Assembly: GCA_963575745.1 (NCBI GenBank) | Contig: CAUYUJ010015726.1 | Location: forward strand, 1,121,839 to 1,185,838 | DNA length: 64,000 bases | Direction: 5' to 3' | From: Prorocentrum cordatum | Lineage: Eukaryota; Sar; Dinophyceae; Prorocentrales; Prorocentraceae | Shown: positions 1-64,000 of the stretch, piece after piece | Position numbering within the stretch: position 1 is the first letter of the stretch | How the letters are laid out: each line of letters starts with the position of its first letter | The notes under the pieces: model-generated | Seen by the model: the letters and a program-made list of their open reading frames with translations, nothing else | Database searches by the model: none | Told to the model about the DNA's origin: nothing | Made by a program: the position numbers and the translations under genes

Positions 1-380
1 GTCGACGCGAGCCAGCCTCTCCGCGCGAAACATCCCCGTCGCGTGCGCAGGGAGGCACCCGGCCCAGGCGTGGAGCGCGGCCGCCCCGCCGGATGCCGAC
101 ACGAGACCCCCCCCCCGGGGAGGCGACGCGGCTGCAGCACCCGTGCGCGGGGCCCCCGCCCGCGCGCGTGCGGTGCCCAGCCACGCAGCGAGACGCCACC
201 GGCGTCGCGAAGCGAGACCACCACCAAGCAGTCGTGGAGCAGGGCCCCCCGCGGATGCGACGCACGATGCCTGCTGTCCTCGGAGGAGGCCACGCGGGGG
301 GTGGGGAAGGAAGCCCCCCCATCGGCCTCAGGCGAGGCAGGTGCTGTGGGGGGCCGGGATGCGTGCGCGGGTTCTCTTGC
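1..380. other. GC-rich stretch without a recognisable gene
   Basis: All three forward frames are open for long distances, but the translations are rich in Arg, Pro and Ala and show no domain. Open frames of this kind are expected by chance at this GC content. I see no gene here. Confidence 0.5.
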
Positions 381-640
381 GACTCCCCCTCCTGCGCATC
401 CTCCTCGCCCTCCGCGTCCCCCTCCCCTCTCCTCCTCCTCCCCTCTCCTGCCGCTGCTTCTCCGCCTGCCGCATCCCCTCCTTCTCCTCCCCCTTCTCCT
501 CCGTCTCCGCTTCCTCCTCCCTCTCCCCCTCCCCGTCCTACTCCCCCTCCCCCCTCCCCCTCCTCCTCCTCCTCCTCCTTCCTCCTCCTCCTCTTCCCCC
601 TCCTCCTCCTCCTCCTCCTCCTCCTCCTCCTCCGCCTGCG
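381..640. repeat. CTC/CCT pyrimidine tract
   Basis: An imperfect (CTC)n run, nearly pure pyrimidine on the plus strand. Similar tracts at 1855-2110, 9829-9918, 58010-58310 and 63280-63480 flank candidate exons in this window, so some may be intronic. Translations give runs of Pro, Ser or Leu and are not credible proteins. Confidence 0.9.
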
Positions 641-704
641 ACAGCGACACGAATCCGAAGCCGAGCGTGAGCAGCCACGACTGCCTACACATTCGAAGCT
701 GGAC

Positions 705-970
705 AGACATACAGAGAGAGGAGAGAGAGAGAAGGAGAGAGAGAGAGAGAGAGAGCGAGAGAGACAGAGAAGTACAGAGAAAAAAGGCAGAGACAGAGAG
801 AGAGAGAGAGGAGCAAGCGAGAGAGAGAGAGATAGAGGGAGAGAGAGAGAGAGGCAGAGAGAAAAAAACAGCGAGAGAAAGAGAGAGAGAGAAGGAAAGA
901 GAGAGAGAGAGACGGATATATACAGATAGAGAGGGAGAGATACTATATATAAAAATATAGAGAGGGAGAG
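705..970. repeat. GA microsatellite
   Basis: A (GA)n tract with scattered interruptions, grading into an AT-rich stretch at about 915-1110 that includes a pure TA run near 1085-1105. The reverse complement (CT)n appears at 36838-37015 and 59080-59155. Confidence 0.9.
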
Positions 971-1573
971 GGATATATAGAGATATTGAGACAACAACAG
1001 GAGCGAGGGTAAGCGAGAGAGAAATGACCAATGATAAAGAGGGGCAGAGAGAGAGAGATAGATAGCTGGATATATGTGTATAACAGTATATATATATATA
1101 TATATGAATGTACATGTGTGTATAAAGAGAGCAACGCCGATAACATGATACATATACCTATTATACACATGTATGCATGAAGATTTTAACAAATCCGCCG
1201 ACCCTGTCGGCGTGTGGACGAGGCTTTGTTGTTTGCCCCATCTTCCTCGTCGTTCCTTTTTCCCGTTTCCCTGCAGCGTCGTCGCTTCTGTCCCTTCCCT
1301 ACAGCCTTCTCCTCCACTGCGCCCGTCGCTTTCTCTCCTGTCCTAAAACCTTTTCCCTGAAGCGTGTCGGTACAAACCGAAACGGAACAACGTCGCCTCT
1401 GAGTCACAGGGAAGCCCCTTCCCTTTCTTTCCTTCCCCGACAGGGGGGGGGGTCCCGGGGGGGGTCCTGGGTCAGATACGCCGCCCTCCCGGCGTCGCTT
1501 CTGTCCCTTCCCTACAGCCTTCTCATGGATTTCACATACGTTTTTGACAGATTTTGGCGTTCTTGCCTCTTCC
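970..1573. other. No gene seen
   Basis: AT-rich up to about 1180, then mixed composition. A phrase running from a GTCGCTTCTGTCCC motif to CTACAGCCTTCTC occurs at about 1275-1313 and again at 1495-1525, so the stretch contains a short direct duplication. No domain is visible in any frame. Confidence 0.4.
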
Positions 1574-1850
1574 GCTTCCCGACGCGCCAAGACGGCCCAA
1601 GAGGCCCCCAAGATCGCCCCGAGACGGCCCAAGAGGCCCCCAAGAGGGCCCCCTAACGGCCGAAGAGGGCCCCAAGACGGCCCAAGACGCCTCCAAGACA
1701 GCCCAAGAAGCCCCCAAGATTGCCCCAAGACAGCCCAGGAGAGCCCCAAATTGCCCAGGAGGCCTCCAAGAGTGCCTCGAGACGGCGCAAGAGGAGCCTG
1801 GACGGCCCAAGACGGCCTCAAGAGAGCCCCAGGCTGTCCCAAGAAAGCCT
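1574..1850. repeat. CCCAAGAGG-type minisatellite
   Basis: Degenerate repeats of about 9 bp built on CCCAAGAGGC and AGACGGCC. The same family recurs at 50110-50265 inside the large tandem array, which shows that one minisatellite motif is dispersed across the window. Its translation gives monotonous Pro/Lys/Arg or Leu/Gly proteins. Confidence 0.85.
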
Positions 1851-1854
1851 CTGG

Positions 1855-1966
1855 CCTCCTCCTCCTCCTCCTCCTCTTCTTCTTCTTCTTCTTCCTCCTC
1901 CTCCTCGTCCTCGTCCTCCTTCTCCTCCTTCTCCTCCTCCTCCTCCTCCTCCTCCTCCTCCTCCTC

Positions 1967-1999
<33 letters not shown>

Positions 2000-2110
2000 T
2001 CTGCTCCCCCTCCTCCTGCTCTCCTCTGCCTCCTTCTCCTCTTGCTTCTCCACCACATCCTTCTCTCCCCTCCTCCTCCCTCATCCACCTCCTCCACCCT
2101 TCCTCCACCT
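1855..2110. repeat. CTC/CCT pyrimidine tract
   Basis: An almost uninterrupted CTC/TTC run, followed by a mixed segment to about 2330 with AT and GAGA stretches. No coding content. Confidence 0.9.
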
Positions 2111-2534
2111 CCCACTCATCCTCCTCCCCCTGCCCCCCCCCTCGTTTTCATCGTCGTCGTTCTCAGGGTCGGCGGTACCGGCCGTAAGGCCTTCGCAATA
2201 TATACATACACATATATAGACACATATAGATATAGAGGGAGAGAGAGAAACAACAAAAAAGAGAAAGAGAAAGAGAGAGAGGACAAACAAAAGGAGGAGC
2301 AAGAGGAGGAGGCCCATCTGCCCCCCTTCTCCTCCTCGCCCTATTCCCGGTCCGAGCGCGACCACTCGCCGTCAACTCCCTACATGCCGCAAGTGCAAGC
2401 CCGCGGGGCGCGAGCCGCACTCTGCCTGTCTTGCCGCATGCGGGGGGGTCCAATCGATGGTGGGGCTGGACCGGCGCTGTCGGATGGCCACCCCTGGGGG
2501 CCAGGGGGCCCAGGGCCTGGGAAGGGACAGGCGG

Positions 2535-2915
2535 AGTAAAGAGCCAACGAGCTCCCAGCTCGCGGTTCCAAGCTCCCAGTTCCCGGTTCCCAGATCCCGG
2601 TCCTCGGTTCTCGGTTCCCGGCTCCCGGCTCCCCGTTCGCAGCTCCAAGATCCCGCTTGAAGCGGGCGCTCCGCGAAACGGCAACTCCCGGTCCCCGGCT
2701 CCCGGTTCCGGTTCCTGCGGTTCCCGGCTCCTGCCAGGGAGCCCCACTCGAGGGGCCCTAGGAGACTCCAGGAGGGCCCAGGAGGTCCCAGGAGGCTCGG
2801 GAGGCCCCAGGAGGGCCCGGGAGACCCGAGGCCCCATGAGAGCTCAGGAGCTCCCAGAAGGCCCGATGCCCCAGGAGGTCCCAGGAGGCAGCAGGAACCC
2901 GCAGGATGACATCCC
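2535..2915. repeat. GGTTCCC and CCCAGGAGG minisatellites
   Basis: From about 2545 to 2735 a 7-8 bp unit close to GGTTCCCA repeats many times. From about 2750 to 2910 a unit of 9-12 bp close to CCCAGGAGGC repeats. They sit just downstream, on the minus strand, of a candidate exon, so they may lie in an intron. Confidence 0.8.
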
Positions 2916-3052
2916 GTCCTGGTCGATCGGACGGGAGGGAGGGAGGGAGACGGAGGGATAGTGAAGGGGGGAGGGAGAGGGAGGGAGAGACTTGAGGGCC
3001 TGGGCCCCCCTGGTCCATAGGTTGGCCAAGCGACTCTGAAGCCTTGCGTCAC

Positions 3053-3120
3053 CTTTGCGACGACTCGCACTTCATCTTGTAGGTCTGCAGGCGCTCGATG
3101 CACCACTCGACCTCGGAGAG
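3053..3120 (-). CDS. Candidate short minus-strand exon, unknown protein
   Basis: The minus strand reads L-S-E-V-E-W-C-I-E-R-L-Q-T-Y-K-M and about six more residues, ending at a good donor (AAAG then GTGACG, intron base at 3052). Upstream is a pyrimidine tract ending in AG near 3112. The EV-E/D-WC core resembles the end of the dynamin-like exon at 10482-11024, so this may belong to a diverged paralogue. The exact acceptor and reading phase are not certain, because the AG falls inside the Glu codon of this frame. Confidence 0.3.
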
Positions 3121-3310
3121 AGGTAGGAGGAGGAGGAGGAGGAGGAGGAGGAGGAGGAGGAGGAGGAGGAGGAGGAGGAGGAAGAGGACGAGGAAGAGGA
3201 CGAGGAGGACGACGAGGAGGACGACGAAACGCAGTGGGAAGGGAGGGACCAGGAGGAGGAGGAGGAGGAGGAGGAGGAGGAGGAGGATAAGTAGGAGGAG
3301 GACCAGGAGA
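3121..3310. repeat. GGA trinucleotide tract, probably intronic
   Basis: (GGA)n with GAC/GAG interruptions. On the minus strand it is a long polypyrimidine run directly before the candidate 3' splice site near 3112, as expected for an intron end. Confidence 0.85.
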
Positions 3311-3593
3311 AAGAGGATGAACGAAACTTGAAGATTGGTGCTGCAAGACATTTTTGGGGCTTTCTGGGCCTTCCGAAGCCGGCCCAGAGGTGACCGTGGA
3401 CATCCAGAGGGGGAAGAATGGAGCTCAATTCAACTTGCCCCTGGAAGGGTCAACTCCGCACTAGCACTGCACAGCGGCTGCTTCTCCAGGCGCCACTGTG
3501 CGACAATATGTAAGCATGAAGCTCACGCTCACTCTTCTTCCCCCTCTTCCTCCTCCTCCTCCACCTCTTCCTCCTCCTCAGTCCTCTTCTTAC

Positions 3594-3725
3594 AAGTCTG
3601 GTCCACCGGCACCTCGCAGAGAGCATTGGCCCCCATGAGGCGCTGCGCCTTCTTGCATATTTTCCCCCAAGCCGAGCGACCGTGCCGCAGCCATCGCGCC
3701 GCCACCTGGAGCGCCGTCGAGGAAT
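3594..3725 (-). CDS. Candidate minus-strand exon, unknown protein
   Basis: A minus-strand frame with balanced composition contains S-T-A-L-Q-V-A-A-R-W-L-R-H-G and later A-Q-R-L-M-G-A-N-A-L-C. It ends at a canonical donor (ACTT then GTAAGAAG, intron starting at 3593), followed by a GGA-rich intron-like run. The frame stays open upstream to about 3894. I do not recognise the family. It could be an exon of the same gene as 3053-3120 or a fragment of a decayed transposable element. Confidence 0.3.
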
Positions 3726-3894
3726 CACTCTGATACTGCCTTATCTTTCGGGGTCGCCATTCCAGCTTCGTGAGACGGAAGGTTAGCACCCCTCCTCTGC
3801 GGACATGGGCTAAACGTTCTGGCCCCGCAAACCCCCATCGGTCTGCTGGCTCCCCCACCCGATACCCTGGAGCACACCCCTGCTGAGAGTTCAA

Positions 3895-5900
3895 GGAATC
3901 CTCGGCTCAGAGTGATGGGTTTCACTCTAAGCGATTTCTTAAACAGTAGTCCAGGTGTAGATCTACTAACATTCTACAAACAAGCGACGCATCAAGATAA
4001 CGCCCAGGGCCCAGTCCAGATTATGAATTTTCTTCGGCGGAATCTGGAGCCTATGAGAACGCATGCCTTTTTCTAAAATTTCTGATGGGCGTACCTGGTC
4101 CCACTCTCTCCTAATGCCAGCTGAGTCCGAGGCGGCGTCCACTGCCTGAAGGGCGAACTCCAACTTTCAAGCACGTGGACATGGCCGACTGTTGACTGGT
4201 GCTTCCGATACCCAACCACTGGCTTCCACAGATATTCGAACGACAGACCCCACATCTTGCACCATACGGGTGAGTGATGGTAGGTGGGCACCTCCTGGTC
4301 GACCCACGGCAATCCAACCCGCGTGACCAGGTTACTGCAGACAATCCCATGCGTGGGGCGCCGCTCGTGGACAGCACCATCGGTTCCACGGACTTCACCG
4401 GCGCGGGGACAGCACCCAAAGGCCACGGGCCAAAATCCTATGTGCTGCTGAGATGGCATGAGCGCCGCCCCTACCGTGGCAAGAAGCTATCATAGAAGCA
4501 GGAGAAGCGGCTTTCGATCGCTTGAACCGTGATTCGAGACCGTCTTGAAGCACACCCAGAACTGCTATCCGAAACACCTTTTGAAGCCTGGTTGCAGGCA
4601 GACTCAGCTGGCCGCCCCAGCTGCCGGCTGACACTGCAGGCACGAAGAGGATCCCGGCTCCCTCGTAAGACCCTGCTGGCGCACCCCAGCCATGCCGCGC
4701 ATGAGCTGCGACGACATCAAGCCCTTCCAAACATGGGCGCGTTGGTCCGCGTTGTAGGCACCCCATATCTCCTTCCCTTTCTTGACGAACTGCAGTGTTT
4801 ACGCTTTGGTACTTCGCCGACCAACATGAAGTGCCTTCTGCGACAACTCGCCGCAGTGACGCGGTCTGGCCCCCATTACAGTGACTGCGGCGTTCGACGG
4901 CCAGTGCCCCGTGGCGCTCTGGGCGGCGGTCCAATTGCACGCGGAGGCATGGCGCTGCGAGCGGTGGCCGCTGACGTGGCGCCCACTGTTGGCCTGGACT
5001 TGTGAATCCACTCCTGCTTCCACGACGTGCCGAAGCTTTTCGCAGCTGGGCGGCGGGAAGACGCGCTGCTGTCTTCTCAACGATGTCCTGGCGCGCGATG
5101 CCAGCGAAGCAGGCGGCGCGGACTGGCGCCGCGCCAGGTGCAAGGGGTGGGCGTTTTCCCATCCGTGGTCGCTCTTCTTTACGCTGGCCCTCTGGGTCAA
5201 AGGTCAATTCCCCAATCTTGGGTTTCCTCGACCTCGCGTTCGCAGGGCAGTTTCTCTGTGCTTTCGCTTAGGAACTTGGGATTTGCCGTTCGTGATGCAC
5301 TCGGTCTTTTTGTTTTTCCCTTTCCAGGCTCTAACTTTCGCCCAGTTGCTCCTGATGTACCACTCGCGGGGTCACTGCTGACAGTGTCATAATCGGTGAT
5401 GGCGCCCGCCCCCTTGGCGTGCGCGGTATCTGACGGCGCCGCGCGCGCCCCCTAGAAGCCTTTCGCCCGCCCTCTGACCTAAACATCTGACGACATCTTC
5501 AAACCCTCCGAGCACACCCGATCCACCCTGAGGGCGCATAGCAGGTGCAGACGATTTTGCAAACTGGCCTGGATATACACAGCATCTTCGCCCACGCGCT
5601 GCCCCCAGTCGCCCTGGCGCCAAGTTGTCGCGGAAGGAGGGCGGCGCCGCGGCCGAGATGCGCGCGCGAGTCAGCGCGGCCGCGCCCCCAAATGCGACGC
5701 CCTCTTCGGCGCGGGCGGCGGCGCTCCAGATGCCGCGGCATTCCAGATCCCGAGCCTGCTTCTGCGGCGACTCGAGCCGCGGCGAACTCCGGCGACGCCC
5801 CCGCGCCACAAGGATGGCGTTGGGCGGCCTGGCCGCCAAGTGCTCGGTGAGAGGCCCGTCGCTGGAATGGCTGGCGGTATTGATCATGCCCGCGATGCAA
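3895..5900 (-). pseudogene. Unidentified minus-strand coding remnants
   Basis: Several minus-strand frames look more protein-like than chance: 3966-4163 (65 codons, containing V-R-P-S-E-I-L-E), 4073-4459 and 4395-5207. They overlap in different frames, as a frameshifted old coding sequence would. No RT, endonuclease or transposase motif is recognisable. From 5387 to 5909 the sequence is GC-rich with open frames of low complexity. I treat the stretch as decayed coding sequence of unknown origin and do not claim a gene. Confidence 0.25.
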
Positions 5901-5903
5901 AAA

Positions 5904-6400
5904 TCTCATTTGGGTGAACCTTTTTCTCGCGGCTGGGGCCCCCCGCCCAGGTGTCGGAAGCGCCCTGATTGATTTTCACCCCGGAACCGCTCCAGGGTGA
6001 GAATCCATCTGGGACCACCAAACTGCAAAACGGCGCTCTCGGGGATGGGGGGGGCGCACCCGAGCCTCAAACATTTGCATTTTCCACATTGAACCTCTCA
6101 TTGGGGTGCCTTTTTCTCGCGGCTGGGTCCTCCCGCAAAGGTGTCGGGAGCGCCCCAGATGGCTTTTCATCCTGGAACCGTTCCAGGGTGAAAATCCATG
6201 TAGCTTCCATTGCAATACGGGCTCTCGGGGATAGGGGGGGGTGCCCAAGCCCCCCCAATTATTATTTTCCACATTGAATCTCTCATTGGGGAACCTGTTT
6301 CTCGCGGCTGGGCACCCTCGCAGTCTCGGAGCGCCCCAGATGGATTTTCACACAGGAACCGTTCTAGGATGAACATCATCTGCCCCAATGCAAAACAGCG
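5904..6400. repeat. Tandem repeat, about 187-bp unit, three copies
   Basis: Units begin near 5904, 6089 and 6278 with a phrase like TCTCATTGGGG, followed by TTTCTCGCGGCTGGG, GGAGCGCCC and GGAACCGTTCCAGGGTGA. A fourth partial copy (GGAACGATTCCAGGGTGA) lies at about 6627-6655. The GGAACC...GGTTCC-like core could fold locally. Confidence 0.85.
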
Positions 6401-6450
6401 CTCTCAGGGAGTTGCAAGGAGCCCAATACAGCTCAACAGCGCTTTTTGTA

Positions 6451-6597
6451 AGCAGCCCACTAAGGCCCTCTGCAAGCAGCAGAATAAGGCGGCCTTCTGT
6501 AAGGAGCCCGATCAGGCCTTCTGTAAGGAGCCCAATAAGGCCTTCTGTAAGGAGCTTAATCAGGCCCTCTGTGAGGAGCCCAATAAGACCCTTCTGG
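6451..6597. repeat. 24-bp tandem repeat, about six copies
   Basis: A 24-bp unit (GCCTTCTGTAAGGAGCCC plus six bases) repeats with point changes. Being a multiple of three, it gives an eight-residue peptide repeat (A-F-C-K-E-P-N-K) in one plus frame. Nothing else supports translation. Confidence 0.85.
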
Positions 6598-6769
6598 GAA
6601 ATTTCCTGAAGAGGCCTCAGATGGTTTTCACCCAGGAACGATTCCAGGGTGATCCCGGCACTGGAAGCGGTGAGTTCCAAGCTCCCAGAAACACCCAGGA
6701 ACCGTTCCAAGCGATTCCGGAACTTGAATCGTTGGATCTTCTCCGTCCACCGAGTACTTGTCCACATGC

Positions 6770-7744
6770 AACTTGCAGTCCTGAAGCCAAGGACAAGCTG
6801 ATTTTGCCATCGCCTCACGAGGAGCACCAGCTGTGGCCGCACCACGATGATGGTCTCGTCGAAACCGCAATCGTAGCCCACCCCCATCTGCTTGGCAACG
6901 GGCTCCTCACGCTGGAGCAAGCCAAGAAGGTCACGTAACTCCTGCACCTCGCTTTCCAGCTTGCCAGCCCTCGTGGCGTGTACGTTTGCATTGTGTTCAC
7001 CTTGCGCATCTTCCTCTCCGCCACCAGATCGATGCTGTTGCAGCGTTCGGTCATCGTGCTCAGGGCCGACAAAGGTTATTGCATGACATGGGTACTTGCC
7101 ATGACGTTCGGGTGAGCGCGGTCCACATACTGACATACTGTCGGGATTCAGCCTTTTGGTCGTCATCTCCTGTCCGATACGCTGGCCGACGTAAGTGGTT
7201 CCCTCCCCATCCAGCCGCCCCTTCAGATCTAGTCGCCCACGGTGTGCTCTCCGAGCCCGGAGAGACCGCGGGCATGATTTTTCCACGACAGGCGCCACCA
7301 GGGCCAGTACGGTCGCCATGTCCTTCCCCAGTAGGCGTAGCGGTCGGGGTGCCAGGAACACCAGCTAAGGCGGGGGTCTGAACATTTTGATGAGGAGGAC
7401 ATGATTCTTCTCCTCCTGACATACCAGAAACCGCTGCACCTGCATGTCCGAATCCTTCAAGAAATCATCATGTTCGTCATCCACCGCTGCGTACTTCCTA
7501 GGAAAGGGTTCCGTTTGACCCGCTCCTGCACTTCCTCCGCCCAATCCTCTCGCAGCCCTGCGCTGAACCTCGGCGTCAGCGGCCATGGCGAGTGGCCGCA
7601 GACAAAAACGAATGACATACGATGAACAATCATAACGCGGCCCTGGGTCTGCGCCGTGGCCCCCTCTCGGCCCGGGAACGTCCGATGATTGTCGCAGGGC
7701 GGTGTGAGCCACGAGTTCCGGCCCCCGCGACAGATGGTTGGAAC
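6770..7744 (-). pseudogene. Decayed retrogene downstream of a spliced-leader scar
   Basis: Directly downstream of the leader scar, the minus strand has about 160 nt of leader and then an ATG at 7583. That frame runs M-A-A-D-A-E-V-Q-R-R, then an acidic stretch with D-D-E-H-D-D-F, and stops at 7365. Another frame continues (6750-7361) with a helical, coiled-coil-like run (K-L-E-S-E-V-Q-E-L-R-D-L-L). No intron-like pyrimidine tract interrupts it, as expected for a reverse-transcribed mRNA. The frame change and stop suggest it is no longer functional. An alternative start (7643) opens a second 62-codon frame. I do not recognise the parent protein. Confidence 0.45.
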
Positions 7745-7781
7745 TCGAGCCAAAATGGCTTGAGCTGAAATGGCTTCGGAC
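7745..7781 (-). other. Relict dinoflagellate spliced leader (double)
   Basis: Minus strand 7781-7760 matches the 22-nt dinoflagellate spliced leader with three substitutions (T, CCGAAGCCATTTC, AGCTCAAG). It is followed without a gap at 7759-7745 by CCATTTTGGCTCGAG, which is the last 15 nt of the leader with one change. In published dinoflagellate retrogenes the older leader is cut back to exactly this 15-mer, because the AG of CCGTAG serves as acceptor when the gene is trans-spliced again. This arrangement implies at least two rounds of mRNA reintegration. Confidence 0.85.
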
Positions 7782-8944
7782 CTCCCTTCTCCTTCCTCCC
7801 TCCTCCTCCCTCCTCCTCCCCCTCCTTCGAGTCGAAGCTCGAAGCTGAAGGCGGGTTCGGTCGGTGACTTGACGCCTGCCTCCTCCTCCGAGTCCACCTG
7901 CGCTTCCCTCCCAGACTTGGACCCACGCGATGGCATGCCTCCGTGCTCCGGCTTTTCGCGCAACGGCCCGCGCTGGGCGGGCCAGACGGGGTTGTCTTGC
8001 CTCAGAGGGCGCGGCCACGCCAATAGCGGCGACGACTGCCGCGCGGCCGTGGCCGGCCAGGGGGCCGAGCGTGGCCGGCCAGGGGGCCGCGGCGCACCCG
8101 TTGCCGCCGTGTCGCGTGCGCTCCGGCGTGGCCCTGCCGCGACCGTCGCCGTGGGCGCCCGCCGCCAGGCTGCGCCCCGGCGGCGGGCGCGGGCAGCCGC
8201 AGCACCGTGGGCGCTGCTCGCGGCGACGTCGGTGGCGGCCGCGGCGGCGGCGCCGCCGCTCGCCGGGCAGCCTGCCGCTGCTGATGGGCCGCGTGCAGGT
8301 GGGCTTTCACCTCGCAGATCTGGCCAAATCGGATCCACGAGAACTTCGGAACCCGCCTCGCGAGCGTCCACCATTAGACGAGCGCGTTCCGCGACTCGCA
8401 AATTAACCATATACTCGCAAATGGCCTGGATCCCCCGCGGGAGATCTACGATACAATACATCAAAGCGGACATGTGTTTTTCGGACGTTCGCGAGTAGGC
8501 ACTTTGCGAGTAGTGGAACGCGCTCAGTGAACCATGGATGCTGCGGGCGAGGGCAAGCTGGGGACGCGCTGGCCTGGGTCAGCCAGAGCCAGGCCGCGAG
8601 CCTGGGCCGGCCCCGGAGGAGCGAACCTGGGCCAGCGGAGGGGGCGGGGCCGGCCTGCCCCGCGCCGCCCGGATCAGCCATGAGCCGTTTTCCCCACATG
8701 CTTGGCGGGGTTCTTCTGTTCTTCCAGCCCGCGTCGCACCCGCGTCTCCCTCACCTCCCTCCTCCCTCCTCCCTCTCCTCCACTTCCGTTCCCCCTCCAC
8801 CCACACAGCCGCGCGCACGCACGCCCTCGCACACGCCCAAGACGTATGCACAACATACTGGGCACCCACATGAGACACACGTCCCGATACGGCCGCACAC
8901 GCATCATACACATACACATGACATGCCATATATAAGGCGTGCGT
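7782..8944. other. GC-rich stretch, no confident gene
   Basis: Open frames on both strands are Ala/Arg/Pro-rich and low in information. A short CTCC tract lies at about 7785-7830 and another at 8740-8790. No domain or splice structure is supported. It could include sequence upstream of the retrogene's insertion. Confidence 0.4.
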
Positions 8945-9297
8945 TTAGGATTCGCAGTGCATGGCAGGCGTGGCACTTTCTCGACACCAGAGGGAGTGCG
9001 TTGAGGGTGGTCTCCCTATCCGCTTCGGGCTCGCAAAGCGTGGCGGGCTTGGCACTTCCTCGACACCACAGGTGGTGCGCTGAGGGTGGTCCTCATATCC
9101 GTTACAGACTCGCAGGGCGCGGCAGGCGCTGCATTTCCTTAACACCACAGGGGGCGCGCTGGGGGTGGTCTCCCTGTCCGTTGCAGGCTCACAGGGCGTG
9201 GCAGGCGTGGCACCTCCTTGAACCACAGGTGGTGCGCTGGGGGTGGTCTCCCTATCCGTTGCAGGCTCGCAGGGCGTGGCAGGCGTGGCATTACGCA
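8945..9297. repeat. Tandem repeat, about 78-bp unit
   Basis: The landmark GGCAGGCGTGGCA or close variants occur at 8961, 9042, 9121, 9199 and 9277, about 78 bp apart. Units share CACCACAGG(T/G)GGTGCGCTG and GGTGGTCTCCCTATCCGTT. Because 78 is a multiple of three, the minus strand reads a 26-residue peptide repeat. There is no other sign of a gene. Confidence 0.9.
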
Positions 9298-9828
9298 TCG
9301 ATGGTAATGATACGCAAACGCATAAGACTGAAATTAAATATGTGGGGTTCCTCGGTCGCGTAATTTACTATTATTCGCGACGACGCCCGTGACCGGCCCT
9401 CCCAGAGCCCCCCCCCCTCCCCTCCGCCCCTGGCCACGTCACGTGACGTGACCGGCCCCCTCCTCCCCCCGCCTCCCCCCCTGGTCACGCCCAATTATCG
9501 CCAGGGGATAGAAAAAACGGTCTACGTAAGGGCTCAGAGGAGACTGGCAGACCCTGGTTCGCGCTGACTCCTGTTAGGCGCGCCCCGAGCAAAGGCAAGG
9601 GAAGGGACACCGCCTGGTCAAAGCCCCTCTCCTGCGTGGAACTGTTCGACCTAGCCTACGGTCGGGAACGGCGCCCGCATGTGCGCCTCCTTCGCGCGGA
9701 GGCGCTCATCGGTACCCAGACACCCCACGATATGACTTTGCAGTGCGCGGCCTTGGGCCTATTCTTGATGGCCCGTGGTCCCAAGAGCGGGCCGCAGAGG
9801 CCGAAGCAGGGAAGCCGCTTCGCGCTGG
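9298..9828. other. No gene seen
   Basis: Contains a CACGTGACGTG palindromic phrase at about 9437-9450 flanked by C-rich runs. One plus frame opens at 9636 but runs into the CTC tract. Minus-strand segments around 9690-9830 could be exonic, but no splice pair is convincing. Confidence 0.35.
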
Positions 9829-9918
9829 AGCTCCTCCTGCTCCTTCTGCTCCTTCTGCTCCTCCTCCTCCTCCTCCTCCTCCTCCTCCTCCTCCTCCTCC
9901 TCCTCCTCCTCCTCCTCC
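9829..9918. repeat. CTC trinucleotide tract
   Basis: (CTC)n of about 25 units. Together with the CTC tracts at 10276-10370 and 10417-10460 it lies downstream, on the minus strand, of the dynamin-like exon and is probably intronic. Confidence 0.9.
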
Positions 9919-9939
9919 TACAGGCAGCGCCAGGATCGA

Positions 9940-10310
9940 CAACGTCACACTGTCGGGGATCTGGGCATGCCGCCCGACACCCTCAGCCCTGGCCGGCGGG
10001 CCGCGGGCGGGCGAGGCGGCGGCGATCGGGGGGCGGCGTCGAGCGAGGCCGCCGGCGTGGGCGCCCCCCCGCCCCCCACCCTCCGCTGGCCATCGCTCGG
10101 ACGTCCATTCCCTGTGTTTTTTGTCGGTTTCGCGCGTGGCTTTTTCGCCAAAGGATCCAGGATGCTCCTCGATGGTCCTCGCCGAGGAAGAAACGCACAC
10201 GTCCGAGCGATGCCAAGTCGTCCACCCCATCCTCCTCGGTCAGCGGTGGGCGGCGGGGGGCGGCGGTAAACGCGAAGGCGCCTCCTCCTCCTCCTTCTTC
10301 AATTCCTCCT
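9940..10310 (-). other. Possible further minus-strand exon, low confidence
   Basis: Around 10080-10240 one minus frame reads A-R-T-I-E-E-H-P-G-S-F-G-E-K-A-T-R with balanced composition. It lies about 240 nt past the donor of the dynamin-like exon, so it could be the next exon of that gene. Neither its boundaries nor a matching phase can be fixed by eye. Confidence 0.15.
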
Positions 10311-10481
10311 TCAACTCCTCCTCCTCCTCCAACTCCTCCTGCTGCTGCTGCTGCTCCTCCTCCTCCTCCTGGCAACATCGGCCATGAGATGCAGCAGAGG
10401 TAGTGGGCCGTAGTGCACCTTGTCCTCCTCCTCCTCCTCCTCCTCCTCCTCCTCCTCCTTCTCGTTCTTCCCTCTCTCCAC

Positions 10482-11024
10482 CCTCAGGCACCAGTCGACC
10501 TCGGTAACGCTAGTCTTCGTGTCGCTCAGCTGCTGCCCCAGCGACTCCCGACGTGCCATGTACTTGGCCTGATTATCCTTGTCGATCTTGATATTTGACA
10601 TGTCCTCGTTGAGCCTGCGAAGCATGGGGAGCTTGAAAAAGGATTCGGTGAATAGCTCCACCTGGTCGCACACCTGCGCGCGGATGTAGCCATACGTCTT
10701 GAGCACCAACATCTGCACCTTGTCGACAGCCTCGTCAATATTCTGAGCGTCCGTTGGGATATCCTGCAACCACCGGTTGAGAGTGGTCTCCATTCCGGAG
10801 CGGCTCTCAATTTCTTTGGGGATGCGCATCTTGAAATCCTCCTCCTCATCTTCCGCTGCTGATTCAACAGTGCCTCCCTTCAAATTTACCCACGGGTTGG
10901 AGAACGTTGACGTGAGCATATTGGAAAAAAGGGCCAAGAACTGATTAAGCTGGCGCTCGACGGCGGTGTCGTACGCCGTAAAGATGAGGTGCTTGATCAT
11001 AGGGTTCTGCTTTATGAACTTCAC
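10482..11024 (-). CDS. Exon of a dynamin-family protein (stalk/GED-like)
   Basis: This 181-codon internal exon starts at V-K-F-I-K-Q after an AG acceptor (11026-11025) and ends in D-W-C-L-R before a GT donor (10481). Both ends are in phase 0, and pyrimidine- or purine-rich introns flank it. The first third is helical (T-A-Y-D-T-A-V-E-R-Q-L-N). An acidic loop with E-D-E-E-E-D-F follows. The last 80 residues (D-E-A-V-D-K-V-Q-M-L-V, Y-G-Y-I-R, V-C-D-Q-V-E, L-P-M-L-R-R-L) follow the helix pattern of the dynamin GTPase effector domain, which in that family assembles with the stalk during membrane fission. The GTPase domain is not in the window; upstream exons would lie at higher coordinates but were not found. 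Family call by motif reading only. Confidence 0.55.
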
Positions 11025-11339
11025 CTCGTCCCTCTCCTCCACCCGATCTCCGTTCCTCAACCCTCCCCACGCCTCCCTCCCGCCTCCCTCCCGCCTCTCA
11101 TTTTCTCTTACTACACCTCCTCCTTCTGCTGCTTCTCCCCCTATCCTGATCCTCCCCTTTTTCTGCCCCGTCCACCCCTTCCCCCATTGTCGTCCCTCCA
11201 CATCCTCCTCCTCCTCCTCCTCCGCCATTCCTTTTTCTCACAAATAATTTCTCCCTGTCGCACTCCGAAGCAAGTTTTAGGGCGGGCAGGACGTTTCGCC
11301 AGAGACTTCCTCACAATTTATTACCCTGAAGCTTAAACA
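11025..11339. other. Intron-like sequence upstream of the dynamin-like exon
   Basis: On the minus strand this is purine-rich (GGGAGGAGG-type), ending in an AG acceptor at 11026-11025. No further exon is recognisable. Confidence 0.4.
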
Positions 11340-11775
11340 TTGGCAACCATTTCACAGATGGAGGGCGGGTGGTTTTCAAAATGTGGCTCTCGCCTTAGCG
11401 CCGCGCACTTTCGTTTGAAAAATTGCAAGGAACTTAACGGATTCAGGGCCACCCGCTTTCAAACTGCGGCTCTCGCCTTAACGCCGCGCACATTCGTTTC
11501 AACAAATTGCAAGAGTTTCACGGATGAGGGGCGGTTTCGTTTCAAACTGTGGCTCTCGCAAGAGCGCCGCGCACATTCGTTTTCAAATTTTGCAAGAGTT
11601 TCACGAATTGAGGGGCACCCGTTTTCAAAGTGTGGCTCTCGCCTTAGCGCCGCACACATTCGTTGTAAAATTTTTGGGATTTTCACGGATTGAGGGCGGT
11701 TCCTTTCCAACATGTGGTTCTCGCGTTAGCTCCGTGCGCATTCGTTTTTTTCAAATTTCGTATAAGTTTCAATGA
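11340..11775. repeat. Tandem repeat, about 83-bp unit, five copies
   Basis: The landmark GTGGCTCTCGC or variants recurs near 11383, 11466, 11542, 11631 and 11714. Units share TTTCACGGAT, GAGGGCGG, GCGCCGCGCACATTCGTTT and a T-rich end with TTGCAAG. Diverged copies; no coding evidence. Confidence 0.85.
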
Positions 11776-12961
11776 TTCCCACGATCAACGTAGCATAAAA
11801 GGGAATGTTGGAAGGATTCTGAATTCTGGGGATGCAACAATTGCGTTGACTCGCGGTGGAGTCCTAGAGATGGCGTCCTGGCACGATTCAGGATCGTCAA
11901 AACGCAACAATCAGGTTGATCCGTGGCGTTGGAATCCCGAGAACAATGCTTTGGCATGCTTCCGGGTCTTCAAACGGCTGTCTTCCAACGAGGCCGTTCT
12001 CTCAGTGGAAATGAACCCTTGTAGGGGCCTGTGAAGAGGGAGCGTTGAGGGAGGGCTGATTCCAACATCGTTGATGACTCTTGGATTTGCACTGGTCCTC
12101 CTCCTTCCTCTCGTCCTGCCCCTAAGCGATCCCATACCGGCATGCTCTGTCGGCTGGCGGGTTCTTGAGCGACTGAGCAGGCCAAATCAGCAGTTGTGGG
12201 CGAGCGTAAAGCAGCTGGGCCTGGAGCGGCATGGTTCGTGCCCGTGCGCATGGGCAGTGCCTCTCGGTCCCCAGCGCGGCCGGGCGCGGGATTGCTCTGG
12301 CTGGCGAGCTGAACAATCTCTCCGCAGGGTTCTGGAGGGGCCTCGCGCGTCAGCGTCGAGCCTGCAGCGCCTGGACCAAGCAGTAGAATGCGCATGCTGA
12401 GGCTCTCGGTGCCCCGGCGACGGACAGCGAGTGGTGCGCGGTGTGCGTGGTTGGGTGGTCAAGCTGATCAAACGGCCACGCTCGGAGCGAAAGTGCAAAG
12501 CGTGCGTGCCCAGTCTGCTGTTGCCCTCGCCGAATGGTGCGCCCGTGCGCAGCAAACTCTGGAAGAATAGTACTCCCATCTGACGGTCTGGCCAGCCCCG
12601 GAGGATGGGTCGAATCATCATAGGTGCCCGCCCCACTGGCACGCGCCGCCGACCGCTATTGCACATGAGCTCGCCCAGGTTGGTCCGTTCAGGAGGGGTC
12701 ATGAAAAAGTGGCTCAGGTTCAAGCTATCTTTCTCCAGCCACCAGTGCGGGCGTGCACGTGAGGTGGAGGACGCCCCGCCCAGTTTCAATCGAATTGCCC
12801 AGCTTGCGGGCGCCGATGCTGTGGAATGGTGCGTGCTCGCTCCGAGGTTCGAGGCCGCTGTTGACGCCGACCCCCCCCCCTTTCGCGAGCTGCGCGCGCA
12901 GTGCGCGACTAGCGCGCCCCGAGGGCTGAAAGCGTTGGACACAAAGTTTTCGAAGGCAGAC
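11776..12961 (-). other. Left flank of the giant retroelement; unidentified open frames
   Basis: Minus-strand frames 12187-12942 and 11970-12395 are open but unrecognised. On the minus strand the frame entering from the right flank (36649-36292) can be continued here without a stop if the element and one target copy are removed. The element may therefore have interrupted an older coding sequence, but chance open frames are common at this GC content. Confidence 0.25.
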
Positions 12962-12966
12962 TGGCA
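12962..12966. repeat. Target-site duplication, left copy (TGGCA)
   Basis: TGGCA immediately outside the left LTR, matched exactly at 36287-36291 outside the right LTR. Five-base duplications are usual for copia integrases. Confidence 0.85.
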
Positions 12967-13306
12967 AGTCTTTCCTCTGAGAATCGGGGTAAGATGGCAA
13001 AGGAATTAGGGTATCGTGTTCACTATGCTCAATGGTAGAGGGTACGGGATGAGTCATCGATAAGACAAGTAACCGGTAAGCAAATGTACTCTATCAGGAA
13101 TAGTAAGTGAGGAGGCCGGCCGGCCGACGACACGAGTACGACGAGGGGACGACCCCTCGGCGCGCGCGTGCGAGCCGCTCCTTTTATCTCCTGTATGCTC
13201 ACGCGTAGCTTGAGTACAACACAGCTGCAGATAGTCACACAGTGCGCAGCAAAGCAAGTGATGTGAAAAGCAGCATGAATATGAGGCGGAGAGGAGCATA
13301 TTTACT
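12967..13306 (-). repeat. 3' LTR of the giant copia element
   Basis: 340 bp, matching 35940-36286 with about 16 substitutions and two small indels (2 and 5 nt) counted by eye, roughly 95 percent identity. Read on the minus strand it begins AGTAAATATGC and ends AAAGACT, so its termini form a short AGT...ACT inverted pair rather than TG...CA. A G6 run (13312-13307 on the minus strand) precedes it and could be the polypurine tract. It retains the start of the gag frame (ATG at 13057), as expected for a copy of an LTR that contains the gag start. Confidence 0.93.
13181..13190 (-). promoter_or_regulatory. TATA-like box in the 3' LTR
   Basis: Minus strand GAGATAAAAG, identical in the 5' LTR at 36161-36170, about 130 nt upstream of the gag ATG. 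It is a candidate core-promoter element. Dinoflagellate promoters are poorly defined, so this is position-based inference. Confidence 0.3.
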
Positions 13307-14818
13307 CCCCCCGCGGCGGGCCTCGTTAGGCCCATCCGGCCACAGCACCCCTGGCCTATATATGTACAACCACCGGAGCGAACCACAAAAACTTTTACCG
13401 CTCAACGGTGGCCACCAGGGGGCTAAGGGCCGAAGAGGCCCGACGACTCCCAGCATCAGATAAATAAATTCTCTCCGCCGATTCGGCTTCGCCGATCGGC
13501 AGAGCTGCTTTGCTCGTCCGACACGACTTCGTCGCGCGGAGAGAACTCTCTTGCATGCGCCTGCAGCGACTAAATCACGCGGGCCGGACTCAATCCAGGT
13601 CCTCGAACGGGCCGTCGGTGGCGTCGGAGGCCTCGGGTTCGATGGCGCCGAGCCTCCAGTCCGTCCCTCGCCGCCACGAGGCGAGCGGGACCTCCCTTTG
13701 CCACGGCCAGCGTAGCACGCTGTTATGTAGTGCTTGTCTTTGTTCTTTGTCGCCTCCCCCTTCTGCGGGAAGCGATACTCATGTTCAGCCAGAGACAGGA
13801 CGTGCCACAGCTGCGACCACCAGACGTCGTTGGACAGCCACCAGATCCGATCCCTATGGACGTACATCCGACCTGCACGTCGTTTGCGTAGCGCGGGTAG
13901 GAGACGAGCGGGTCGTAGCCAGCAGCGCCGCGGCCGACATCCATGGCTCCATCGCGCGCGCTGGGGCCTCGACCAATCCCGTGTGTCAGAGTACCACGAG
14001 TATTCCTCTCTTGCCGACACGGCTGTGCCGGTGGCAGAGCATGGGGATTCGGCAACTTCGTCGCCAACCCGAGCGTCTGAGACGTCGGGTCTGCGCGGCG
14101 GAGGTGGCAGTTGCGGTCTCGCTTTCGCCGCATCCTGTGGTCGTCTCGGCCCCACCGAACCAGCTGGGCTGTCGTGGGGCCCATTGGCACTTCCGCTCTC
14201 ACGAACATTCTGCTCTCTATCGCGAATGAACTTCAGCAAATTCATAGCAGCTGTAGCTATTGGAATGCCAAATTCACCGCATGCAGTACGGGGCGGGCCT
14301 GCGTCCTTATCTTGGAGCTCCGTGTTGGGATCTACGTACCTGTTATGAAACCAATAAATGGCCCCCTGTAGCAGCGAGCCCTGGCGACGAATGTCGGTTC
14401 GCACCTGTCTACCTAAATTACGGGCCCACTCTTCTATGAGGTCGTCCGTCTGAACCGCAGCGCGGATGCGACAGTCGATGGGATCTGCATCCCTCCTTCG
14501 CTTATAATTGACATCATCTGTGCTCCCTCCCGCGGCACGAATTGTTCGCCCCGGGTAATCAACAAAATGCCCATCTGAGATAAAGGAGCTCGTGATCTCG
14601 CGAACGATGGCAACCGCTCTAATAATGCGAAGACCAAGTTGAATTTGTTGTACAGGGGCCATCCAGTTCCCTTCAACTATATTCCTCACGATAGGTGGGA
14701 CTTCGTGTTCTGTTTCCCCTGGCAGTCGAAACCTGCTGGGATCATTGGTATTTGAGCGAACACTTGTGTATTCAATGACATATTGTGCCGTTATTACTCT
14801 AGCCTCAATCCCATGCAA
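13235..14818 (-). CDS. Cargo ORF I, last open frame before the 3' LTR, unknown
   Basis: 527 codons. The N-terminal half has ordinary composition with helical stretches (V-Q-Q-I-Q-L-G-L-R-I-I-R-A-V and E-F-G-I-P-I-A-T-A-A-M-N-L-L). After about residue 210 it turns Pro/Arg/Ser-rich and low in complexity, and it runs into the LTR. The true product may end earlier after a frameshift. Hairpins with TTC loops at 13483-13495 and 13524-13534 lie inside it. I recognise no family. As the last cargo frame it could encode a structural or adaptor protein, but nothing shows this. Confidence 0.4.
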   Translation of the reverse strand: MHGIEARVITAQYVIEYTSVRSNTNDPSRFRLPGETEHEVPPIVRNIVEGNWMAPVQQIQLGLRIIRAVAIVREITSSFISDGHFVDYPGRTIRAAGGSTDDVNYKRRRDADPIDCRIRAAVQTDDLIEEWARNLGRQVRTDIRRQGSLLQGAIYWFHNRYVDPNTELQDKDAGPPRTACGEFGIPIATAAMNLLKFIRDREQNVRESGSANGPHDSPAGSVGPRRPQDAAKARPQLPPPPRRPDVSDARVGDEVAESPCSATGTAVSAREEYSWYSDTRDWSRPQRARWSHGCRPRRCWLRPARLLPALRKRRAGRMYVHRDRIWWLSNDVWWSQLWHVLSLAEHEYRFPQKGEATKNKDKHYITACYAGRGKGRSRSPRGGEGRTGGSAPSNPRPPTPPTARSRTWIESGPRDLVAAGACKRVLSARRSRVGRAKQLCRSAKPNRRREFIYLMLGVVGPLRPLAPWWPPLSGKSFCGSLRWLYIYRPGVLWPDGPNEARRGGSKYAPLRLIFMLLFTSLALLRTV

Positions 14819-14860
14819 AGGTATGTTTATTGAACTGTCCTCGCAATGCTTATATGAATA

Positions 14861-15453
14861 TCAGTCGGGCTGATCAAGGTTGATCGTCCCTTCAGTTATC
14901 AGCGTGGCCTTAGGCCTGCTGAGGGCTGCGAAGTCAAGTGCGACTTGCAAGTCTGCGTCTGCCGTCGCGGCTTCGCCGGAGGCAGGTTGCAGCGTCGGTG
15001 CTATGAGACGATGGTCGCGACACTGATTTGTTCGCCTAGTGATGGAGCGAGAGTCACGACTCGGTCTCGCCTCCAGGCTGTTTTCCTGGGCAACCGGTAG
15101 ACGTCCGCGAGGGCTTTGCCCTGCGGCGTCTGCGGCATCGTCCTGCGGCACAGGCATCCACGGTGTTCCCATGGCTACCGCATTGGCTATTGTTTGAAGT
15201 GTCGGACGAAAGTGTTTTGCCTGGTCATCGTGAGCTGCCATCTCTCCCAACCGTTTATCGGTTCGCGGAGGTCGTCTCGCTGATCTGGCCAGTCGAAGGC
15301 TGCCAGAGCTGGGCAAGACATTGGGCGCGCATACTGGTCAATATCTGTATTCCAAAAGATGGTCCACCATGTCTGAATTGGAGGAACTTGGGTCCTCGCT
15401 CTCGAAGCCGAGAATGCGAGCCATTCAATGAACCTCCGTTTCAAGGGCTCCAA
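14861..15453 (-). CDS. Cargo ORF fragments, unknown
   Basis: Two overlapping minus frames (15187-15453 and 14861-15316) read as one protein broken by a frameshift near 15200-15300. The upstream part is aromatic-rich (I-Q-T-W-W-T-I-F-W-N-T-D), and the downstream part has P-T-L-Q-T-I-A-N-A-V-A-M-G-T-P-W-M. The composition is credible for a real protein, but I cannot assign a family. It probably continues the frame at 15536-16198. Confidence 0.35.
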
Positions 15454-15535
15454 CTACTGGAAGAAAGGGCCATGTCGCGCCGGCGGCTGAGCCGCGGCGT
15501 TCTCTGGAACCCAGGCAGGGAAGTTGCCTGGCTGG

Positions 15536-16198
15536 CTATTCCCAAAGATCTGACCAGCAGCGGCCATCCGCGTGAATGCCCCATCTGCCCACTTGCGCTC
15601 CTGCTGATGGTTGCTGCTGATATTTCTTATCACAATCGCAGAGGCTCTCTTGTCTTCTCGTACGCGTACCGATCCATTCAGCACGCGTAGTGGGAAGATT
15701 ATCAGAGTAGTTCACATGTAACTCAAGTCCATTTGCAGCAAGGGGTGTCGGGATGATCTGTCTGTCCCACGTCTGGGCCATATAGTCGTGAGTGACTCTA
15801 TGTTTGCATTTGATCCGACAGTTGCAACATGGACAGTGTCCAAAGCCCGCGCGCACCCAGTGAAATTGGCAGCACAAAAACCGACCGTCGTCCGTCCAAC
15901 GAACAGACAGAACACGTTCTTGCGCCTCGGGCGACAACTGGGGCCTGTGATTTGGGACCAACGATAGCGTCTCATCAGTGTGAATCCAAGCGATCACTGA
16001 TTCATTGTCGAAAGTCACTTCGTACGAGGCCCATTCATGGTTGAAAACAACGGACCATAACATCTGCTGTGTTCCAATATCCGCCGGGCTTCCAACTCTA
16101 ACAAGAGTGACGGCGTTGTCAATATCAGTGAACCTCGGCACCTCTCGAGACACGAGGGTCCCGTCTGGGCAAATTATATACGAGAAGCGAGTGAGCAC
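15536..16198 (-). CDS. Cargo ORF H with Cys-rich zinc-binding-like cluster
   Basis: 220 codons of ordinary composition. Residues 50-110 are rich in Trp, Val and acidic residues (S-V-V-F-N-H-E-W, A-W-I-H-T-D-E). A compact cluster at about residues 122-137 (H-C-P-C-C-N-C-R-I-K-C-K-H, then H at 137) looks like a metal-binding site. It sits directly after the Tpt1-like ORF and may be the C-terminal part of the same cargo polyprotein. Function unknown; nucleic-acid binding is only a guess from the Cys/His cluster. Confidence 0.45.
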   Translation of the reverse strand: MLTRFSYIICPDGTLVSREVPRFTDIDNAVTLVRVGSPADIGTQQMLWSVVFNHEWASYEVTFDNESVIAWIHTDETLSLVPNHRPQLSPEAQERVLSVRWTDDGRFLCCQFHWVRAGFGHCPCCNCRIKCKHRVTHDYMAQTWDRQIIPTPLAANGLELHVNYSDNLPTTRAEWIGTRTRRQESLCDCDKKYQQQPSAGAQVGRWGIHADGRCWSDLWE

Positions 16199-16219
16199 TC
16201 GGCCTGCGAAAAAGAAGAA

Positions 16220-17200
16220 TTAGTGGCCAGGAATCTCTATGGTTGGGGAGCTTTTCCCATAGATGGACTGTGTCTTCTGCGGGCCATGTCCCAGCCGTTG
16301 GCGGCTCTCCTTCTTGCGCGTTATGGCCCATAGACACAACATGCCTTGGATGGGGGGGGCCTCCCCATGCCTCCGCTGGCTGAGCCACGGAGGGATACGC
16401 GTTGCATCGGGCATTGTTGGGCTCCTCTTGGTCGGAAGCAGCCTTAGCAGTTCGTAGTCTGCTTCAAGGCAAAGCCCTGAATCTTTCTTCGGAAAGCGTA
16501 CCCTTCCATCCGTCGATTCCAGGAACGTCTGCATGTCTGTGACATGGAGAAGGGACCCGTGACTCCTGGCTTGGCCAGGGTCATATGGGACGCACATTCT
16601 TTCAACTGAAGCAACAAAAGTGGAATGTCCCTGGCATGCGCGATAGAAGACAGGTCTGGCAACTGCTCTCCTCACTTGTATCTGCGAGGGGCACGCCTTG
16701 TAATTCTGCCACATGTCGTAAATGCTCGTTCCACTGATGTTTTCATTATCTTCAGGGATTACTCCCAAAACTTCCACTGTCTCTGGCCGCAACGCGGCTA
16801 AGCCGTGTGCTGCGAGAACATATGACTGGTAACTGAATCCGTCCTCAGCAATCTTCTGCACTAGGTCCCCGAAATAGACCCAGCCACCCGATGATCTCGC
16901 ATAGTCCGAGCAATGCCTCGCGAGATATGCCGCGCACTTACCTATGTGCTCAGCAAGCTTGTCAACTCGGCAGTTCAGGGGTCTCCAAAGCTCCATACTG
17001 CCTAAGGCAGCTGGATGGTTGCGATCATCAGCCCCAACAACCAACGGTTTCAGACACTTGAAGGACTTCGGAATGAACCCCTGGGACATCATCGGAATAA
17101 AACTCGGCTCGGAGAAACTCCTTTGCTTGGTTGAATGTGCCGTCATCTTGGTCGAGGTTGCCCAGCAACGCGAAGATCGGGTCTTCAGCAAATTCTGCAA
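16220..17200 (-). CDS. Cargo ORF G, RNA 2'-phosphotransferase (Tpt1/KptA)-like domain
   Basis: Residues about 80-240 follow the Tpt1/KptA layout. A helix ends in Y-L-A-R-H (residues 92-96; Tpt1 enzymes have LLRH here, with catalytic Arg and His). Next comes G-W-V-Y-F-G-D-L-V (106-114; family G-Y-V-x-x-D-x-L-L), then R-A-C-Q-G-H-S (187-193; family R-A-N-Q-G-H-S with a catalytic Arg), then L-L-H-V-T-D (217-222; family L-Y-H-G-T). Tpt1 removes a splice-junction 2'-phosphate from RNA using NAD+. The HGT to HVT change could weaken NAD+ binding. The length of about 160 residues fits the domain. A frameshift near 17050-17150 separates it from ORF F. Assignment rests on motifs only. Confidence 0.55.
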   Translation of the reverse strand: MQNLLKTRSSRCWATSTKMTAHSTKQRSFSEPSFIPMMSQGFIPKSFKCLKPLVVGADDRNHPAALGSMELWRPLNCRVDKLAEHIGKCAAYLARHCSDYARSSGGWVYFGDLVQKIAEDGFSYQSYVLAAHGLAALRPETVEVLGVIPEDNENISGTSIYDMWQNYKACPSQIQVRRAVARPVFYRACQGHSTFVASVERMCVPYDPGQARSHGSLLHVTDMQTFLESTDGRVRFPKKDSGLCLEADYELLRLLPTKRSPTMPDATRIPPWLSQRRHGEAPPIQGMLCLWAITRKKESRQRLGHGPQKTQSIYGKSSPTIEIPGH

Positions 17201-17975
17201 TATACCTAAGCGTATTACCCGTATGATTGCGCATGGCTTCAGTATGCGGCGGAACGGGGCCAGTCATGTGGGCTTCGCGAACTTTCTGTCTCATTGCAGC
17301 AGGCGTGCGCTGAATGATCTGTCCGCGTTTTACATTTGGAACGTAAAGCTGTCTGCCTCTAAACGAGACAGCATGCCCAACAGTAATCTCCTGATCCCCT
17401 TCCTGGGGATGCACAGGCGTGGGCTGGCGCCGTCTTCTATCAGGAGCGGGTGGCAGACTCACTCTGCGAAAGAAGTTCTCAGATGCTGGGCCTGAACGGT
17501 AATGTTCTTCCATGGTAACTGCGAATTCAGGATCCGCATCGTATGGAAAAGCTTTAACATCCGCAGGATCAGCGCCTGCTTCCAAGGACCCCGGGGTGCC
17601 TGCGCCATCCGGGTTCTGTTCTGCAGAGGGAATTTCTGCTGCCTGACTTCCGCTCGGAGCGGCTGCTGGTGCTGGTGCCTTGGCAGCAGGTGCAGTTTCT
17701 TCATCCGACGGCACAACCGTGGGGGAAGACTGCTCTCGAGGTGCCTCAGGATGTGCAGCATGAGCACCCAAGTCCACCATCATCTCATCATTATTCCTTT
17801 GCTCCTGCTCCGCTCCGGCTGGGCCAGGCGGAGGAGGCGGAAGGTTCTCTGTCACGGCGGACGGATGTGCAGGAGGAGTTGGAAGTCTACTTCCACTCGC
17901 AACAGATTCGCCCTTGGCACGAGGCTTATGCCCCTCACCCATTTCAAGTATCATAGGAGTACGGACGAAATTCAA
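17028..17975 (-). CDS. Cargo ORF F, disordered linker plus short conserved-looking region
   Basis: The first 150 residues are Pro/Ala/Glu-rich and probably disordered. Residues about 195-290 are ordered in character (V-S-F-R-G-R-Q-L-Y-V-P-N-V-K-R-G-Q-I and E-D-P-I-F-A-L-L-G-N-L-D). The frame ends where ORF G takes over in another frame, so F and G were probably one polypeptide before a frameshift. No family recognised. Confidence 0.4.
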   Translation of the reverse strand: MNFVRTPMILEMGEGHKPRAKGESVASGSRLPTPPAHPSAVTENLPPPPPGPAGAEQEQRNNDEMMVDLGAHAAHPEAPREQSSPTVVPSDEETAPAAKAPAPAAAPSGSQAAEIPSAEQNPDGAGTPGSLEAGADPADVKAFPYDADPEFAVTMEEHYRSGPASENFFRRVSLPPAPDRRRRQPTPVHPQEGDQEITVGHAVSFRGRQLYVPNVKRGQIIQRTPAAMRQKVREAHMTGPVPPHTEAMRNHTGNTLRYIAEFAEDPIFALLGNLDQDDGTFNQAKEFLRAEFYSDDVPGVHSEVLQVSETVGCWG

Positions 17976-18126
17976 TTTGGATCCGCTTTAAGGATCCGCT
18001 CAACAACAGCGTCCGCAAATTTCAGCCATGTACTTGAATAGTTTTCCGGGTCATGTCTGTCTGTTACTTTGTACCTCATGTAAACGCATCTTTCGCAGCT
18101 TCGATATATTCTGCAGCCTCTATTCT

Positions 18127-19902
18127 CTATTCTTCAAGATCGTCCGGTTCTTGCGACCAAGTTGCTCTAGGATCGCGCCATATGTGGAAGAAATCTTTTT
18201 CATTTCTCAGTACTTTGCGTGCTCTCGGACGCGAGAACCGCAGCGTGGAGATTTCTTTGAGAATCATGGGAATAGTGGTTATCTCATCAGATCCCACTAG
18301 CGTCGGCGAATCCTCAGACGAAATGTCCCCATCTGGCTGCGCCGGAGGGGTTGCCTTAGGGATGCCTGATTTGTCGTCGCCTCCGCGTCGGGCAGGAACC
18401 GCATCCTCGGCGGACGTCGCTTTTTCCCCGGCCGCCTTTGCACCTTCAACAGGGCTCTTCGCCTTAACGGATTGGTCCCCCGCAGCGCTGCCTATGGCAT
18501 GCTGTGGGGCCCCCTGGTCTCTCACCCATGCAGGTGGGGCCTTGGCCGGAGGCTCTGCCTTCTGGCGACTTGGATCCGCTGGGGAAGGACTAACAATATT
18601 TGGCCTGGTGAGTTGAGTCAAAAGAACCGGGGGGTCACGAAGACTCGGTTTCCAGGCTTCAGACTGACCGCTAGTCGCGTCCTTGCCTCCCGGCTCTGCA
18701 GGCGGCTGCGTCAATGAAGATGCCGCAGGGTTCTCGTCTCCCCTATCAATGCGAGGCACCTTCGCCGGCGGGGGATTCATCGAATACGCTTCTGGACTAA
18801 ATTGTGGCGGAGGCGGGGCCTTCTTAGGCGCCGTCTGCCTCGCCTGCGGCACGCCTTCAAGCGATGCGGTGTTCGGCTTCGTAGCCGGCGGCGGTGCCAT
18901 ATCGTTACATAAAGTGGCGGCGGAGCCTTCTTCGAAGCTTCCTCTTTCGGCGCTTCCGCGGGCAACCCCTCCTTTGGAAGGGGGAGGGGGCATCGGTACT
19001 TTCGTAGTTGCGTCGGCCTTAGGATTCGATGTCCGAGCCTCTGCCCGCGGGGGCGGAGGCTTGAACGCCCTCTCAGTGCTTGATGCAGCCTGCCCTAAAG
19101 CCGGGAAGTTCTCGGCCTCAACCGAAAATTGAGTGCCGGACGGCTGGGCCGCCGGCACTTCTGGTTTTGCCTCCGCCGTTGTCTTCAATGTATTTGTTTC
19201 TTCTGTATTCTTTTCAACAAGCTTCACAGATCCCTCCGAGGCCTCGTCTTTGTGCAATGGATGAATCTTGGTTAGCCTGACTCCCGTCTGTTGGAGCCAT
19301 GGCCACATGTCATCGAAGGTCTCGTTGTCGAAGGATGGACTCATTCCCTTTTGCCAGTCAGTTGGTTCTAAATTTGGAATCCACTCTATCTGTGCCTCCC
19401 GGACTTTATCCGTGGCATCTGTCCGATCGTTATCTCGGTATCTTTCGACCTCGGAATCCTGCTCCAGATTCCAACCTTTCTGTCTGGCAACGTTTTGTAA
19501 ATGCACATAGGCTGGCGTAACATGAAGCGCTGCCGGAGTCCAATGGTATAGTCTAAGTTCGTGCAATACGTCTCCGACTGGATCGCTCACATATTGTGGC
19601 GGCCTTCCTTTGATGACTGTTGGGTCTTTCGCGAAGAAAACAATCTCCGCAGTAATCCATATACCGTCTCCAAAGGTCTCCTCTGCAACGGGATGCGTCG
19701 TGTGCGTATTAGGGTTATCCACACATGGAAAGGAGCACACCCCAACCTTGTGCGCCTTGACGTTACCTCCGTATTTGGGGTCAGAAGGATGCAATTGGTG
19801 GGCCTCCAATATTGCATGAAGGGCAGTCACAGACGTGCCATGAGACTGTTTAGACCAGCCTGTGAATTGGTCTTGGACCTCCGCAAGGGCAATGAGAGCT
19901 CA
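18127..19902 (-). CDS. Cargo ORF E, HGT-motif (ADP-ribosyl-transfer-like) N-terminus and long disordered tail
   Basis: The first ATG is at 19830, but the frame is open upstream to about 19902 and contains S-H-G-T-S-V-T-A-L-H-A-I-L-E-A-H (HGT codons at 19842-19834), so I extend it. H-G-T followed by a helix and a short loop is the NAD+-binding signature shared by Tpt1 and other ADP-ribosyltransferase-fold proteins. About 200 ordered residues follow (G-I-W-I-T-A-E-I-V-F-F-A-K-D), then about 370 residues of Pro/Ala/Lys-rich, presumably disordered sequence with repeated A-x-P-P motifs. The preceding ORF D runs into it in another frame, which suggests a frameshifted fusion. Substrate unknown. Confidence 0.45.
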
Positions 19903-21470
19903 ACACAATGGCCGATGCCCGCTCTATGGGTCCTCGCCGACAACTTGGCCCAATTCAGACGATCAGCAACAGTGGCTGCTGGGTCTGCTCTTGACCGGTC
20001 GGCCTTGATCCTAAAGAAGCGTGCCCAGTTCGGAATCACGTAATTTGGTTCCAGAGGTGGGGTTCTCGTTGACATCTGTAACAACTGAAAAGCCAACCAT
20101 GCCTCCCCTTGCGCGGTTCTCAGAACCGTCTTGTACTGTGGGCTATGAGGCGGAACATTCCCTTTTGCAACCTCTGCAGCACGGCCTTCTTCGCCTGGAT
20201 AAGCGTTCCCAGGCATCATGCCCCGATGGAGATTGCCGCTCTTGACCGTAAACGGTTGAAGAAAATCATGGTCGGCAATATCTGGCCCTGTCGCACTTTT
20301 ATATGGCAATTTCTTCATCTTTTGATATGGCAAATCATAGGGCCAATCAAGTTCCCTTTCTCCGGGTCTACCTTCTTTCGGACGCTGCGGGAACTTGTGA
20401 CCGCCGCTGAGCTTGGTTAACTTTCCCACGGGGCATTTATTGCGAAGATACTCCTCCGCTGCTTCACCAGGCGTTTGAGCTTCTTGAAAGCCCGTAGGCG
20501 GCGCCAAAGGGGGACTGCGGGGCGACTGAGCCGTCCGCATACTGGAATCACTGCCCGAGGCGGCTGAGCCACCGGGCGCAGCGACTCCACTGGAAGCGGC
20601 TGCGCCGCTCAGTGGCGCGGCGTGAACCGAGACGGCTATGCCGCCCGAGGCCGATCCACTCACTGAAACGGCTAAGCCGCTCGGTGCCTTGGCCGGCGCT
20701 GCCTTTTGCAGCTCGTTCAGTACCGTGCGCATACGTTCATCATTTTGCACACCTTCGTCCTCCGATCGTAGGCGTTGCCCCTTCGGCGGCATTCCCGGAC
20801 AGAAAATTTCCCCGCGCGGCAAGAAGTAATTGTCATCTTTCCAAGGGAAAAAGTCTTCATATGCCATTCCCTGCTTAAGAAAGTCAATAGAAGCCGCTGA
20901 GTAATATGAGTGGATAGCTCCACCTCCAGATGCATCTAAGATGGCTGGAAACTCTTCGCTACTCAAAGCTGTTCTAAATCGACGGGCGTTGAGCAAAGAC
21001 ACGGGTATGTTGCCTACTGAGGGGGCCCAATTCTGCCAGCGCATGACTAGCTCATTGATGGTCGCCTCCTGCTGGGCATACCCGTCAGCTCTTGTCGCCC
21101 TTGGTACGTTGCCACTCCGTGCGGCTGAGCCGCCGGAGGGCTGGCAGAAAAATAACACGGCCAGTTTAGCGGTCTTGGTCATGTTCTCTGCACATAACTG
21201 ACCCGCATTCGCGTTCACTATTTGCCCTCCTTTGTTCATTTTATACTCTTGGTGGGTTGAAGCAAAGTGAAAGATGTCTCCTGAGCGGTGCCGAAGCTGT
21301 CGGTAAAGGCTCACTCCGTCTAGGATCTTTATTCTTGGGAAAAGCCTTATGGCTTGGTAGTGTTCGATCCGACGGTTCATTCTGGCCCTAACAAGAGTGG
21401 CAGCATCATCCCACATCGGGTTTACGCCAACTCCATCCGTCTGCCAGCATTCGTCGCCCCCCACCAACAT
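19827..21470 (-). CDS. Cargo ORF D, possible SGNH-hydrolase-like domain
   Basis: Just upstream (21590-21470) another frame reads P-L-V-F-A-G-S-L-R-I-L-V-E-A-A and I-M-Y-V-G-G. It connects to this ORF (G-D-E-C-W) if one base is lost from the G6 run near 21463. G-S-L, then G-G-x-D-E-C-W, then G-D-I-F-H-F (about residue 65-70) are spaced like blocks I, III and V of SGNH/GDSL hydrolases, though the block III Asn is not evident. The rest has T-A-K-L-A-V-L-F-F-C-Q-P and G-G-G-A-I-H-S-Y-Y-S segments and a Ser/Ala-rich linker. It could be a different Rossmann-like fold. Confidence 0.35.
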   Translation of the reverse strand: MLVGGDECWQTDGVGVNPMWDDAATLVRARMNRRIEHYQAIRLFPRIKILDGVSLYRQLRHRSGDIFHFASTHQEYKMNKGGQIVNANAGQLCAENMTKTAKLAVLFFCQPSGGSAARSGNVPRATRADGYAQQEATINELVMRWQNWAPSVGNIPVSLLNARRFRTALSSEEFPAILDASGGGAIHSYYSAASIDFLKQGMAYEDFFPWKDDNYFLPRGEIFCPGMPPKGQRLRSEDEGVQNDERMRTVLNELQKAAPAKAPSGLAVSVSGSASGGIAVSVHAAPLSGAAASSGVAAPGGSAASGSDSSMRTAQSPRSPPLAPPTGFQEAQTPGEAAEEYLRNKCPVGKLTKLSGGHKFPQRPKEGRPGERELDWPYDLPYQKMKKLPYKSATGPDIADHDFLQPFTVKSGNLHRGMMPGNAYPGEEGRAAEVAKGNVPPHSPQYKTVLRTAQGEAWLAFQLLQMSTRTPPLEPNYVIPNWARFFRIKADRSRADPAATVADRLNWAKLSARTHRAGIGHCVELSLPLRRSKTNSQAGLNSLMARL

Positions 21471-21625
21471 ACATGATCTCTATCGCTCCGTCGGTAGCAC
21501 GGCTCATCGCGTCATCCACCAGCTCAACCGCTGCCTCTACTAATATTCTGAGGCTCCCTGCGAAAACTAATGGATTTCCTGTCGTTTTGGCCCAGTGCCG
21601 ACTCCGATCATTTCACTGGTGTCAT

Positions 21626-23113
21626 CTACGATATCATTGAAATTCCAAAAGGTGAAGCGTATCGGGGTGTGGATCCCCTTCTTAAGTCGTCGTGTTTACT
21701 CCGCTGGAAGTTTGAAGATGCCTCCCGAATAGCCGAGGCAAAGGCTCCACTGATGGCCTTCTGCGAGCTTCCAAATACATGATCTCGCAGATTGTACTCG
21801 AGAAGAAGGCTAGGCTTAATCTTCCCGGGCCCATCCTTGAATACAATTGTGGAGTCTGAAACAAAAATAGCAGAGTAAGACCAACAAGGATATGTCCCAT
21901 TATTCATCAGGCATAGCGGACGAAAGAAATCAGTAACTGGTTCCCCTGTGTCCGACATGGCCGCGAGGTCCTCACCTATGAATGGGATCCATGAGTGTCC
22001 GTTCACTCTAGCAAATTGCGAGATGGCTTGGCACTTCTGAAGAAACGATCGTTTGACTGCCCAGGTCGACATCATCGGGTCAGTAATCCCAATATAAAGG
22101 TCAAGAATCTCATTCACCTTGACCTGCCACTCGTGCGTAGGGGCCTTAGGATCGGTCGCAAAATTCCCCTGCGACCGAAAATAATCAAGGACGTTCCAGG
22201 GACCTCGCCCAATATAGGGCGGGCCACCCGGCTCAGCATCAGCCGCGGGTGGACCCGACTCGGGCGGTCCATCCCCTCCACCACCTCCTGAAGGGGGATG
22301 AGAGGGTGGACCATTTCCCGACGAAGAACCACCTGGTCCAGGCGGAGCTCCACTGCCGCCGGCTGAGCCGGGGGGTGAGCCACCACCTGTCCCACCGCCG
22401 GCTGGGCCGGGAGGGTCAGCCGGACCTGAGGCTGGGTCGGCGGATGATCCGCCGGCAGCCTGCTGACCGACTCCAGGGTTGCCCAAAGAGGGCTGAGTGA
22501 CAGCTAGGGATACCTGATGGCTTGCCGAAGCGACTGAGTCGTTCGGTGCCTCCTCTGTCATCCGCGACCTCTTCGGTGGCGACTGCACTTTGGCCTCAGG
22601 ATCGAGGCCGTCCTCGGCAAACCACGCGTCTAGGTTTTGCGGCCTCTTCCATGGGCGTTGCTCTTTGCGCCAATGTATCGCCTGCTGAAGGGAGGCATCA
22701 AAATAGTTTGTTCTTGCCGTAGCGGTGAGAGCCTCCTCGACAACATGCACTGGCGTGTGATACAAACCTTTGACCACCGGAAGGGCAAACATTGTTTCCC
22801 AACCGTCCTCGGCGGCTGTGCCACGGGGAGGCTTTCGGGGAGAAGGGCCCCAGATGTTCAACCACACCTCGGGGGATCCTTGTGTCCAGTGATCTATCAC
22901 TGGGACGCTCGCAAAATCTCCATATATAGTTTTGCACCGTACGGCTGGGCCGACGGTGGGACCAATGGCCTCTCCTTTCTCGAGAGTTCGAACAGCACGA
23001 CGTGCCTCCCCTGGCGGGTTCGTATACAACTTACAGACCAACCTCGTCTTTTCATCGGGGTACGTCTGGAAGAATGTACCCACGGGGATGTGGTCCAAAC
23101 TAGGGGAACACAA
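21626..23113 (-). CDS. Cargo ORF C, unknown protein with Gly/Pro-rich hinge
   Basis: 495 codons. Residues about 1-170 are ordered (I-P-V-G-T-F-F-Q-T-Y-P-D and V-W-L-N-I-W-G-P-S-P). About 170-300 is a Gly/Pro/Ser-rich linker. About 300-495 is ordered again (W-N-V-L-D-Y-F-R-S-Q-G-N-F and F-L-Q-K-C-Q-A-I-S-Q-F-A). The linker composition resembles that of the Gag ORF at 32558-33658, so the second half could be capsid-like. That is a weak idea; no family is recognised. Confidence 0.45.
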   Translation of the reverse strand: MCSPSLDHIPVGTFFQTYPDEKTRLVCKLYTNPPGEARRAVRTLEKGEAIGPTVGPAVRCKTIYGDFASVPVIDHWTQGSPEVWLNIWGPSPRKPPRGTAAEDGWETMFALPVVKGLYHTPVHVVEEALTATARTNYFDASLQQAIHWRKEQRPWKRPQNLDAWFAEDGLDPEAKVQSPPKRSRMTEEAPNDSVASASHQVSLAVTQPSLGNPGVGQQAAGGSSADPASGPADPPGPAGGGTGGGSPPGSAGGSGAPPGPGGSSSGNGPPSHPPSGGGGGDGPPESGPPAADAEPGGPPYIGRGPWNVLDYFRSQGNFATDPKAPTHEWQVKVNEILDLYIGITDPMMSTWAVKRSFLQKCQAISQFARVNGHSWIPFIGEDLAAMSDTGEPVTDFFRPLCLMNNGTYPCWSYSAIFVSDSTIVFKDGPGKIKPSLLLEYNLRDHVFGSSQKAISGAFASAIREASSNFQRSKHDDLRRGSTPRYASPFGISMIS

Positions 23114-23347
23114 TCAAAACGGCATGTTGCCTTTCGTTCGAACGTTGTCCAGTGCACTATCCACGGATCCTGCGAGACCTGAGAATACAGACGTTGGAAA
23201 ACCGTCTGCGATGTTGCGTCCAGGTCAGCCTTCAGCGCGGTCACGACTTGGTCGTTCCGCATGTACAATACGTCATGCCTCCACATTGTGAACCGCCAAC
23301 TCCATCCTCGCTTGTGTCCAACCTTGACGGTCCCGGTGTGATCCAAT

Positions 23348-24745
23348 CTAGACCACTCTCTCTTTTTTATCAGGAAAGCAACGGAATGTTGGTCTCTCTT
23401 GTCTGGAACCGATGTCTCCTGGACCGGAGGTGGCCGCTTTCTTGGCAGGCTGACTGTCCTGGATAGCTGTTTCGGCTGCCCCTTTGCGAGCAACTATCTC
23501 TTCTCCGCGAATTTCTACACCAGCTTCCATCTCGATGTCTTCATCCATCACGACATCGCTCGGGCTAAATGGTCTAGCCTCGTCCCCAGCCGGCTGAGTT
23601 GGCGAGAAAGCCCCCTCGCTCGGCTGAGCCGGTGGGGTAGCCTTTCGAATTTTATCGGGAGGGGCGTTTTCTCTGGGCTCGGTCCCGGGAATTCCCGCCT
23701 CAAATGAGTCGGGAATGAGTTCGTCTATGATATCATCTGCGCAGATCGAGACAACGCCCTCCCCCGACGGCTTAACCGCTGGGCCCCCCAACGGTCGACA
23801 CATGGGTTTGGTCGATGCTCTCTCGGGCGCGCGGGGGCCGCGGAAGGCAAGGTTCGCGCAGCCACCGCAAGGTGACCACGCAATCCGAGCGGGGGCCGGC
23901 CGCAGGGCAGCCCGCGCAAGCTCTAGAGATGAAACGGCAGCGGCACAGACGAGATCAGAGGAAAGGATAGGACGACGACGAGACGACAAAACTCTCTCTG
24001 CGGCTCGAGCAACAACAATATGTACTTGTCTGGCAAAAGCATCCGTGTAATCTTCTGCAATCTTACACTCACGTCCTCTAGCCTCAATATGCTCGTGCGC
24101 GCCGCCACATATGCGCTCAAGTCCCTCCGCAACATCGGAGGAGGTAGAAGCTATCGTCCAGGGCTTTTTCATGAAATTACCCGTGCTATCCTTTAGTCCG
24201 TACGCACATCCATGCAACGCCGTCTTGACAAACTCTAACTCTCTCATGCATTTTTTCACCTGAGGACCCCTCCAATAGTTACACTGGGTAGGCCGTTCAA
24301 TGCAAACGATGCCCCCCGCTTTGTGCACAGCGCGGGCAATCTCACGGAAATTCCAAAACAGGTATCTGAAGTCTGTCCTAATACCGCGAAGCCTACGCAT
24401 CGCTCTGAAGTTTCCGGCACGAAAATAATGTGCTTCGTTCACATATTGCCAGGGGGAACCTCCCGTGCAGGGCATAGAGCCCCACAACGTAATGTGTTTT
24501 CTTTTGAACATTTTAATATCATTCAAAGCCAACCTAAGTCCCTCTTCAGTCCTCATATCTTCCGTCTCAGTGTATCGAATCACTTTGCACGAGTTGTCAA
24601 CGAAGTTCTTCGGATTTCCTATCCTGCTCCGAGGGCCGCAACAATATTCTAACAAGAGTCTTTCCCCGGTCCCCTGCGTGGCCGGGGCGCAATTTTCTCG
24701 GATCCAGAACTCTGTGTATCCAGTCCATCTGCTAGGGCAATAGTC
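23348..24745 (-). CDS. Cargo ORF B, methyltransferase-like domain
   Basis: The frame is open upstream of its first listed start (24655) to about 24745 with good protein character (S-R-W-T-G-Y-T-E-F-W-I-R-E-N-C), so I extend it. L-L-L-E-Y-C-C-G-P (motif-I-like glycine turn), then W-G-S-M-P-C-T-G-G-S-P-W about 57 residues later (like the P-C loop of DNA cytosine-C5 methyltransferases), then G-G-I-V-C-I-E-R-P (like their E-N-V motif VI) are in the order expected of that fold. From about residue 225 the sequence becomes low in complexity (Pro/Ala/Glu-rich). A full target-recognition region is not visible. Activity is not established; it may be a degenerate Rossmann domain. Confidence 0.45.
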   Translation of the reverse strand, partial: DYCPSRWTGYTEFWIRENCAPATQGTGERLLLEYCCGPRSRIGNPKNFVDNSCKVIRYTETEDMRTEEGLRLALNDIKMFKRKHITLWGSMPCTGGSPWQYVNEAHYFRAGNFRAMRRLRGIRTDFRYLFWNFREIARAVHKAGGIVCIERPTQCNYWRGPQVKKCMRELEFVKTALHGCAYGLKDSTGNFMKKPWTIASTSSDVAEGLERICGGAHEHIEARGRECKIAEDYTDAFARQVHIVVARAAERVLSSRRRPILSSDLVCAAAVSSLELARAALRPAPARIAWSPCGGCANLAFRGPRAPERASTKPMCRPLGGPAVKPSGEGVVSICADDIIDELIPDSFEAGIPGTEPRENAPPDKIRKATPPAQPSEGAFSPTQPAGDEARPFSPSDVVMDEDIEMEAGVEIRGEEIVARKGAAETAIQDSQPAKKAATSGPGDIGSRQERPTFRCFPDKKERVV

Positions 24746-24811
24746 ACCATCGCTGGAATCGCCATTCGAGTTATGTTCAAATGGGTGATGATATTTGTTA
24801 TGTTCGTCGCG

Positions 24812-25331
24812 CTAATTATCTGTGCGGCCAACCGTCAAACCCTGTTGGGCATGAATGGCATGAGTACGACGCCTATCATCTAGTCTTTCCGGGCCGATGG
24901 GACAATCACTGGTTACTGGCATAAACGTAACAAGTCTCGGAACGAAATGCCAGCGCTTCAAACTTTGTCCTTGTTGTGTCCACGTATCCTTTCTGTCCGG
25001 GAAACTGGCAGCAGCAGCAGGAGGAAGATGGGGGGGGGAGAAGGTTATGGCCGGGCATCTCCTCTGCATCCCTGGCTGGCTCATTACTCAAATATCCTTC
25101 ACATAGTTCTTTTGTCAAGATCGATGTATATGACTCAGTTTCGCCGTCAGTCATGTCAAACATTGCTTTCATCTCACGATTGGAGCTTTTCCTAGTTATT
25201 TCCTCTATCTTTCTGGTTGTCTCGGAGCTTCTGCTGTAACCTCCTTCGGTCATTGTAGGAGTAAGTGCACCTGCTTCCACGGCTTGGCCGGGCGCATTCG
25301 CAACCGCAGCTTTGCTGGGGGCGCGTGCCAC
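24812..25331 (-). CDS. Linker between RNase H and cargo, unknown
   Basis: The frame 24906-25331 reads T-R-K-I-E-E-I-T-R-K-S-S-N-R-E-M-K-A-M-F, an ordered, charged segment, and ends near 24906. A further frame at 24649-24831 is hydrophobic (I-T-N-I-I-T-H-L-N-I-T-R-M-A-I) and could be a membrane or core segment. They link RNase H with the first cargo domain. Confidence 0.3.
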
Positions 25332-25475
25332 CGCGGCTTTGCCGGGGGCGGCCTCAGGCGCCGCTGGGATATGTATTGTTTTGGTGTATGCACAACGGGC
25401 TTACCCTTATTAGGACGCTTCTTCTTTTTGTTCATCTTCTTGCTAGGTATAATAGCTCCTATCCGCAAGGCCGAA

Positions 25476-26147
25476 CTAGGACCTAAGCGGGGCTTCAGAA
25501 TCCCCCCGGGTTTCAGGTGGAGTCCGTCTGAAAACGTCGACTCTAAATAGTCCGGGCACTGCTTGGCGGCCCAGAATTTGGGCGTCACAATGTTGACAAG
25601 GTGAAAAGACTTTAACCCAAGCCAAAGGGTCTGTGAACCTCTTCGCTCCAATGTCTGCAGATTCATTTTGGGCCCTTTCGTACTGGAGCTCAACAATACC
25701 TCGAGAAAATTGTTCGGGCACAGCTGCAGCATCAGTCCGATGCGTTCTCGGTGGGTGCATGGGCTTCATTGATCCACCCGCTTTGATGACTTTACACGCT
25801 GCCTGGTTATCTTCTAAAACCAAGCATCTTACCTGTCTGTCAAGCAGTATTTCCCAAAGCGGTAGCGCTGCAAGCAGCTCTTTTCGCAAAGCAAGGTCAG
25901 CAGCCACAATGTCTGCCTCGAGTGTGCTGTGGGAAACGCAAGTCTGTCGTTACGATCCAGCTCTAGTGCATGGGCCCCATATGGCTTGAAAGCTGGCACT
26001 CGTGCTCCGATGCGTTCGAATGTCGCTGGCTAAATCTGCGTCAGAGTATTGCTTCAACAAGACATCCTCCAGTTTGTCACCCACCCACGAAGACATGCGG
26101 TAGTGAGGGGCACATCTTATATACCAGATGAGGCGGGAAAGATCCAT
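25476..26147 (-). CDS. Copia RNase H (frameshifted)
   Basis: Copia-type RNase H in two adjoining frames. 25950-26147 holds Y-S-D-A-D-L-A (first catalytic Asp). 25476-25907, with its upstream extension to about 25930, holds L-E-A-D-I-V-A-A-D (catalytic Glu), L-E-D-N-Q-A-A-C-K-V-I (catalytic Asp) and N-E-S-A-D-I-G-A-K-R-F-T, the copia C-terminal signature. It degrades the RNA strand of the RNA-DNA hybrid during reverse transcription. The break between the frames is near 25930-25950. Confidence 0.85.
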
Positions 26148-26150
26148 GTC

Positions 26151-26699
26151 TTATTGCTCTGTCCATTTGGTAATACAACTGGCTGTCTGACACACGGCAC
26201 GGAGCAAGTCATATCTAGCCATTCTTGCACCATAAAGTATCTTCATTAAGACTTTCGCCGCAATGGGCTGAAGCACTCCCGACTGCGTCGGTGGCTCTGG
26301 GTCATGGGGGCTTGCCGCTGCAGCGTCAAGGCCAAGAACTTCTACTTTCTGATCAGGAGGCCCCGAGTCAACTTTGATGTGTGACGCTGATGCTATGGCC
26401 TCCTCTGCCGGAGAGTAAACTTCGCCTCTGGGGCCACCCTGGCCATCCTCGAGGTCAATTAGTTCTGGGCCGAATGGTGTACCTGCAGCGGGGTGAGTAG
26501 CTGGATCAGTGTCCGTTAATTGAACATATAGCGTAACACAGGAATCAAATAATTCGGTCATGTCATACTCGATGACTCTGGCTTGTTTCGGCTCTCTCGG
26601 TTGGTACGGCTCGGACGGCTGAGCCGCCCAGTCACCCCCCGTTTCCTCCTCGCTACTCTTCTCTGTGACGGAGGCGTTCTTCTTGACTTCAACTGCCAT
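26151..26699 (-). CDS. RT-RNase H connection region
   Basis: Acidic 182-codon frame lying where copia elements have the connection between RT and RNase H. Its end (L-M-K-I-L-Y-G-A-R-M-A-R-Y-D-L-L-R) is ordered and matches the usual segment before the first RNase H Asp. The first two thirds (rich in Glu, Pro, Asp) look like inserted disordered sequence. Confidence 0.55.
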   Translation of the reverse strand: MAVEVKKNASVTEKSSEEETGGDWAAQPSEPYQPREPKQARVIEYDMTELFDSCVTLYVQLTDTDPATHPAAGTPFGPELIDLEDGQGGPRGEVYSPAEEAIASASHIKVDSGPPDQKVEVLGLDAAAASPHDPEPPTQSGVLQPIAAKVLMKILYGARMARYDLLRAVCQTASCITKWTEQ

Positions 26700-26790
26700 T
26701 CAACCCACTGTGTAGAGAGTCTATGCTCACATCCCAGATATCTTCCAACCGCAGTCGGAGGGTCGATTTCCTTCCCCTCGGGACAGTTTT

Positions 26791-27305
26791 TCAAAAGGGT
26801 TCTTGTAGTAGTTGCCATCCCTCTGCAAGCTTGTCTGTAGGACCCGACAGCTTGAAATCATCAACATAGCTAATCAGGAAAAGCTGCATCTCCCTGTGGA
26901 GATAACAGCTGCGCCACGGACTACACTTTTCAAAGCCTTTTGCTGTAACATGCCCCTCGCAATGCTGTTCCCAATGTCCTCCTGAATCAGGATGTCCGTA
27001 TAACGAGAGATATAACGGGCATACGGGATTACACATGTGAGACCATTCCTGAGGCCACTCATCGCGGGGTAGAAATACCCAAGTCGGGTGCCGCCTAACT
27101 TTGACTGAGTGTAGGCCTGGCGGGCGTCAGCTTGCTCAATACTGTGGCCTTCAAATAGCCCGTCGGTGTCGGCTGCTTTACTCGCCTGCATAGTAGCAGG
27201 ACTACTGGAAAATTCTTGGAACAACGCTACATCCTTATTCTGATCTCTCGCACTCGAACCATCAAAAACTACCCGACCTTTGTACTTGCGATCTTTGTGT
27301 CCCAA
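26791..27305 (-). CDS. Copia reverse transcriptase, palm region (frameshifted)
   Basis: 26874-27305 carries K-G-R-V-V-F-D-G-S-S-A-R-D-Q-N and Q-A-D-A-R-Q-A-Y (first palm Asp). After a frame change, 26791-27036 carries L-Y-G-H-P-D-S-G-G-H-W-E-Q-H-C and the catalytic box L-I-S-Y-V-D-D. It synthesises cDNA from the element RNA. Sequence downstream at 26558-26818 continues in a third frame (V-G-R-Y-L-G-C), so at least two frameshifts disable this gene. Confidence 0.88.
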
Positions 27306-27438
27306 TGGTAACTCTGAATTCTTTTTAACAAGGATCGCAAATAGCCGGCCAAAGTGCGCCGTCTGTCCGTTGAGTTCGGCGATAACGTCAGAGTACTCTC
27401 TGACGCCATCCTCTTTCCATGTGCCAATGTCACGCAGT

Positions 27439-28089
27439 CTATCCCATTCTTTTTCTCAAGGCAGCTCGGGCGTCTTTGTTCGCCTTGGCCTCGTCTTTTG
27501 AAACAGATCGCGCGACAACGGCGTCAATCTTGGCACGTTGCCAGTCGTCAGGAAGTTGGAAGGGTTCGTCGACAACTGAGATAAGATCAGTAAATGGGTT
27601 GTAAAAATACTGCAAGTCAAATATCTCTTTTTCGCGATGGCTGAGTGCTGAAGCTGAGCTGCTCTGCAACGGCATTCGAAGCACGCTTCGCCGCGACGCG
27701 GCGGCCGCCGGACTCAAGGTCAGGCTTGCCTCCTGTGTGTCCTCAGACTCATCATCGGACAACGGATCCCTACCGGCTGAGCCGGAGGGGGCCCCGTCAC
27801 GTGCTATGGTGCCACCATACCATGTCTGTTTCCACCAAGCGTCCTTGTCGTCCGAAAAATGTTCGTCGGAATCACCTTCCTCAGAGTATTCAGTAGCCAC
27901 AGCTGCGGCTTGGTGGCCCTGTGTAGGCCGCGATGCCGCTCCGCGTCCAATGCCGGGGGTGTAGCACAGGCTGGCCGCCCTCAATCGACGAAGCCGCTCA
28001 GCCACCTGCGGCGCTGCTAGCCTGGCCTCGGGACACGCCGCAAGTGGCTGAGCCACTGCGGGTTCGGGCGGAGTCGGTGGCTCATCCAC
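27439..28089 (-). CDS. RT N-terminal extension
   Basis: 216 codons between integrase and the RT palm. The first 110 residues are Ala/Pro/acidic and probably disordered. The end (F-D-L-Q-Y-F-Y-N-P-F-T-D-L-I and A-K-I-D-A-V-V-A-R-S-V-S-K-D-E-A) is ordered and precedes the RT fingers, as in other copia polyproteins. A frame change separates it from 26874-27305. Confidence 0.6.
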   Translation of the reverse strand: MDEPPTPPEPAVAQPLAACPEARLAAPQVAERLRRLRAASLCYTPGIGRGAASRPTQGHQAAAVATEYSEEGDSDEHFSDDKDAWWKQTWYGGTIARDGAPSGSAGRDPLSDDESEDTQEASLTLSPAAAASRRSVLRMPLQSSSASALSHREKEIFDLQYFYNPFTDLISVVDEPFQLPDDWQRAKIDAVVARSVSKDEAKANKDARAALRKRMG

Positions 28090-28149
28090 ATCCAGGCCAA
28101 TATCACGCAGGAGGCCAAGACAAGGACCAGGATCTTCTATACCGAAAAA

Positions 28150-30144
28150 TCATATCTTTTCTGCCTTGTATTGTTCTACGGCCTGTCGGCGTTGGGCTTG
28201 GTTCATGTTGAACCATCGCCCAGGATGCACCCCAGGATTGGTGGATTCGGGTAGCTTTTTCAGCCATTGGGCACCGTATTTCGGATCTGGGTTAGTGACC
28301 CACACGCGAGTTATAGGCACGTAGTCTGGATCATAATAAAGAAAAATTCGAATGCTACATGTCTTTCTTCGACCTGTCAATGGAAGCTTCTGCGTTAACT
28401 CTTCTTTTGTCAGACCGGCAACAATGCGCCTATCTTCGAAGTATTCCATCGCATCCAAGTTTTGAGTTGTTCGAGCTAGAAGTTGGCCTTTCCCGGGGAC
28501 CTTCTCACGCGGCTTCGCCGCTGAGAAGTTCGATTGCCTATCCAAACGGTACTCCAGTTGTGCGAGTCCCAATTTCTGGTTCTTATCTGCTGGATGGGAA
28601 TCTCGCCGTGGATCCCTGCCGTCAACTACCATAGGCGCGTCGTCCACGCATGACCCACCAGGGCCTTCGTCCTCTAATTCGGCCTCCGAGTCGAAGTGCG
28701 GGGCGCCCTCGCCTCCTTGGGAAGGCGGTGGCATGACAACAGCAGGATCATCTGCATTAAGCAAATTGTCCGATCGTATCCCTGTTGCTGTCTGTGGTCC
28801 GTCTGAGACGGCCGCAGCTTCTCCCGCTGGAGGGATCGTAACGGAACGTGCTTCGGTCACTGCCTTCTCGCATGCTTTTCTCCATGGAAACTGGGGAGAG
28901 TGATCTTCAGCAGTGCCATCTAAGATGTTGCTGTATACCTGGTCAGACTTCTCAATGGTGGGTCGCTTGCCCTCTTGAGTACGCCCTGATTCCATGTTAA
29001 GTCCATCCAGCTGTCTCAACGGCACAACAAAACTATCTGGTCCAACCAATCCCCCGGCTTTGTGCACACACCCCAAGTATATTCCCGGAATCATCGTTGC
29101 GCCAGTCTTGGCGGTCCGAAATCTGGACTCAGGCGGAGGCACATAGCGCACTAGAGACCCGAAGGGCAGGAGCGGAGCCTCAAATCTACATCCGAAGCGT
29201 CGCTCCCAACTTGACTGTCCCTCCTCAGGGGTCCTTGTATTGTAGCAAAGGCAGAAGTATCGGACGGCGTAAGTCCAATGTGGTGGTGGAAGACCGGCCT
29301 GCATGAGCAAGGCTCTAGTCCCCATCTGTACCACGCCATTTGCATGTTCAGCAACGGCGTTTCGTTTCTTGTTTCCTGGGATGGTAGGATCATGCGCAAT
29401 CTTGAGCTCGTAACATGCCCTTGCAAGCTCACGCGCACCATCTGTATAACAGTATTCTAACTTCTCCTCCGGGGCCTTAAGGTTTACTAAAAAACTGCAA
29501 ACGTGAACCGCAGACTTGTCGTGTACACCCTGAGCGGCGAGGAAATCCGTTGCTCGGTCGCGAAAAGTCACGCACGCGGTCTCATCGTGGAGCCCCCGCG
29601 AGAGTTCATCCATCGCAAACCAATGGTCCATCGTCGTCAGGTGTCCAAGCGAAGTGGGGTTAGCGTATGGGCGGGGAACCTTCAGCCCTTTATGTTGCGC
29701 TTTGCGCTGCTGCTTTCTGATAGCTTTGGCCCAATTGCACACTGGGCAAAATGGTTTCTTGGGAGTATGAGTTAGAAAGTGCGGCAGGGAGGCCGCGGCC
29801 TCTTTGAGCCGCTCGGCAAGGGATTCCGACACCTCAACCTCCGCATCGTCTGGGTCCATCTCTGGCGGTGCGTCGACGTTGACTAAGTCAACGCCGTCAG
29901 CGTCTCCAGCTTCACCCTCCTCGGGCCCGGGGGCCGCGTCGCACGCGCTGGAATCCAACCCTCGATCCATGTCATAGGGAAGGTATCCTGAGACCCCGTG
30001 CCAGTGAGGGCTCTTATATGCGGCTGCGCAGGCCTCGGCTTTGCCGGGCTGCTCGTCGTTCTGTCCAACGGCTTGACCGTGGCAGGGCAAAATAAGGAGA
30101 CTCTTAGAGGCAGCAATGCCGGTCCGGTCGGCGTCCGATTCCAA
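28150..30144 (-). CDS. Copia integrase
   Basis: 664-codon frame, the longest intact gene of the element. A zinc-binding N-terminus is visible (H-F-L-T-H then C-P-V-C). The catalytic core has the first Asp in T-T-M-D-H-W-F-A-M-D, the second in Y-C-Y-T-D-G-A-R-E-L, and the Glu in N-A-V-A-E-H-A-N-G-V-V-Q. It is followed by the copia-typical L-L-M-Q-A-G-L-P-P-P-H-W and R-Y-V-P-P-P region. After about residue 400 the protein is disordered, then ends in an ordered segment with D-P-D-Y-V-P-I-T-R-V-W-V. It inserts cDNA into the genome; the 5-bp target duplication fits. A 12-bp-stem hairpin (28501-28528) lies inside it. Confidence 0.92.
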   Translation of the reverse strand: MESDADRTGIAASKSLLILPCHGQAVGQNDEQPGKAEACAAAYKSPHWHGVSGYLPYDMDRGLDSSACDAAPGPEEGEAGDADGVDLVNVDAPPEMDPDDAEVEVSESLAERLKEAAASLPHFLTHTPKKPFCPVCNWAKAIRKQQRKAQHKGLKVPRPYANPTSLGHLTTMDHWFAMDELSRGLHDETACVTFRDRATDFLAAQGVHDKSAVHVCSFLVNLKAPEEKLEYCYTDGARELARACYELKIAHDPTIPGNKKRNAVAEHANGVVQMGTRALLMQAGLPPPHWTYAVRYFCLCYNTRTPEEGQSSWERRFGCRFEAPLLPFGSLVRYVPPPESRFRTAKTGATMIPGIYLGCVHKAGGLVGPDSFVVPLRQLDGLNMESGRTQEGKRPTIEKSDQVYSNILDGTAEDHSPQFPWRKACEKAVTEARSVTIPPAGEAAAVSDGPQTATGIRSDNLLNADDPAVVMPPPSQGGEGAPHFDSEAELEDEGPGGSCVDDAPMVVDGRDPRRDSHPADKNQKLGLAQLEYRLDRQSNFSAAKPREKVPGKGQLLARTTQNLDAMEYFEDRRIVAGLTKEELTQKLPLTGRRKTCSIRIFLYYDPDYVPITRVWVTNPDPKYGAQWLKKLPESTNPGVHPGRWFNMNQAQRRQAVEQYKAEKI

Positions 30145-31362
30145 CCGCTGTCGCTAGCCTTTTGAGGCGAATAGTAGAAATAAGTGATAGTATCCGCAGA
30201 GATCTCAGTCGGCCGTCCGTCAACGTAGCTGTGGGTACCAATCAACTCATGTGCATGCAGGTCTACGGTTACGCGAGTCTGGACAGCATGGGGCGGAGGG
30301 CCCCCCGCAGATTCCACATTGCCCAGGAATGCCTTGGCGCCTGGCGTCACGCAACACCACCGCTCGGGAGGCTCACCCTCCCCAGCGGCGACCGCGCACA
30401 TCCACTGACCCAGTGCCTCTTTGCCTGAAAGAGTCAAGTATGGTATCTTACCCTCCACGATCAGGTCCACTCTTTGACCGTTGGGCAACAATGGGTAGGG
30501 AGGGTCTTCGGCCTGCTGGCCAGAGGAAGCTAAAGCCGTGATCCATGCACCGCTCTCCTACTGAAACCACGCGCGGAGTCTCCGGCATGACCAGAGCATT
30601 AAAACTACCACCCTCGAATTTAGGGCACGCGATGCGAACTGAGCCGAGGGCCTTTGACTCTCCCCCAGCAGTATTCAGAGCGATCGATTGCGGAAGTTTT
30701 CGAACAAATCTCATTGCACCTGCACTTCTGATGTAGCTCTCCCCTATGAGGTTATACCCACACCCTGTATCTATAATAAAGCTCAGCGCTCCAAGATACG
30801 CAGCATCCTTGTCTGTGCATCCCGCAGCGGCTGTGCCGAGTGGGCCCTCGCCCCCCTCCTCGGTCCTCAACCAGAGGTGCCAAACTTCACATTGCAGGTC
30901 TGACGCCCTGATCAAGGCCTCCGCAGCAGACGCCCTCGACAGAGTAGACATCTGTCGGCGCATCTCTCCTGGGAACTCCCACCTGTCTTTGGCACTCGAG
31001 GGCAACTCTTTCAAGTCGTGGCGACGCGCCTTCCTCCAAGGGATGGCGGGCCCCTCAGTAGAAGGGTGAAATCGGACGCGGGGCGTGCTCCGACCCTTCA
31101 TCTGAGATCGGATGCAACTCTTACTAGTGGGGGCGCTCCAGTACTTCTTGCTGGCGCCCCGAGAAAGAGGATGCAATAAATTCGCAAGGACATGGACAAG
31201 ACTCTCGACCTGCTCCCTGCATTCGTGGTGAAATTCTCCACCGGAGGGATTCCCGTAGACTCCTCCGTTGGTATCTCTAGAGGCCTTCAACAATTTAGGG
31301 CTGGCTTGTTTCTGCCCGGGGAAGCCCCGAATCAACGGGGCGGGGCGCGCGATGGCACCCAA
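29883..31362 (-). CDS. Retropepsin-like aspartic protease (frameshifted)
   Basis: 30448-31362 (304 codons) contains L-S-F-I-I-D-T-G-C-G-Y-N-L-I at about residue 193-206, the D-T-G active site of retropepsins, followed by hydrophobic strands. The next frame, 29883-30491, continues with P-Y-L-T-L-S-G-K-E-A-L-G and leads into integrase. The protease would cut the Gag-Pol precursor as a homodimer. It lies between the CCCH nucleocapsid region and integrase, the standard place. The frame break near 30450-30490 is within the domain's C-terminal part. Confidence 0.85.
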
Positions 31363-31528
31363 GCTGACTTGGTCAGTGGATCTCTCCCGGCCCCCCCCGC
31401 TTCCGGCTCAACCGACGCGGACTTCGCCGCGTCCGCCGAGCAAGGAAGACTAGAAAGAGCATCCTTATCAAAATTATATCAGTCAGTCCTCCTGCACTGG
31501 CGGCTGAGCCGCCAGTGCGGAGCCAATG

Positions 31529-32371
31529 TCACGGATGACCAGGTGTGGTCTGGGCAAACCAACAATCCTTGCCACGCGAACATTTGTTTGTGCCCCTGTA
31601 AGAAAGACATATCATGTCTTTGCCTTTGCCTTTTCCTGTATTATTGTCTCCGTCTTTCTTACGTCTGTCGGAGTTATTGCTGGAGGCTCTCGAGCCACCA
31701 TTGCCCGCCGACGACGAGACATTAGCAGCCGCGGCATTGGCTTGTTGAACAGATCGCTCGTACCCCAGGGATTGCCCCGAATCAAGCTTCGCTTGTTCGT
31801 ACTTGTCGCGTTTACGCTTCTCAGCATCAGTCAATCCTCTATGCTCTTTCTAGCAACCATCCTCTGGTCCGCGACAGTTCTTGGGGTCTCGCGAGTAAGC
31901 GTAACATGGTAGCTTGCTCTCTTTTCCACGCGATCGATTGGATTGACTCCGATTTCTCTGCTGCGCTCCCTTCCCTCGTCCCCCCGTAGGGGTCTGTGAA
32001 CGGTTCTGCCCCTTTCGGCCTCGGCCTTCGGGCTTGCCAGATCTCCCTCTGGGGGTCTTGTTTTGGGCTGGAGCAGCATTAGACTTAGTTCCCGCAGCCG
32101 ACTGGGCCGGCGCGGCAGCCTTGGGCTTCTTATGGTTAATAGGGCAACCCTGGCCTGCGTACGGGCAGGCCTGGCCCTTACGTACATATTTGCACGTTGT
32201 CTCGCCCTTAGTCAATCCGCTCTTCATGACATCTGTGGATTTACCTAATCGAGCTGTTACCTCTGCCGGGGCGGCTTTAACGCTGGCATTTCGGTGATTG
32301 CCATTGTTGTTGTTCCCACCTCCGCCCAATCGGGCCTGCCGAGCACGTTGATTCAGAGTGCTCTCATGCAC
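31529..32371 (-). CDS. Gag nucleocapsid with CCCH zinc fingers and an in-frame UAG
   Basis: Basic Gly/Arg/Lys-rich protein with three CCCH-type fingers: C-K-Y-V-R-K-G-Q-A-C then C-P-I-N-H (C-x8-C-x6-C-x3-H); C-Y-A-Y-S-R-D-P-K-N-C then C-stop-K-E-H (C-x9-C-x6-C-x3-H); and C-L-S-Y-R-G-T-N-K-C then C and H. The UAG at 31852-31850 falls inside the second finger, and the same frame continues from a TTG at 31834. Gag proteins usually carry CCHC knuckles; CCCH fingers are an alternative RNA-binding module. The stop is either decay or a readthrough site. Confidence 0.75.
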
Positions 32372-33658
32372 GTTGATGTTCCATTTTCCTTATCGCGCAA
32401 CATCAACGATTCAATTTCACTCATAAGCCACTCATAGGATTTCACTCCTGTTCCGAATCTATATTTGGACATGTCATAAATCTGACCAAAGAATGATACT
32501 TTCTTAGGCTTCCTACACTGCTCAACGAAGTGTGCATGAATCGAGGCTCGCATTTCGTCAGAAGGAGGTCGAACCCCATATTTGCTGGTAAACATCTGTC
32601 CGCTCGTTGTAGAAATGGTACAAGTCAGCATCAGGGTGATTAGGGTCTATAACTACTTTGAATATATCACGCGAGATGCGATGCTGACCCAGCTCCGATC
32701 GAACAGAGCACCAATGGCAAATGGCTCGAACCATTTTGCGCCCCGTTAAGAGTCTCTCTTCAGCCTGGGCGCCAAACTCCATCCGACTGATCTGTTGAGA
32801 GAAGTGGATGTGATGATGCGATAACTTGTGATTCCTTCGCATTTTGCTGAATTTCTCCATCAGATGTGTGGCCATCATGAGTTCAAGACGTTGGAAACGA
32901 CCAGCATTTCTTAGCTGCTGGTCTTCCACAGCTGGGTTCATAGCTTCCAAAATCCAATGCTGTGCTAGCTGAACTTCTGGGGAAGATCCAGCAATGGCGC
33001 GAACTGCATGCATTTGCCACTCCCGTATGTTTGTAACAGCGGGAATGTCCATCAGATCGACCTTTTGGTTGTTTCCAACTTGCCTCCATGGACCCAGAGG
33101 GGTACTCTCATCTAGACCTCCCGGATCATTTGGCCCTTCTGGGCCAGGAGGGCCACCGCCACCGCCTCCACCGCCTGGGGATCCAGATCCCCCCGGACTC
33201 CCGGGCGGCGGCTTGTCTGGCGGATCGCGAAAAGCATCATTTAGTGCCGATAGAGTGCGATTACTCGACGCGATACTGCTGTCGTCGCCATCCTTATCCT
33301 TCCCCGCCCCGCCCGGCGGCTGCGCCGCTGGCGCATGATCCTTATCGTTGTCTCGCGGCTGGGCCGTTGACGGTCTCACAGGTCCGTCCTTAGAGAACGG
33401 ATGAATGTTAACGCGATTCTTTCCTACGATCTCACCTGTGAGCTTCATCCTGATTGGTATACCATGCTCGGAGGTGCTAGGCTCGGCCGGACCTTCGATT
33501 GCAGGACCGGGGACAATATAATGAGGTTTCATGGCAGGTCTTGTGGGCGTATCGTGTGAGAATAGAGGTAACTCAAACGAACTCGATTTTATGATTTTGC
33601 CCTGTTCTGTTTCCCCATGTGGGAGGGGCTTGGCGATGACAGCTGGAAGCTTCATCAT
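32353..33658 (-). CDS. Gag capsid-like region (frameshifted)
   Basis: 32558-33658 (366 codons) starts with a disordered Pro/Gly-rich part and turns helical from about residue 200 (I-R-E-W-Q-M-H-A-V-R-A-I, V-Q-L-A-Q-H-W-I-L-E-A, R-L-E-L-M-M-A-T-H-L-M-E-K). The next frame, 32353-32631, adds S-I-H-A-H-F-V-E-Q-C and S-Y-E-W-L-M-S-E-I-E-S-L-M. Its position between the 5' end and the nucleocapsid fingers makes it the capsid region. The frameshift is at about 32600. Confidence 0.65.
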
Positions 33659-33730
33659 GTCTTTTCCTGATGCAGCTGCCGGTGCTAGAATATGTTCCTC
33701 AGTTTGCTCCTTCGCCCTCTGCGCACTACA

Positions 33731-34036
33731 TTATTCAAGGAGCTTTTGCTGTAGGGCCCGACAGTCACTGTCGGCACTGTGTTTTCTCCACTGCTCGTCC
33801 CACTTCTCCTGCTCAGCTGGCAAACTCTTTATCTGAGTGCACTTCGAACATCTTTTCGTATTCGTGTCAAAGTGGTGGTTGCAGCCCGGCTTCCCACAAG
33901 TGGCGCAGTTCCCGACTTTCGGGTTCGAACAAACCGAACATTGCACTTCACCCGCCCCTTTCGCGGGTCGCGGCTGAGGTACAGTCCTCACCTTCAGCAT
34001 CGGCGGCATCACGCTTCCCATGGTTATCAACTCCAA
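33731..34036 (-). CDS. Gag zinc-cluster segment
   Basis: About 100 codons with C-S-V-C, C-A-T-C-G-K-P-G-C-N-H-H and C-S-K-C pairs, a multi-CxxC metal-binding region resembling treble-clef or RING-like clusters, followed by a helical tail. It lies between the coiled-coil Gag segment and the capsid region. Confidence 0.5.
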   Translation of the reverse strand: MELITMGSVMPPMLKVRTVPQPRPAKGAGEVQCSVCSNPKVGNCATCGKPGCNHHFDTNTKRCSKCTQIKSLPAEQEKWDEQWRKHSADSDCRALQQKLLE

Positions 34037-34105
34037 TTGTTTTCGCGAGGACGCTACGCCGGACGGTTGGCCGCTGGCAAAGTTCCTCCACTTTCCCCAG
34101 TAGGC

Positions 34106-34879
34106 TTAGCCGATGGGCGCGCGACGTCGGTTAGTTACACTTGTTGGAAGGGATGCTCTAGCATTATCATGCAATCTGAGGTTTTCTCTTTGTTTCTTTA
34201 TCAGATCGACTCTTGTCTCAGCTGCAATTTGTGTATTCGATGCTTCCAGTCTGGCAGTTTTGAGTTGCTCTTGAAGCTCCTGCTTCTCTTGTTCTGCAAT
34301 GGCTGTAGCGATTTTCTCCCCTTCTATTCTAGCCGCCGCAACAGCTGCGGATGCGGTCTTGGCATCAACAGACTGATTAATCGCCGTTGCAACGGCCTGT
34401 CGTTCGGAAGCCATCATCTCGTCATAACGGTTCTTGGCTTCTTCCTCCGCGTGCCGCCTAACGACCGCGGTTTGATGACGCACTTGTTCCACCAACTCCT
34501 GTTCTCGCTCTCTGGCAGCACTCGCCAGGGCAAGTCTTTCAGCCTCGAACGTCTTCCGAACATACTCGACGGTTGCGGTCATTTCTTCTCTCTCAAGTCG
34601 AGCCTTCTCGGCCCTTTGCGCTTCGCGCTGCAGGAACTCCTGCTGAGTCTTAGCTTCGACAAATCTAGCCTGATCCTGCATGGCTCGCACGCGAGGAAAT
34701 GCGCAATTATGCTCACTCATGGGAAAACAATCTACACACAACCACTGATTGCTACAATTGGGACACACATCCGAGCAACTCTTACACACTGAACGTCTGC
34801 GAGCTCCATCTGGCTCGTGGGCTTTCCCGGGCATCTGCTCTCCGCCCGCGGCGCGCAGTCGGGGCTCCAGTTCCAGCAT
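34106..34879 (-). CDS. Gag coiled-coil segment with CxxC cluster
   Basis: 257 codons. Residues about 32-58 have C-K-S-C-S-D-V-C-P-N-C and C-V-D-C-F...H-N-C, a zinc-binding pattern. Residues about 65-240 form a long coiled coil rich in Glu, Ala, Arg and Gln (E-F-L-Q-R-E-A-Q-R-A-E-K-A-R-L). It would be an assembly region of Gag. The preceding frame (34732-35034) overlaps it, showing a frameshift. Confidence 0.6.
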   Translation of the reverse strand: MLELEPRLRAAGGEQMPGKAHEPDGARRRSVCKSCSDVCPNCSNQWLCVDCFPMSEHNCAFPRVRAMQDQARFVEAKTQQEFLQREAQRAEKARLEREEMTATVEYVRKTFEAERLALASAAREREQELVEQVRHQTAVVRRHAEEEAKNRYDEMMASERQAVATAINQSVDAKTASAAVAAARIEGEKIATAIAEQEKQELQEQLKTARLEASNTQIAAETRVDLIKKQRENLRLHDNARASLPTSVTNRRRAPIG

Positions 34880-35394
34880 GCATCAAGCATGGATATAGCA
34901 CTGTTGCTCCTTGAAGCAGATCGAGCTCCTGATCTTGGTATCTTAGGCCCCCCCCTACTCGAGGCGTTCGATGTGGGACGTGCGCACGTGCTTTCTGGGG
35001 GTTGTGGTACCTCTCGAAGCTCCTCATCCCTCATCCTGTCTTATTAGCTCAGTATACGAAGCTGGTTGTTCAACCATTTCTTCATCCTCAACAACAGCCG
35101 GCATCGAGGGTTGCCAATCGCCTGAGGCGATTGAGTGCAGGAGTCCGTCCTGTGGGCTCTCTATCGTGCTTCGCCTGAGACTGATGCTCGATATCAGCCT
35201 TGACCGCCTGAGGCGTCAGGTCACTTGCATCAACATCTGAACCATCTGGACATGGATCAACATCCATCATCAAGGACAAGTCTCGGCTTAAATAAACTCC
35301 TTTGTTGGCGTATTCAAACTCTTCTTCCAGGGAATTATCTCATGTTCTCTGTCTAGTGGTTCGTCACTATCTTGGCCGAACTGTCTTGTCAATG

Positions 35395-36030
35395 TTATAG
35401 GGATGGAAGAGTCCCTCTCGTGCTTCCCCATCCGTCTGGGACGCTGGGGTGCACGCCTGTGGACTCGCGAGCTTCTCTCGACCCACTGGCTTCACCAGCG
35501 GCCGGCGCGATTGTCTGTGCAGCAATCGGGATAGGACTTATCGTCTCCAAAGACTCGGCGATCAAAGACGAGAATGCTCCTCGTCTAGATCTTGCTGTTC
35601 TGCCGTTCCGTCTATGCGGGTCTGGGGTTCGTTCGCGATCGCGGATCGGAGCTCTAGAGGGAGAATCATCTTCCGACAAGTCTCCGCTACTTCTACCCCG
35701 AGAGACCCGATAGGGGATACTGGAAGGAGGAAGGCGGCCCTGCTCCGGGCCGCTCTCCTGTAGTTCGTGTCCGTCGCGTTGTACAACTTGCTGTTCAGCG
35801 TTTCGCGAAGCGACGGACATTTCATCCGTCTCATCATAGCTCATACCCGTAGCGACTAAGTCGTGGGGTTCGTCAGAAAACCAGTTTCCAGGCTGGTTCA
35901 AACCCGTGTCGACTATGTCGCGGCTTTCGGCTGATAACCGGTCTTTCCTCTGAGAATCGCGGTAAGATGACAAAGGAATTAGGGTCTCGTGTTCACTCTG
36001 CTCAGCGGTAGAGGGTACGGGATGAGACAT
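35395..36030 (-). CDS. Gag N-terminus, starting inside the 5' LTR
   Basis: The ATG at 36030 lies 257 nt into the 5' LTR, and the first 30 codons (M-S-H-P-V-P-S-T-A-E-Q) are LTR-encoded. The 3' LTR keeps the equivalent start (M-T-H-P-V-P-S-T-I-E-H, 13057). Yeast Ty1 also starts Gag in its LTR, so this has a precedent. The protein is polar, Ser/Arg-rich and probably disordered. It stops at 35395; the small frames between 34880 and 35390 are probably its frameshifted continuation. Confidence 0.65.
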   Translation of the reverse strand: MSHPVPSTAEQSEHETLIPLSSYRDSQRKDRLSAESRDIVDTGLNQPGNWFSDEPHDLVATGMSYDETDEMSVASRNAEQQVVQRDGHELQESGPEQGRLPPSSIPYRVSRGRSSGDLSEDDSPSRAPIRDRERTPDPHRRNGRTARSRRGAFSSLIAESLETISPIPIAAQTIAPAAGEASGSREARESTGVHPSVPDGWGSTRGTLPSL

Positions 36031-36286
36031 CGATAAGACAAGTAACCGGTCAGCAAATGTACTCTATATCAGGAAAGGTAAGTGAGGAGGACGGCCGGCC
36101 GACGACACGAGTACGACGAGGGGGCGACCCCTCGGCGCGCGCGTGCGAGCCAGCACGCTCCTTTTATCTCCTGTACGCTCACGCGTAGCTTGAGTGCAAC
36201 ACAGCTGCAGATAGTCACACAGTGCGCAGCAAAGCAAGTGATGTGAAAAGCAGCATGAATATGAGGCGGAGAAGAGCATATTTACT
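35940..36286 (-). repeat. 5' LTR of the giant copia element
   Basis: 347 bp, partner of 12967-13306. It starts AGTAAATATGC next to the target copy. Just past its inner end the minus strand reads CGGTTATCAGCC, a gapped resemblance to a primer-binding site complementary to initiator Met tRNA (TGGTATCAGAGC). I regard this as suggestive only. Confidence 0.93.
36161..36170 (-). promoter_or_regulatory. TATA-like box in the 5' LTR
   Basis: GAGATAAAAG on the minus strand, about 130 nt upstream of the gag ATG and identical in the other LTR. A candidate promoter element by position and sequence. Confidence 0.3.
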
Positions 36287-36291
36287 TGGCA
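36287..36291. repeat. Target-site duplication, right copy (TGGCA)
   Basis: Exact match to 12962-12966. Confidence 0.85.
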
Positions 36292-36593
36292 GCGAGGCGA
36301 GACGGCCCAGAACATGCCGCGACTTGTTTGCGTTTGTTAATGCAATGCCAAGATCGCGCATCACCGGCTGCTTGCGGGTGAACTGTGTGGGGTGAGCGCA
36401 GCGGATGGTCCGCAAGCGGCCTGGTTCTGGGGTCATCTCAGGGGTTCCGTCCTTGGCGGTAGTTTTGCGCGAACGTTGCAGCACAAGGCTAACATGTCGC
36501 TCGCCCCGCAGATAATCTGCAGTAGCCAGCGCAAGGCAGATGCATCGTTCGCGCGACGCAGGCACATAAACCGCCCCACGCAGGGTGGCAGCG
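36292..36593 (-). other. Right flank of the giant retroelement
   Basis: A minus-strand frame (36649-36215) reads through this flank into the LTR (T-R-K-Q-P-V-M-R-D-L-G-I-A-L-T). It is unrecognised. It may be the other half of the frame in the left flank. Confidence 0.25.
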
Positions 36594-37029
<436 letters not shown>

Positions 37030-37231
37030 GCGCCCTCGAGGCCGCCAGGTCCTCTCAGGGTCAAGGCCTCGCGAGGGACACGCTGGACATTCCGAAGCTA
37101 CGGACGCGGGTTCAGCGGGGCCCAGTGGCCCCGCGCGCCCTATAAACTGATTTCTACATCTCATCCGACTCCTCTAAACTTCTGCTCTAACCGCCCCCTT
37201 GCTGGCTCGAGCCTCTGTTGCTTTTCGCCGC

Positions 37232-37983
37232 TCAGGCCGCATTGGGGGGCAGCGTGTCAGGCCTCGTCAGGCCCACCATCCCGCTGAACTTCTCGAGTTT
37301 CTCCTTGGACATGGGCTTCGTGAGCATGTCGCTCTCGTTGTCGTCCGTCTTGACCTCGTCGAAGGCGAGGCGGCGCCGTTCTCCCCATTGCTGCGGCGCC
37401 GGGGGCCTGATCTCCACGCGGTTAATGTTGCCATGTCCCTGTTCCTTGACTATGTGCAGCGCGCTGCTGCTGTCGCCCCTCATCCGCGGTGCCGTCGGCT
37501 CGCCCCACTCCGCGAGCATCGACGCCAAGCCCGGCGCCTCTGCAGCTCCTGAACCCAGCGCACACAGCTCACTGTCCGCCAAACTCAACGCCGCACATCC
37601 TTGGCGCCTCGACCAGGACAGCACCGTGCATCCGCAGTACCTCTGCACTCCACCACTCGTTGATACTCTGTCTGTCCTGTCGCCAGCCCAGTCCGCATCG
37701 ACCGTGCACTGCGCAGGGGCCTCGCCCTGTCTGGAATCAGCTTAACCTCGAAATCCCTCGCGCCTGCCAGGCGCCGCGCATTTTCTTTCAAGCGTCGCAA
37801 GCATGCTCCCGTTGGCCCCGCCGTGCCTCGACAGAGAACGCCAACTCCATGCTGGATGTCGGGTCTGTGGCTGGCCAACTGGATGAGCTTGCCCACGCAG
37901 CTGCGGCGCCGACTATGGCCTCTCACGTCCAACTTCACGTCATCATTCCTCATCTCCGCGTCGGTCCTGGTCTCTGGAAACAC
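37232..37983 (-). pseudogene. Second element RNase H and end of RT (frameshifted)
   Basis: 37585-37983 carries C-V-G-K-L-I-Q-L-A-S-H-R-P-D-I-Q-H-G-V, the segment between RT and RNase H in copia. 37232-37648 carries A-L-S-L-A-D-S-E-L-C-A-L, R-G-D-S-S-S-A-L-H-I-V and D-N-E-S-D-M-L-T-K-P-M, the RNase H Asp and C-terminal signatures. The frames break near 37600. Confidence 0.8.
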
Positions 37984-37989
37984 CGAGGG

Positions 37990-38790
37990 TCACGCATTCT
38001 CCAGCCCGAGCTCCTTCGCGACGTCGTCTATCAGCGAGGTCTTCCCGTCGACGAGGTAGCCGCCCTTGATCTTCACCTGCGCGCTCAGGAACGTCACCTC
38101 GTCGCCGCCCCTGCGCAGCCTCACCGCGTCCGACAGCTTCAGCTCGTCGCCCATATCAGCCAAGAGCTCGTCGACTGACTCGCGCGGCCCTGTCTGCAGG
38201 ATGTCGCTGGCGCGCCTGCCCGCCCCAGCCCTGTCCTTCGCCCTCATGGAGAGACGCCCGTCATGGCCCCCTCTCCAGGCCCATCTCCTCCAGGGCACCC
38301 GCGCCGTGGCCCCCCCGAGCCTTCGGCGCGCCCGTCAGCCCTGGGAACGCGCGCGAGGCTTCCCAAACATGTCCTTCCAGTGATGCAGATTCAGGTGGCG
38401 GCCCTTGGAAGGCGCGACCCCCCGTCAGCGGCGAATGGTAGAACGCCCCGCTGCAGCCGCCGAGCGCCGCGACGCGGTCGTGGATATCCGCGTTGGACAA
38501 CGTCGCTTCCAGGAGGAATAGCGATGGCGTCGTCGCCGCGAAGTTCTCGCGCCCGCAGGCTCGCTGCTCGAAGCCCCCCCGTGGTCCGCCCGCTCTCTTT
38601 CGCGCCGTCCGCTCGGTGGGTGTCGACCCACTTGCCAGTCAGGATCATGGGCGTCGTCTCGCTGATAGGGATCACCTCCGCGATTCCCCATTTCGCCTGC
38701 AATCTTCTCGAGGTGCTCCTTCCTGGCCTCCGCGAAGTCGCCCTCCAGCGCCTGGGCCCACCCGTTCTCCACCGTCGGCTTCTCGAGCAT
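37990..38790 (-). pseudogene. Second element reverse transcriptase, core deleted
   Basis: 38391-38702 begins with V-I-P-I-S-E-T-T-P and G-K-W-V-D-T-H-R-A-D, the start of copia RT. 37990-38298 resumes with S-D-I-L-Q-T-G-P-R-E-S-V-D-E-L-L-A-D-M-G, just past the catalytic box, which should read VDD but is reduced to A-S-D. The gap between them is about 400 nt, shorter than the intact region, so part of the palm seems to be lost. Not functional. Confidence 0.7.
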
Positions 38791-39114
38791 TTCCTGCGCT
38801 GATGGCTGCCGCTCGGGACTTCTTATCTTATCCTCGTACGTCTCCTTCGTGATCTCTCTTCGGGTTTCTCTCTGGCAGCGGTGCTCCTCCTGGTTGCGGT
38901 GGCGAGGCCCTTGGCGTAGAGGGCCCTGCGCTCTCCGCCCTCGGCCCCTTCTCCATCCTGCTCGCGCCCATGCCGATGTCGTCGAAACGGAGCCGTCGCC
39001 GCCGCCGGCGCCGGCTGCGCCGGCGGCGCCTGCCCCCGGGCGGCGCCGCCGCCGCCGTCGCCGCTGCCCCCGTGCCCTGCGGATCCAGCTGTCGCGGTAG
39101 CGGTCCCAGCAGGA

Positions 39115-39951
39115 TCAGCTCCTGCATCGACCGTCGTCGGCGGATGTCCTCTCGTCGTCGGCGTCGGCCCCCAGTGTCCAGTTCATCTTCTCAAGCAGCT
39201 CCTTGTCCCAGCGCCTGCTCTCCACCTTCCACCTTGCCGCCCTGGACCTGCGCGCCCCCGTCGGGGCGCCGGTCAGGCGCTCGCCCGCCCCGGCGTCTCC
39301 TCCCAGCCAGATGCCCTCCAGCCATGAGAGCTCCAGCTTGTGGATCTGCGACCCTGGCCCCCAGCGCACCGCCGCTTCGCCCGTCGCCGCGATCGGCCTT
39401 CGGTGCTCGAGCATGCGCGCCCTCTCGAAGGGGGCCAGCTCGGCGCCCTCGCGCACCGCGCAACGATTGCACAGGCGCGCGGCGTGGCGAGGCAACCAGG
39501 CGAGGAACGTCGAGTCGGGCCTTAGGTGGTGCATCAACTTGCCTGAGACTGCCAGCGTCAGCGTCCTAACTTGCTTCCTGATCGTCTGGGTGGCCCTTTC
39601 AGCTCTGCCGTTCGCCCGGCCGCTGCACCTCTCGGACTGCCGCCGCAGGATCGCCTCGCAGATGCCGCCCTTGATCGCCCTGGCCCTCGCGGCTGTGACA
39701 AGCGCGAACTCAGCCGCGCCCCCTGATTGTAGCGCGGCGCGCGAGTGGCCCAGCTCGGCGATCCACGAGATTGCCGAGGCCGCGGTGAAGAGTCTGTCTC
39801 GCATTTCTGGATGATGGCTAAGACCCAGATGCTTCCCGTGGAGGCGTCGCCGCCCACGGCGAATTCGAAGTTGACTGGGCCCCCCTCGACGCCTGCCTGA
39901 CCGTTGCCGATGCTCAGCAACGGGGTGATCTTGCCGCGCCTGTCCTTCCAC
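39115..39951 (-). pseudogene. Second element integrase (frameshifted)
   Basis: S-G-R-A-N-G-R-A-E-R-A-T-Q-T-I-R holds the catalytic Glu of the integrase core, followed by a typical region with C-N-R-C-A-V-R and P-F-E-R. Upstream Asp-bearing parts lie in the frame ending at 39558 (F-E-F-A-V-G-G-D-A-S-T-G-S). Frames change near 39850 and again before the RT. A perfect GCCGGC-TGC-GCCGGC hairpin lies at about 39009-39023. Confidence 0.75.
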
Positions 39952-41108
39952 CTTCGCGTCGTGTCGCCGGCCTTCGCCTTCGCGCAGATCTCGCGACGAA
40001 GCTCAGCAGGGTGGCGCGTCAGCTCGTGCCTCCCGATCACCTCCGCGCTCGGTTCCCGTGGTCCGGGTAGTCCGTGCGCCGTCGTTTCTGGCTCCGCGTG
40101 CCCCCCGTCCCGTGGAACTGCTGCTGGTCCTTCCACTGGCGCATCTTGCAATGCATCTGCCGCAAGTCGCGGTGCCGCTGGTGCTGGTCGCGCTAGTCCT
40201 GCTGCCGGCGCAGGCGGCGCACCTCCCAATGCCCGCCGCGCCGCTCCACCGCCATCCTCACCGCCGGGTCTCGCTGCCGCGGCCGCCGCCCCGATGGGCG
40301 CCAGCGGCGTCGTCTCCGCGCGGACCTCCCCCGCGTCGTCGTAGACTTTCGCCCGGCACTCCAGCGCGTAGTGGTGGTTGACCTTCGTCCGCTTGACCAG
40401 GCCTGCCGCCTCGTGCTTCAACAATCTCCCTTCGCCGTCGCACCGGGCCGCCCTGGCGGGGGCGCGGCGGCAGAACTTCCCAGCGCTCATGATGGGTTGC
40501 TTCACATCCGTGACCTGGAACTCCACGATGATCCCCCTGCCCCCCGCGATGCACGGCGTCGCCGTCTTCGAGCCGCAGTGCTGCAGGGGACTGCCGTCAG
40601 CGACTGTCAGCTTCGGATCCTTACTCGGCATGATCTGCACGCGTGGGAAGTCGCCTCGGCCGCGGACGTGCTCGTCCGCGCAGTTGTCCGCCAGCAACCA
40701 CAGGGCGTTCCAGACGCCGTCTGAGACCGTGCCGTACGCCTTCTTGTGTTCCGTCGTCGCGATCGCGAAGGTGCAGCCTTTCTCCCACTCGCTCTCGTAG
40801 GCTTGCTCCCACTCGCTCTCGCTGGTCACTTCCTGCTGCGCGATGGCTCGAACTCCAAGCTGACGCAGCCCTTTAGCTCCTACCTGGCTGGCCGACGGTC
40901 CGACCGTTGAAAGCGCAGGGCTGGCTGGTCCCGGCAGGCCGACATGGCTCCAGCCGTCGCCGGCAATCTCGCTCACGCCGCCCTTTTTGTTCTTGCCGTC
41001 GCCTTTTCTATCCCGTCGCGCCCTGCCGCCTCGGTGCCAACAGTCCCGCGCGCAGTGACCTCGTCTGCCGCAGCTGTTGCACAGTCTGTTTCCAGGTGCG
41101 CCCGCCAT
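39558..41108 (-). pseudogene. Second element CCHC knuckle, protease and integrase start
   Basis: 516-codon frame. C-N-S-C-G-R-R-G-H-C-A-R-D-C near its start is a CCHC nucleocapsid knuckle. About 150 residues on, L-L-A-D-N-C-A-D-E-H-V stands where copia proteases have D-S-G-A-x-E-H, so the active-site triad is altered to D-N-C. F-Q-V-T-D-V-K-Q-P-I-M-S-A-G-K matches the end of the protease domain. An Ala/Pro-rich linker leads to integrase. The protease is probably inactive. Confidence 0.75.
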
Positions 41109-41175
41109 GCTCCAAGGGGTTGGTTTTCGTCGCCGCTGTTCGTGCCATCGGATCTGGCCGTCGTAGCTTTTGCCT

Positions 41176-41962
41176 TTACCTTTCTGATTTCCTTTGCCTT
41201 TGCCCTTGCCTTCTCTGGTCGCCCTTGCCTCCGCGCTGCCTCGTCAGTGCATCCACCTCCATCGTTGCGTTGCCGTGGCCCCTGCCTGCACCAGACCCGC
41301 TCGGCGCCGTCTGTGTCCGCTGGTAGCCATCGTCGTAGACCGCCGATGCTTGCAAGTACTGTGTCGTCGTGCTGACCAGTTCGCCGTAGTTCCTCTCGCT
41401 TTGCATATGTAGTGCCGTTCGCATGTTGCGCGACGCCTTCTGCAGAAAGATGCTCTTCTTCACGCCTGCGTTGAACACTTCTCCCGACGCCGCCTCATGC
41501 CGTCGGATGTCGCATTCCCACTCCGAGTGCTGTGTCTCGAACTCCAGCAACGCGCCAAGGAACTGCTTCACCTTGAGGACGCTCGTCATGATACTCTGCG
41601 CTTTGGCCGTGGTGGCTGGCTCGAACCGTTTGACCGGCGCCCGCCAGGCCAGCGCACAGTTCTGGCCCTCTACGTTTCTGATCAACATCTGAGCGCTACC
41701 CTTCACCGTCATCACCAATGAGAAGAACATCTTCTCGTTGGCCGTCACCCCGCTCGGGTCCGAGCCTGTGCAATGTCTCCGCCGTGCTGATGTCAGGACC
41801 TTCCTGTTGTTCAGCTGCCTCCAGTAGGAGGCGAGCCTGCGCCGTCTGACCGCCAAGGAAAGCCCGCATCACGAACGACCACTCCGTCCAGTTCACTTCG
41901 AACCCGTCGAAGGTCGGTGGTTTCAACCCCGAACCTTGCAGTTCTGCACCCGTCTCTGCCAC
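41176..41962 (-). pseudogene. Second element Gag (frameshifted)
   Basis: 41696-41962 starts with P-P-T-F-D-G-F-E-V-N-W-T-E-W-S-F-V-M-R-A-F-L, the copia Gag N-terminal signature (F-x-G then W-x-x-W). 41176-41856 continues the helical capsid part in another frame (F-S-L-V-M-T-V-K-G-S-A and V-K-Q-F-L-G-A-L-L-E-F-E). The frames change near 41750. Confidence 0.8.
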
Positions 41963-42222
41963 CTTTGATCACGCAGATACTGATGTTGATAATGCGCCGC
42001 TTGCGATGCTGATCTCGGCTGTGACCACGCAGCTCTTGCTGTTGATCTTGCGCCTCTTGCGCTGCTGCTCCCTGCTGTGATCACGTAGATTTCGATGTTG
42101 CGCCTCGTGTGCTGTTGCTCGCTACTGTGCAGTTCGATGCTCCTCAGCTCGATACTGCAACTGCCGTGGATCCTCCTGCCCACGCGATCGCGGCCGCGCG
42201 GGCGGCCAGCGCCTGATGGGGA

Positions 42223-42341
42223 AACCCTTAGCGGGAACTTGCCGTAGCCAGCTCCGCTACCATGAGAATTCGTGTGCCGAACAAGCTATGGATACGGTAT
42301 GCCGCTCTCTCTCTCTCTCTGTCTCCTCGATTTCCCTCAAC
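42223..42341 (-). repeat. Putative 5' LTR of the second copia element
   Basis: Partner of 36594-37029 (shared GCCGAA-AAGC-ATGGAT block, short CT run, CTCGATTTCCCTC). The segment between it and Gag (41963-42222) has imperfect repeats around TTGCGCCTCTTGCG and could be leader sequence. Confidence 0.5.
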
Positions 42342-42612
42342 AGTCCTCCTCCTCAATCCTCAAGTGCCTTCCTCCTCCTCCAACATCTTCATCGACCTCC
42401 TGCCGGGACCTTCCTTCCCGAACCCTCCTGGACCTGCTGCAAGCCAGGAGAGTCCTCTCGAACTTCATCTGGAAACTCTTCCCACCCTCTCAAAACAGCA
42501 CGAACGCACAAACCGCACGAATGATTTCTCTCACCCGTCCATCCCTTCATCCTCCTACTTTTCCTTTTACTCCGCCGCCCCCCTTCCCCTTAACCCTCTT
42601 CCTCCCCCTCAC
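42342..42612. other. No gene seen
   Basis: Pyrimidine-rich sequence with CTCC stretches, probably intron-like on the minus strand, leading up to the candidate exon at 42613-42735. Confidence 0.4.
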
Positions 42613-42735
42613 GTGCTTTACGTACATCGGCGAGACCATCTTCGCGACCGGCGAACCTTCAAGGCTGGACATGAAGTCGATGACGACCTCCAACGGCAGC
42701 GAGAACCCAAGGGCTTGTGAGACTTTCCTCGCCCC
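42613..42735 (-). CDS. Candidate minus-strand exon, unknown protein
   Basis: The minus frame reads K-V-S-Q-A-L-G-F-S-L-P-L-E-V-V-I-D-F-M-S-S-L and E-G-S-P-V-A-K-M-V-S, natural protein composition between an AG-ended upstream stretch (near 42735) and donor candidates at 42621 (GTAAAG) or 42612 (GTGAGG). Purine-rich intron-like DNA lies on both sides. Family unknown. The plus-strand reading of the same bases is less protein-like. Confidence 0.35.
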
Positions 42736-43559
42736 CGTGGGTGTGATGCGGATGACGAAGAGGAGCAGGAGGAGAAGCTGTGTTCGCCGACTGAAAAGTT
42801 CCCAAGGGTACGGGCGCAATCAGGCGAGAGAGAAAGGAGGGGCGGAGGCGGGCGGCGTCTCCGAAACGCACACACATATTTGCGCCACCGCATGCCCGTG
42901 CAAAACACGCTGCAAACCACAGATCAATCACACAAGTGACTACAGCGTGGGACAAGAACGGACGAGAAGGATGAAGATGAAGAAGAAGAAGAAGAAGAAG
43001 AGAAACAGAAAGGAAGAGGGCGAGGACGAGAAGGATGGGGAGAAGAAGGACGAGGAAGAGGAGGATTGTGACGACGAGGATTGGGGGTTCTAGAAAGCGT
43101 GACCCAATTTCCAAAATCCTCGGAGGATTCGAAGGACGAGACTTTGCGATGAATCTCGGTCGATGGACGAAGCTTCCCTCTCTTGGCTCTGGCCCACATT
43201 AGGTTGAGATTTCCCCGCTGGGGCCCTTTGAGAAAACCCTCGGGGGCACACAGCCCCTTCCACGCCAGATATGTTATCCGTTTCGGCGCCTCGACTGTGG
43301 GACAAGCCATGCGGCCAGCTCTGGAGAAAAGGAGGGGGAGGCCGAGGAGGAACGAGCAGGAGGGGAAACGAGCACAAGGAGGAGGATCTAGGGGCATCAC
43401 ACACTTCCTGTCTTTTTATTCACTTTCTGGGCCTTCACAAACCTCTGGGGCCTTCTGAGGAAGGGGACCCTGAGGAAGCAAGCGCTGACCTTTCTTTCTT
43501 TGGTGTCAATGTTTACTTCGGCCGGCTGCCAAACTTCCGCTGGCCCGTGCAAGCGAAAC

Positions 43560-44213
43560 CGGCTCGTTGTACCTCCGCCGGCTCCTGCGGACCTCCCCGC
43601 CGATCTCCTCCGTCAGCGGGACGTCGACGCCGATCCCTCGACTCCTCGAAGGTAGCGTTTTTATCTTGAGCGGCCCATCTCTCTGAGGTGAAAGATGGAT
43701 GGATGATGATGAGGAAGAGGTAGGAGGAGGGAGGAGGAAAGAGGAGGACGAGGACGTTGAGGAGGAGGAGGAGGAGGTTGAGGAGCAGGAGGAGGTGAAA
43801 GATGGATGGATGGATGGATGGATGGATGGATGGATGGATGGATGGATGGATGGATGGTGATGATGAGGAGGAGGAGGAGGAAGAGGAGGGAAGATGTGGC
43901 CGACTCTCTCGGTCATGGCTGCCCCAGGGGCCTCCTTCTGGATCTCGAAGAACCACTTGAGGCGCTCGCCCACGTACCGCACCCTCCGCTGCAGCGGCAA
44001 GTGCGCCTGCAGAGGGCACCGCGCTCCGCCCGGGCCACCCAGTTCCGCGCTCGGCGCCGCGCGACGCGCGGGATTACCTTCGCGCCCTCGCGCAGCACCC
44101 CCGCAGAGAAGGGCATCGTCTCCGCCCCAGGCCACGCAGCGCGGAGCGGCGTCGCCTCCACGCTCCCGCGGGTGCCCCGAGGCACTGTGCCTCCGCGCAC
44201 TGCGCCCGTCCAC
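43560..44213 (-). CDS. Candidate minus-strand exon pair around an ATGG microsatellite
   Basis: One minus frame has [18 protein letters not shown] (43900-43995), then pyrimidine-rich sequence including the CCAT run, then [16 protein letters not shown] (43560-43660). The ordered parts look exonic and the repeat between them intronic (AG acceptor near 43690). Family not recognised, splice sites unproven. Confidence 0.25.
43803..43858. repeat. ATGG tetranucleotide microsatellite
   Basis: About 14 perfect copies of ATGG. Translated on the minus strand it gives S-I-H-P repeats, which have no biological meaning here. Confidence 0.95.
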
Positions 44214-44554
44214 TGTGCTGCTGTTCCCGTCGGTCTGGCTGCTCGTGCGGATTTGGAATTCGTTGGGTGGCAGTGCTGCTTGGACTTCGTGAGGGTGTCG
44301 GGTGGGAGCAAAACAGTGGCTGGGCAGATTCGCGGCAGCCTCTGGGACACCGCTTGGAGACCTCGGGGTGGATGTCTACACGTCGGGACATAGTATTGGG
44401 GGCTGGGGGTGTGGATGCGTCTTTGAATCCACCCCATCCAAGAAAGCGTACTGTTCATTGGTGTCGTGCGTGACGTGCGTGCGAAGCCGTACACGAGTTC
44501 CTCAAGTCGTGAGGATCGATGGCCAGAGCAAGTTCACTGAGTCCTGCTGCGGCG

Positions 44555-44830
44555 GTGCCACGTGTCGTGGGTTGTCGTGGCTTGTTGAGGTGGTGCCGTG
44601 GTGTGACACGGTGAAGTGGTGTCGCGGTGTCGTGGTGTCGCAACGTCATCGTGTCGTACATCGTGTGGTGTCGTGTTGTCGTGTGGTGTCGTGGTGGCGT
44701 CATGGTGGTGCCGCGGTGGTGCCGTGGTGGTGCCGTGGTATCGTGGTAATGCCATTCGTTGTATGGGTGTCACGATGGTGTCGTGATGGTGCCGCGGTAG
44801 TGTCGTAGTGGCGCGTTATCGCGTTAGCGG
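44555..44830. repeat. GTGGT/GTCGTG-rich degenerate minisatellite
   Basis: Irregular GTCGTGGTG, GTGCCGTGG and GTGTCGTG units. Minus-strand frames are Thr/His/Arg-rich and not credible proteins. 44830-45200 is AT-rich with a TATATG run (45085-45122) and no gene. Confidence 0.8.
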
Positions 44831-45199
44831 TTATTGCTGCTGTTTTGTGGTTGGCGCAATTGTGTTTTCCTCGGCCTCTACCCCGCATGTACCGAATCGT
44901 TAATTCAGACATAGTCCAAAGCCAATCGTTTTGATTTTGATCTGTGGGCTCCTTCAACAAGACTCTTCAGAAACATCACCCGGTCTTGACTCAGCCAGAA
45001 TCAAAGTTCCAACTGGCCCAAGCACAGTGCTAGCGAGCGGTGGTCCCAGGCAGTGTGGGACAATGTATGCATTCATGCGTATACATGTGTATATATACAT
45101 ATATGTATGTGTATATATATGTGACACGATCAATGTGGCACATCATGCGCGGTACAATCCATATGGTGCAACTGATTTTAACAAACGAGTTGACACATC

Positions 45200-45621
45200 C
45201 CGTGCTCTTGCAAACATCCCACCCACCCACACGCAACTTGGTTGCAAAACCCATAAGATGGCGATTGCGATGCATGCTCGGCGTTGGCTGGTGCGTCTCT
45301 GCGGCGGCGCCAACCCAAGCACGCGCGCGCGGCGGCCAGCTGGTTTGGCGCGACCGACGCGGCCGCGGTGGCGCTGATCGTTGGGCACATATCAGCGAAC
45401 ACTTCATTGCGAGTCGGCGACTTGGGCGGGCACGGTATCATGGTAACGTCGACAACGGTAGAAGTTGCGGGCGAGTCTCCACCGATTTCAACAACGACGA
45501 TAACGACGACAATGACAACGACGACAACACCGACGACGACGACGACGCCGACACTAACGACGACGATGATAACGCCGACGACGACGACGACGCCGCAGCC
45601 GACGACGACGACGACGCGGAC

Positions 45622-45658
<37 letters not shown>

Positions 45659-48600
45659 GCGACGACAACGAGACGACGACGACGACGACGTCGCCAACGA
45701 AGACGGCGACGACGACGAGGGAGGAGGGAGGACAGTGACGGCGACGACGACAACGACGAGGGAGGAGGGAAGACGACGACGACGACGACGACGACGGCGA
45801 CGAACTAGGAGGGACAACGACGAAACGCCGACGAAGTCGACGAGGTAGGAAGGACAACCACGGCGACAACGACAACGGAAACGACGACGACGCCAAAACG
45901 ACGACGACGACGACGACGAGGAAAGACAGAGGACGACGACGGCGACGACGACGGCGACGAGGGAGGAGGGAGGACGGCGAGGACGACGACGACGACGAAG
46001 CAAGAGCGCGCGCGCACGCTTTTGTTGAAAATCCGTGTTGCGAAGCCTTGTGTTTTTTTTTATGTTTTTTGGACACACGATTTTGAAATCCTTCCGAAAC
46101 CGAAAGTTTTTGAAGGATTCCGGCATGTGCGCGCGACGATCCGCGCGTCTGCAGTTCGTCCCGTTGTTTTGCAAAGGATTCTCGCGACGGCACGCGCGCA
46201 AAGGCGTTCGAAAGATTTCGACATGCGCGCGCGAAGCCCGTTTTGTAGTTTTTTTGTTTGAAAATATTGAAACACCGATGGTTTTCGTAAGATTCCGCAA
46301 GAGCGCGCGCGTAAGCTTTTTTAGACAATCAGTGTTGCGAAATCATTTGCATTTATATGTTTTTTGGGGGGGAACTTGAAATCCTTCCAAAACCAACGGT
46401 TTTTGAAGGATTTCGGCATGCGCGCGCGACGACGCGCGCGTGCGCACTTCGTCACATTTTACGCAAGGGATTCTCGAGCACTTATGATTTGTGATAAACG
46501 AGTGTGCGCGCATAGTACTTTTTTGCAAAGGATGGCGAGGGGGAGTGATACCGGCCTGGCCGGGATACTACGAGTTCATATTTAGGATGGGCGATGAGGC
46601 AGAATCATATGTAAATTGCAATACGAAGAAGTGGCCCGTTAACTCTGGGGGGGTAGAGTCTATTCGTATTTTAGAAATGAGAACGTATGTGGTGCGATCT
46701 ATGCTGCGCCATACATGGTGTCCAGTCTCTGTCGTGTGATCTGTGTTGTGCCACCTACGTGATGCAATTTATGTTGAACATTCTATGTGGACCACTCTGC
46801 GTGGTGCAATACGTGCGTGGTGTAACTTATGTGATGTAAGCTATGTGGTGCAACTGACTACCCTGCACCGCGCTTGACCACCTCCACTGATCGCGCAAAC
46901 ATCCCACCCACCCACCTGCAACTTGGTTTGCAGAATCTCTTAAGACCGTGACGGTGGGTACCAAATGGCACTTGGCAACGACAGCGACGCCGACGACGAC
47001 AGCGACAACGACGACGACGACGCCGCCGACAACGACTACGACGACACCGACGACGTCTCCAACGACTTCGACGACGCCGACAACGACGACGACGGCGACG
47101 ACACCGACGACGACGACGACGACGACGCCGACGACACAACGACGACGACGATGACGACGCCGACGACACCGACGACGACGACGACGTCAACGACGCCGAC
47201 GATGACGACGCCGACGACGACGACGACGGCGGCGACGGCGGCGACGCCGACGTCGACGACGATGAAGACGACGACGACGCCAACGCCAACGACGACGACG
47301 ACAAAGACGACGACGACGTCGCCAACGAAGACGACGACAAGGGAGGAGGGAGGACGACGACGGCGACAACGACGACATCGACGACAACGACGAGGGAGGA
47401 GGGAGGACGGCGACGACGCGAACGACGAAGAAGGAGGAAGGACGGCGACGCCGACGACGACAAAGACGAGGGAGGAGGGAAGACGACGACGACGACGACG
47501 ACGACGACGGCGATAGGAGGGACGACAACGAGACGCCGACGACGGACGACGACGGCGACGACGAGGGAGGAGGAGGAAGGACGATCACGGCGACAACGAC
47601 GACGGAAACGACCACGACGCCAAAGAGGACGACGACGACGAACACGAGGAAAGGCAGAGGACGACGTAGGCGACGACGATGACGACGACGCGGGAGGAGG
47701 GAGGACGGCAACGACGACGACGACGACGACGACGCACGAGCGCGCGCGCACGCTTTTGTTGAAAATTCGTGTTGCGAAGCCTTGTGTTTTTGTAGGTTTT
47801 TTGGACACACGATTTTGAAATCCTTCCGAAACCGATGAAACTTTGAAGGATTCCGGCATACGCGCGCGACGACGCGCGCGTCTACACTTCGTCCCATTTT
47901 TTGCAGAGATTCTCGCGACGGCACACGCGCAAGGGCGTTCGACAGATTTCGACATGCTTGCGCGCGAAGCCCGTTTGGTAGCATTTTGTAAAACTTTTGA
48001 ACAACCCATGGTTTTCTTAAGATTTCGCAAGAGCTCGCGCGTAAGCTTTTTTAGCAAAGCAGTGTTGCGAAAGCCTGTGTTTTTGTATGTATTTTGGGAA
48101 CTCGATTGCGAAATCCTTCCCGCACCGAAGGTTTTTGAAGGATTTCGGCATGCGCGCGCGACGACGCGCGCGTGTGCACTTCGTCTCGTTTTTTTTCCAA
48201 GGGATTCATGAAAAATTGTTATGTTAGAACAAAAGATGTCCCCGCGTATCGTGTTTTACAGGGGGACCTCAGGGGGGCCGATCCCGGCCCCTCTGGGATA
48301 ATGTAAATTCATACTTAGGATGGACATGTGGTCAGAATCATATATGATTTACATACCCGAAAGGGGGGGATAACGCCGGGGGGGGGTAGAGTCTATTCTG
48401 TTTTTAGAAAGGAGAATTCACTTGCCGAACCTGAAATTGTCAACTCCACTGCTCGCGCAATCATCCCACCCACCCACCTGCAACTTGGTTTGCAAAATCT
48501 CTTAAGACTGTGACGATGGGTACATATGGGTACCAAATTGCACTTGGCAACGACAGCGACGCCGACGACGACAGCGACAACGACGACGACGACGACGCCG

Positions 48601-51600
48601 ACAACGACTACGACGACACCGACGACGTCTCCAACGACTTCGACGACGCCGACAACGACGACAACGACGCCGACGACGACGACGACGCCGACGCCGACGA
48701 CGACGACGACGATGACAACGACGACGACGATGACGACGCCGACGACGACAACGACGACACCGACAACGACGACGACGTCAACGACGCCGACGACGACGCC
48801 GACGACGACGACGACGGCCGCGACGACGACGACGCCGACGACGACGACGACGAAGACGACGACGACGACGCCGACGCCGACGACGACGACGAAGACGACG
48901 ACGTCGCCAACGAAAACGACGACGAGGGAGGAGGGAGGACGACGACAGCGACAACGACGACATCGACGACAACGACGAGGGAGGAGGGAGGACGGCGACG
49001 ACGCGAACGACGAAGAAGGAGGAAGGACGTCGACTCCGACGACGACAACGACGAGGGAGGAGGGAAGACGACGACGACAACGACGACTACGACTACGACG
49101 GCGACGAAATAGGAGGGACGACGACGAGACGCCGACGAAGGACGACGACGACGAGGGAGGAGGAGGAAGGACGACCACGGCGACAACGACAACGGAAACG
49201 ACCACGACGCCAAACAGGACGACGACGACGAACGCGAGGAAAGATTGAGGACGACGTAGGCGACGACGACGACGCGGGAGGAGGGAGGACGGCGACGACG
49301 ACGACGACGACGCAAGAGCGCGCGCGCACGCTTTTGTTGAAAATCCGTGTTGCGAAGCCTTGTGTTTTTGTAGGTTTTTTGGACACACGATTTTGAAATC
49401 TTTCCGAAACCGATGGGGTTTGAAGGATGTCGGCATACGCGCGCGACGACGCGCGCGTCTGCACTTCGTCAATTTGTTTGCAAAGGATTCTCGCGACGGC
49501 ACATGCGCAAGGGCGTTCGACTGATTTCGACATGCGCGCGCGCGAAGCCCGTGGGGTAGCATGTTGTGAAAAACCGATGGTTTTGTTAAGATTTCACAAG
49601 AGCTCGCGCGTAAGCTTTTTTAGCAAATCAGTGTTGCGAAACCGTGTGCTTTTGTATGCTTTTGTTGTTGGAAGCTCGATTGCGAAACCCATCCGACACC
49701 GAAGGTTTTTGAATAATCCCACCAGCCCTTTGGGCGTGAGTGGTTTAGGGAGCTCTCTCTGTCCTCAACCCCCCTTCTTCCCCTTCGGGGAGGGGTTTAC
49801 CCCTCCCCCTACACCCTCCCCCTGGGCCTGGAGAGGGCGGGCCGCGGGTCGTCAGGGGAGTCTTTTTCGACTCCTGGGAGGGCCAAAAAACGACGACCCT
49901 CACGAGGATTCTGGCCCCGAGGGGGGGGGGGGGGGGAATTTGGCGCCTGAACTCGTCGTTGAAGTAAAAAACATTGATTTTACTACGGTTTTGGCCCCAT
50001 TTTGGCCTTCTGAGGGGGCCGCGTTCCTCTTCCTTCATAGCAAAATCATTGATTTTACGAAGGTTTTGGGCTCATTTTCTCCTTCTCAGGGGCCAGCGCT
50101 CCTTTGCGCTTCAGAGGGCCCCCAAGAGGCCCCAAGAGTCCCCCAAGAGGCCCCCAAGAGGCCCCCAAGAGGCCCCAAGGCCCCAAGAGGCCCCCAAGAG
50201 GCCCCCAAGAGGCCCCCAAGAGGCCCCCAAGAGGCCCCAAGAGCCTCCAAGAGCCCCCCAAGAGGCCCCACGAGGAGCCCGAACGACTCACACCAGGACG
50301 AGGGGCCCGAACGACTCACACCACGAAGAGCCCGAACGACTCACACCAGAAGGAGGGGCCCGAACGACTCACACCAGGACGAGGCGCCCGAACGACTCAC
50401 ACCACGAGGAGCCCGAACGACTCACACCACGACGAGGGCCCCGAACGACTCACACCACGAGGAGCCCGAACGAGTCACACCAGGAGGAGGGGCCCGAACG
50501 ACTCACACCAGGACGAGGGGCCCGAACAACTCACACCACGAGAAGCCCGAACGACTCACACCAGGACGAAGAGCCCGAACGACTCACACCACGAAGAGCC
50601 CGAACGACTCACACCAGGAAGAAGGGCCCGAACGACTCACACCAGGACGAGACACCCCAAACGACTCAAACCACGAGGAGCGTTTTCTCTCCCTCCTCCT
50701 CCGCCTCGTCCTTCTCCCGCTGCCCCCACAAGGAGGATGTACAAGGAGGCGGGAGGAAGGAGGAACAGGGGAGATATGCGGGGCAAAGCGGGCACACGCC
50801 TGAAAAACACAACTGTCGGCATGCTTCGCAAGAGTTGCTGTTGTGAGATGGGCTGGTGGGGATACGCGAAGCGTAAAGAATTTCGGCATGCGCGCGCGAC
50901 GACGCGCGCGTGGACTTCGCCCAATTTTTGGCAAGGTTTCGCGCACAACATCTTATGTTAGAACAAAAGATGTCCCCGCGTATTGTTTTTCACCAGGGAA
51001 CCTCAGGGAGGTCGATCCCGGCCCCCCTGGGATACTGCAATTTCATATTTAGGATGGACATGTGGTCAGAATCATAAATGATTTGCATACCCGAGAAAAG
51101 GGGGGGGAAACGCCGGGGGGGGGTAGAGTCTATTCTCTTTTTAGAAAGGAAAACCGATGGTGTGCAATATATGTGGCGAGATCTACGTGGTGCAAGTTGA
51201 CTACCCTGCACCGTGCTTGACCACCTCCACTGCTCGCGCAAACATCCCACCCTCCCACCCGCAATTTCTCTGGCAACACACATGATGCGGGGGACGGCGG
51301 CGCCTCCGATGACGACATCGATGATCACATCCTCACTGCTGATGCTCGTCACCGCGAATCGATGATGAATGTGAGCATGTCGACGATATTCGGACGTGGG
51401 CGATGACAAGATGACGTCGGCAACGTCTGAGACAATGACGAAAATGGCACCAGCGACGGCGATGTTCAAGACGACGACGAGGGAGGACGGAGGACGACGA
51501 CGGCGACAACGACGACATCGACGACAACAACGAGGGAGGAGGGAGGACGGCGACGACGCGAACGACGAAGAAGGAGGAAGGACGGCGACGCCGACGACGA

Positions 51601-53110
51601 CAACGACGAGGGAGGAGGGAAGACGACGACGACGACAACGACGACGACGACGACGGCGACGAAATATGAAGGGCGACGACGAGACGCCGACGACGGACGA
51701 CGACGACGACGACGACAACGACGAGAGAAGAGGAGAAAAGACGACCACGGCGACAACGACGACGGAAACGACCACGACGCCAACGAGGACGACGACGACG
51801 AACACGAGGAAAGACAGAGGACGACGTAGGCGACGACGACAACGACGACGCGGGAGGAGGGAGGACGGCGACGACGACGACGACGCAAGAGCGCGCGCGC
51901 ACGCTTTTGTTGAAAACCCGTGTTGCGAAGCCTTGTGTTTTTGTAGGTTGTTTGGACAAGCGATTTTGACATCCTTCCGAAACCGATGGGTTTTGAAGGA
52001 TTTCGGCATACGCGCGCGACGACGCGCGCCTGCACTTCGTCCCATTTTTTGCAGAGGATGCTCGCGACGGCGCACGCGCAAGGGCGTTCGACAGATTTCG
52101 ACATGCGCGCGCGAAGCCCGTTTGGTAGCATGTTGTGAACATATCGAAAAACTTGTTTGTTGCCAGTAGATTTCGCAAGAGCTCGCGCGTAAGCTTTTTT
52201 AGCACATCAATGTGGAGAAACCGTGTGCGTTTTGTATGTTCTTGTTTGAAACTTGATTGCGAAATCCTTCCGACACCGAAGGTTTTTGAAGGATTTCGGC
52301 ATGCGCGCGCGACGACGCGCGCGTGGACTTCGTCCCGTATTTGTGGCAAGTGATTCGTGGAAAAAGTGTTATGTTAGAACAAAAGGTGTCCCCGCGTATC
52401 GTTTTTTTTTTTTTTTACACAAGGGAACCTCAAGGGGGGCGATACCGGCCCCCCTGGGATAGTGCGATTACAGATTTAGGATGGACATGTGGTGAGAATC
52501 ATCTGCGATTTGCATACCCGAAAGTGGGGGCGATAACGCGGGGGGGGGGGGGTAGAGTCTATTTTCTTTCCAGAAAAGAGAATAAATATGAAAAACTTGG
52601 AGCTGACAGCTCCATTGCTCTCGAAACCATCCCACCCACCCACCCGCAACCTGGTTGGCAAAACCCACGCGGCGGCGATTGCGATGAATGCTTGGCGCTG
52701 ACTGGCGCATCTCTGCGGCCGCGATTGCCCGCGCATGCTCGCGCGCAGCGCGGCCAGCTAGTCTGGCGGAACCGACGCGGACGCGGTGGCGCTGACCGCT
52801 GGGCACTTCCCAAAGGGCACTTAAGTGCGAGTCGGTGACTTGGGCGGGCGCGGAATCATGGCGATGTCGACCACGGTAGACACGATGATGATACTAGCGA
52901 TGATGGTGACGATGACGACAACAAGGCCAGTGGCGTCGACAATGCTGATGGCGCCGACGAGGATGACGGTGTCCTCGCGTCAGCTATGGAGATTTGGAAA
53001 CGCGCACGCATGGTCCGCATGGTACTATTTGAAAGGGATCGCGCCCCGCCTCCCCAGCACGCGCGCAAGGGCGTTCGAATGATTTCGACAGGCGGCGCGA
53101 GGGCACGCTT
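45200..53110. repeat. Five-unit long tandem array built on GAC triplet tracts
   Basis: The landmark CATCCCACCCACCCAC occurs near 45217, 46901, 48465, 51245 (with CACCCTCCC) and 52628. Most units run: this head with GCAACTTGG, then 0.4-0.9 kb of GAC/GAG-rich triplets, then ACGCTTTTGTTGAAAA (46015, 47752, 49328, 51899), GAAGGATTTCGGCATRCGCGCGCGACGACGCGCGCG blocks, then GTTATGTTAGAACAAAAG and GGGGGTAGAGTCTATT. Unit spacing is about 1.7, 1.6, 2.8 and 1.4 kb. The third unit is enlarged by an insertion at 49710-50870. First and last units lack parts. Confidence 0.85.
49710..50870. repeat. Insertion with two minisatellites inside the array
   Basis: Contains a G18-type run (about 49920-49937), a CCCAAGAGG minisatellite (50110-50265, same family as 1574-1850) and a 24-33-bp minisatellite with CCCGAACGACTCACACCA (50276-50670, about 15 copies). 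Plus frames across it are open and repetitive (R-T-T-H-T). Nothing suggests a protein. Confidence 0.8.
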
Positions 53111-53199
53111 GGTCGAAGTGAATGCAAATCTTGAAGATGGTAAGCTGTAAGTGCACAGTGGCCTTGAGCTGTAAGTGCACAGTGGCGTTGATTCCAGCG

Positions 53200-56100
53200 T
53201 TGGATTTTAGCACTGGATCTTAGCATTGGATTTTAGCATTGGATTTTAGCATTGGATTTTAGTATTGGGTTTTAGCATTGTATTTGAAAGTTTAGCATTG
53301 GGCTTTCGCACTGGATTTTAGCATTGGATTTTAGCATTGGGCTTCAGCATCGGATTTTAGCATTGGATTTCAGCATCGGATTTTAGCATTGGATTTTCGC
53401 ATTGGATTCTAGCATTGGATTTTAGCATTGGATTTTAGCATTGGGCTGTAGCTTTGGATTTTAGCATTGGTTTTTAGCATAGCATTGGATTCTAGCATTG
53501 TATTTTGGCATTGGATTTTGGCAATGGATTTTAGCATTGGATTCCGGAACCGTGCCGGGCGTTCTGCAAGACTTTCACAGCGCCGTGGACTTCGGCGCGC
53601 AAGAGTTCGGCGCCATTAAATTTGGATTGTCGCATTGGATTTAAACATTTGATTTTCACATTGGATTTTAGCACTGGATTTTAGCGTTGGATTTTAGCAT
53701 TGGATTTTAGCATTGGATTTTAGCATTGGCTTTAGCACTGGAGTTTAGCATTGGATTTTAGCATTGAATTTGAGCATTGGATTGTAGCATTGGGTTTTGA
53801 CATTGGATTTTTGCATTGGATTCCGGTACCTTGCCGGGCATTCTGCAAGACGTTCAGCGCCGACTTCGGCGCGCAAGAGCTCGGCACCATTAACATTGGA
53901 TTTTCGCATTGGATTTTAGCATTTGATTTTCACATTGGATTTTGGCATTTGATTTTGGCGCTGGATTCTAGAATTGGATTTAAGAATTGCATGTTAGCAT
54001 TGGCTTTAGCACTGGAGTTCGGCATTGGAATTTACATCGGATTTTAGCATTGCGTTTTAGCATTGGATTTTTGCATTGGACTTCGGCACCTTGCCGGGCA
54101 TTCTCCAAGACGTTCAGCGCCGACTTCGCCGCGCAAGAGTTCGGCGCCACTAGCATTGGATTTTAGCATTGCATTTTAGCATTGGATTTTCGCATTAGAT
54201 TTTAGCATTGGATGTTAGCGTTGGATTTTAGCATTGGATTTTAGCATTGGATTTTATCGTTGGATTTCGGCACCGTGCCGGGCGTTCTGCAAGACTTTCA
54301 GCGCCGCTGATTTCGGCACGCAAGAATCCGGCGCCGTTAGCATTGGATTCTTGCATTGGATTTTAGCATTGGATTTTAGCATTGGATTGTAGCATTGGAC
54401 TCGAGCATCAGCGCAGCGGATTTGGGCGCGCAAGGACTCGGCGCCGTTAGCACTGGAGCTTAGCACTGGAGCTTAGCATTGGATTTTAGCATTGGGTTTT
54501 AGCATTGGATTTGAGCAGTGGGCTTTAGCATTGGACTTTAGCACTGGATGTTAGCATTGGATTTCAGCATTGGATTTCAGCATTGGGATTCAGCTTTGGA
54601 TTTTCGCATTGGACTTTCGCATTGGATTTTAGCATTGGATTTCAGCATTGGATTTTAACATTGGATTTTAGCATTGGATTTTAGCCTTCGATTTTAGCAC
54701 TGGATTTTAGCATTGGGCTTCAGCATTGGATCTTAGCATTCGATTTCGGTATCGCGCCGAGCTTTCTGCAAGACTTTCAGCCGCGGATTTCGGCGCGCAA
54801 GAGTTCGGCGCCGCTAGCGTGGGATTTTAGCACTGGAATTTAGCATTGGATTTTAGCGTTGGATTTGAGCATCAGCGCCGCGGATTTCGGCGCGCAAGAA
54901 TTCGGCGCCATTAGCATTGGAATTTAGCATTGGATTATTGTATTGGATTTTAGCATTTGATTTTCACATTGGATTTTAGCAGTGGATTTTAGCGCTGGAT
55001 TTTCGCATTGGATTTTAGAATTGCATTTTAGCATTGGCTTTAGCACTGGAGTTTAGCATTGAATTTTAAAATTAAATGTTAGCATTGCGTTTTAGCATTG
55101 GATTTTAGCGTTGGATTTTAGCATTGGATGTCGGTACCTTGCCGGACATTCTGCAAGACGTCCAGCGCCGATTTCGCCGAGCAAGAGTTCGGCACCATTA
55201 GCATTGGATTTTAGCATTGGTATTTGCATTGGGTTTTAGCATTGGATTTTCGCATTGGACTCTTGCATTGGATTTTAGCATTGGATTTGAAAGTTTAGCA
55301 ATGGATGTTAGCATTGTATTTTAGCATTGGATTGCAGCATCGGGTTTTGGCATTGGATTTCAGCATCGGATTTTAGCATTGGGCTTTAGCACGGGATTTT
55401 AGCACGGGGCTTTCGCGTTGGATTTTATCATTGGATTTTAGCATTGGGTTTAGCATTGGATTTTAGCATTGGACTGTTGCATTGGATGTTAGCGCTGGGT
55501 TTTAGCATTGGATTTTATCATTGCATTTCGGTACCGTGCCGGGCGTTCTGGAAGACTTTCACAACGCCGTGGATTTCGGCGCGCAAGAGTTCGGCGCTGT
55601 TAAAATTGGATTTTAGCATTGGGTTTTAGCATTTGATTTTAACATTGGATTTTAGCATTTGAGTTTAGCACTGGGTTTTAGCATTCTGCACTTTAGCATT
55701 GGCTTTATCACTGCAGTTTAGCATTGGCTTTTACATTAAATTTTAGCATTGCGATTTAGCATTGGGTTTTAGCAATAGATTTTTGCATTGGATTTCGGCA
55801 CCTTGCCAGGCATTCTGCAAGACGTTCAGCGCCGATTTCGCCGCGCAAGAGTTCGGCGCCATTAGCATTGGATTTTAGCATTGGATTCTTGGATTGGAAT
55901 TTAGCATCGGACTTCAGCATCGGGTTTTAACATTGGACTGTAGCCTTGGATTTTAGCTTTCGATTGTATCATGGGATTTTAGCTTTGGATTTTAGCATTT
56001 GGGTGCCGGGCATTCTGCAAGACTTTGAGCGCCACGGATTTCGGCGCGCAAGAATTCGGCGCCGTTAGCATTGGATTTTTGCATTGGATTTTAGCATTGG

Positions 56101-56950
56101 GTTTTAGCATGGGATTTTAACATTGGATTTGAGCATCAGTGCAGCGGATTTGGGCGCGCAAGGACTCGGCGCCGTTAACATTGGAGTTTAGCATTGGCTT
56201 TTGGCATTGGATTTTAGCATTGGATTTGAGCATTGGATTTTAGCATTGGATTTCAGCACTGGATATTAGCATTGGATTTTAGCATTGGACTTCAGCATCG
56301 GATTTTAGCATTTGATTTTAGCATTGGATTTCAGCATTGGATTTTAGCATTGGATTTTAGCACTGGCTTTTAGCATGGGCTTTCAGCATTGGACTTCAGC
56401 ATTGGGCTTCAGCATTGGATTTTAGCATTGGATTGTAGCATTGGATGTTAGCACTGGATTTTAGCATTGGATTTTAGCATTGGACCTTAGCATTGGATTT
56501 CGGTACCGCGCCGAGCTTTCTGCAAGACCTTCAGCCGCGGATTTCGGCGCGCAAGAATTCGGCGCCGTTAGCATTTGATTTTAGCATGGGATTTTAGCAT
56601 TGGATTTGAGCATCAGCGCCGTGGATTTCGGCGCGCAGGAATCCGGCACCGTTAGCATTGGAGTTTAGCATTGGATTTTAGCATTGGATTTTAGCATTGG
56701 AATTTAGCACTTGGTTTTAGCATTGGATTGTAGCATTGGGTTTTAGCATTCGATTTCGGTACCGTTCCGGGCGTGCAAGAATTTGGCGCCGCTAGCATTG
56801 GAGTTTAGCGTTGGATTCTAGCATGGGGCTTTAGCATTGGATTTTGGCATTCATTTTTAGCACTGGATTGTAGCAGTGGATTCAGCATTTGATTTTAGCA
56901 TTGAGTTTTAGCATAGGATTGCGCGCGCCGCGGATTTCGGCGCGCGATTT
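53200..56950. repeat. 13-bp satellite (ATTTTAGCATTGG) with periodic GC-rich modules
   Basis: Hundreds of diverged copies of ATTTTAGCATTGG. Every 150-400 bp a GC-rich module of up to about 75 bp interrupts, of the form TTCGGCACCGTGCCGGGCG, then TTCTGCAAGACTTTCAGCGC, then TTCGGCGCGCAAGAGTTCGGCGCC. Modules are near 53543, 53820, 54080, 54265, 54744, 55129, 55526, 55794, 56000, 56498 and 56755. Shortened ones (second half only) lie near 54406, 54868, 56131, 56608 and 56925. Confidence 0.92.
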
Positions 56951-56979
56951 TTTTCAGTGCGAGCCACCGGCGGGCCGCT

Positions 56980-57360
56980 ATTCTCAGGAACTTCTGGAAT
57001 TTCTGGAATTTCTGGATTTTTGGAATTTTTGGAATTTCTGGAATGTTTGGAATTTCTGGAATTTCTGGAATTCTGGAATGTGTGGAGTGTCTGGAATTTC
57101 TGGAATTTCTCGAATTTCTGGAATCTCAGGAATTTCTGGAATTTCTGGATGTTTGGAATTTCTGGAATTTCTGGAATTTCTGGAATTCTGGAATGTGTGG
57201 AATGTCTGGAATTTTTGGAATTTCTGGAATTTCTGGCAATTCCAAACATTCAAAACATTCCAGAAATTCAAAAAAAAAAAAAAACTGCAAAACAAATCCC
57301 ATAATTCCAGCAGAAATTCCAAAAATCCCAAATTCCCAGAATTCCAATGTTATATCCCAG
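56980..57360. repeat. GGAATTTCT 9-bp repeat with an inverted stretch
   Basis: A GGAATTTCT array to about 57240, then the complementary CCAGAAATTCC type from about 57235 to 57360 with an A13 run. The two halves could fold back on each other. Frames encode F-W-N or E-F-L runs and are not genes. A TA-rich stretch follows (57365-57415). Confidence 0.9.
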
Positions 57361-57363
57361 AAT

Positions 57364-57410
<47 letters not shown>

Positions 57411-57477
57411 TAATATCACAAAATCCAGACATCCCCAAAATTCCAGAAGTTCACAAATTCCATAAATTTCAGACCTA

Positions 57478-57710
57478 GGGGAGGAGGTGGAGGTGGAGGA
57501 GGAGGAGGAGAAGGAGGGGGAGGAGGAGGGGAGGAGGAGGAGGAGGAGGAGGGAGGAGGGAGGAGGGAGCGAAGAGAAGGAAGAGGGGGAGGAGGAGGAG
57601 GAGGAGGAGGAGGACGAGGAGGAGGAGGAGGAGGCGGAGGAGGCGGACCTGGCAGGAGAAGTAAGAGGAGAGAGGAGGGAACGAGGAGGACGATGAGGAG
57701 GAGGAGCAGG
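57478..57710. repeat. GGA trinucleotide tract
   Basis: (GGA)n with interruptions. 57710-57960 is purine-rich, mixed sequence without a recognised gene. 57960-58310 is a CTC/CCT tract that would be intronic for the exon copy next to it. Confidence 0.85.
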
Positions 57711-58374
57711 AGCTGTCTTGATGCCACGTGGCACTGCGTTGCGCACCTTACATAGCCCGCCCGGCAGGGAGAAAGCGGAGGAGGAAGGGCTGGCTGGAGA
57801 GAGGGGGGGAGCAAAGGGAGGGAGAGGGAACCGAGCAAAGGGAAGGAGAGAGGGAGGAACCAAAGAAAGAGGCCTCCCACGAGCCTCCCGAGCCTCGAGC
57901 CTCCGCGGCTTCGACAAGCCTGCGACGCAACCCCTCGGGGCAGTGCACCTTGCTTCCTCCGCTTCCTCCTGCCCCCTCCTGCCTCTTCCTCATGCACCTC
58001 CTCCATGTCCTCCTGTTCCTCCTCCTCCTACTCCTCCTTCTCCTCCTCCTCCTCCTCCTCTTCCTCCCCTCCCGCATCGTCAACGCCGCCGCTACCTTCC
58101 TCCCCCCTCCTCTCCTCCTCCTCCTCCCCTCCTCCTCCTCTCTCCTCCTCTTCCTCTTCTCCTTGATCGTCAACAGCGCCGCCACCTCCCCCACCTCTTC
58201 CTCCTCCCCCACCTCCCCCTCCTTCCCCTCCTCCTCCTTCTCCTCCTCCTCCTCCTTTTTCCCCGACCCCTCCTCCTCCATCACCTCCTCCTCCTCCTCC
58301 TCCTCCTCCTCGATGGGGGTGTCTGTGTGTATTTTTTCGCGGCGGACTTCCTCCCCCCAGCTCTGCTCGAGGGC

Positions 58375-58662
58375 CCTCGTGACATCCTTGAGCACGACCG
58401 TGCTCGCGGCGTCCCCGCTCAACTCGCTCGCATCGACGCCAGCGATGCGAGCGAGGGCCACCCTCGGCCCAGAGGCCATGGGAACCACCCGCATACAGGC
58501 GACGCTCTCCGCGGAGAGGTGCCCGAGCTAGTGGGCCCAGAAGAGGAGAGCGGACTTCGAGCGGTAGGGGCCGGAGAAGGGGACGGAGAGGAACGCCTCG
58601 CAAACGCTGCCAGCGTCTCCGAGGGCCTCATCCGCGAGCGTCTGTCGGTCGCGCGTCGACGG
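58375..58662 (-). pseudogene. Minus-strand copy of an unknown duplicated exon, broken
   Basis: Reads R-Q-T-L-A-D-E-A-L-G-D-A-G-S-V then, after a stop near 58528, V-A-L-A-R-I-A-G-V-D-A-S-E-L and V-L-K-D-V-T-R-A-L-E-Q-S-W. It matches the plus-strand copy at 62620-62940 over its whole length with many substitutions. A poly-C run on the minus strand directly precedes it (58670-58687), as in the other copy. The stop makes it a pseudo-exon unless spliced otherwise. Confidence 0.5.
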
Positions 58663-59079
58663 GGCTGGATGGGGGGGGGGGGGGGGCTTCTTACCAGGCG
58701 CGCGTCGTCTCAAAGAGGACTTCTTAAGAAACACCCTGCCTTTCAAGGGGGCAAGGTGTTTCTGAAGATGGAATTTTTGAAAGGCTATGCCGATTCTTAA
58801 AAGGAGATGCTTCTTCAGAATGGGCGTCGAAGACGCCCTCCTAGGGGGGTAATTCTTAGGGCGCTTCTCAACGAGGGATTGGCTGGCCGTCGATCTGTCA
58901 ACTGATTTGCAAACAGACTTGACAAGCACGTTTGTGGGCGGCCCCTGAAACCCTTAAAAAGGCTCTTCGATTTTCCTTCCGGGGCGCGTTCCGGAAGAGC
59001 CCTTCCGGAACGCGGTGGGGCCGTCCGTGTTTTGTATGCATCTGTACTCTATAGCAAATGTAGAAACTGACGTGCACGG

Positions 59080-59152
<73 letters not shown>

Positions 59153-59284
59153 CTCTCTCTTGTCAACGAGGGGCGTGATCGTTTACATGTCTTACTGCCG
59201 CTTAAGTGGGGCCCCCTCTTAGAACGCAGGGGGGCCCTCTGAGAACGCAGGATGCTTCTTTAAAATGGGCCCCCGATCTCTCGG
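58663..59284. other. Fold-back fragments and CT microsatellite
   Basis: 58725-58775 contains AAACACCCTGCC and GGGCAAGGTGTTT, an inverted pair that can form a hairpin. Similar CTTCTTAAGA-AAGAC phrases recur at 58690-58860 and 60448-60510. A (CT)n run lies at 59080-59155. No gene. Confidence 0.5.
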
Positions 59285-60425
59285 CGCCCCTCGTGGCGGG
59301 CCGAGAAATTGGAGGACCGCCGAGGAGTGAAAGGAATGCAATGGAACGCAGAAAAATGAGTGGGCCGCCGACGGGTGGAAGGAGCACCGAGGAGCGCCGA
59401 GAAATGGGAAGGCCGCCGAGGAGTGGAAGGCGCGCCGTGGAACGCCGACGAATTGGGAGAACCGCGGAGGAGTGGAAGGAGTGCGAGAAGCGCCGACGAA
59501 ATGGGGAACCGCCGAGGAGTGGAAGGAGTTCCGAGGAGCACCGACGAATTGGGAGAACCGCCAAGGAGAAGGAGCGCCAGAGGACCGCCGACGAATTGGG
59601 AGAGCCGCTGAGGAGAAGAAGGGGTGCCGAGAAGTGCCCAGAAATGAGAGGGCTGCCGAGGAATGGAAGGAGTGCCGAGGAGCGCCGAGAATTGGGAGAG
59701 CCGCCGAAGATAAGAAGGAAAGCCGAGAAGTGCCCAGAAAGGAGGGGGCGGCCGAGGAGTGGCAGGAGCGCCGAGGAGAACCGAGAAATGGCAGAACCGC
59801 CGAAGACCAAACGGAGTGCCGAGAAGTGCCGAGAAGTGAGAGAGCAGCCGAGGAGTGGAAGGAGCGCCGAGGAACGCGAAATAATGGGAGGACAGCCGAC
59901 GAGAAGAATGAATGCCGAGCAGTGCCGAGAAGTGAGAGAGCCGCCGAAGAGTGGAAGGAGCGCCGAGGAACGCGAAAAAATACGAGGACCGCCGACGAAA
60001 AGAATGAATGCCGAGAAGAGCCGAGAAATGAGAGAGCCGCCGAGGAGTGGAAGGAGCGCCGGGGAACGCAAAAAATGGGAGGACCGCCGACGAGAAGAAT
60101 GAATGCCGAGGTGTGCCGAGAAATGAGAGAGCCGCCGAGGAGCGAAAGGAATGCCGAAGAGCGTCGAGAAATGGGAGGGGCGCCGAGGAGTTGAAGGAGC
60201 GCCGAGAAGTGCCGAAGAGAAGTGGGAGAGCCACCGAGTGAAGGAGTGCCGAGGAGAAATGGGAGTGCCGCCGAGGATTGGAAGGAGCGCCGAGAAGCAG
60301 GAAATGGGGGGCCACGAAGGAGGGACAGGAGCGGCGAGGAGAAATGGGAGGATCGCCCAGGGGTGGCCGAAGAGGAATGGACGGAGTGCCGAGGGATGCT
60401 AAAAAATTGGGGCGCCGCCGAAGAG
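59285..60425. repeat. Minisatellite, about 60-bp compound unit
   Basis: Repeats of GCCGAGGAGTGGAAGGAGCGCCGAGAA, GAAATGGGAGAGCCGCCGA and variants, about 18 units. All six frames stay open for most of its length, giving Glu/Arg/Ala or Ser/Phe/Leu-rich repeats. The open frames follow from the repeat and are not evidence of a protein. Confidence 0.9.
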
Positions 60426-60723
60426 GGGGAAGATCCCCCGCGGCTTCTTAAGAATGGCATTCCTCTTAAGAGTTGGATTCAAAGACGCCTTCTTTGGAGG
60501 AGGTCATTCTTTTGGTGTTTTCAACAGGGAGAGGCTTCAGAAGGATTCAAAGTCAAAAGACACAATGTTTCTGACAAAAGTGGCCCTTGCGTAAAAGACG
60601 GGGTGCTAGCTGAAAAACGCTTTTACAATCAACAACACATACCAAAACAAAGCGAAACTTACATGACCGCCCAGGCCCCTTTGGTGCGCTACCGAACCTG
60701 CGCTCTCTGCCAGAGGGCGTCGA
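60426..60723. other. No gene seen
   Basis: Mixed composition with short CTTAAGA-type direct repeats shared with 58690-58860. It separates the minisatellite from the inverted duplication. Confidence 0.35.
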
Positions 60724-61120
60724 AGATCTTCAGCGCGCCATTGACCTTCACGGCAGCCCTCCGGGCAGTGCCGCCTTTGGGGCTCGCGTAAACGTTGGCC
60801 AAAATCCGCGCGTTGAAGGGCTGCTCGCCAGCACGACGCATGGCAAGCAGTTTGGACTTCACGGTAGCCTTTTGGGCGACGCCCCACGCGCACATCCTTG
60901 CAGACGAGGCGCGCGCACGACGCCGCCGCTCCTGGCCAGGGCGCACATGTGGGTGAACGCGTGGCGCCAGACTCTCTGGGATGAAATTGCGAGCTGCGAC
61001 CGCAGCAAGCATTGCGAGCTGCGCCGATGCCGCGCGGCGTTTGACTTGGAAACGAGGTGTTTGCACAGGTGGCACCTGAACGCAGCCATGGCTTCTGGCG
61101 ATGCGATCCTGAGCCGATGC
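60724..61120 (-). CDS. Left arm of inverted duplication; unknown C2HC-finger protein fragment
   Basis: Minus strand ATG at 61089 opens M-A-A-F-R-C-H-L-C-K-H-L-V-S-K-S-N-A-A-R-H (C-x2-C-x12-H-x5-C), a C2HC zinc-finger-like start, ending at 60859. A second frame (60689-61075) contains V-K-S-K-L-L-A-M-R-R-A-G-E and A-R-I-L-A-N-V-Y-A-S-P-K. Which frame is the product is unclear; a small intron or frameshift between them is possible. The arm is repeated in inverse orientation at 61253-61378 and 61796-62056. Confidence 0.4.
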
Positions 61121-61252
61121 GCTGCGAGATGTTTTGATCGTGATCCCCCTGTTCCTTTACCCTCTGCCGACCTCGCCCTCCTTCCTACTCGTTCCTCCTA
61201 GTCGTCCCAGGGGGGGGGGTCTATAAACAGGGGGTGAAATCATGATATCTCG

Positions 61253-61378
61253 CAGTGCATCGGCTCAAGATCGCATCGCCGGAAGCCGCGGCTGCGTTCA
61301 GGCGCCACCTGTGCAAACGCCTCGTTTCCAAGTCAAACGCCGCGCGGCATCGGCGCAGCTCGCAATGCTTGCTGCGGT
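61253..61378 (+). pseudogene. Right arm of inverted duplication, first piece
   Basis: Matches the C2HC-finger half of 60994-61120 in inverse orientation; the first Cys is changed (F-R-R-H-L-C-K). It is separated from the second piece by about 415 bp. Confidence 0.7.
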
Positions 61379-61564
61379 CGCTGCGGCGGGGGGACATGTC
61401 GACGGCGTTGCGGGCTAAGCGGGCGTCGAATAATTATCGGCGCGTGCTCACCCGTGGACTCTCTGTGTTCTAGCTCTTTTTGAATCGCAACGTGGAGATG
61501 CAGCGCGCGCCACGGCGCCTGAGAGCTTACAGCGGCGCCCCTGGGCAGGCGGCATGGGCGTGGG

Positions 61565-61595
<31 letters not shown>

Positions 61596-61795
61596 AGGGC
61601 GTTCAAAGATCTCACGGTCGGCGCGGCCCGGGATCGCCGTTTGGATGTCTTTCGTGCTGGAGCCACCTACCTGCTCTTGAAGGCCAGCTCCGCGCGGAAG
61701 CTCCGTTTGGCGAGGTTGTGGGGCGCGGCGCACGCGCGCCACCAACGCCATGGCAAGAGCCACCTTGGGGTGCACATGGTTCTAGGCCTTCTCGG
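61379..61795. other. Insertion between the right-arm pieces, with a G30 run
   Basis: A pure run of 30 G lies at 61562-61591, a potential quadruplex. No gene is recognised. The segment is absent from the left arm, so it was inserted here or lost there. Confidence 0.6.
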
Positions 61796-62056
61796 TTTCA
61801 TCCCAGAGAATCTGGCGCCACGCGTTCACCCAAATGTGCGCCCTGGCCAGGAGCGGCGGCGTCGCGCGCGCGCCTCGTCTGCAAGGATGTGCGCGTGGGG
61901 CGTCGCCCAAAAGGCTACCGTGAAGTCCAAACTGCTTGCCGTGCGTCGCGCTGGCGAGTAACCCTTCAACATGCGGATTTGGGCCAACGTCTCCGCGAGC
62001 CCAGACGGCGGCACTGCCCGGAGAGCTGCCGTGAAGGCCAGCGCCGCGCTGAAGAT
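61796..62056 (+). pseudogene. Right arm of inverted duplication, second piece
   Basis: Matches 60724-60993 in inverse orientation at high identity. The frame with V-K-S-K-L-L-A-V-R-R-A-G-E meets a stop at 61959 where the left arm reads Gln, so this copy is disrupted. Confidence 0.7.
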
Positions 62057-62600
62057 TATCCCGCAGAGGAGCCCTCGGATCGGGGTCGTCTGCCAAGCAG
62101 ACAGAGAAAACCTGACTCCCCCTCATCGCCGCGCACATTTGCTGTAAACCCGTCTCCTCCTCATCCCTCCTCCTTCCTCCACTTCCCTCCTCCTCCTCCT
62201 CCTCCACATCCTGCTCGTCGTCCTCGTCCTCCTCCTCGTTCTCCTCCTCCTCCTCCTCCTCCTCCTCTTCCTCCTCCTCCTCCTCCTCATCATCATCAGC
62301 CCCTCCTCCTCGTCCTCCTCCTCCTCCTCCTCGTCTTCCTCCTCCTCTCATCCTCCTCCTCCTCGCATCCTCATCCTCTTCCTCCTCCCCCTCCTCCTCC
62401 TCGTTCCCTCCTCTTCCTCCTCCTCTTCCTCCTCCTCCTCCTCCTCCTTCTCAAAGTCGGCAGCTAATCAGCACCCTGCGTTCTAAGAGTTGATGATTCC
62501 TCCTACTGGCCCTTTCGGCGGACCAGAAACAAACGTGCACTAATGAAACACTTAGAGGCTCCGACAACAATTGCAGCGTTTCCCCCTTTTAAAGAGCCTT
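62057..62600. repeat. Mixed sequence and CTC/CCT tract
   Basis: Unassigned to about 62150, then (CTC)n with CTT/CAT interruptions to about 62455, then about 140 bp of mixed sequence ending in a poly-C run (62606-62623) before the exon copy. Confidence 0.8.
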
Positions 62601-62619
62601 GCCCCCCCCCCCCCCCCCG

Positions 62620-62940
62620 GCCAGATCGACGCGCAACCAACAGACGTTCACGGATGAGGTCCTTGGAGACGCTAGCAGCGTTTACGAGGCTTTCCTCTCC
62701 GCCCCCTTCTTCGGCCCGTGCCGCTCGAAGTCCGCCCCCCCCCTCTGGGGCCACCAGCTCGGGCACCTCTCCGCGGAGAGCGTCGCCTGCACGTGGGTGG
62801 CCCCCGCGGCCTCTCGGCTCAGGGCGGCGCTCGCTCGCGTCGCTGGCGTCGACGCGAACGAGCTGAGCAGGCACGCCGCGAGCACGATCGTGCTCAAGGA
62901 CGTCACGAGGGCCCTCGAGAAGAGCTGGGGGGGGGGGCGT
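62620..62940 (+). CDS. Plus-strand copy of an unknown duplicated exon, open
   Basis: After a C18 run and CAG acceptor the plus strand reads about 105 open codons: F-T-D-E-V-L-G-D-A-S-S-V-Y-E-A-F-L, L-G-H-L-S-A-E-S-V-A-C-T-W-V-A-P, A-R-V-A-G-V-D-A-N-E-L and I-V-L-K-D-V-T-R-A-L-E-K-S-W, ending near a G-rich run. Regular composition and the presence of a diverged copy at 58375-58662 argue that it once coded for protein. It is the only convincing plus-strand exon in the window. Family unknown; a clear donor is not visible. Confidence 0.5.
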
Positions 62941-64000
62941 CGCAGAAATGAGACCCACGCAAAAGTCGCCTGCCATCTGTGCTTGCGGCGTCGGTGCGAT
63001 TCCGCGCACGAGGTGGCACCCGTCGCCGTCATTGCAAAAATGTTCCGCCCCTCCCCCCCCCCCCCACCTCTACCCCCCGTCCTTCCCGCGCGCGTGGCGG
63101 AGGTTCTGAGCTACACGTGGCGAGTCTTAGCGGGGATCGCCAGGGCAACGTCGTCTGATTGGGAACCAGCCGCCACCGACGGGCACAATAACGACGACCA
63201 CGACGGCGAGCCCATCCATCTTGTCCTCCTCCTCCCCCCATTACCTCACTTCTCTCTCCTCGTCAATTTCTGATTCTTCCTCGTGCTCGTGTCCCTCCTC
63301 CTCTCCTCCTCCTCATAAACCCCCACCCCTCCCCCTGATGATCCCCCCCCCCCCCCGTTCCCCTCATTGTTCTCCTCGATGTTTTTTTTGTTCTCCTCGT
63401 CCTCCTCCTCGTCCTCCTCCTCGCCCTCCTCTTCCTCCCCCTCGCCCTCCTCCTCCTCCCCCTCCTCCTCCTCCTCCCCCTGGGCGTCAGCATGTCCCTC
63501 CGATGTTATCCTTCTCACCGTGACGCGATTGCTCCTTTTATGGTCCCCCCCCCCCCATCGGCCTTGCCTACTCTCTCCCCGCTGCTGCGCTGCGCCCCGC
63601 GCCGCCCCCGACCCGCAGGGATCGGTGGCGCACGCGCGGCAGACGGAAGCAGGGTGCGAGCTGGGCGGGGCAAGGGATGTCTGGAGCAGAGGAATATGAT
63701 TTTTCGTTTTTGTGCATATACAGTTGGCAAGACAAGCGCGAACAGACGTCGAACGAGAGCCGCTCATGTCACGACTTATCCAATGTATCATGGCACATCA
63801 ATCCGCAGCACCGCAACAAAGGGATGTGAACGGCGCGGGTAAAAACATCATTTGCGGTCGGCCGCGCCATATCCTCGGAAAGTGACGGCGACGGTCAAGC
63901 GGAAAGTGCTCGCCCCACGCTGACGTCCTACCCACCTTCACCATCCCGTCCAGGGAAACCCATCGCTGCTACTGTCAGCATGCCGAAATGAACCTAAACT
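62941..64000. other. Right end: CTCC tract and unassigned sequence
   Basis: C-rich runs (63049-63065, 63345-63357), a CTC/CCT tract at about 63280-63480 and mixed sequence to the end. Frames on both strands are low in complexity. No gene, RNA or mobile element is recognised. Confidence 0.4.

Follow-up and report, generated by a model that had tools for sequence, protein, structure and literature searches.

A Copia-type LTR retrotransposon lineage of Prorocentrum cordatum with about 11 kb of conserved coding sequence behind Pol

In the retrotransposon described here, about 11 kb of coding sequence lies behind Pol but inside the long terminal repeats (LTRs) and is under purifying selection among 6 copies. 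The element was identified in the Prorocentrum cordatum assembly GCA_963575745.1, in a window of 64,000 nucleotides that corresponds to positions 1,121,839 to 1,185,838 on the forward strand of contig CAUYUJ010015726.1. All coordinates refer to positions in this window, in which the element covers 12967-36286 and is coding on the minus strand (Table 1). The window element is likely an old copy in decay, from a lineage of Copia-type LTR retrotransposons the normal form of which is about 23 kb and has Pol followed by the additional modules, here called the cargo. Ordinary Ty1/copia elements are usually 5 to 9 kb in size and finish soon after RNase H; they share with this element the order protease-integrase-reverse transcriptase (RT)-RNase H and the target duplication of 5 bp.

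Table 1. Features of the element in window coordinates.
Feature	Position	Strand	Remarks
Target-site duplication TGGCA, left	12962..12966	.	Adjoins the 3' LTR
3' LTR	12967..13306	-	On the coding strand, starts with AGT and finishes with ACT
Polypurine tract (PPT) CCGCGGGGGG	13307..13316	-	Adjoins the 3' LTR; found also in the diverged relative C614
3' stretch lacking a codon signal, probably untranslated	13317..14186	-	dN/dS 0.83 (670-bp part, 10 pairs); no third-position bias
Cargo module I	14187..14860	-	dN/dS 0.41; 46% amino acid identity in C614
Cargo module H	15539..16219	-	dN/dS 0.41; continues from G in P0018
Cargo module G, putatively Tpt1/KptA-like	16223..17083	-	LARH..GGWVYFGDL ... 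RxCQGHS ... H.T
Cargo module F	17031..17987	-	dN/dS 0.55; shares a frame with G in P0014 and P0017
Cargo module E	18130..19899	-	E1 with HGTSVTALHAIL, then proline/alanine-rich E2; dN/dS 0.44-0.46
Cargo module D	19830..21479	-	dN/dS 0.49; 54-62% identity in C614
Cargo module C, glycine/proline-rich linker	21629..23493	-	dN/dS 0.41 over the main frame
Cargo module B	23351..24811	-	Predicted C5-cytosine methyltransferase fold at residues ~49-280 (window ~23972-24667), then linker
RNase H, copia type	25476..25949	-	In copy C1880, this region matches residues 1-210 of P0005
Reverse transcriptase region	26151..28149	-	Active site YVDD; frame broken in the window copy
Integrase	28153..30153	-	Motifs TTMDHWFAMDEL and YTDGAREL; dN/dS 0.33
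Aspartic protease (IIDTGC)	30451..31407	-	dN/dS 0.47
UGA in the gag frame and hairpin (9-10 bp) ~11 nt downstream	31494..31531	-	Alignment of copies
Gag region, two open frames	32561..34882	-	dN/dS 0.21 over the frame 32561-33730
Primer binding site (PBS), TGGTTATCAGCC-like	35929..35940	-	C as first base in the window copy
5' LTR	35941..36286	-	Partner of the 3' LTR
Target-site duplication TGGCA, right	36287..36291	.	Adjoins the 5' LTR

Past RNase H, large minus-strand frames occupied the region between about 24.8 kb and 14.2 kb. Six copies were compared, namely the window copy and 5 other LTR-paired copies. The variable sites tended to a 3-base periodicity in phase with the cargo frames, often weak in single 600-bp windows, and the dN/dS values of the cargo were 0.35 to 0.55 (15 pairs), as compared to 0.83 and 0.92 in noncoding controls (10 pairs each). 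Furthermore, the copies had 457 shared substitutions in the cargo, of which 243 fell on third positions (p = 2e-18); the corresponding count for the 3' noncoding control was 8 of 22. The third-position fraction was 53.2% for shared substitutions versus 39.3% for singletons. Because of this periodic variation, the low dN/dS values and the third-position bias of the shared substitutions, the cargo frames exceed what is expected by chance. An initial reading of the sequence alone (the sequence-only reading) had described mostly open minus-strand frames in this region and proposed a dN/dS comparison across copies; the frames were confirmed and the comparison indicated purifying selection. It was also noted that one antisense frame per segment had a similarly low dN/dS, 0.30 to 0.60 in the coding segments and 0.41 versus 0.44 for the true frame in E1, and since antisense values are also low where third positions coincide, the coding strand is assigned from the open frames and their homologs.

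The cargo starts after RNase H with module B, which according to its structural model has a class I C5-cytosine methyltransferase fold. RNase H and the methyltransferase share a single frame in 3 of the 8 database relatives (P0001, P0005 and P0007), and the first cargo module is thus considered an old part of the lineage. The residues PC and Glu, which we take to represent motifs IV and VI of C5 methyltransferases, were retained in all 8 alignment rows that cover the respective motif, the former also in 6 of 6 copies, as judged by eye; in the window copy, R replaces W beside the motif VI Glu. Pfam does not recognise the module, Foldseek gave no PDB match at E <= 0.001, and a search with P0003 against viral contigs found nothing. 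That the cargo has been kept in the examined copies, with a predicted DNA methyltransferase fold, suggests that these elements may carry their own DNA-modifying tools. However, it is a real possibility, if short of probable, that the fold is catalytically dead or has been repurposed for DNA or RNA binding or a structural role, and that the main role of the cargo is in particle assembly or targeting. The module is distant in sequence from the catalogued DNMTs, motif I is unusual (EYCCGxxSxIG) and the structural matches listed for the model were 9% to 15% identical in sequence, whereas the retention of motif IV PC and motif VI Glu and the purifying selection argue against this possibility.

Module G may be Tpt1/KptA-like, on weaker evidence. 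With homologs included (P0010-P0019), it matched the KptA profile in hhalign with an E-value of 1.4e-4 and a probability of 52% (3.4% before the homologs were added), and none of 60 column shuffles reached the score. Pfam, including PF01885, gave no match for module G in 4 of 4 copies, a KptA structure was absent among the 201 chains aligned to the model of the module, which is poor (mean pLDDT 49), and a search against plasmids found nothing. The sequence identity of E1 was 66% in C614. All 121 scored candidates in the module E search were matches (30,980 candidates overall), and querying with the whole E frame retrieved no homologs, low-complexity words having probably taken the candidates. 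The HGTS motif of E1 had pointed to a KptA/ADP-ribosyltransferase-like domain, which was rejected since 10 of 60 shuffles scored equally high or higher. For the end of module C and the start of module D, an SGNH hydrolase suggested by motifs read by eye was unsupported by the PDB profile search and by Pfam, and the only Pfam match with an E-value under 0.001, to DotH/IcmK (E 1.9e-4, below the family cut-off, 1 of 3 rows), is not believed. A search of 7 frames against NCBIfam returned no family at E <= 1, and PHROGs gave a single match (0.74) for 9 frames.

The additional sequence is probably a C-terminal extension of the Pol polyprotein rather than a set of separate genes. The sequence-only reading had suggested a lineage that acquired a large set of extra genes; the conserved cargo agrees with this, whereas the modules are probably an extension of Pol and the first of them is old. 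No copy examined was open over the whole coding region, and the single polyprotein is therefore inferred from frames that bridge the junctions in different copies. At least 2 uninterrupted frames spanned each of the methyltransferase-C, C-D, D-E1, E1-E2, F-G, G-H and H-I junctions, some of the bridging rows being one frame in 2 overlapping pieces and the C18509 frame having a deletion of about 0.58 kb. The E2-F junction was open in C21033 (a frame of 774 amino acids), and 2 further E2-F rows are probably low-complexity matches. A scan of the junctions in copies and relatives gave no frame that bridges gag to protease or integrase to RT, and a UGA at the integrase-RT junction was common to 4 of the 6 copies. 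It is rather unlikely that the cargo instead represents one or several separate genes with their own start codons, perhaps expressed from subgenomic or spliced messages. Such an arrangement would accord with the lack of a copy that is open throughout and with the separate ORF of known elements with extra coding capacity, as described in the available parts of PMC5408684 and PMC9289625, but not with the frame shared by RNase H and the methyltransferase in 3 relatives, nor with the bridged cargo junctions.

Other retrotransposons with methyltransferases are described in the available text of PMC5890265, according to which DNMTs carried by retrotransposons are capable of de novo CG methylation and, in other elements, evolve under purifying selection. 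The examples are SymbioLINE-Dnmt and SymbioDIRS-Dnmt3 in Symbiodinium and KnitGypsy-Dnmt3 in Klebsormidium, which are LINE, DIRS and Gypsy elements, respectively; the Copia elements of Symbiodinium are stated there to be without any DNMT domain. A 2025 paper, in the part available (PMC12344493), refers to DNMT3 in Copia LTR elements and in DIRS elements, citing for this the 2018 paper (PMC5890265). The element described here is similar to these in that a predicted C5-methyltransferase domain under purifying selection is carried by a retrotransposon, within Pol in KnitGypsy and SymbioDIRS. It differs from those described in PMC5890265 in that the domain lies behind RNase H in a Pol of Copia type, goes unrecognised by Pfam and is followed by about 9 kb more of coding cargo. 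A giant Gypsy element of Phalaenopsis related to Ogre/Tat is likewise about 25 kb with an additional nucleic-acid-modifying enzyme, an AlkB-like 2-ODD domain, but according to the accessible text its size is largely due to LTRs of 6.4 kb and its extra ORF is 565 amino acids (PMC9289625), whereas the element here is of Copia type with LTRs of 0.34 kb and about 11 kb of extra coding sequence. Similarly, LTR retrotransposons of bdelloid rotifers have captured enzymatic ORFs, some of which are common to several element classes; these are described, in the part consulted, as a single ORF3 beside gag and pol (PMC5408684), whereas here there is a chain of several modules.

On the reading favoured here, the whole cargo would be translated as a C-terminal extension of Pol, and its modules would enter the particles of the element along with RT and integrase. 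The predicted methyltransferase would there modify the new cDNA, making it resemble the methylated DNA of the host or be tolerated in some other way. The Tpt1-like module would act on RNA ends or 2'-phosphates of the element RNA. The element probably spreads by ordinary copy-and-paste, with tRNA-primed reverse transcription, integration and a 5-bp target duplication. We put forward tentatively, and as on balance doubtful, a more far-reaching reading: throughout a Copia-type lineage, RNase H would be followed by several fused enzymes that modify nucleic acids, namely a C5 DNA methyltransferase and a Tpt1-like RNA 2'-phosphotransferase, together with several other modules. The resulting giant Pol polyprotein of about 5,000 to 6,000 residues would be packaged and make the RNA and cDNA of the element resistant to host defence. 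Should this polyprotein be real, the gene content of a retroelement would here approach that of viruses. With a lineage that conserves about 11 kb of extra code, from a predicted DNA methyltransferase fold onwards, one can test directly whether retroelements alter their own nucleic acids in order to live in a host genome; such a lineage also bears on the origin of the repeat-laden genomes of these algae, and it points to an enzyme family missed by the domain libraries used.

The ends of the element are those of an LTR retrotransposon. The LTRs (12967-13306 and 35941-36286) aligned with 324 identities, 15 mismatches and 7 gap columns, and their termini are AGT..ACT, not TG..CA; since the usual TG..CA termini are not universal among LTR elements, this does not exclude membership. 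The PBS, GG(T/C)(T/C)A(T/C)CAGCC, adjoined the 5' LTR in 6 of 6 copies and was preceded by a T in 5 of these (C in the window copy), and the PPT GCGGGGGG adjoined the 3' LTR in 5 of 6, the 3' LTR being shortened in the remaining copy. The 5-bp target duplication was exact in 4 of the 6 copies (the window copy and 3 of the 5 others), had one mismatch in 1, and was not seen in copy C1880, the 3' LTR of which is truncated. Motifs of protease (DTG), integrase, RT (in the window copy YVDD) and RNase H occurred in the minus-strand frames in Ty1/copia order, the domains being identified by motifs that we presume to be diagnostic. The UGA triplet in the gag frame was present in 6 of 6 copies, with an exact hairpin in 5 of 6, as read by eye from the alignment. 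The protease had a weak Pfam match to Asp_protease_2 (E 0.036, below the family cut-off), and phmmer searches against PDB with the RT, the integrase and modules B and G gave best hits of only E 0.34 or worse. Since the RT had no match to Pfam RVT_2 at E <= 1 (an open RT-RNase H frame of 802 amino acids in copy C21033), the Ty1/copia assignment rests on motifs and their order. The paired LTRs with flanking TGGCA and the gag-to-RNase H order, both noted at the outset, thus hold. It is very improbable that this is a large virus-like element that became endogenised, and not a retrotransposon lineage of the usual kind: the size and the number of additional modules approach those of small viruses, but the LTRs, PBS, PPT, target duplications and copia-order Pol argue otherwise, and no envelope or capsid family was found in the frames scanned, in which most modules match no family. 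A further degenerate copia-type RNase H was observed just beyond the element, at 37232-37741.

The 5 other LTR-paired copies were all collinear with the window copy from gag through Pol to the cargo, the gaps reaching about 0.75 kb at most, and the module order and the PPT/LTR end of the diverged C614 matched those of the window copy. In all 5 diverged loci (C614 and 4 further), module C came next after the methyltransferase. None of the 5 paired copies and none of the 5 diverged loci sampled ended right after RNase H; these loci were picked for RNase H and the first cargo module, and therefore test only the sequence beyond that module. Cargo-free copies, which the sequence-only reading had named as evidence against its proposal, were accordingly not seen, and the full copies found elsewhere had the cargo in unchanged order. 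Nor was a second LTR pair reported inside the element in a search for repeats of at least 40 bases, as had been stated. A nested insertion or chance fusion, in which DNA inserted into an ordinary copia element gives a misleading 23-kb unit, might be suspected in a repeat-rich genome with an RNase H remnant just outside the element, but the collinear copies located elsewhere refute it, 3 of them with exact target duplications of their own. The ordered modules in the diverged relative and the lack of a reported inner LTR pair also speak against it. The spacing from the methyltransferase to E1 was 3.9 to 5.8 kb in 17 pairs, and that from E1 to F-G-H was 1.49 to 1.80 kb in 18 of 21 pairs. Distances of about 13 to 24 kb between E1 and an LTR or F-G-H, which do not fit a single element, were taken to represent neighbouring elements.

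The sequence-only reading had described paired LTRs with a 5-bp TGGCA duplication, and this was borne out: the two LTRs of the window element share 324 identical positions in an alignment with 15 mismatches and 7 gap columns, and TGGCA flanks the pair on either side. On the coding (minus) strand, the LTRs start with AGT and end with ACT, and a primer binding site resembling TGGTTATCAGCC and the polypurine tract GCGGGGGG were located at the expected places. The LTRs, the primer binding site, the polypurine tract and the target duplications support copy-and-paste by the usual LTR route.

Coordinates of the element and of features inside and near it
Feature	Contig	Positions	Strand	Remarks
Copia-type element	window	12967-36286	minus	
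3' LTR	window	12967-13306	minus	
5' LTR	window	35941-36286	minus	
UGA between integrase and RT frames	window	~28150	minus	in 4 of 6 copies; GGA in the other 2
Gag-frame UGA and hairpin	window	31494-31531	minus	UGA in 6 of 6 copies; hairpin follows, exact in 5 of 6 (by eye)
Tandem-like repeat	window	11333-11755		~83-bp unit, 5 copies; copies 2-5 66-76% identical to the first
TC-rich simple repeat	window	36810-37049		long, adjoins the element
Different, degenerate copia-type RNase H	window	37232-37741	minus	just outside the 5' LTR; frame stops ~25 residues past an MLTKPM motif, resembling an ordinary copia ending
Two family LTRs	C3025	543603-587396	same for both	43.5 kb apart

A search with the LTR as query, as the same reading had proposed, was made in the 4.13-Gb assembly (21,875 contigs) and gave 1,319 first-look candidates; 40 of them were scored, and these 40, including both window LTRs, all matched. 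LTR pairs 22.3-23.1 kb apart were identified on 5 contigs besides the window, and these 5 copies and the window element are collinear, also in the cargo, the longest gaps being ~0.75 kb. Exact 5-bp target duplications were found for the window, C19666, C21033 and C20216 copies, and one with a single mismatch for C18509; none was seen for C1880, the 3' LTR of which is truncated. Nested insertion, by which the cargo would have entered a shorter element, is therefore excluded by the 5 collinear, cargo-bearing copies, 3 of which have exact target duplications at their ends. The LTR pair on C3025 could represent 2 elements or one element with an insertion. The LTR-LTR mismatch rate was 4.4% in the window copy and 4.6-10.2% in the other 5, and all 6 copies are therefore old; none is open over its full length.

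For every junction from RNase H to module I, the last cargo module, one or more copies or relatives have an uninterrupted bridging frame; the bridge between modules E2 and F rests on a frame in C21033, and that between RNase H and the methyltransferase (module B) was found in database relatives only. Long frames stop at the gag-frame UGA in C1880 and C19666 and continue past it in C18509 and C20216, and the UGA with its hairpin is a possible stop-codon readthrough signal. No bridging frame was found in the copies or relatives between gag and protease or between integrase and RT; given this and the UGAs in gag and between integrase and RT, Pol may be made as more than one piece.

Variable sites among the 6 copies tend to a 3-base periodicity in phase with the open frames of gag, Pol and cargo, the signal being weak in many single 600-bp windows. 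The dN/dS comparison suggested for the cargo frames gave mean pairwise values of 0.35-0.55 for modules B to I and 0.21-0.47 for gag and Pol (15 pairs each), and 0.83 and 0.92 for the 3' noncoding stretch and the LTR (10 pairs), the copy pairs not being independent of each other. The other two forward frames of the coding segments gave 0.70-1.71. One antisense frame gave 0.30-0.60, lower than the true frame in E1, as occurs where third positions coincide. Among substitutions common to at least 2 copies, which mostly predate the insertions, the third-position share was 243/457 for the cargo, 172/282 for gag-Pol and 8/22 for the 3' control; for cargo singletons it was 771/1,962. Thus, the cargo was under selection while the family multiplied, and selection was relaxed after insertion.

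Cargo order, constant in the 5 collinear copies, was also kept at a diverged RNase H-methyltransferase locus on C614, where modules B, C, D and E lie downstream (longer matches 47-66% identical), followed by E2, F, G, H and I at 33-63% identity. This locus ends with the same polypurine tract and LTR as the window element (71% DNA identity in the terminal 0.75 kb). Module C comes next after the methyltransferase at all 4 further diverged loci taken from the matches to P0005, a database relative with RNase H and methyltransferase in one frame; having been picked for these 2 domains, they are informative only on downstream content.

Queries with P0005 (4,853 candidates, of which 71 were scored; the 142 matches are listed by part, RNase H or methyltransferase), the F-G-H homolog P0011 (2,478 candidates, 104 scored, 104 matches) and E1 (30,980 candidates, 121 scored, 121 matches) returned candidates that are not equivalent to confirmed copies. 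On contigs common to the match lists, chosen by eye, the methyltransferase preceded E1 by 3.9-5.8 kb in 17 pairs (18 shared contigs) and F-G-H by 6.5-7.0 kb in 6 pairs (9 shared contigs). E1 and F-G-H formed 21 pairs within 24 kb (27 shared contigs); the spacing was 1.49-1.80 kb in 18 of them and ~20 kb in 2, and in the remaining pair the modules lay on opposite strands. Among 23 E1-LTR pairs (19 shared contigs), 12, including that of the window, had the LTR 5.5-5.9 kb downstream; the other LTRs comprised 5' LTRs at ~17 kb, that of C1880 (truncated, 4.8 kb) and some that may belong to neighbours. Some contigs look like duplicates (e.g. C82/C13704 and C14705/C19331), so the loci are fewer than the pairs.

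Openly accessible literature, searched for such elements or domains mostly at the level of titles and abstracts, yielded no dinoflagellate Copia-type element with such cargo, which does not prove absence. DNMTs are known in LINE, DIRS and Gypsy elements, as outlined in PMC5890265; a Gypsy element of 25.5 kb that has an AlkB-like domain is described as owing its length largely to its 6.4-kb LTRs (PMC9289625), and captured ORF3s are described in rotifer LTR elements (PMC5408684). In our proposed mechanism, the cargo would be fused to Pol and packaged with it, and the methyltransferase would modify element cDNA or host chromatin, by analogy with retrotransposon DNMTs, for which de novo CG methylation is described as demonstrated (PMC5890265).

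Module G matched KptA domains of the same genome weakly when the copies were used alone (probability 3.4%, E 0.013) and with E 1.4e-4 and probability 52% when homologs were included, in two local matches in order, a score reached by none of 60 column shuffles. A Pfam search of module G gave no match, and its predicted structure model was poor. On balance, the profile comparison tips slightly towards a Tpt1/KptA-like module. The homolog search found 10 proteins (query coverage 33-100%). Of these, 9 (P0010, P0012-P0019; identity up to 80%) belong to a single EukProt data set, which is labelled Pyramimonas sp. AAC.1, by name a green alga; they may reflect horizontal transfer or culture contamination. 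Searching the genome with the Pfam PTS_2-RNA (Tpt1/KptA) profile gave 2,877 candidates, of which 150 were scored, with 154 matches. Those listed (L031-L043) belong mostly to a single family; open frames reach 2,941 and 4,482 amino acids, and R..QGHS..HGT motifs occur in the loci read. This may be a further family of giant mobile elements, one in which the KptA domain is clear.
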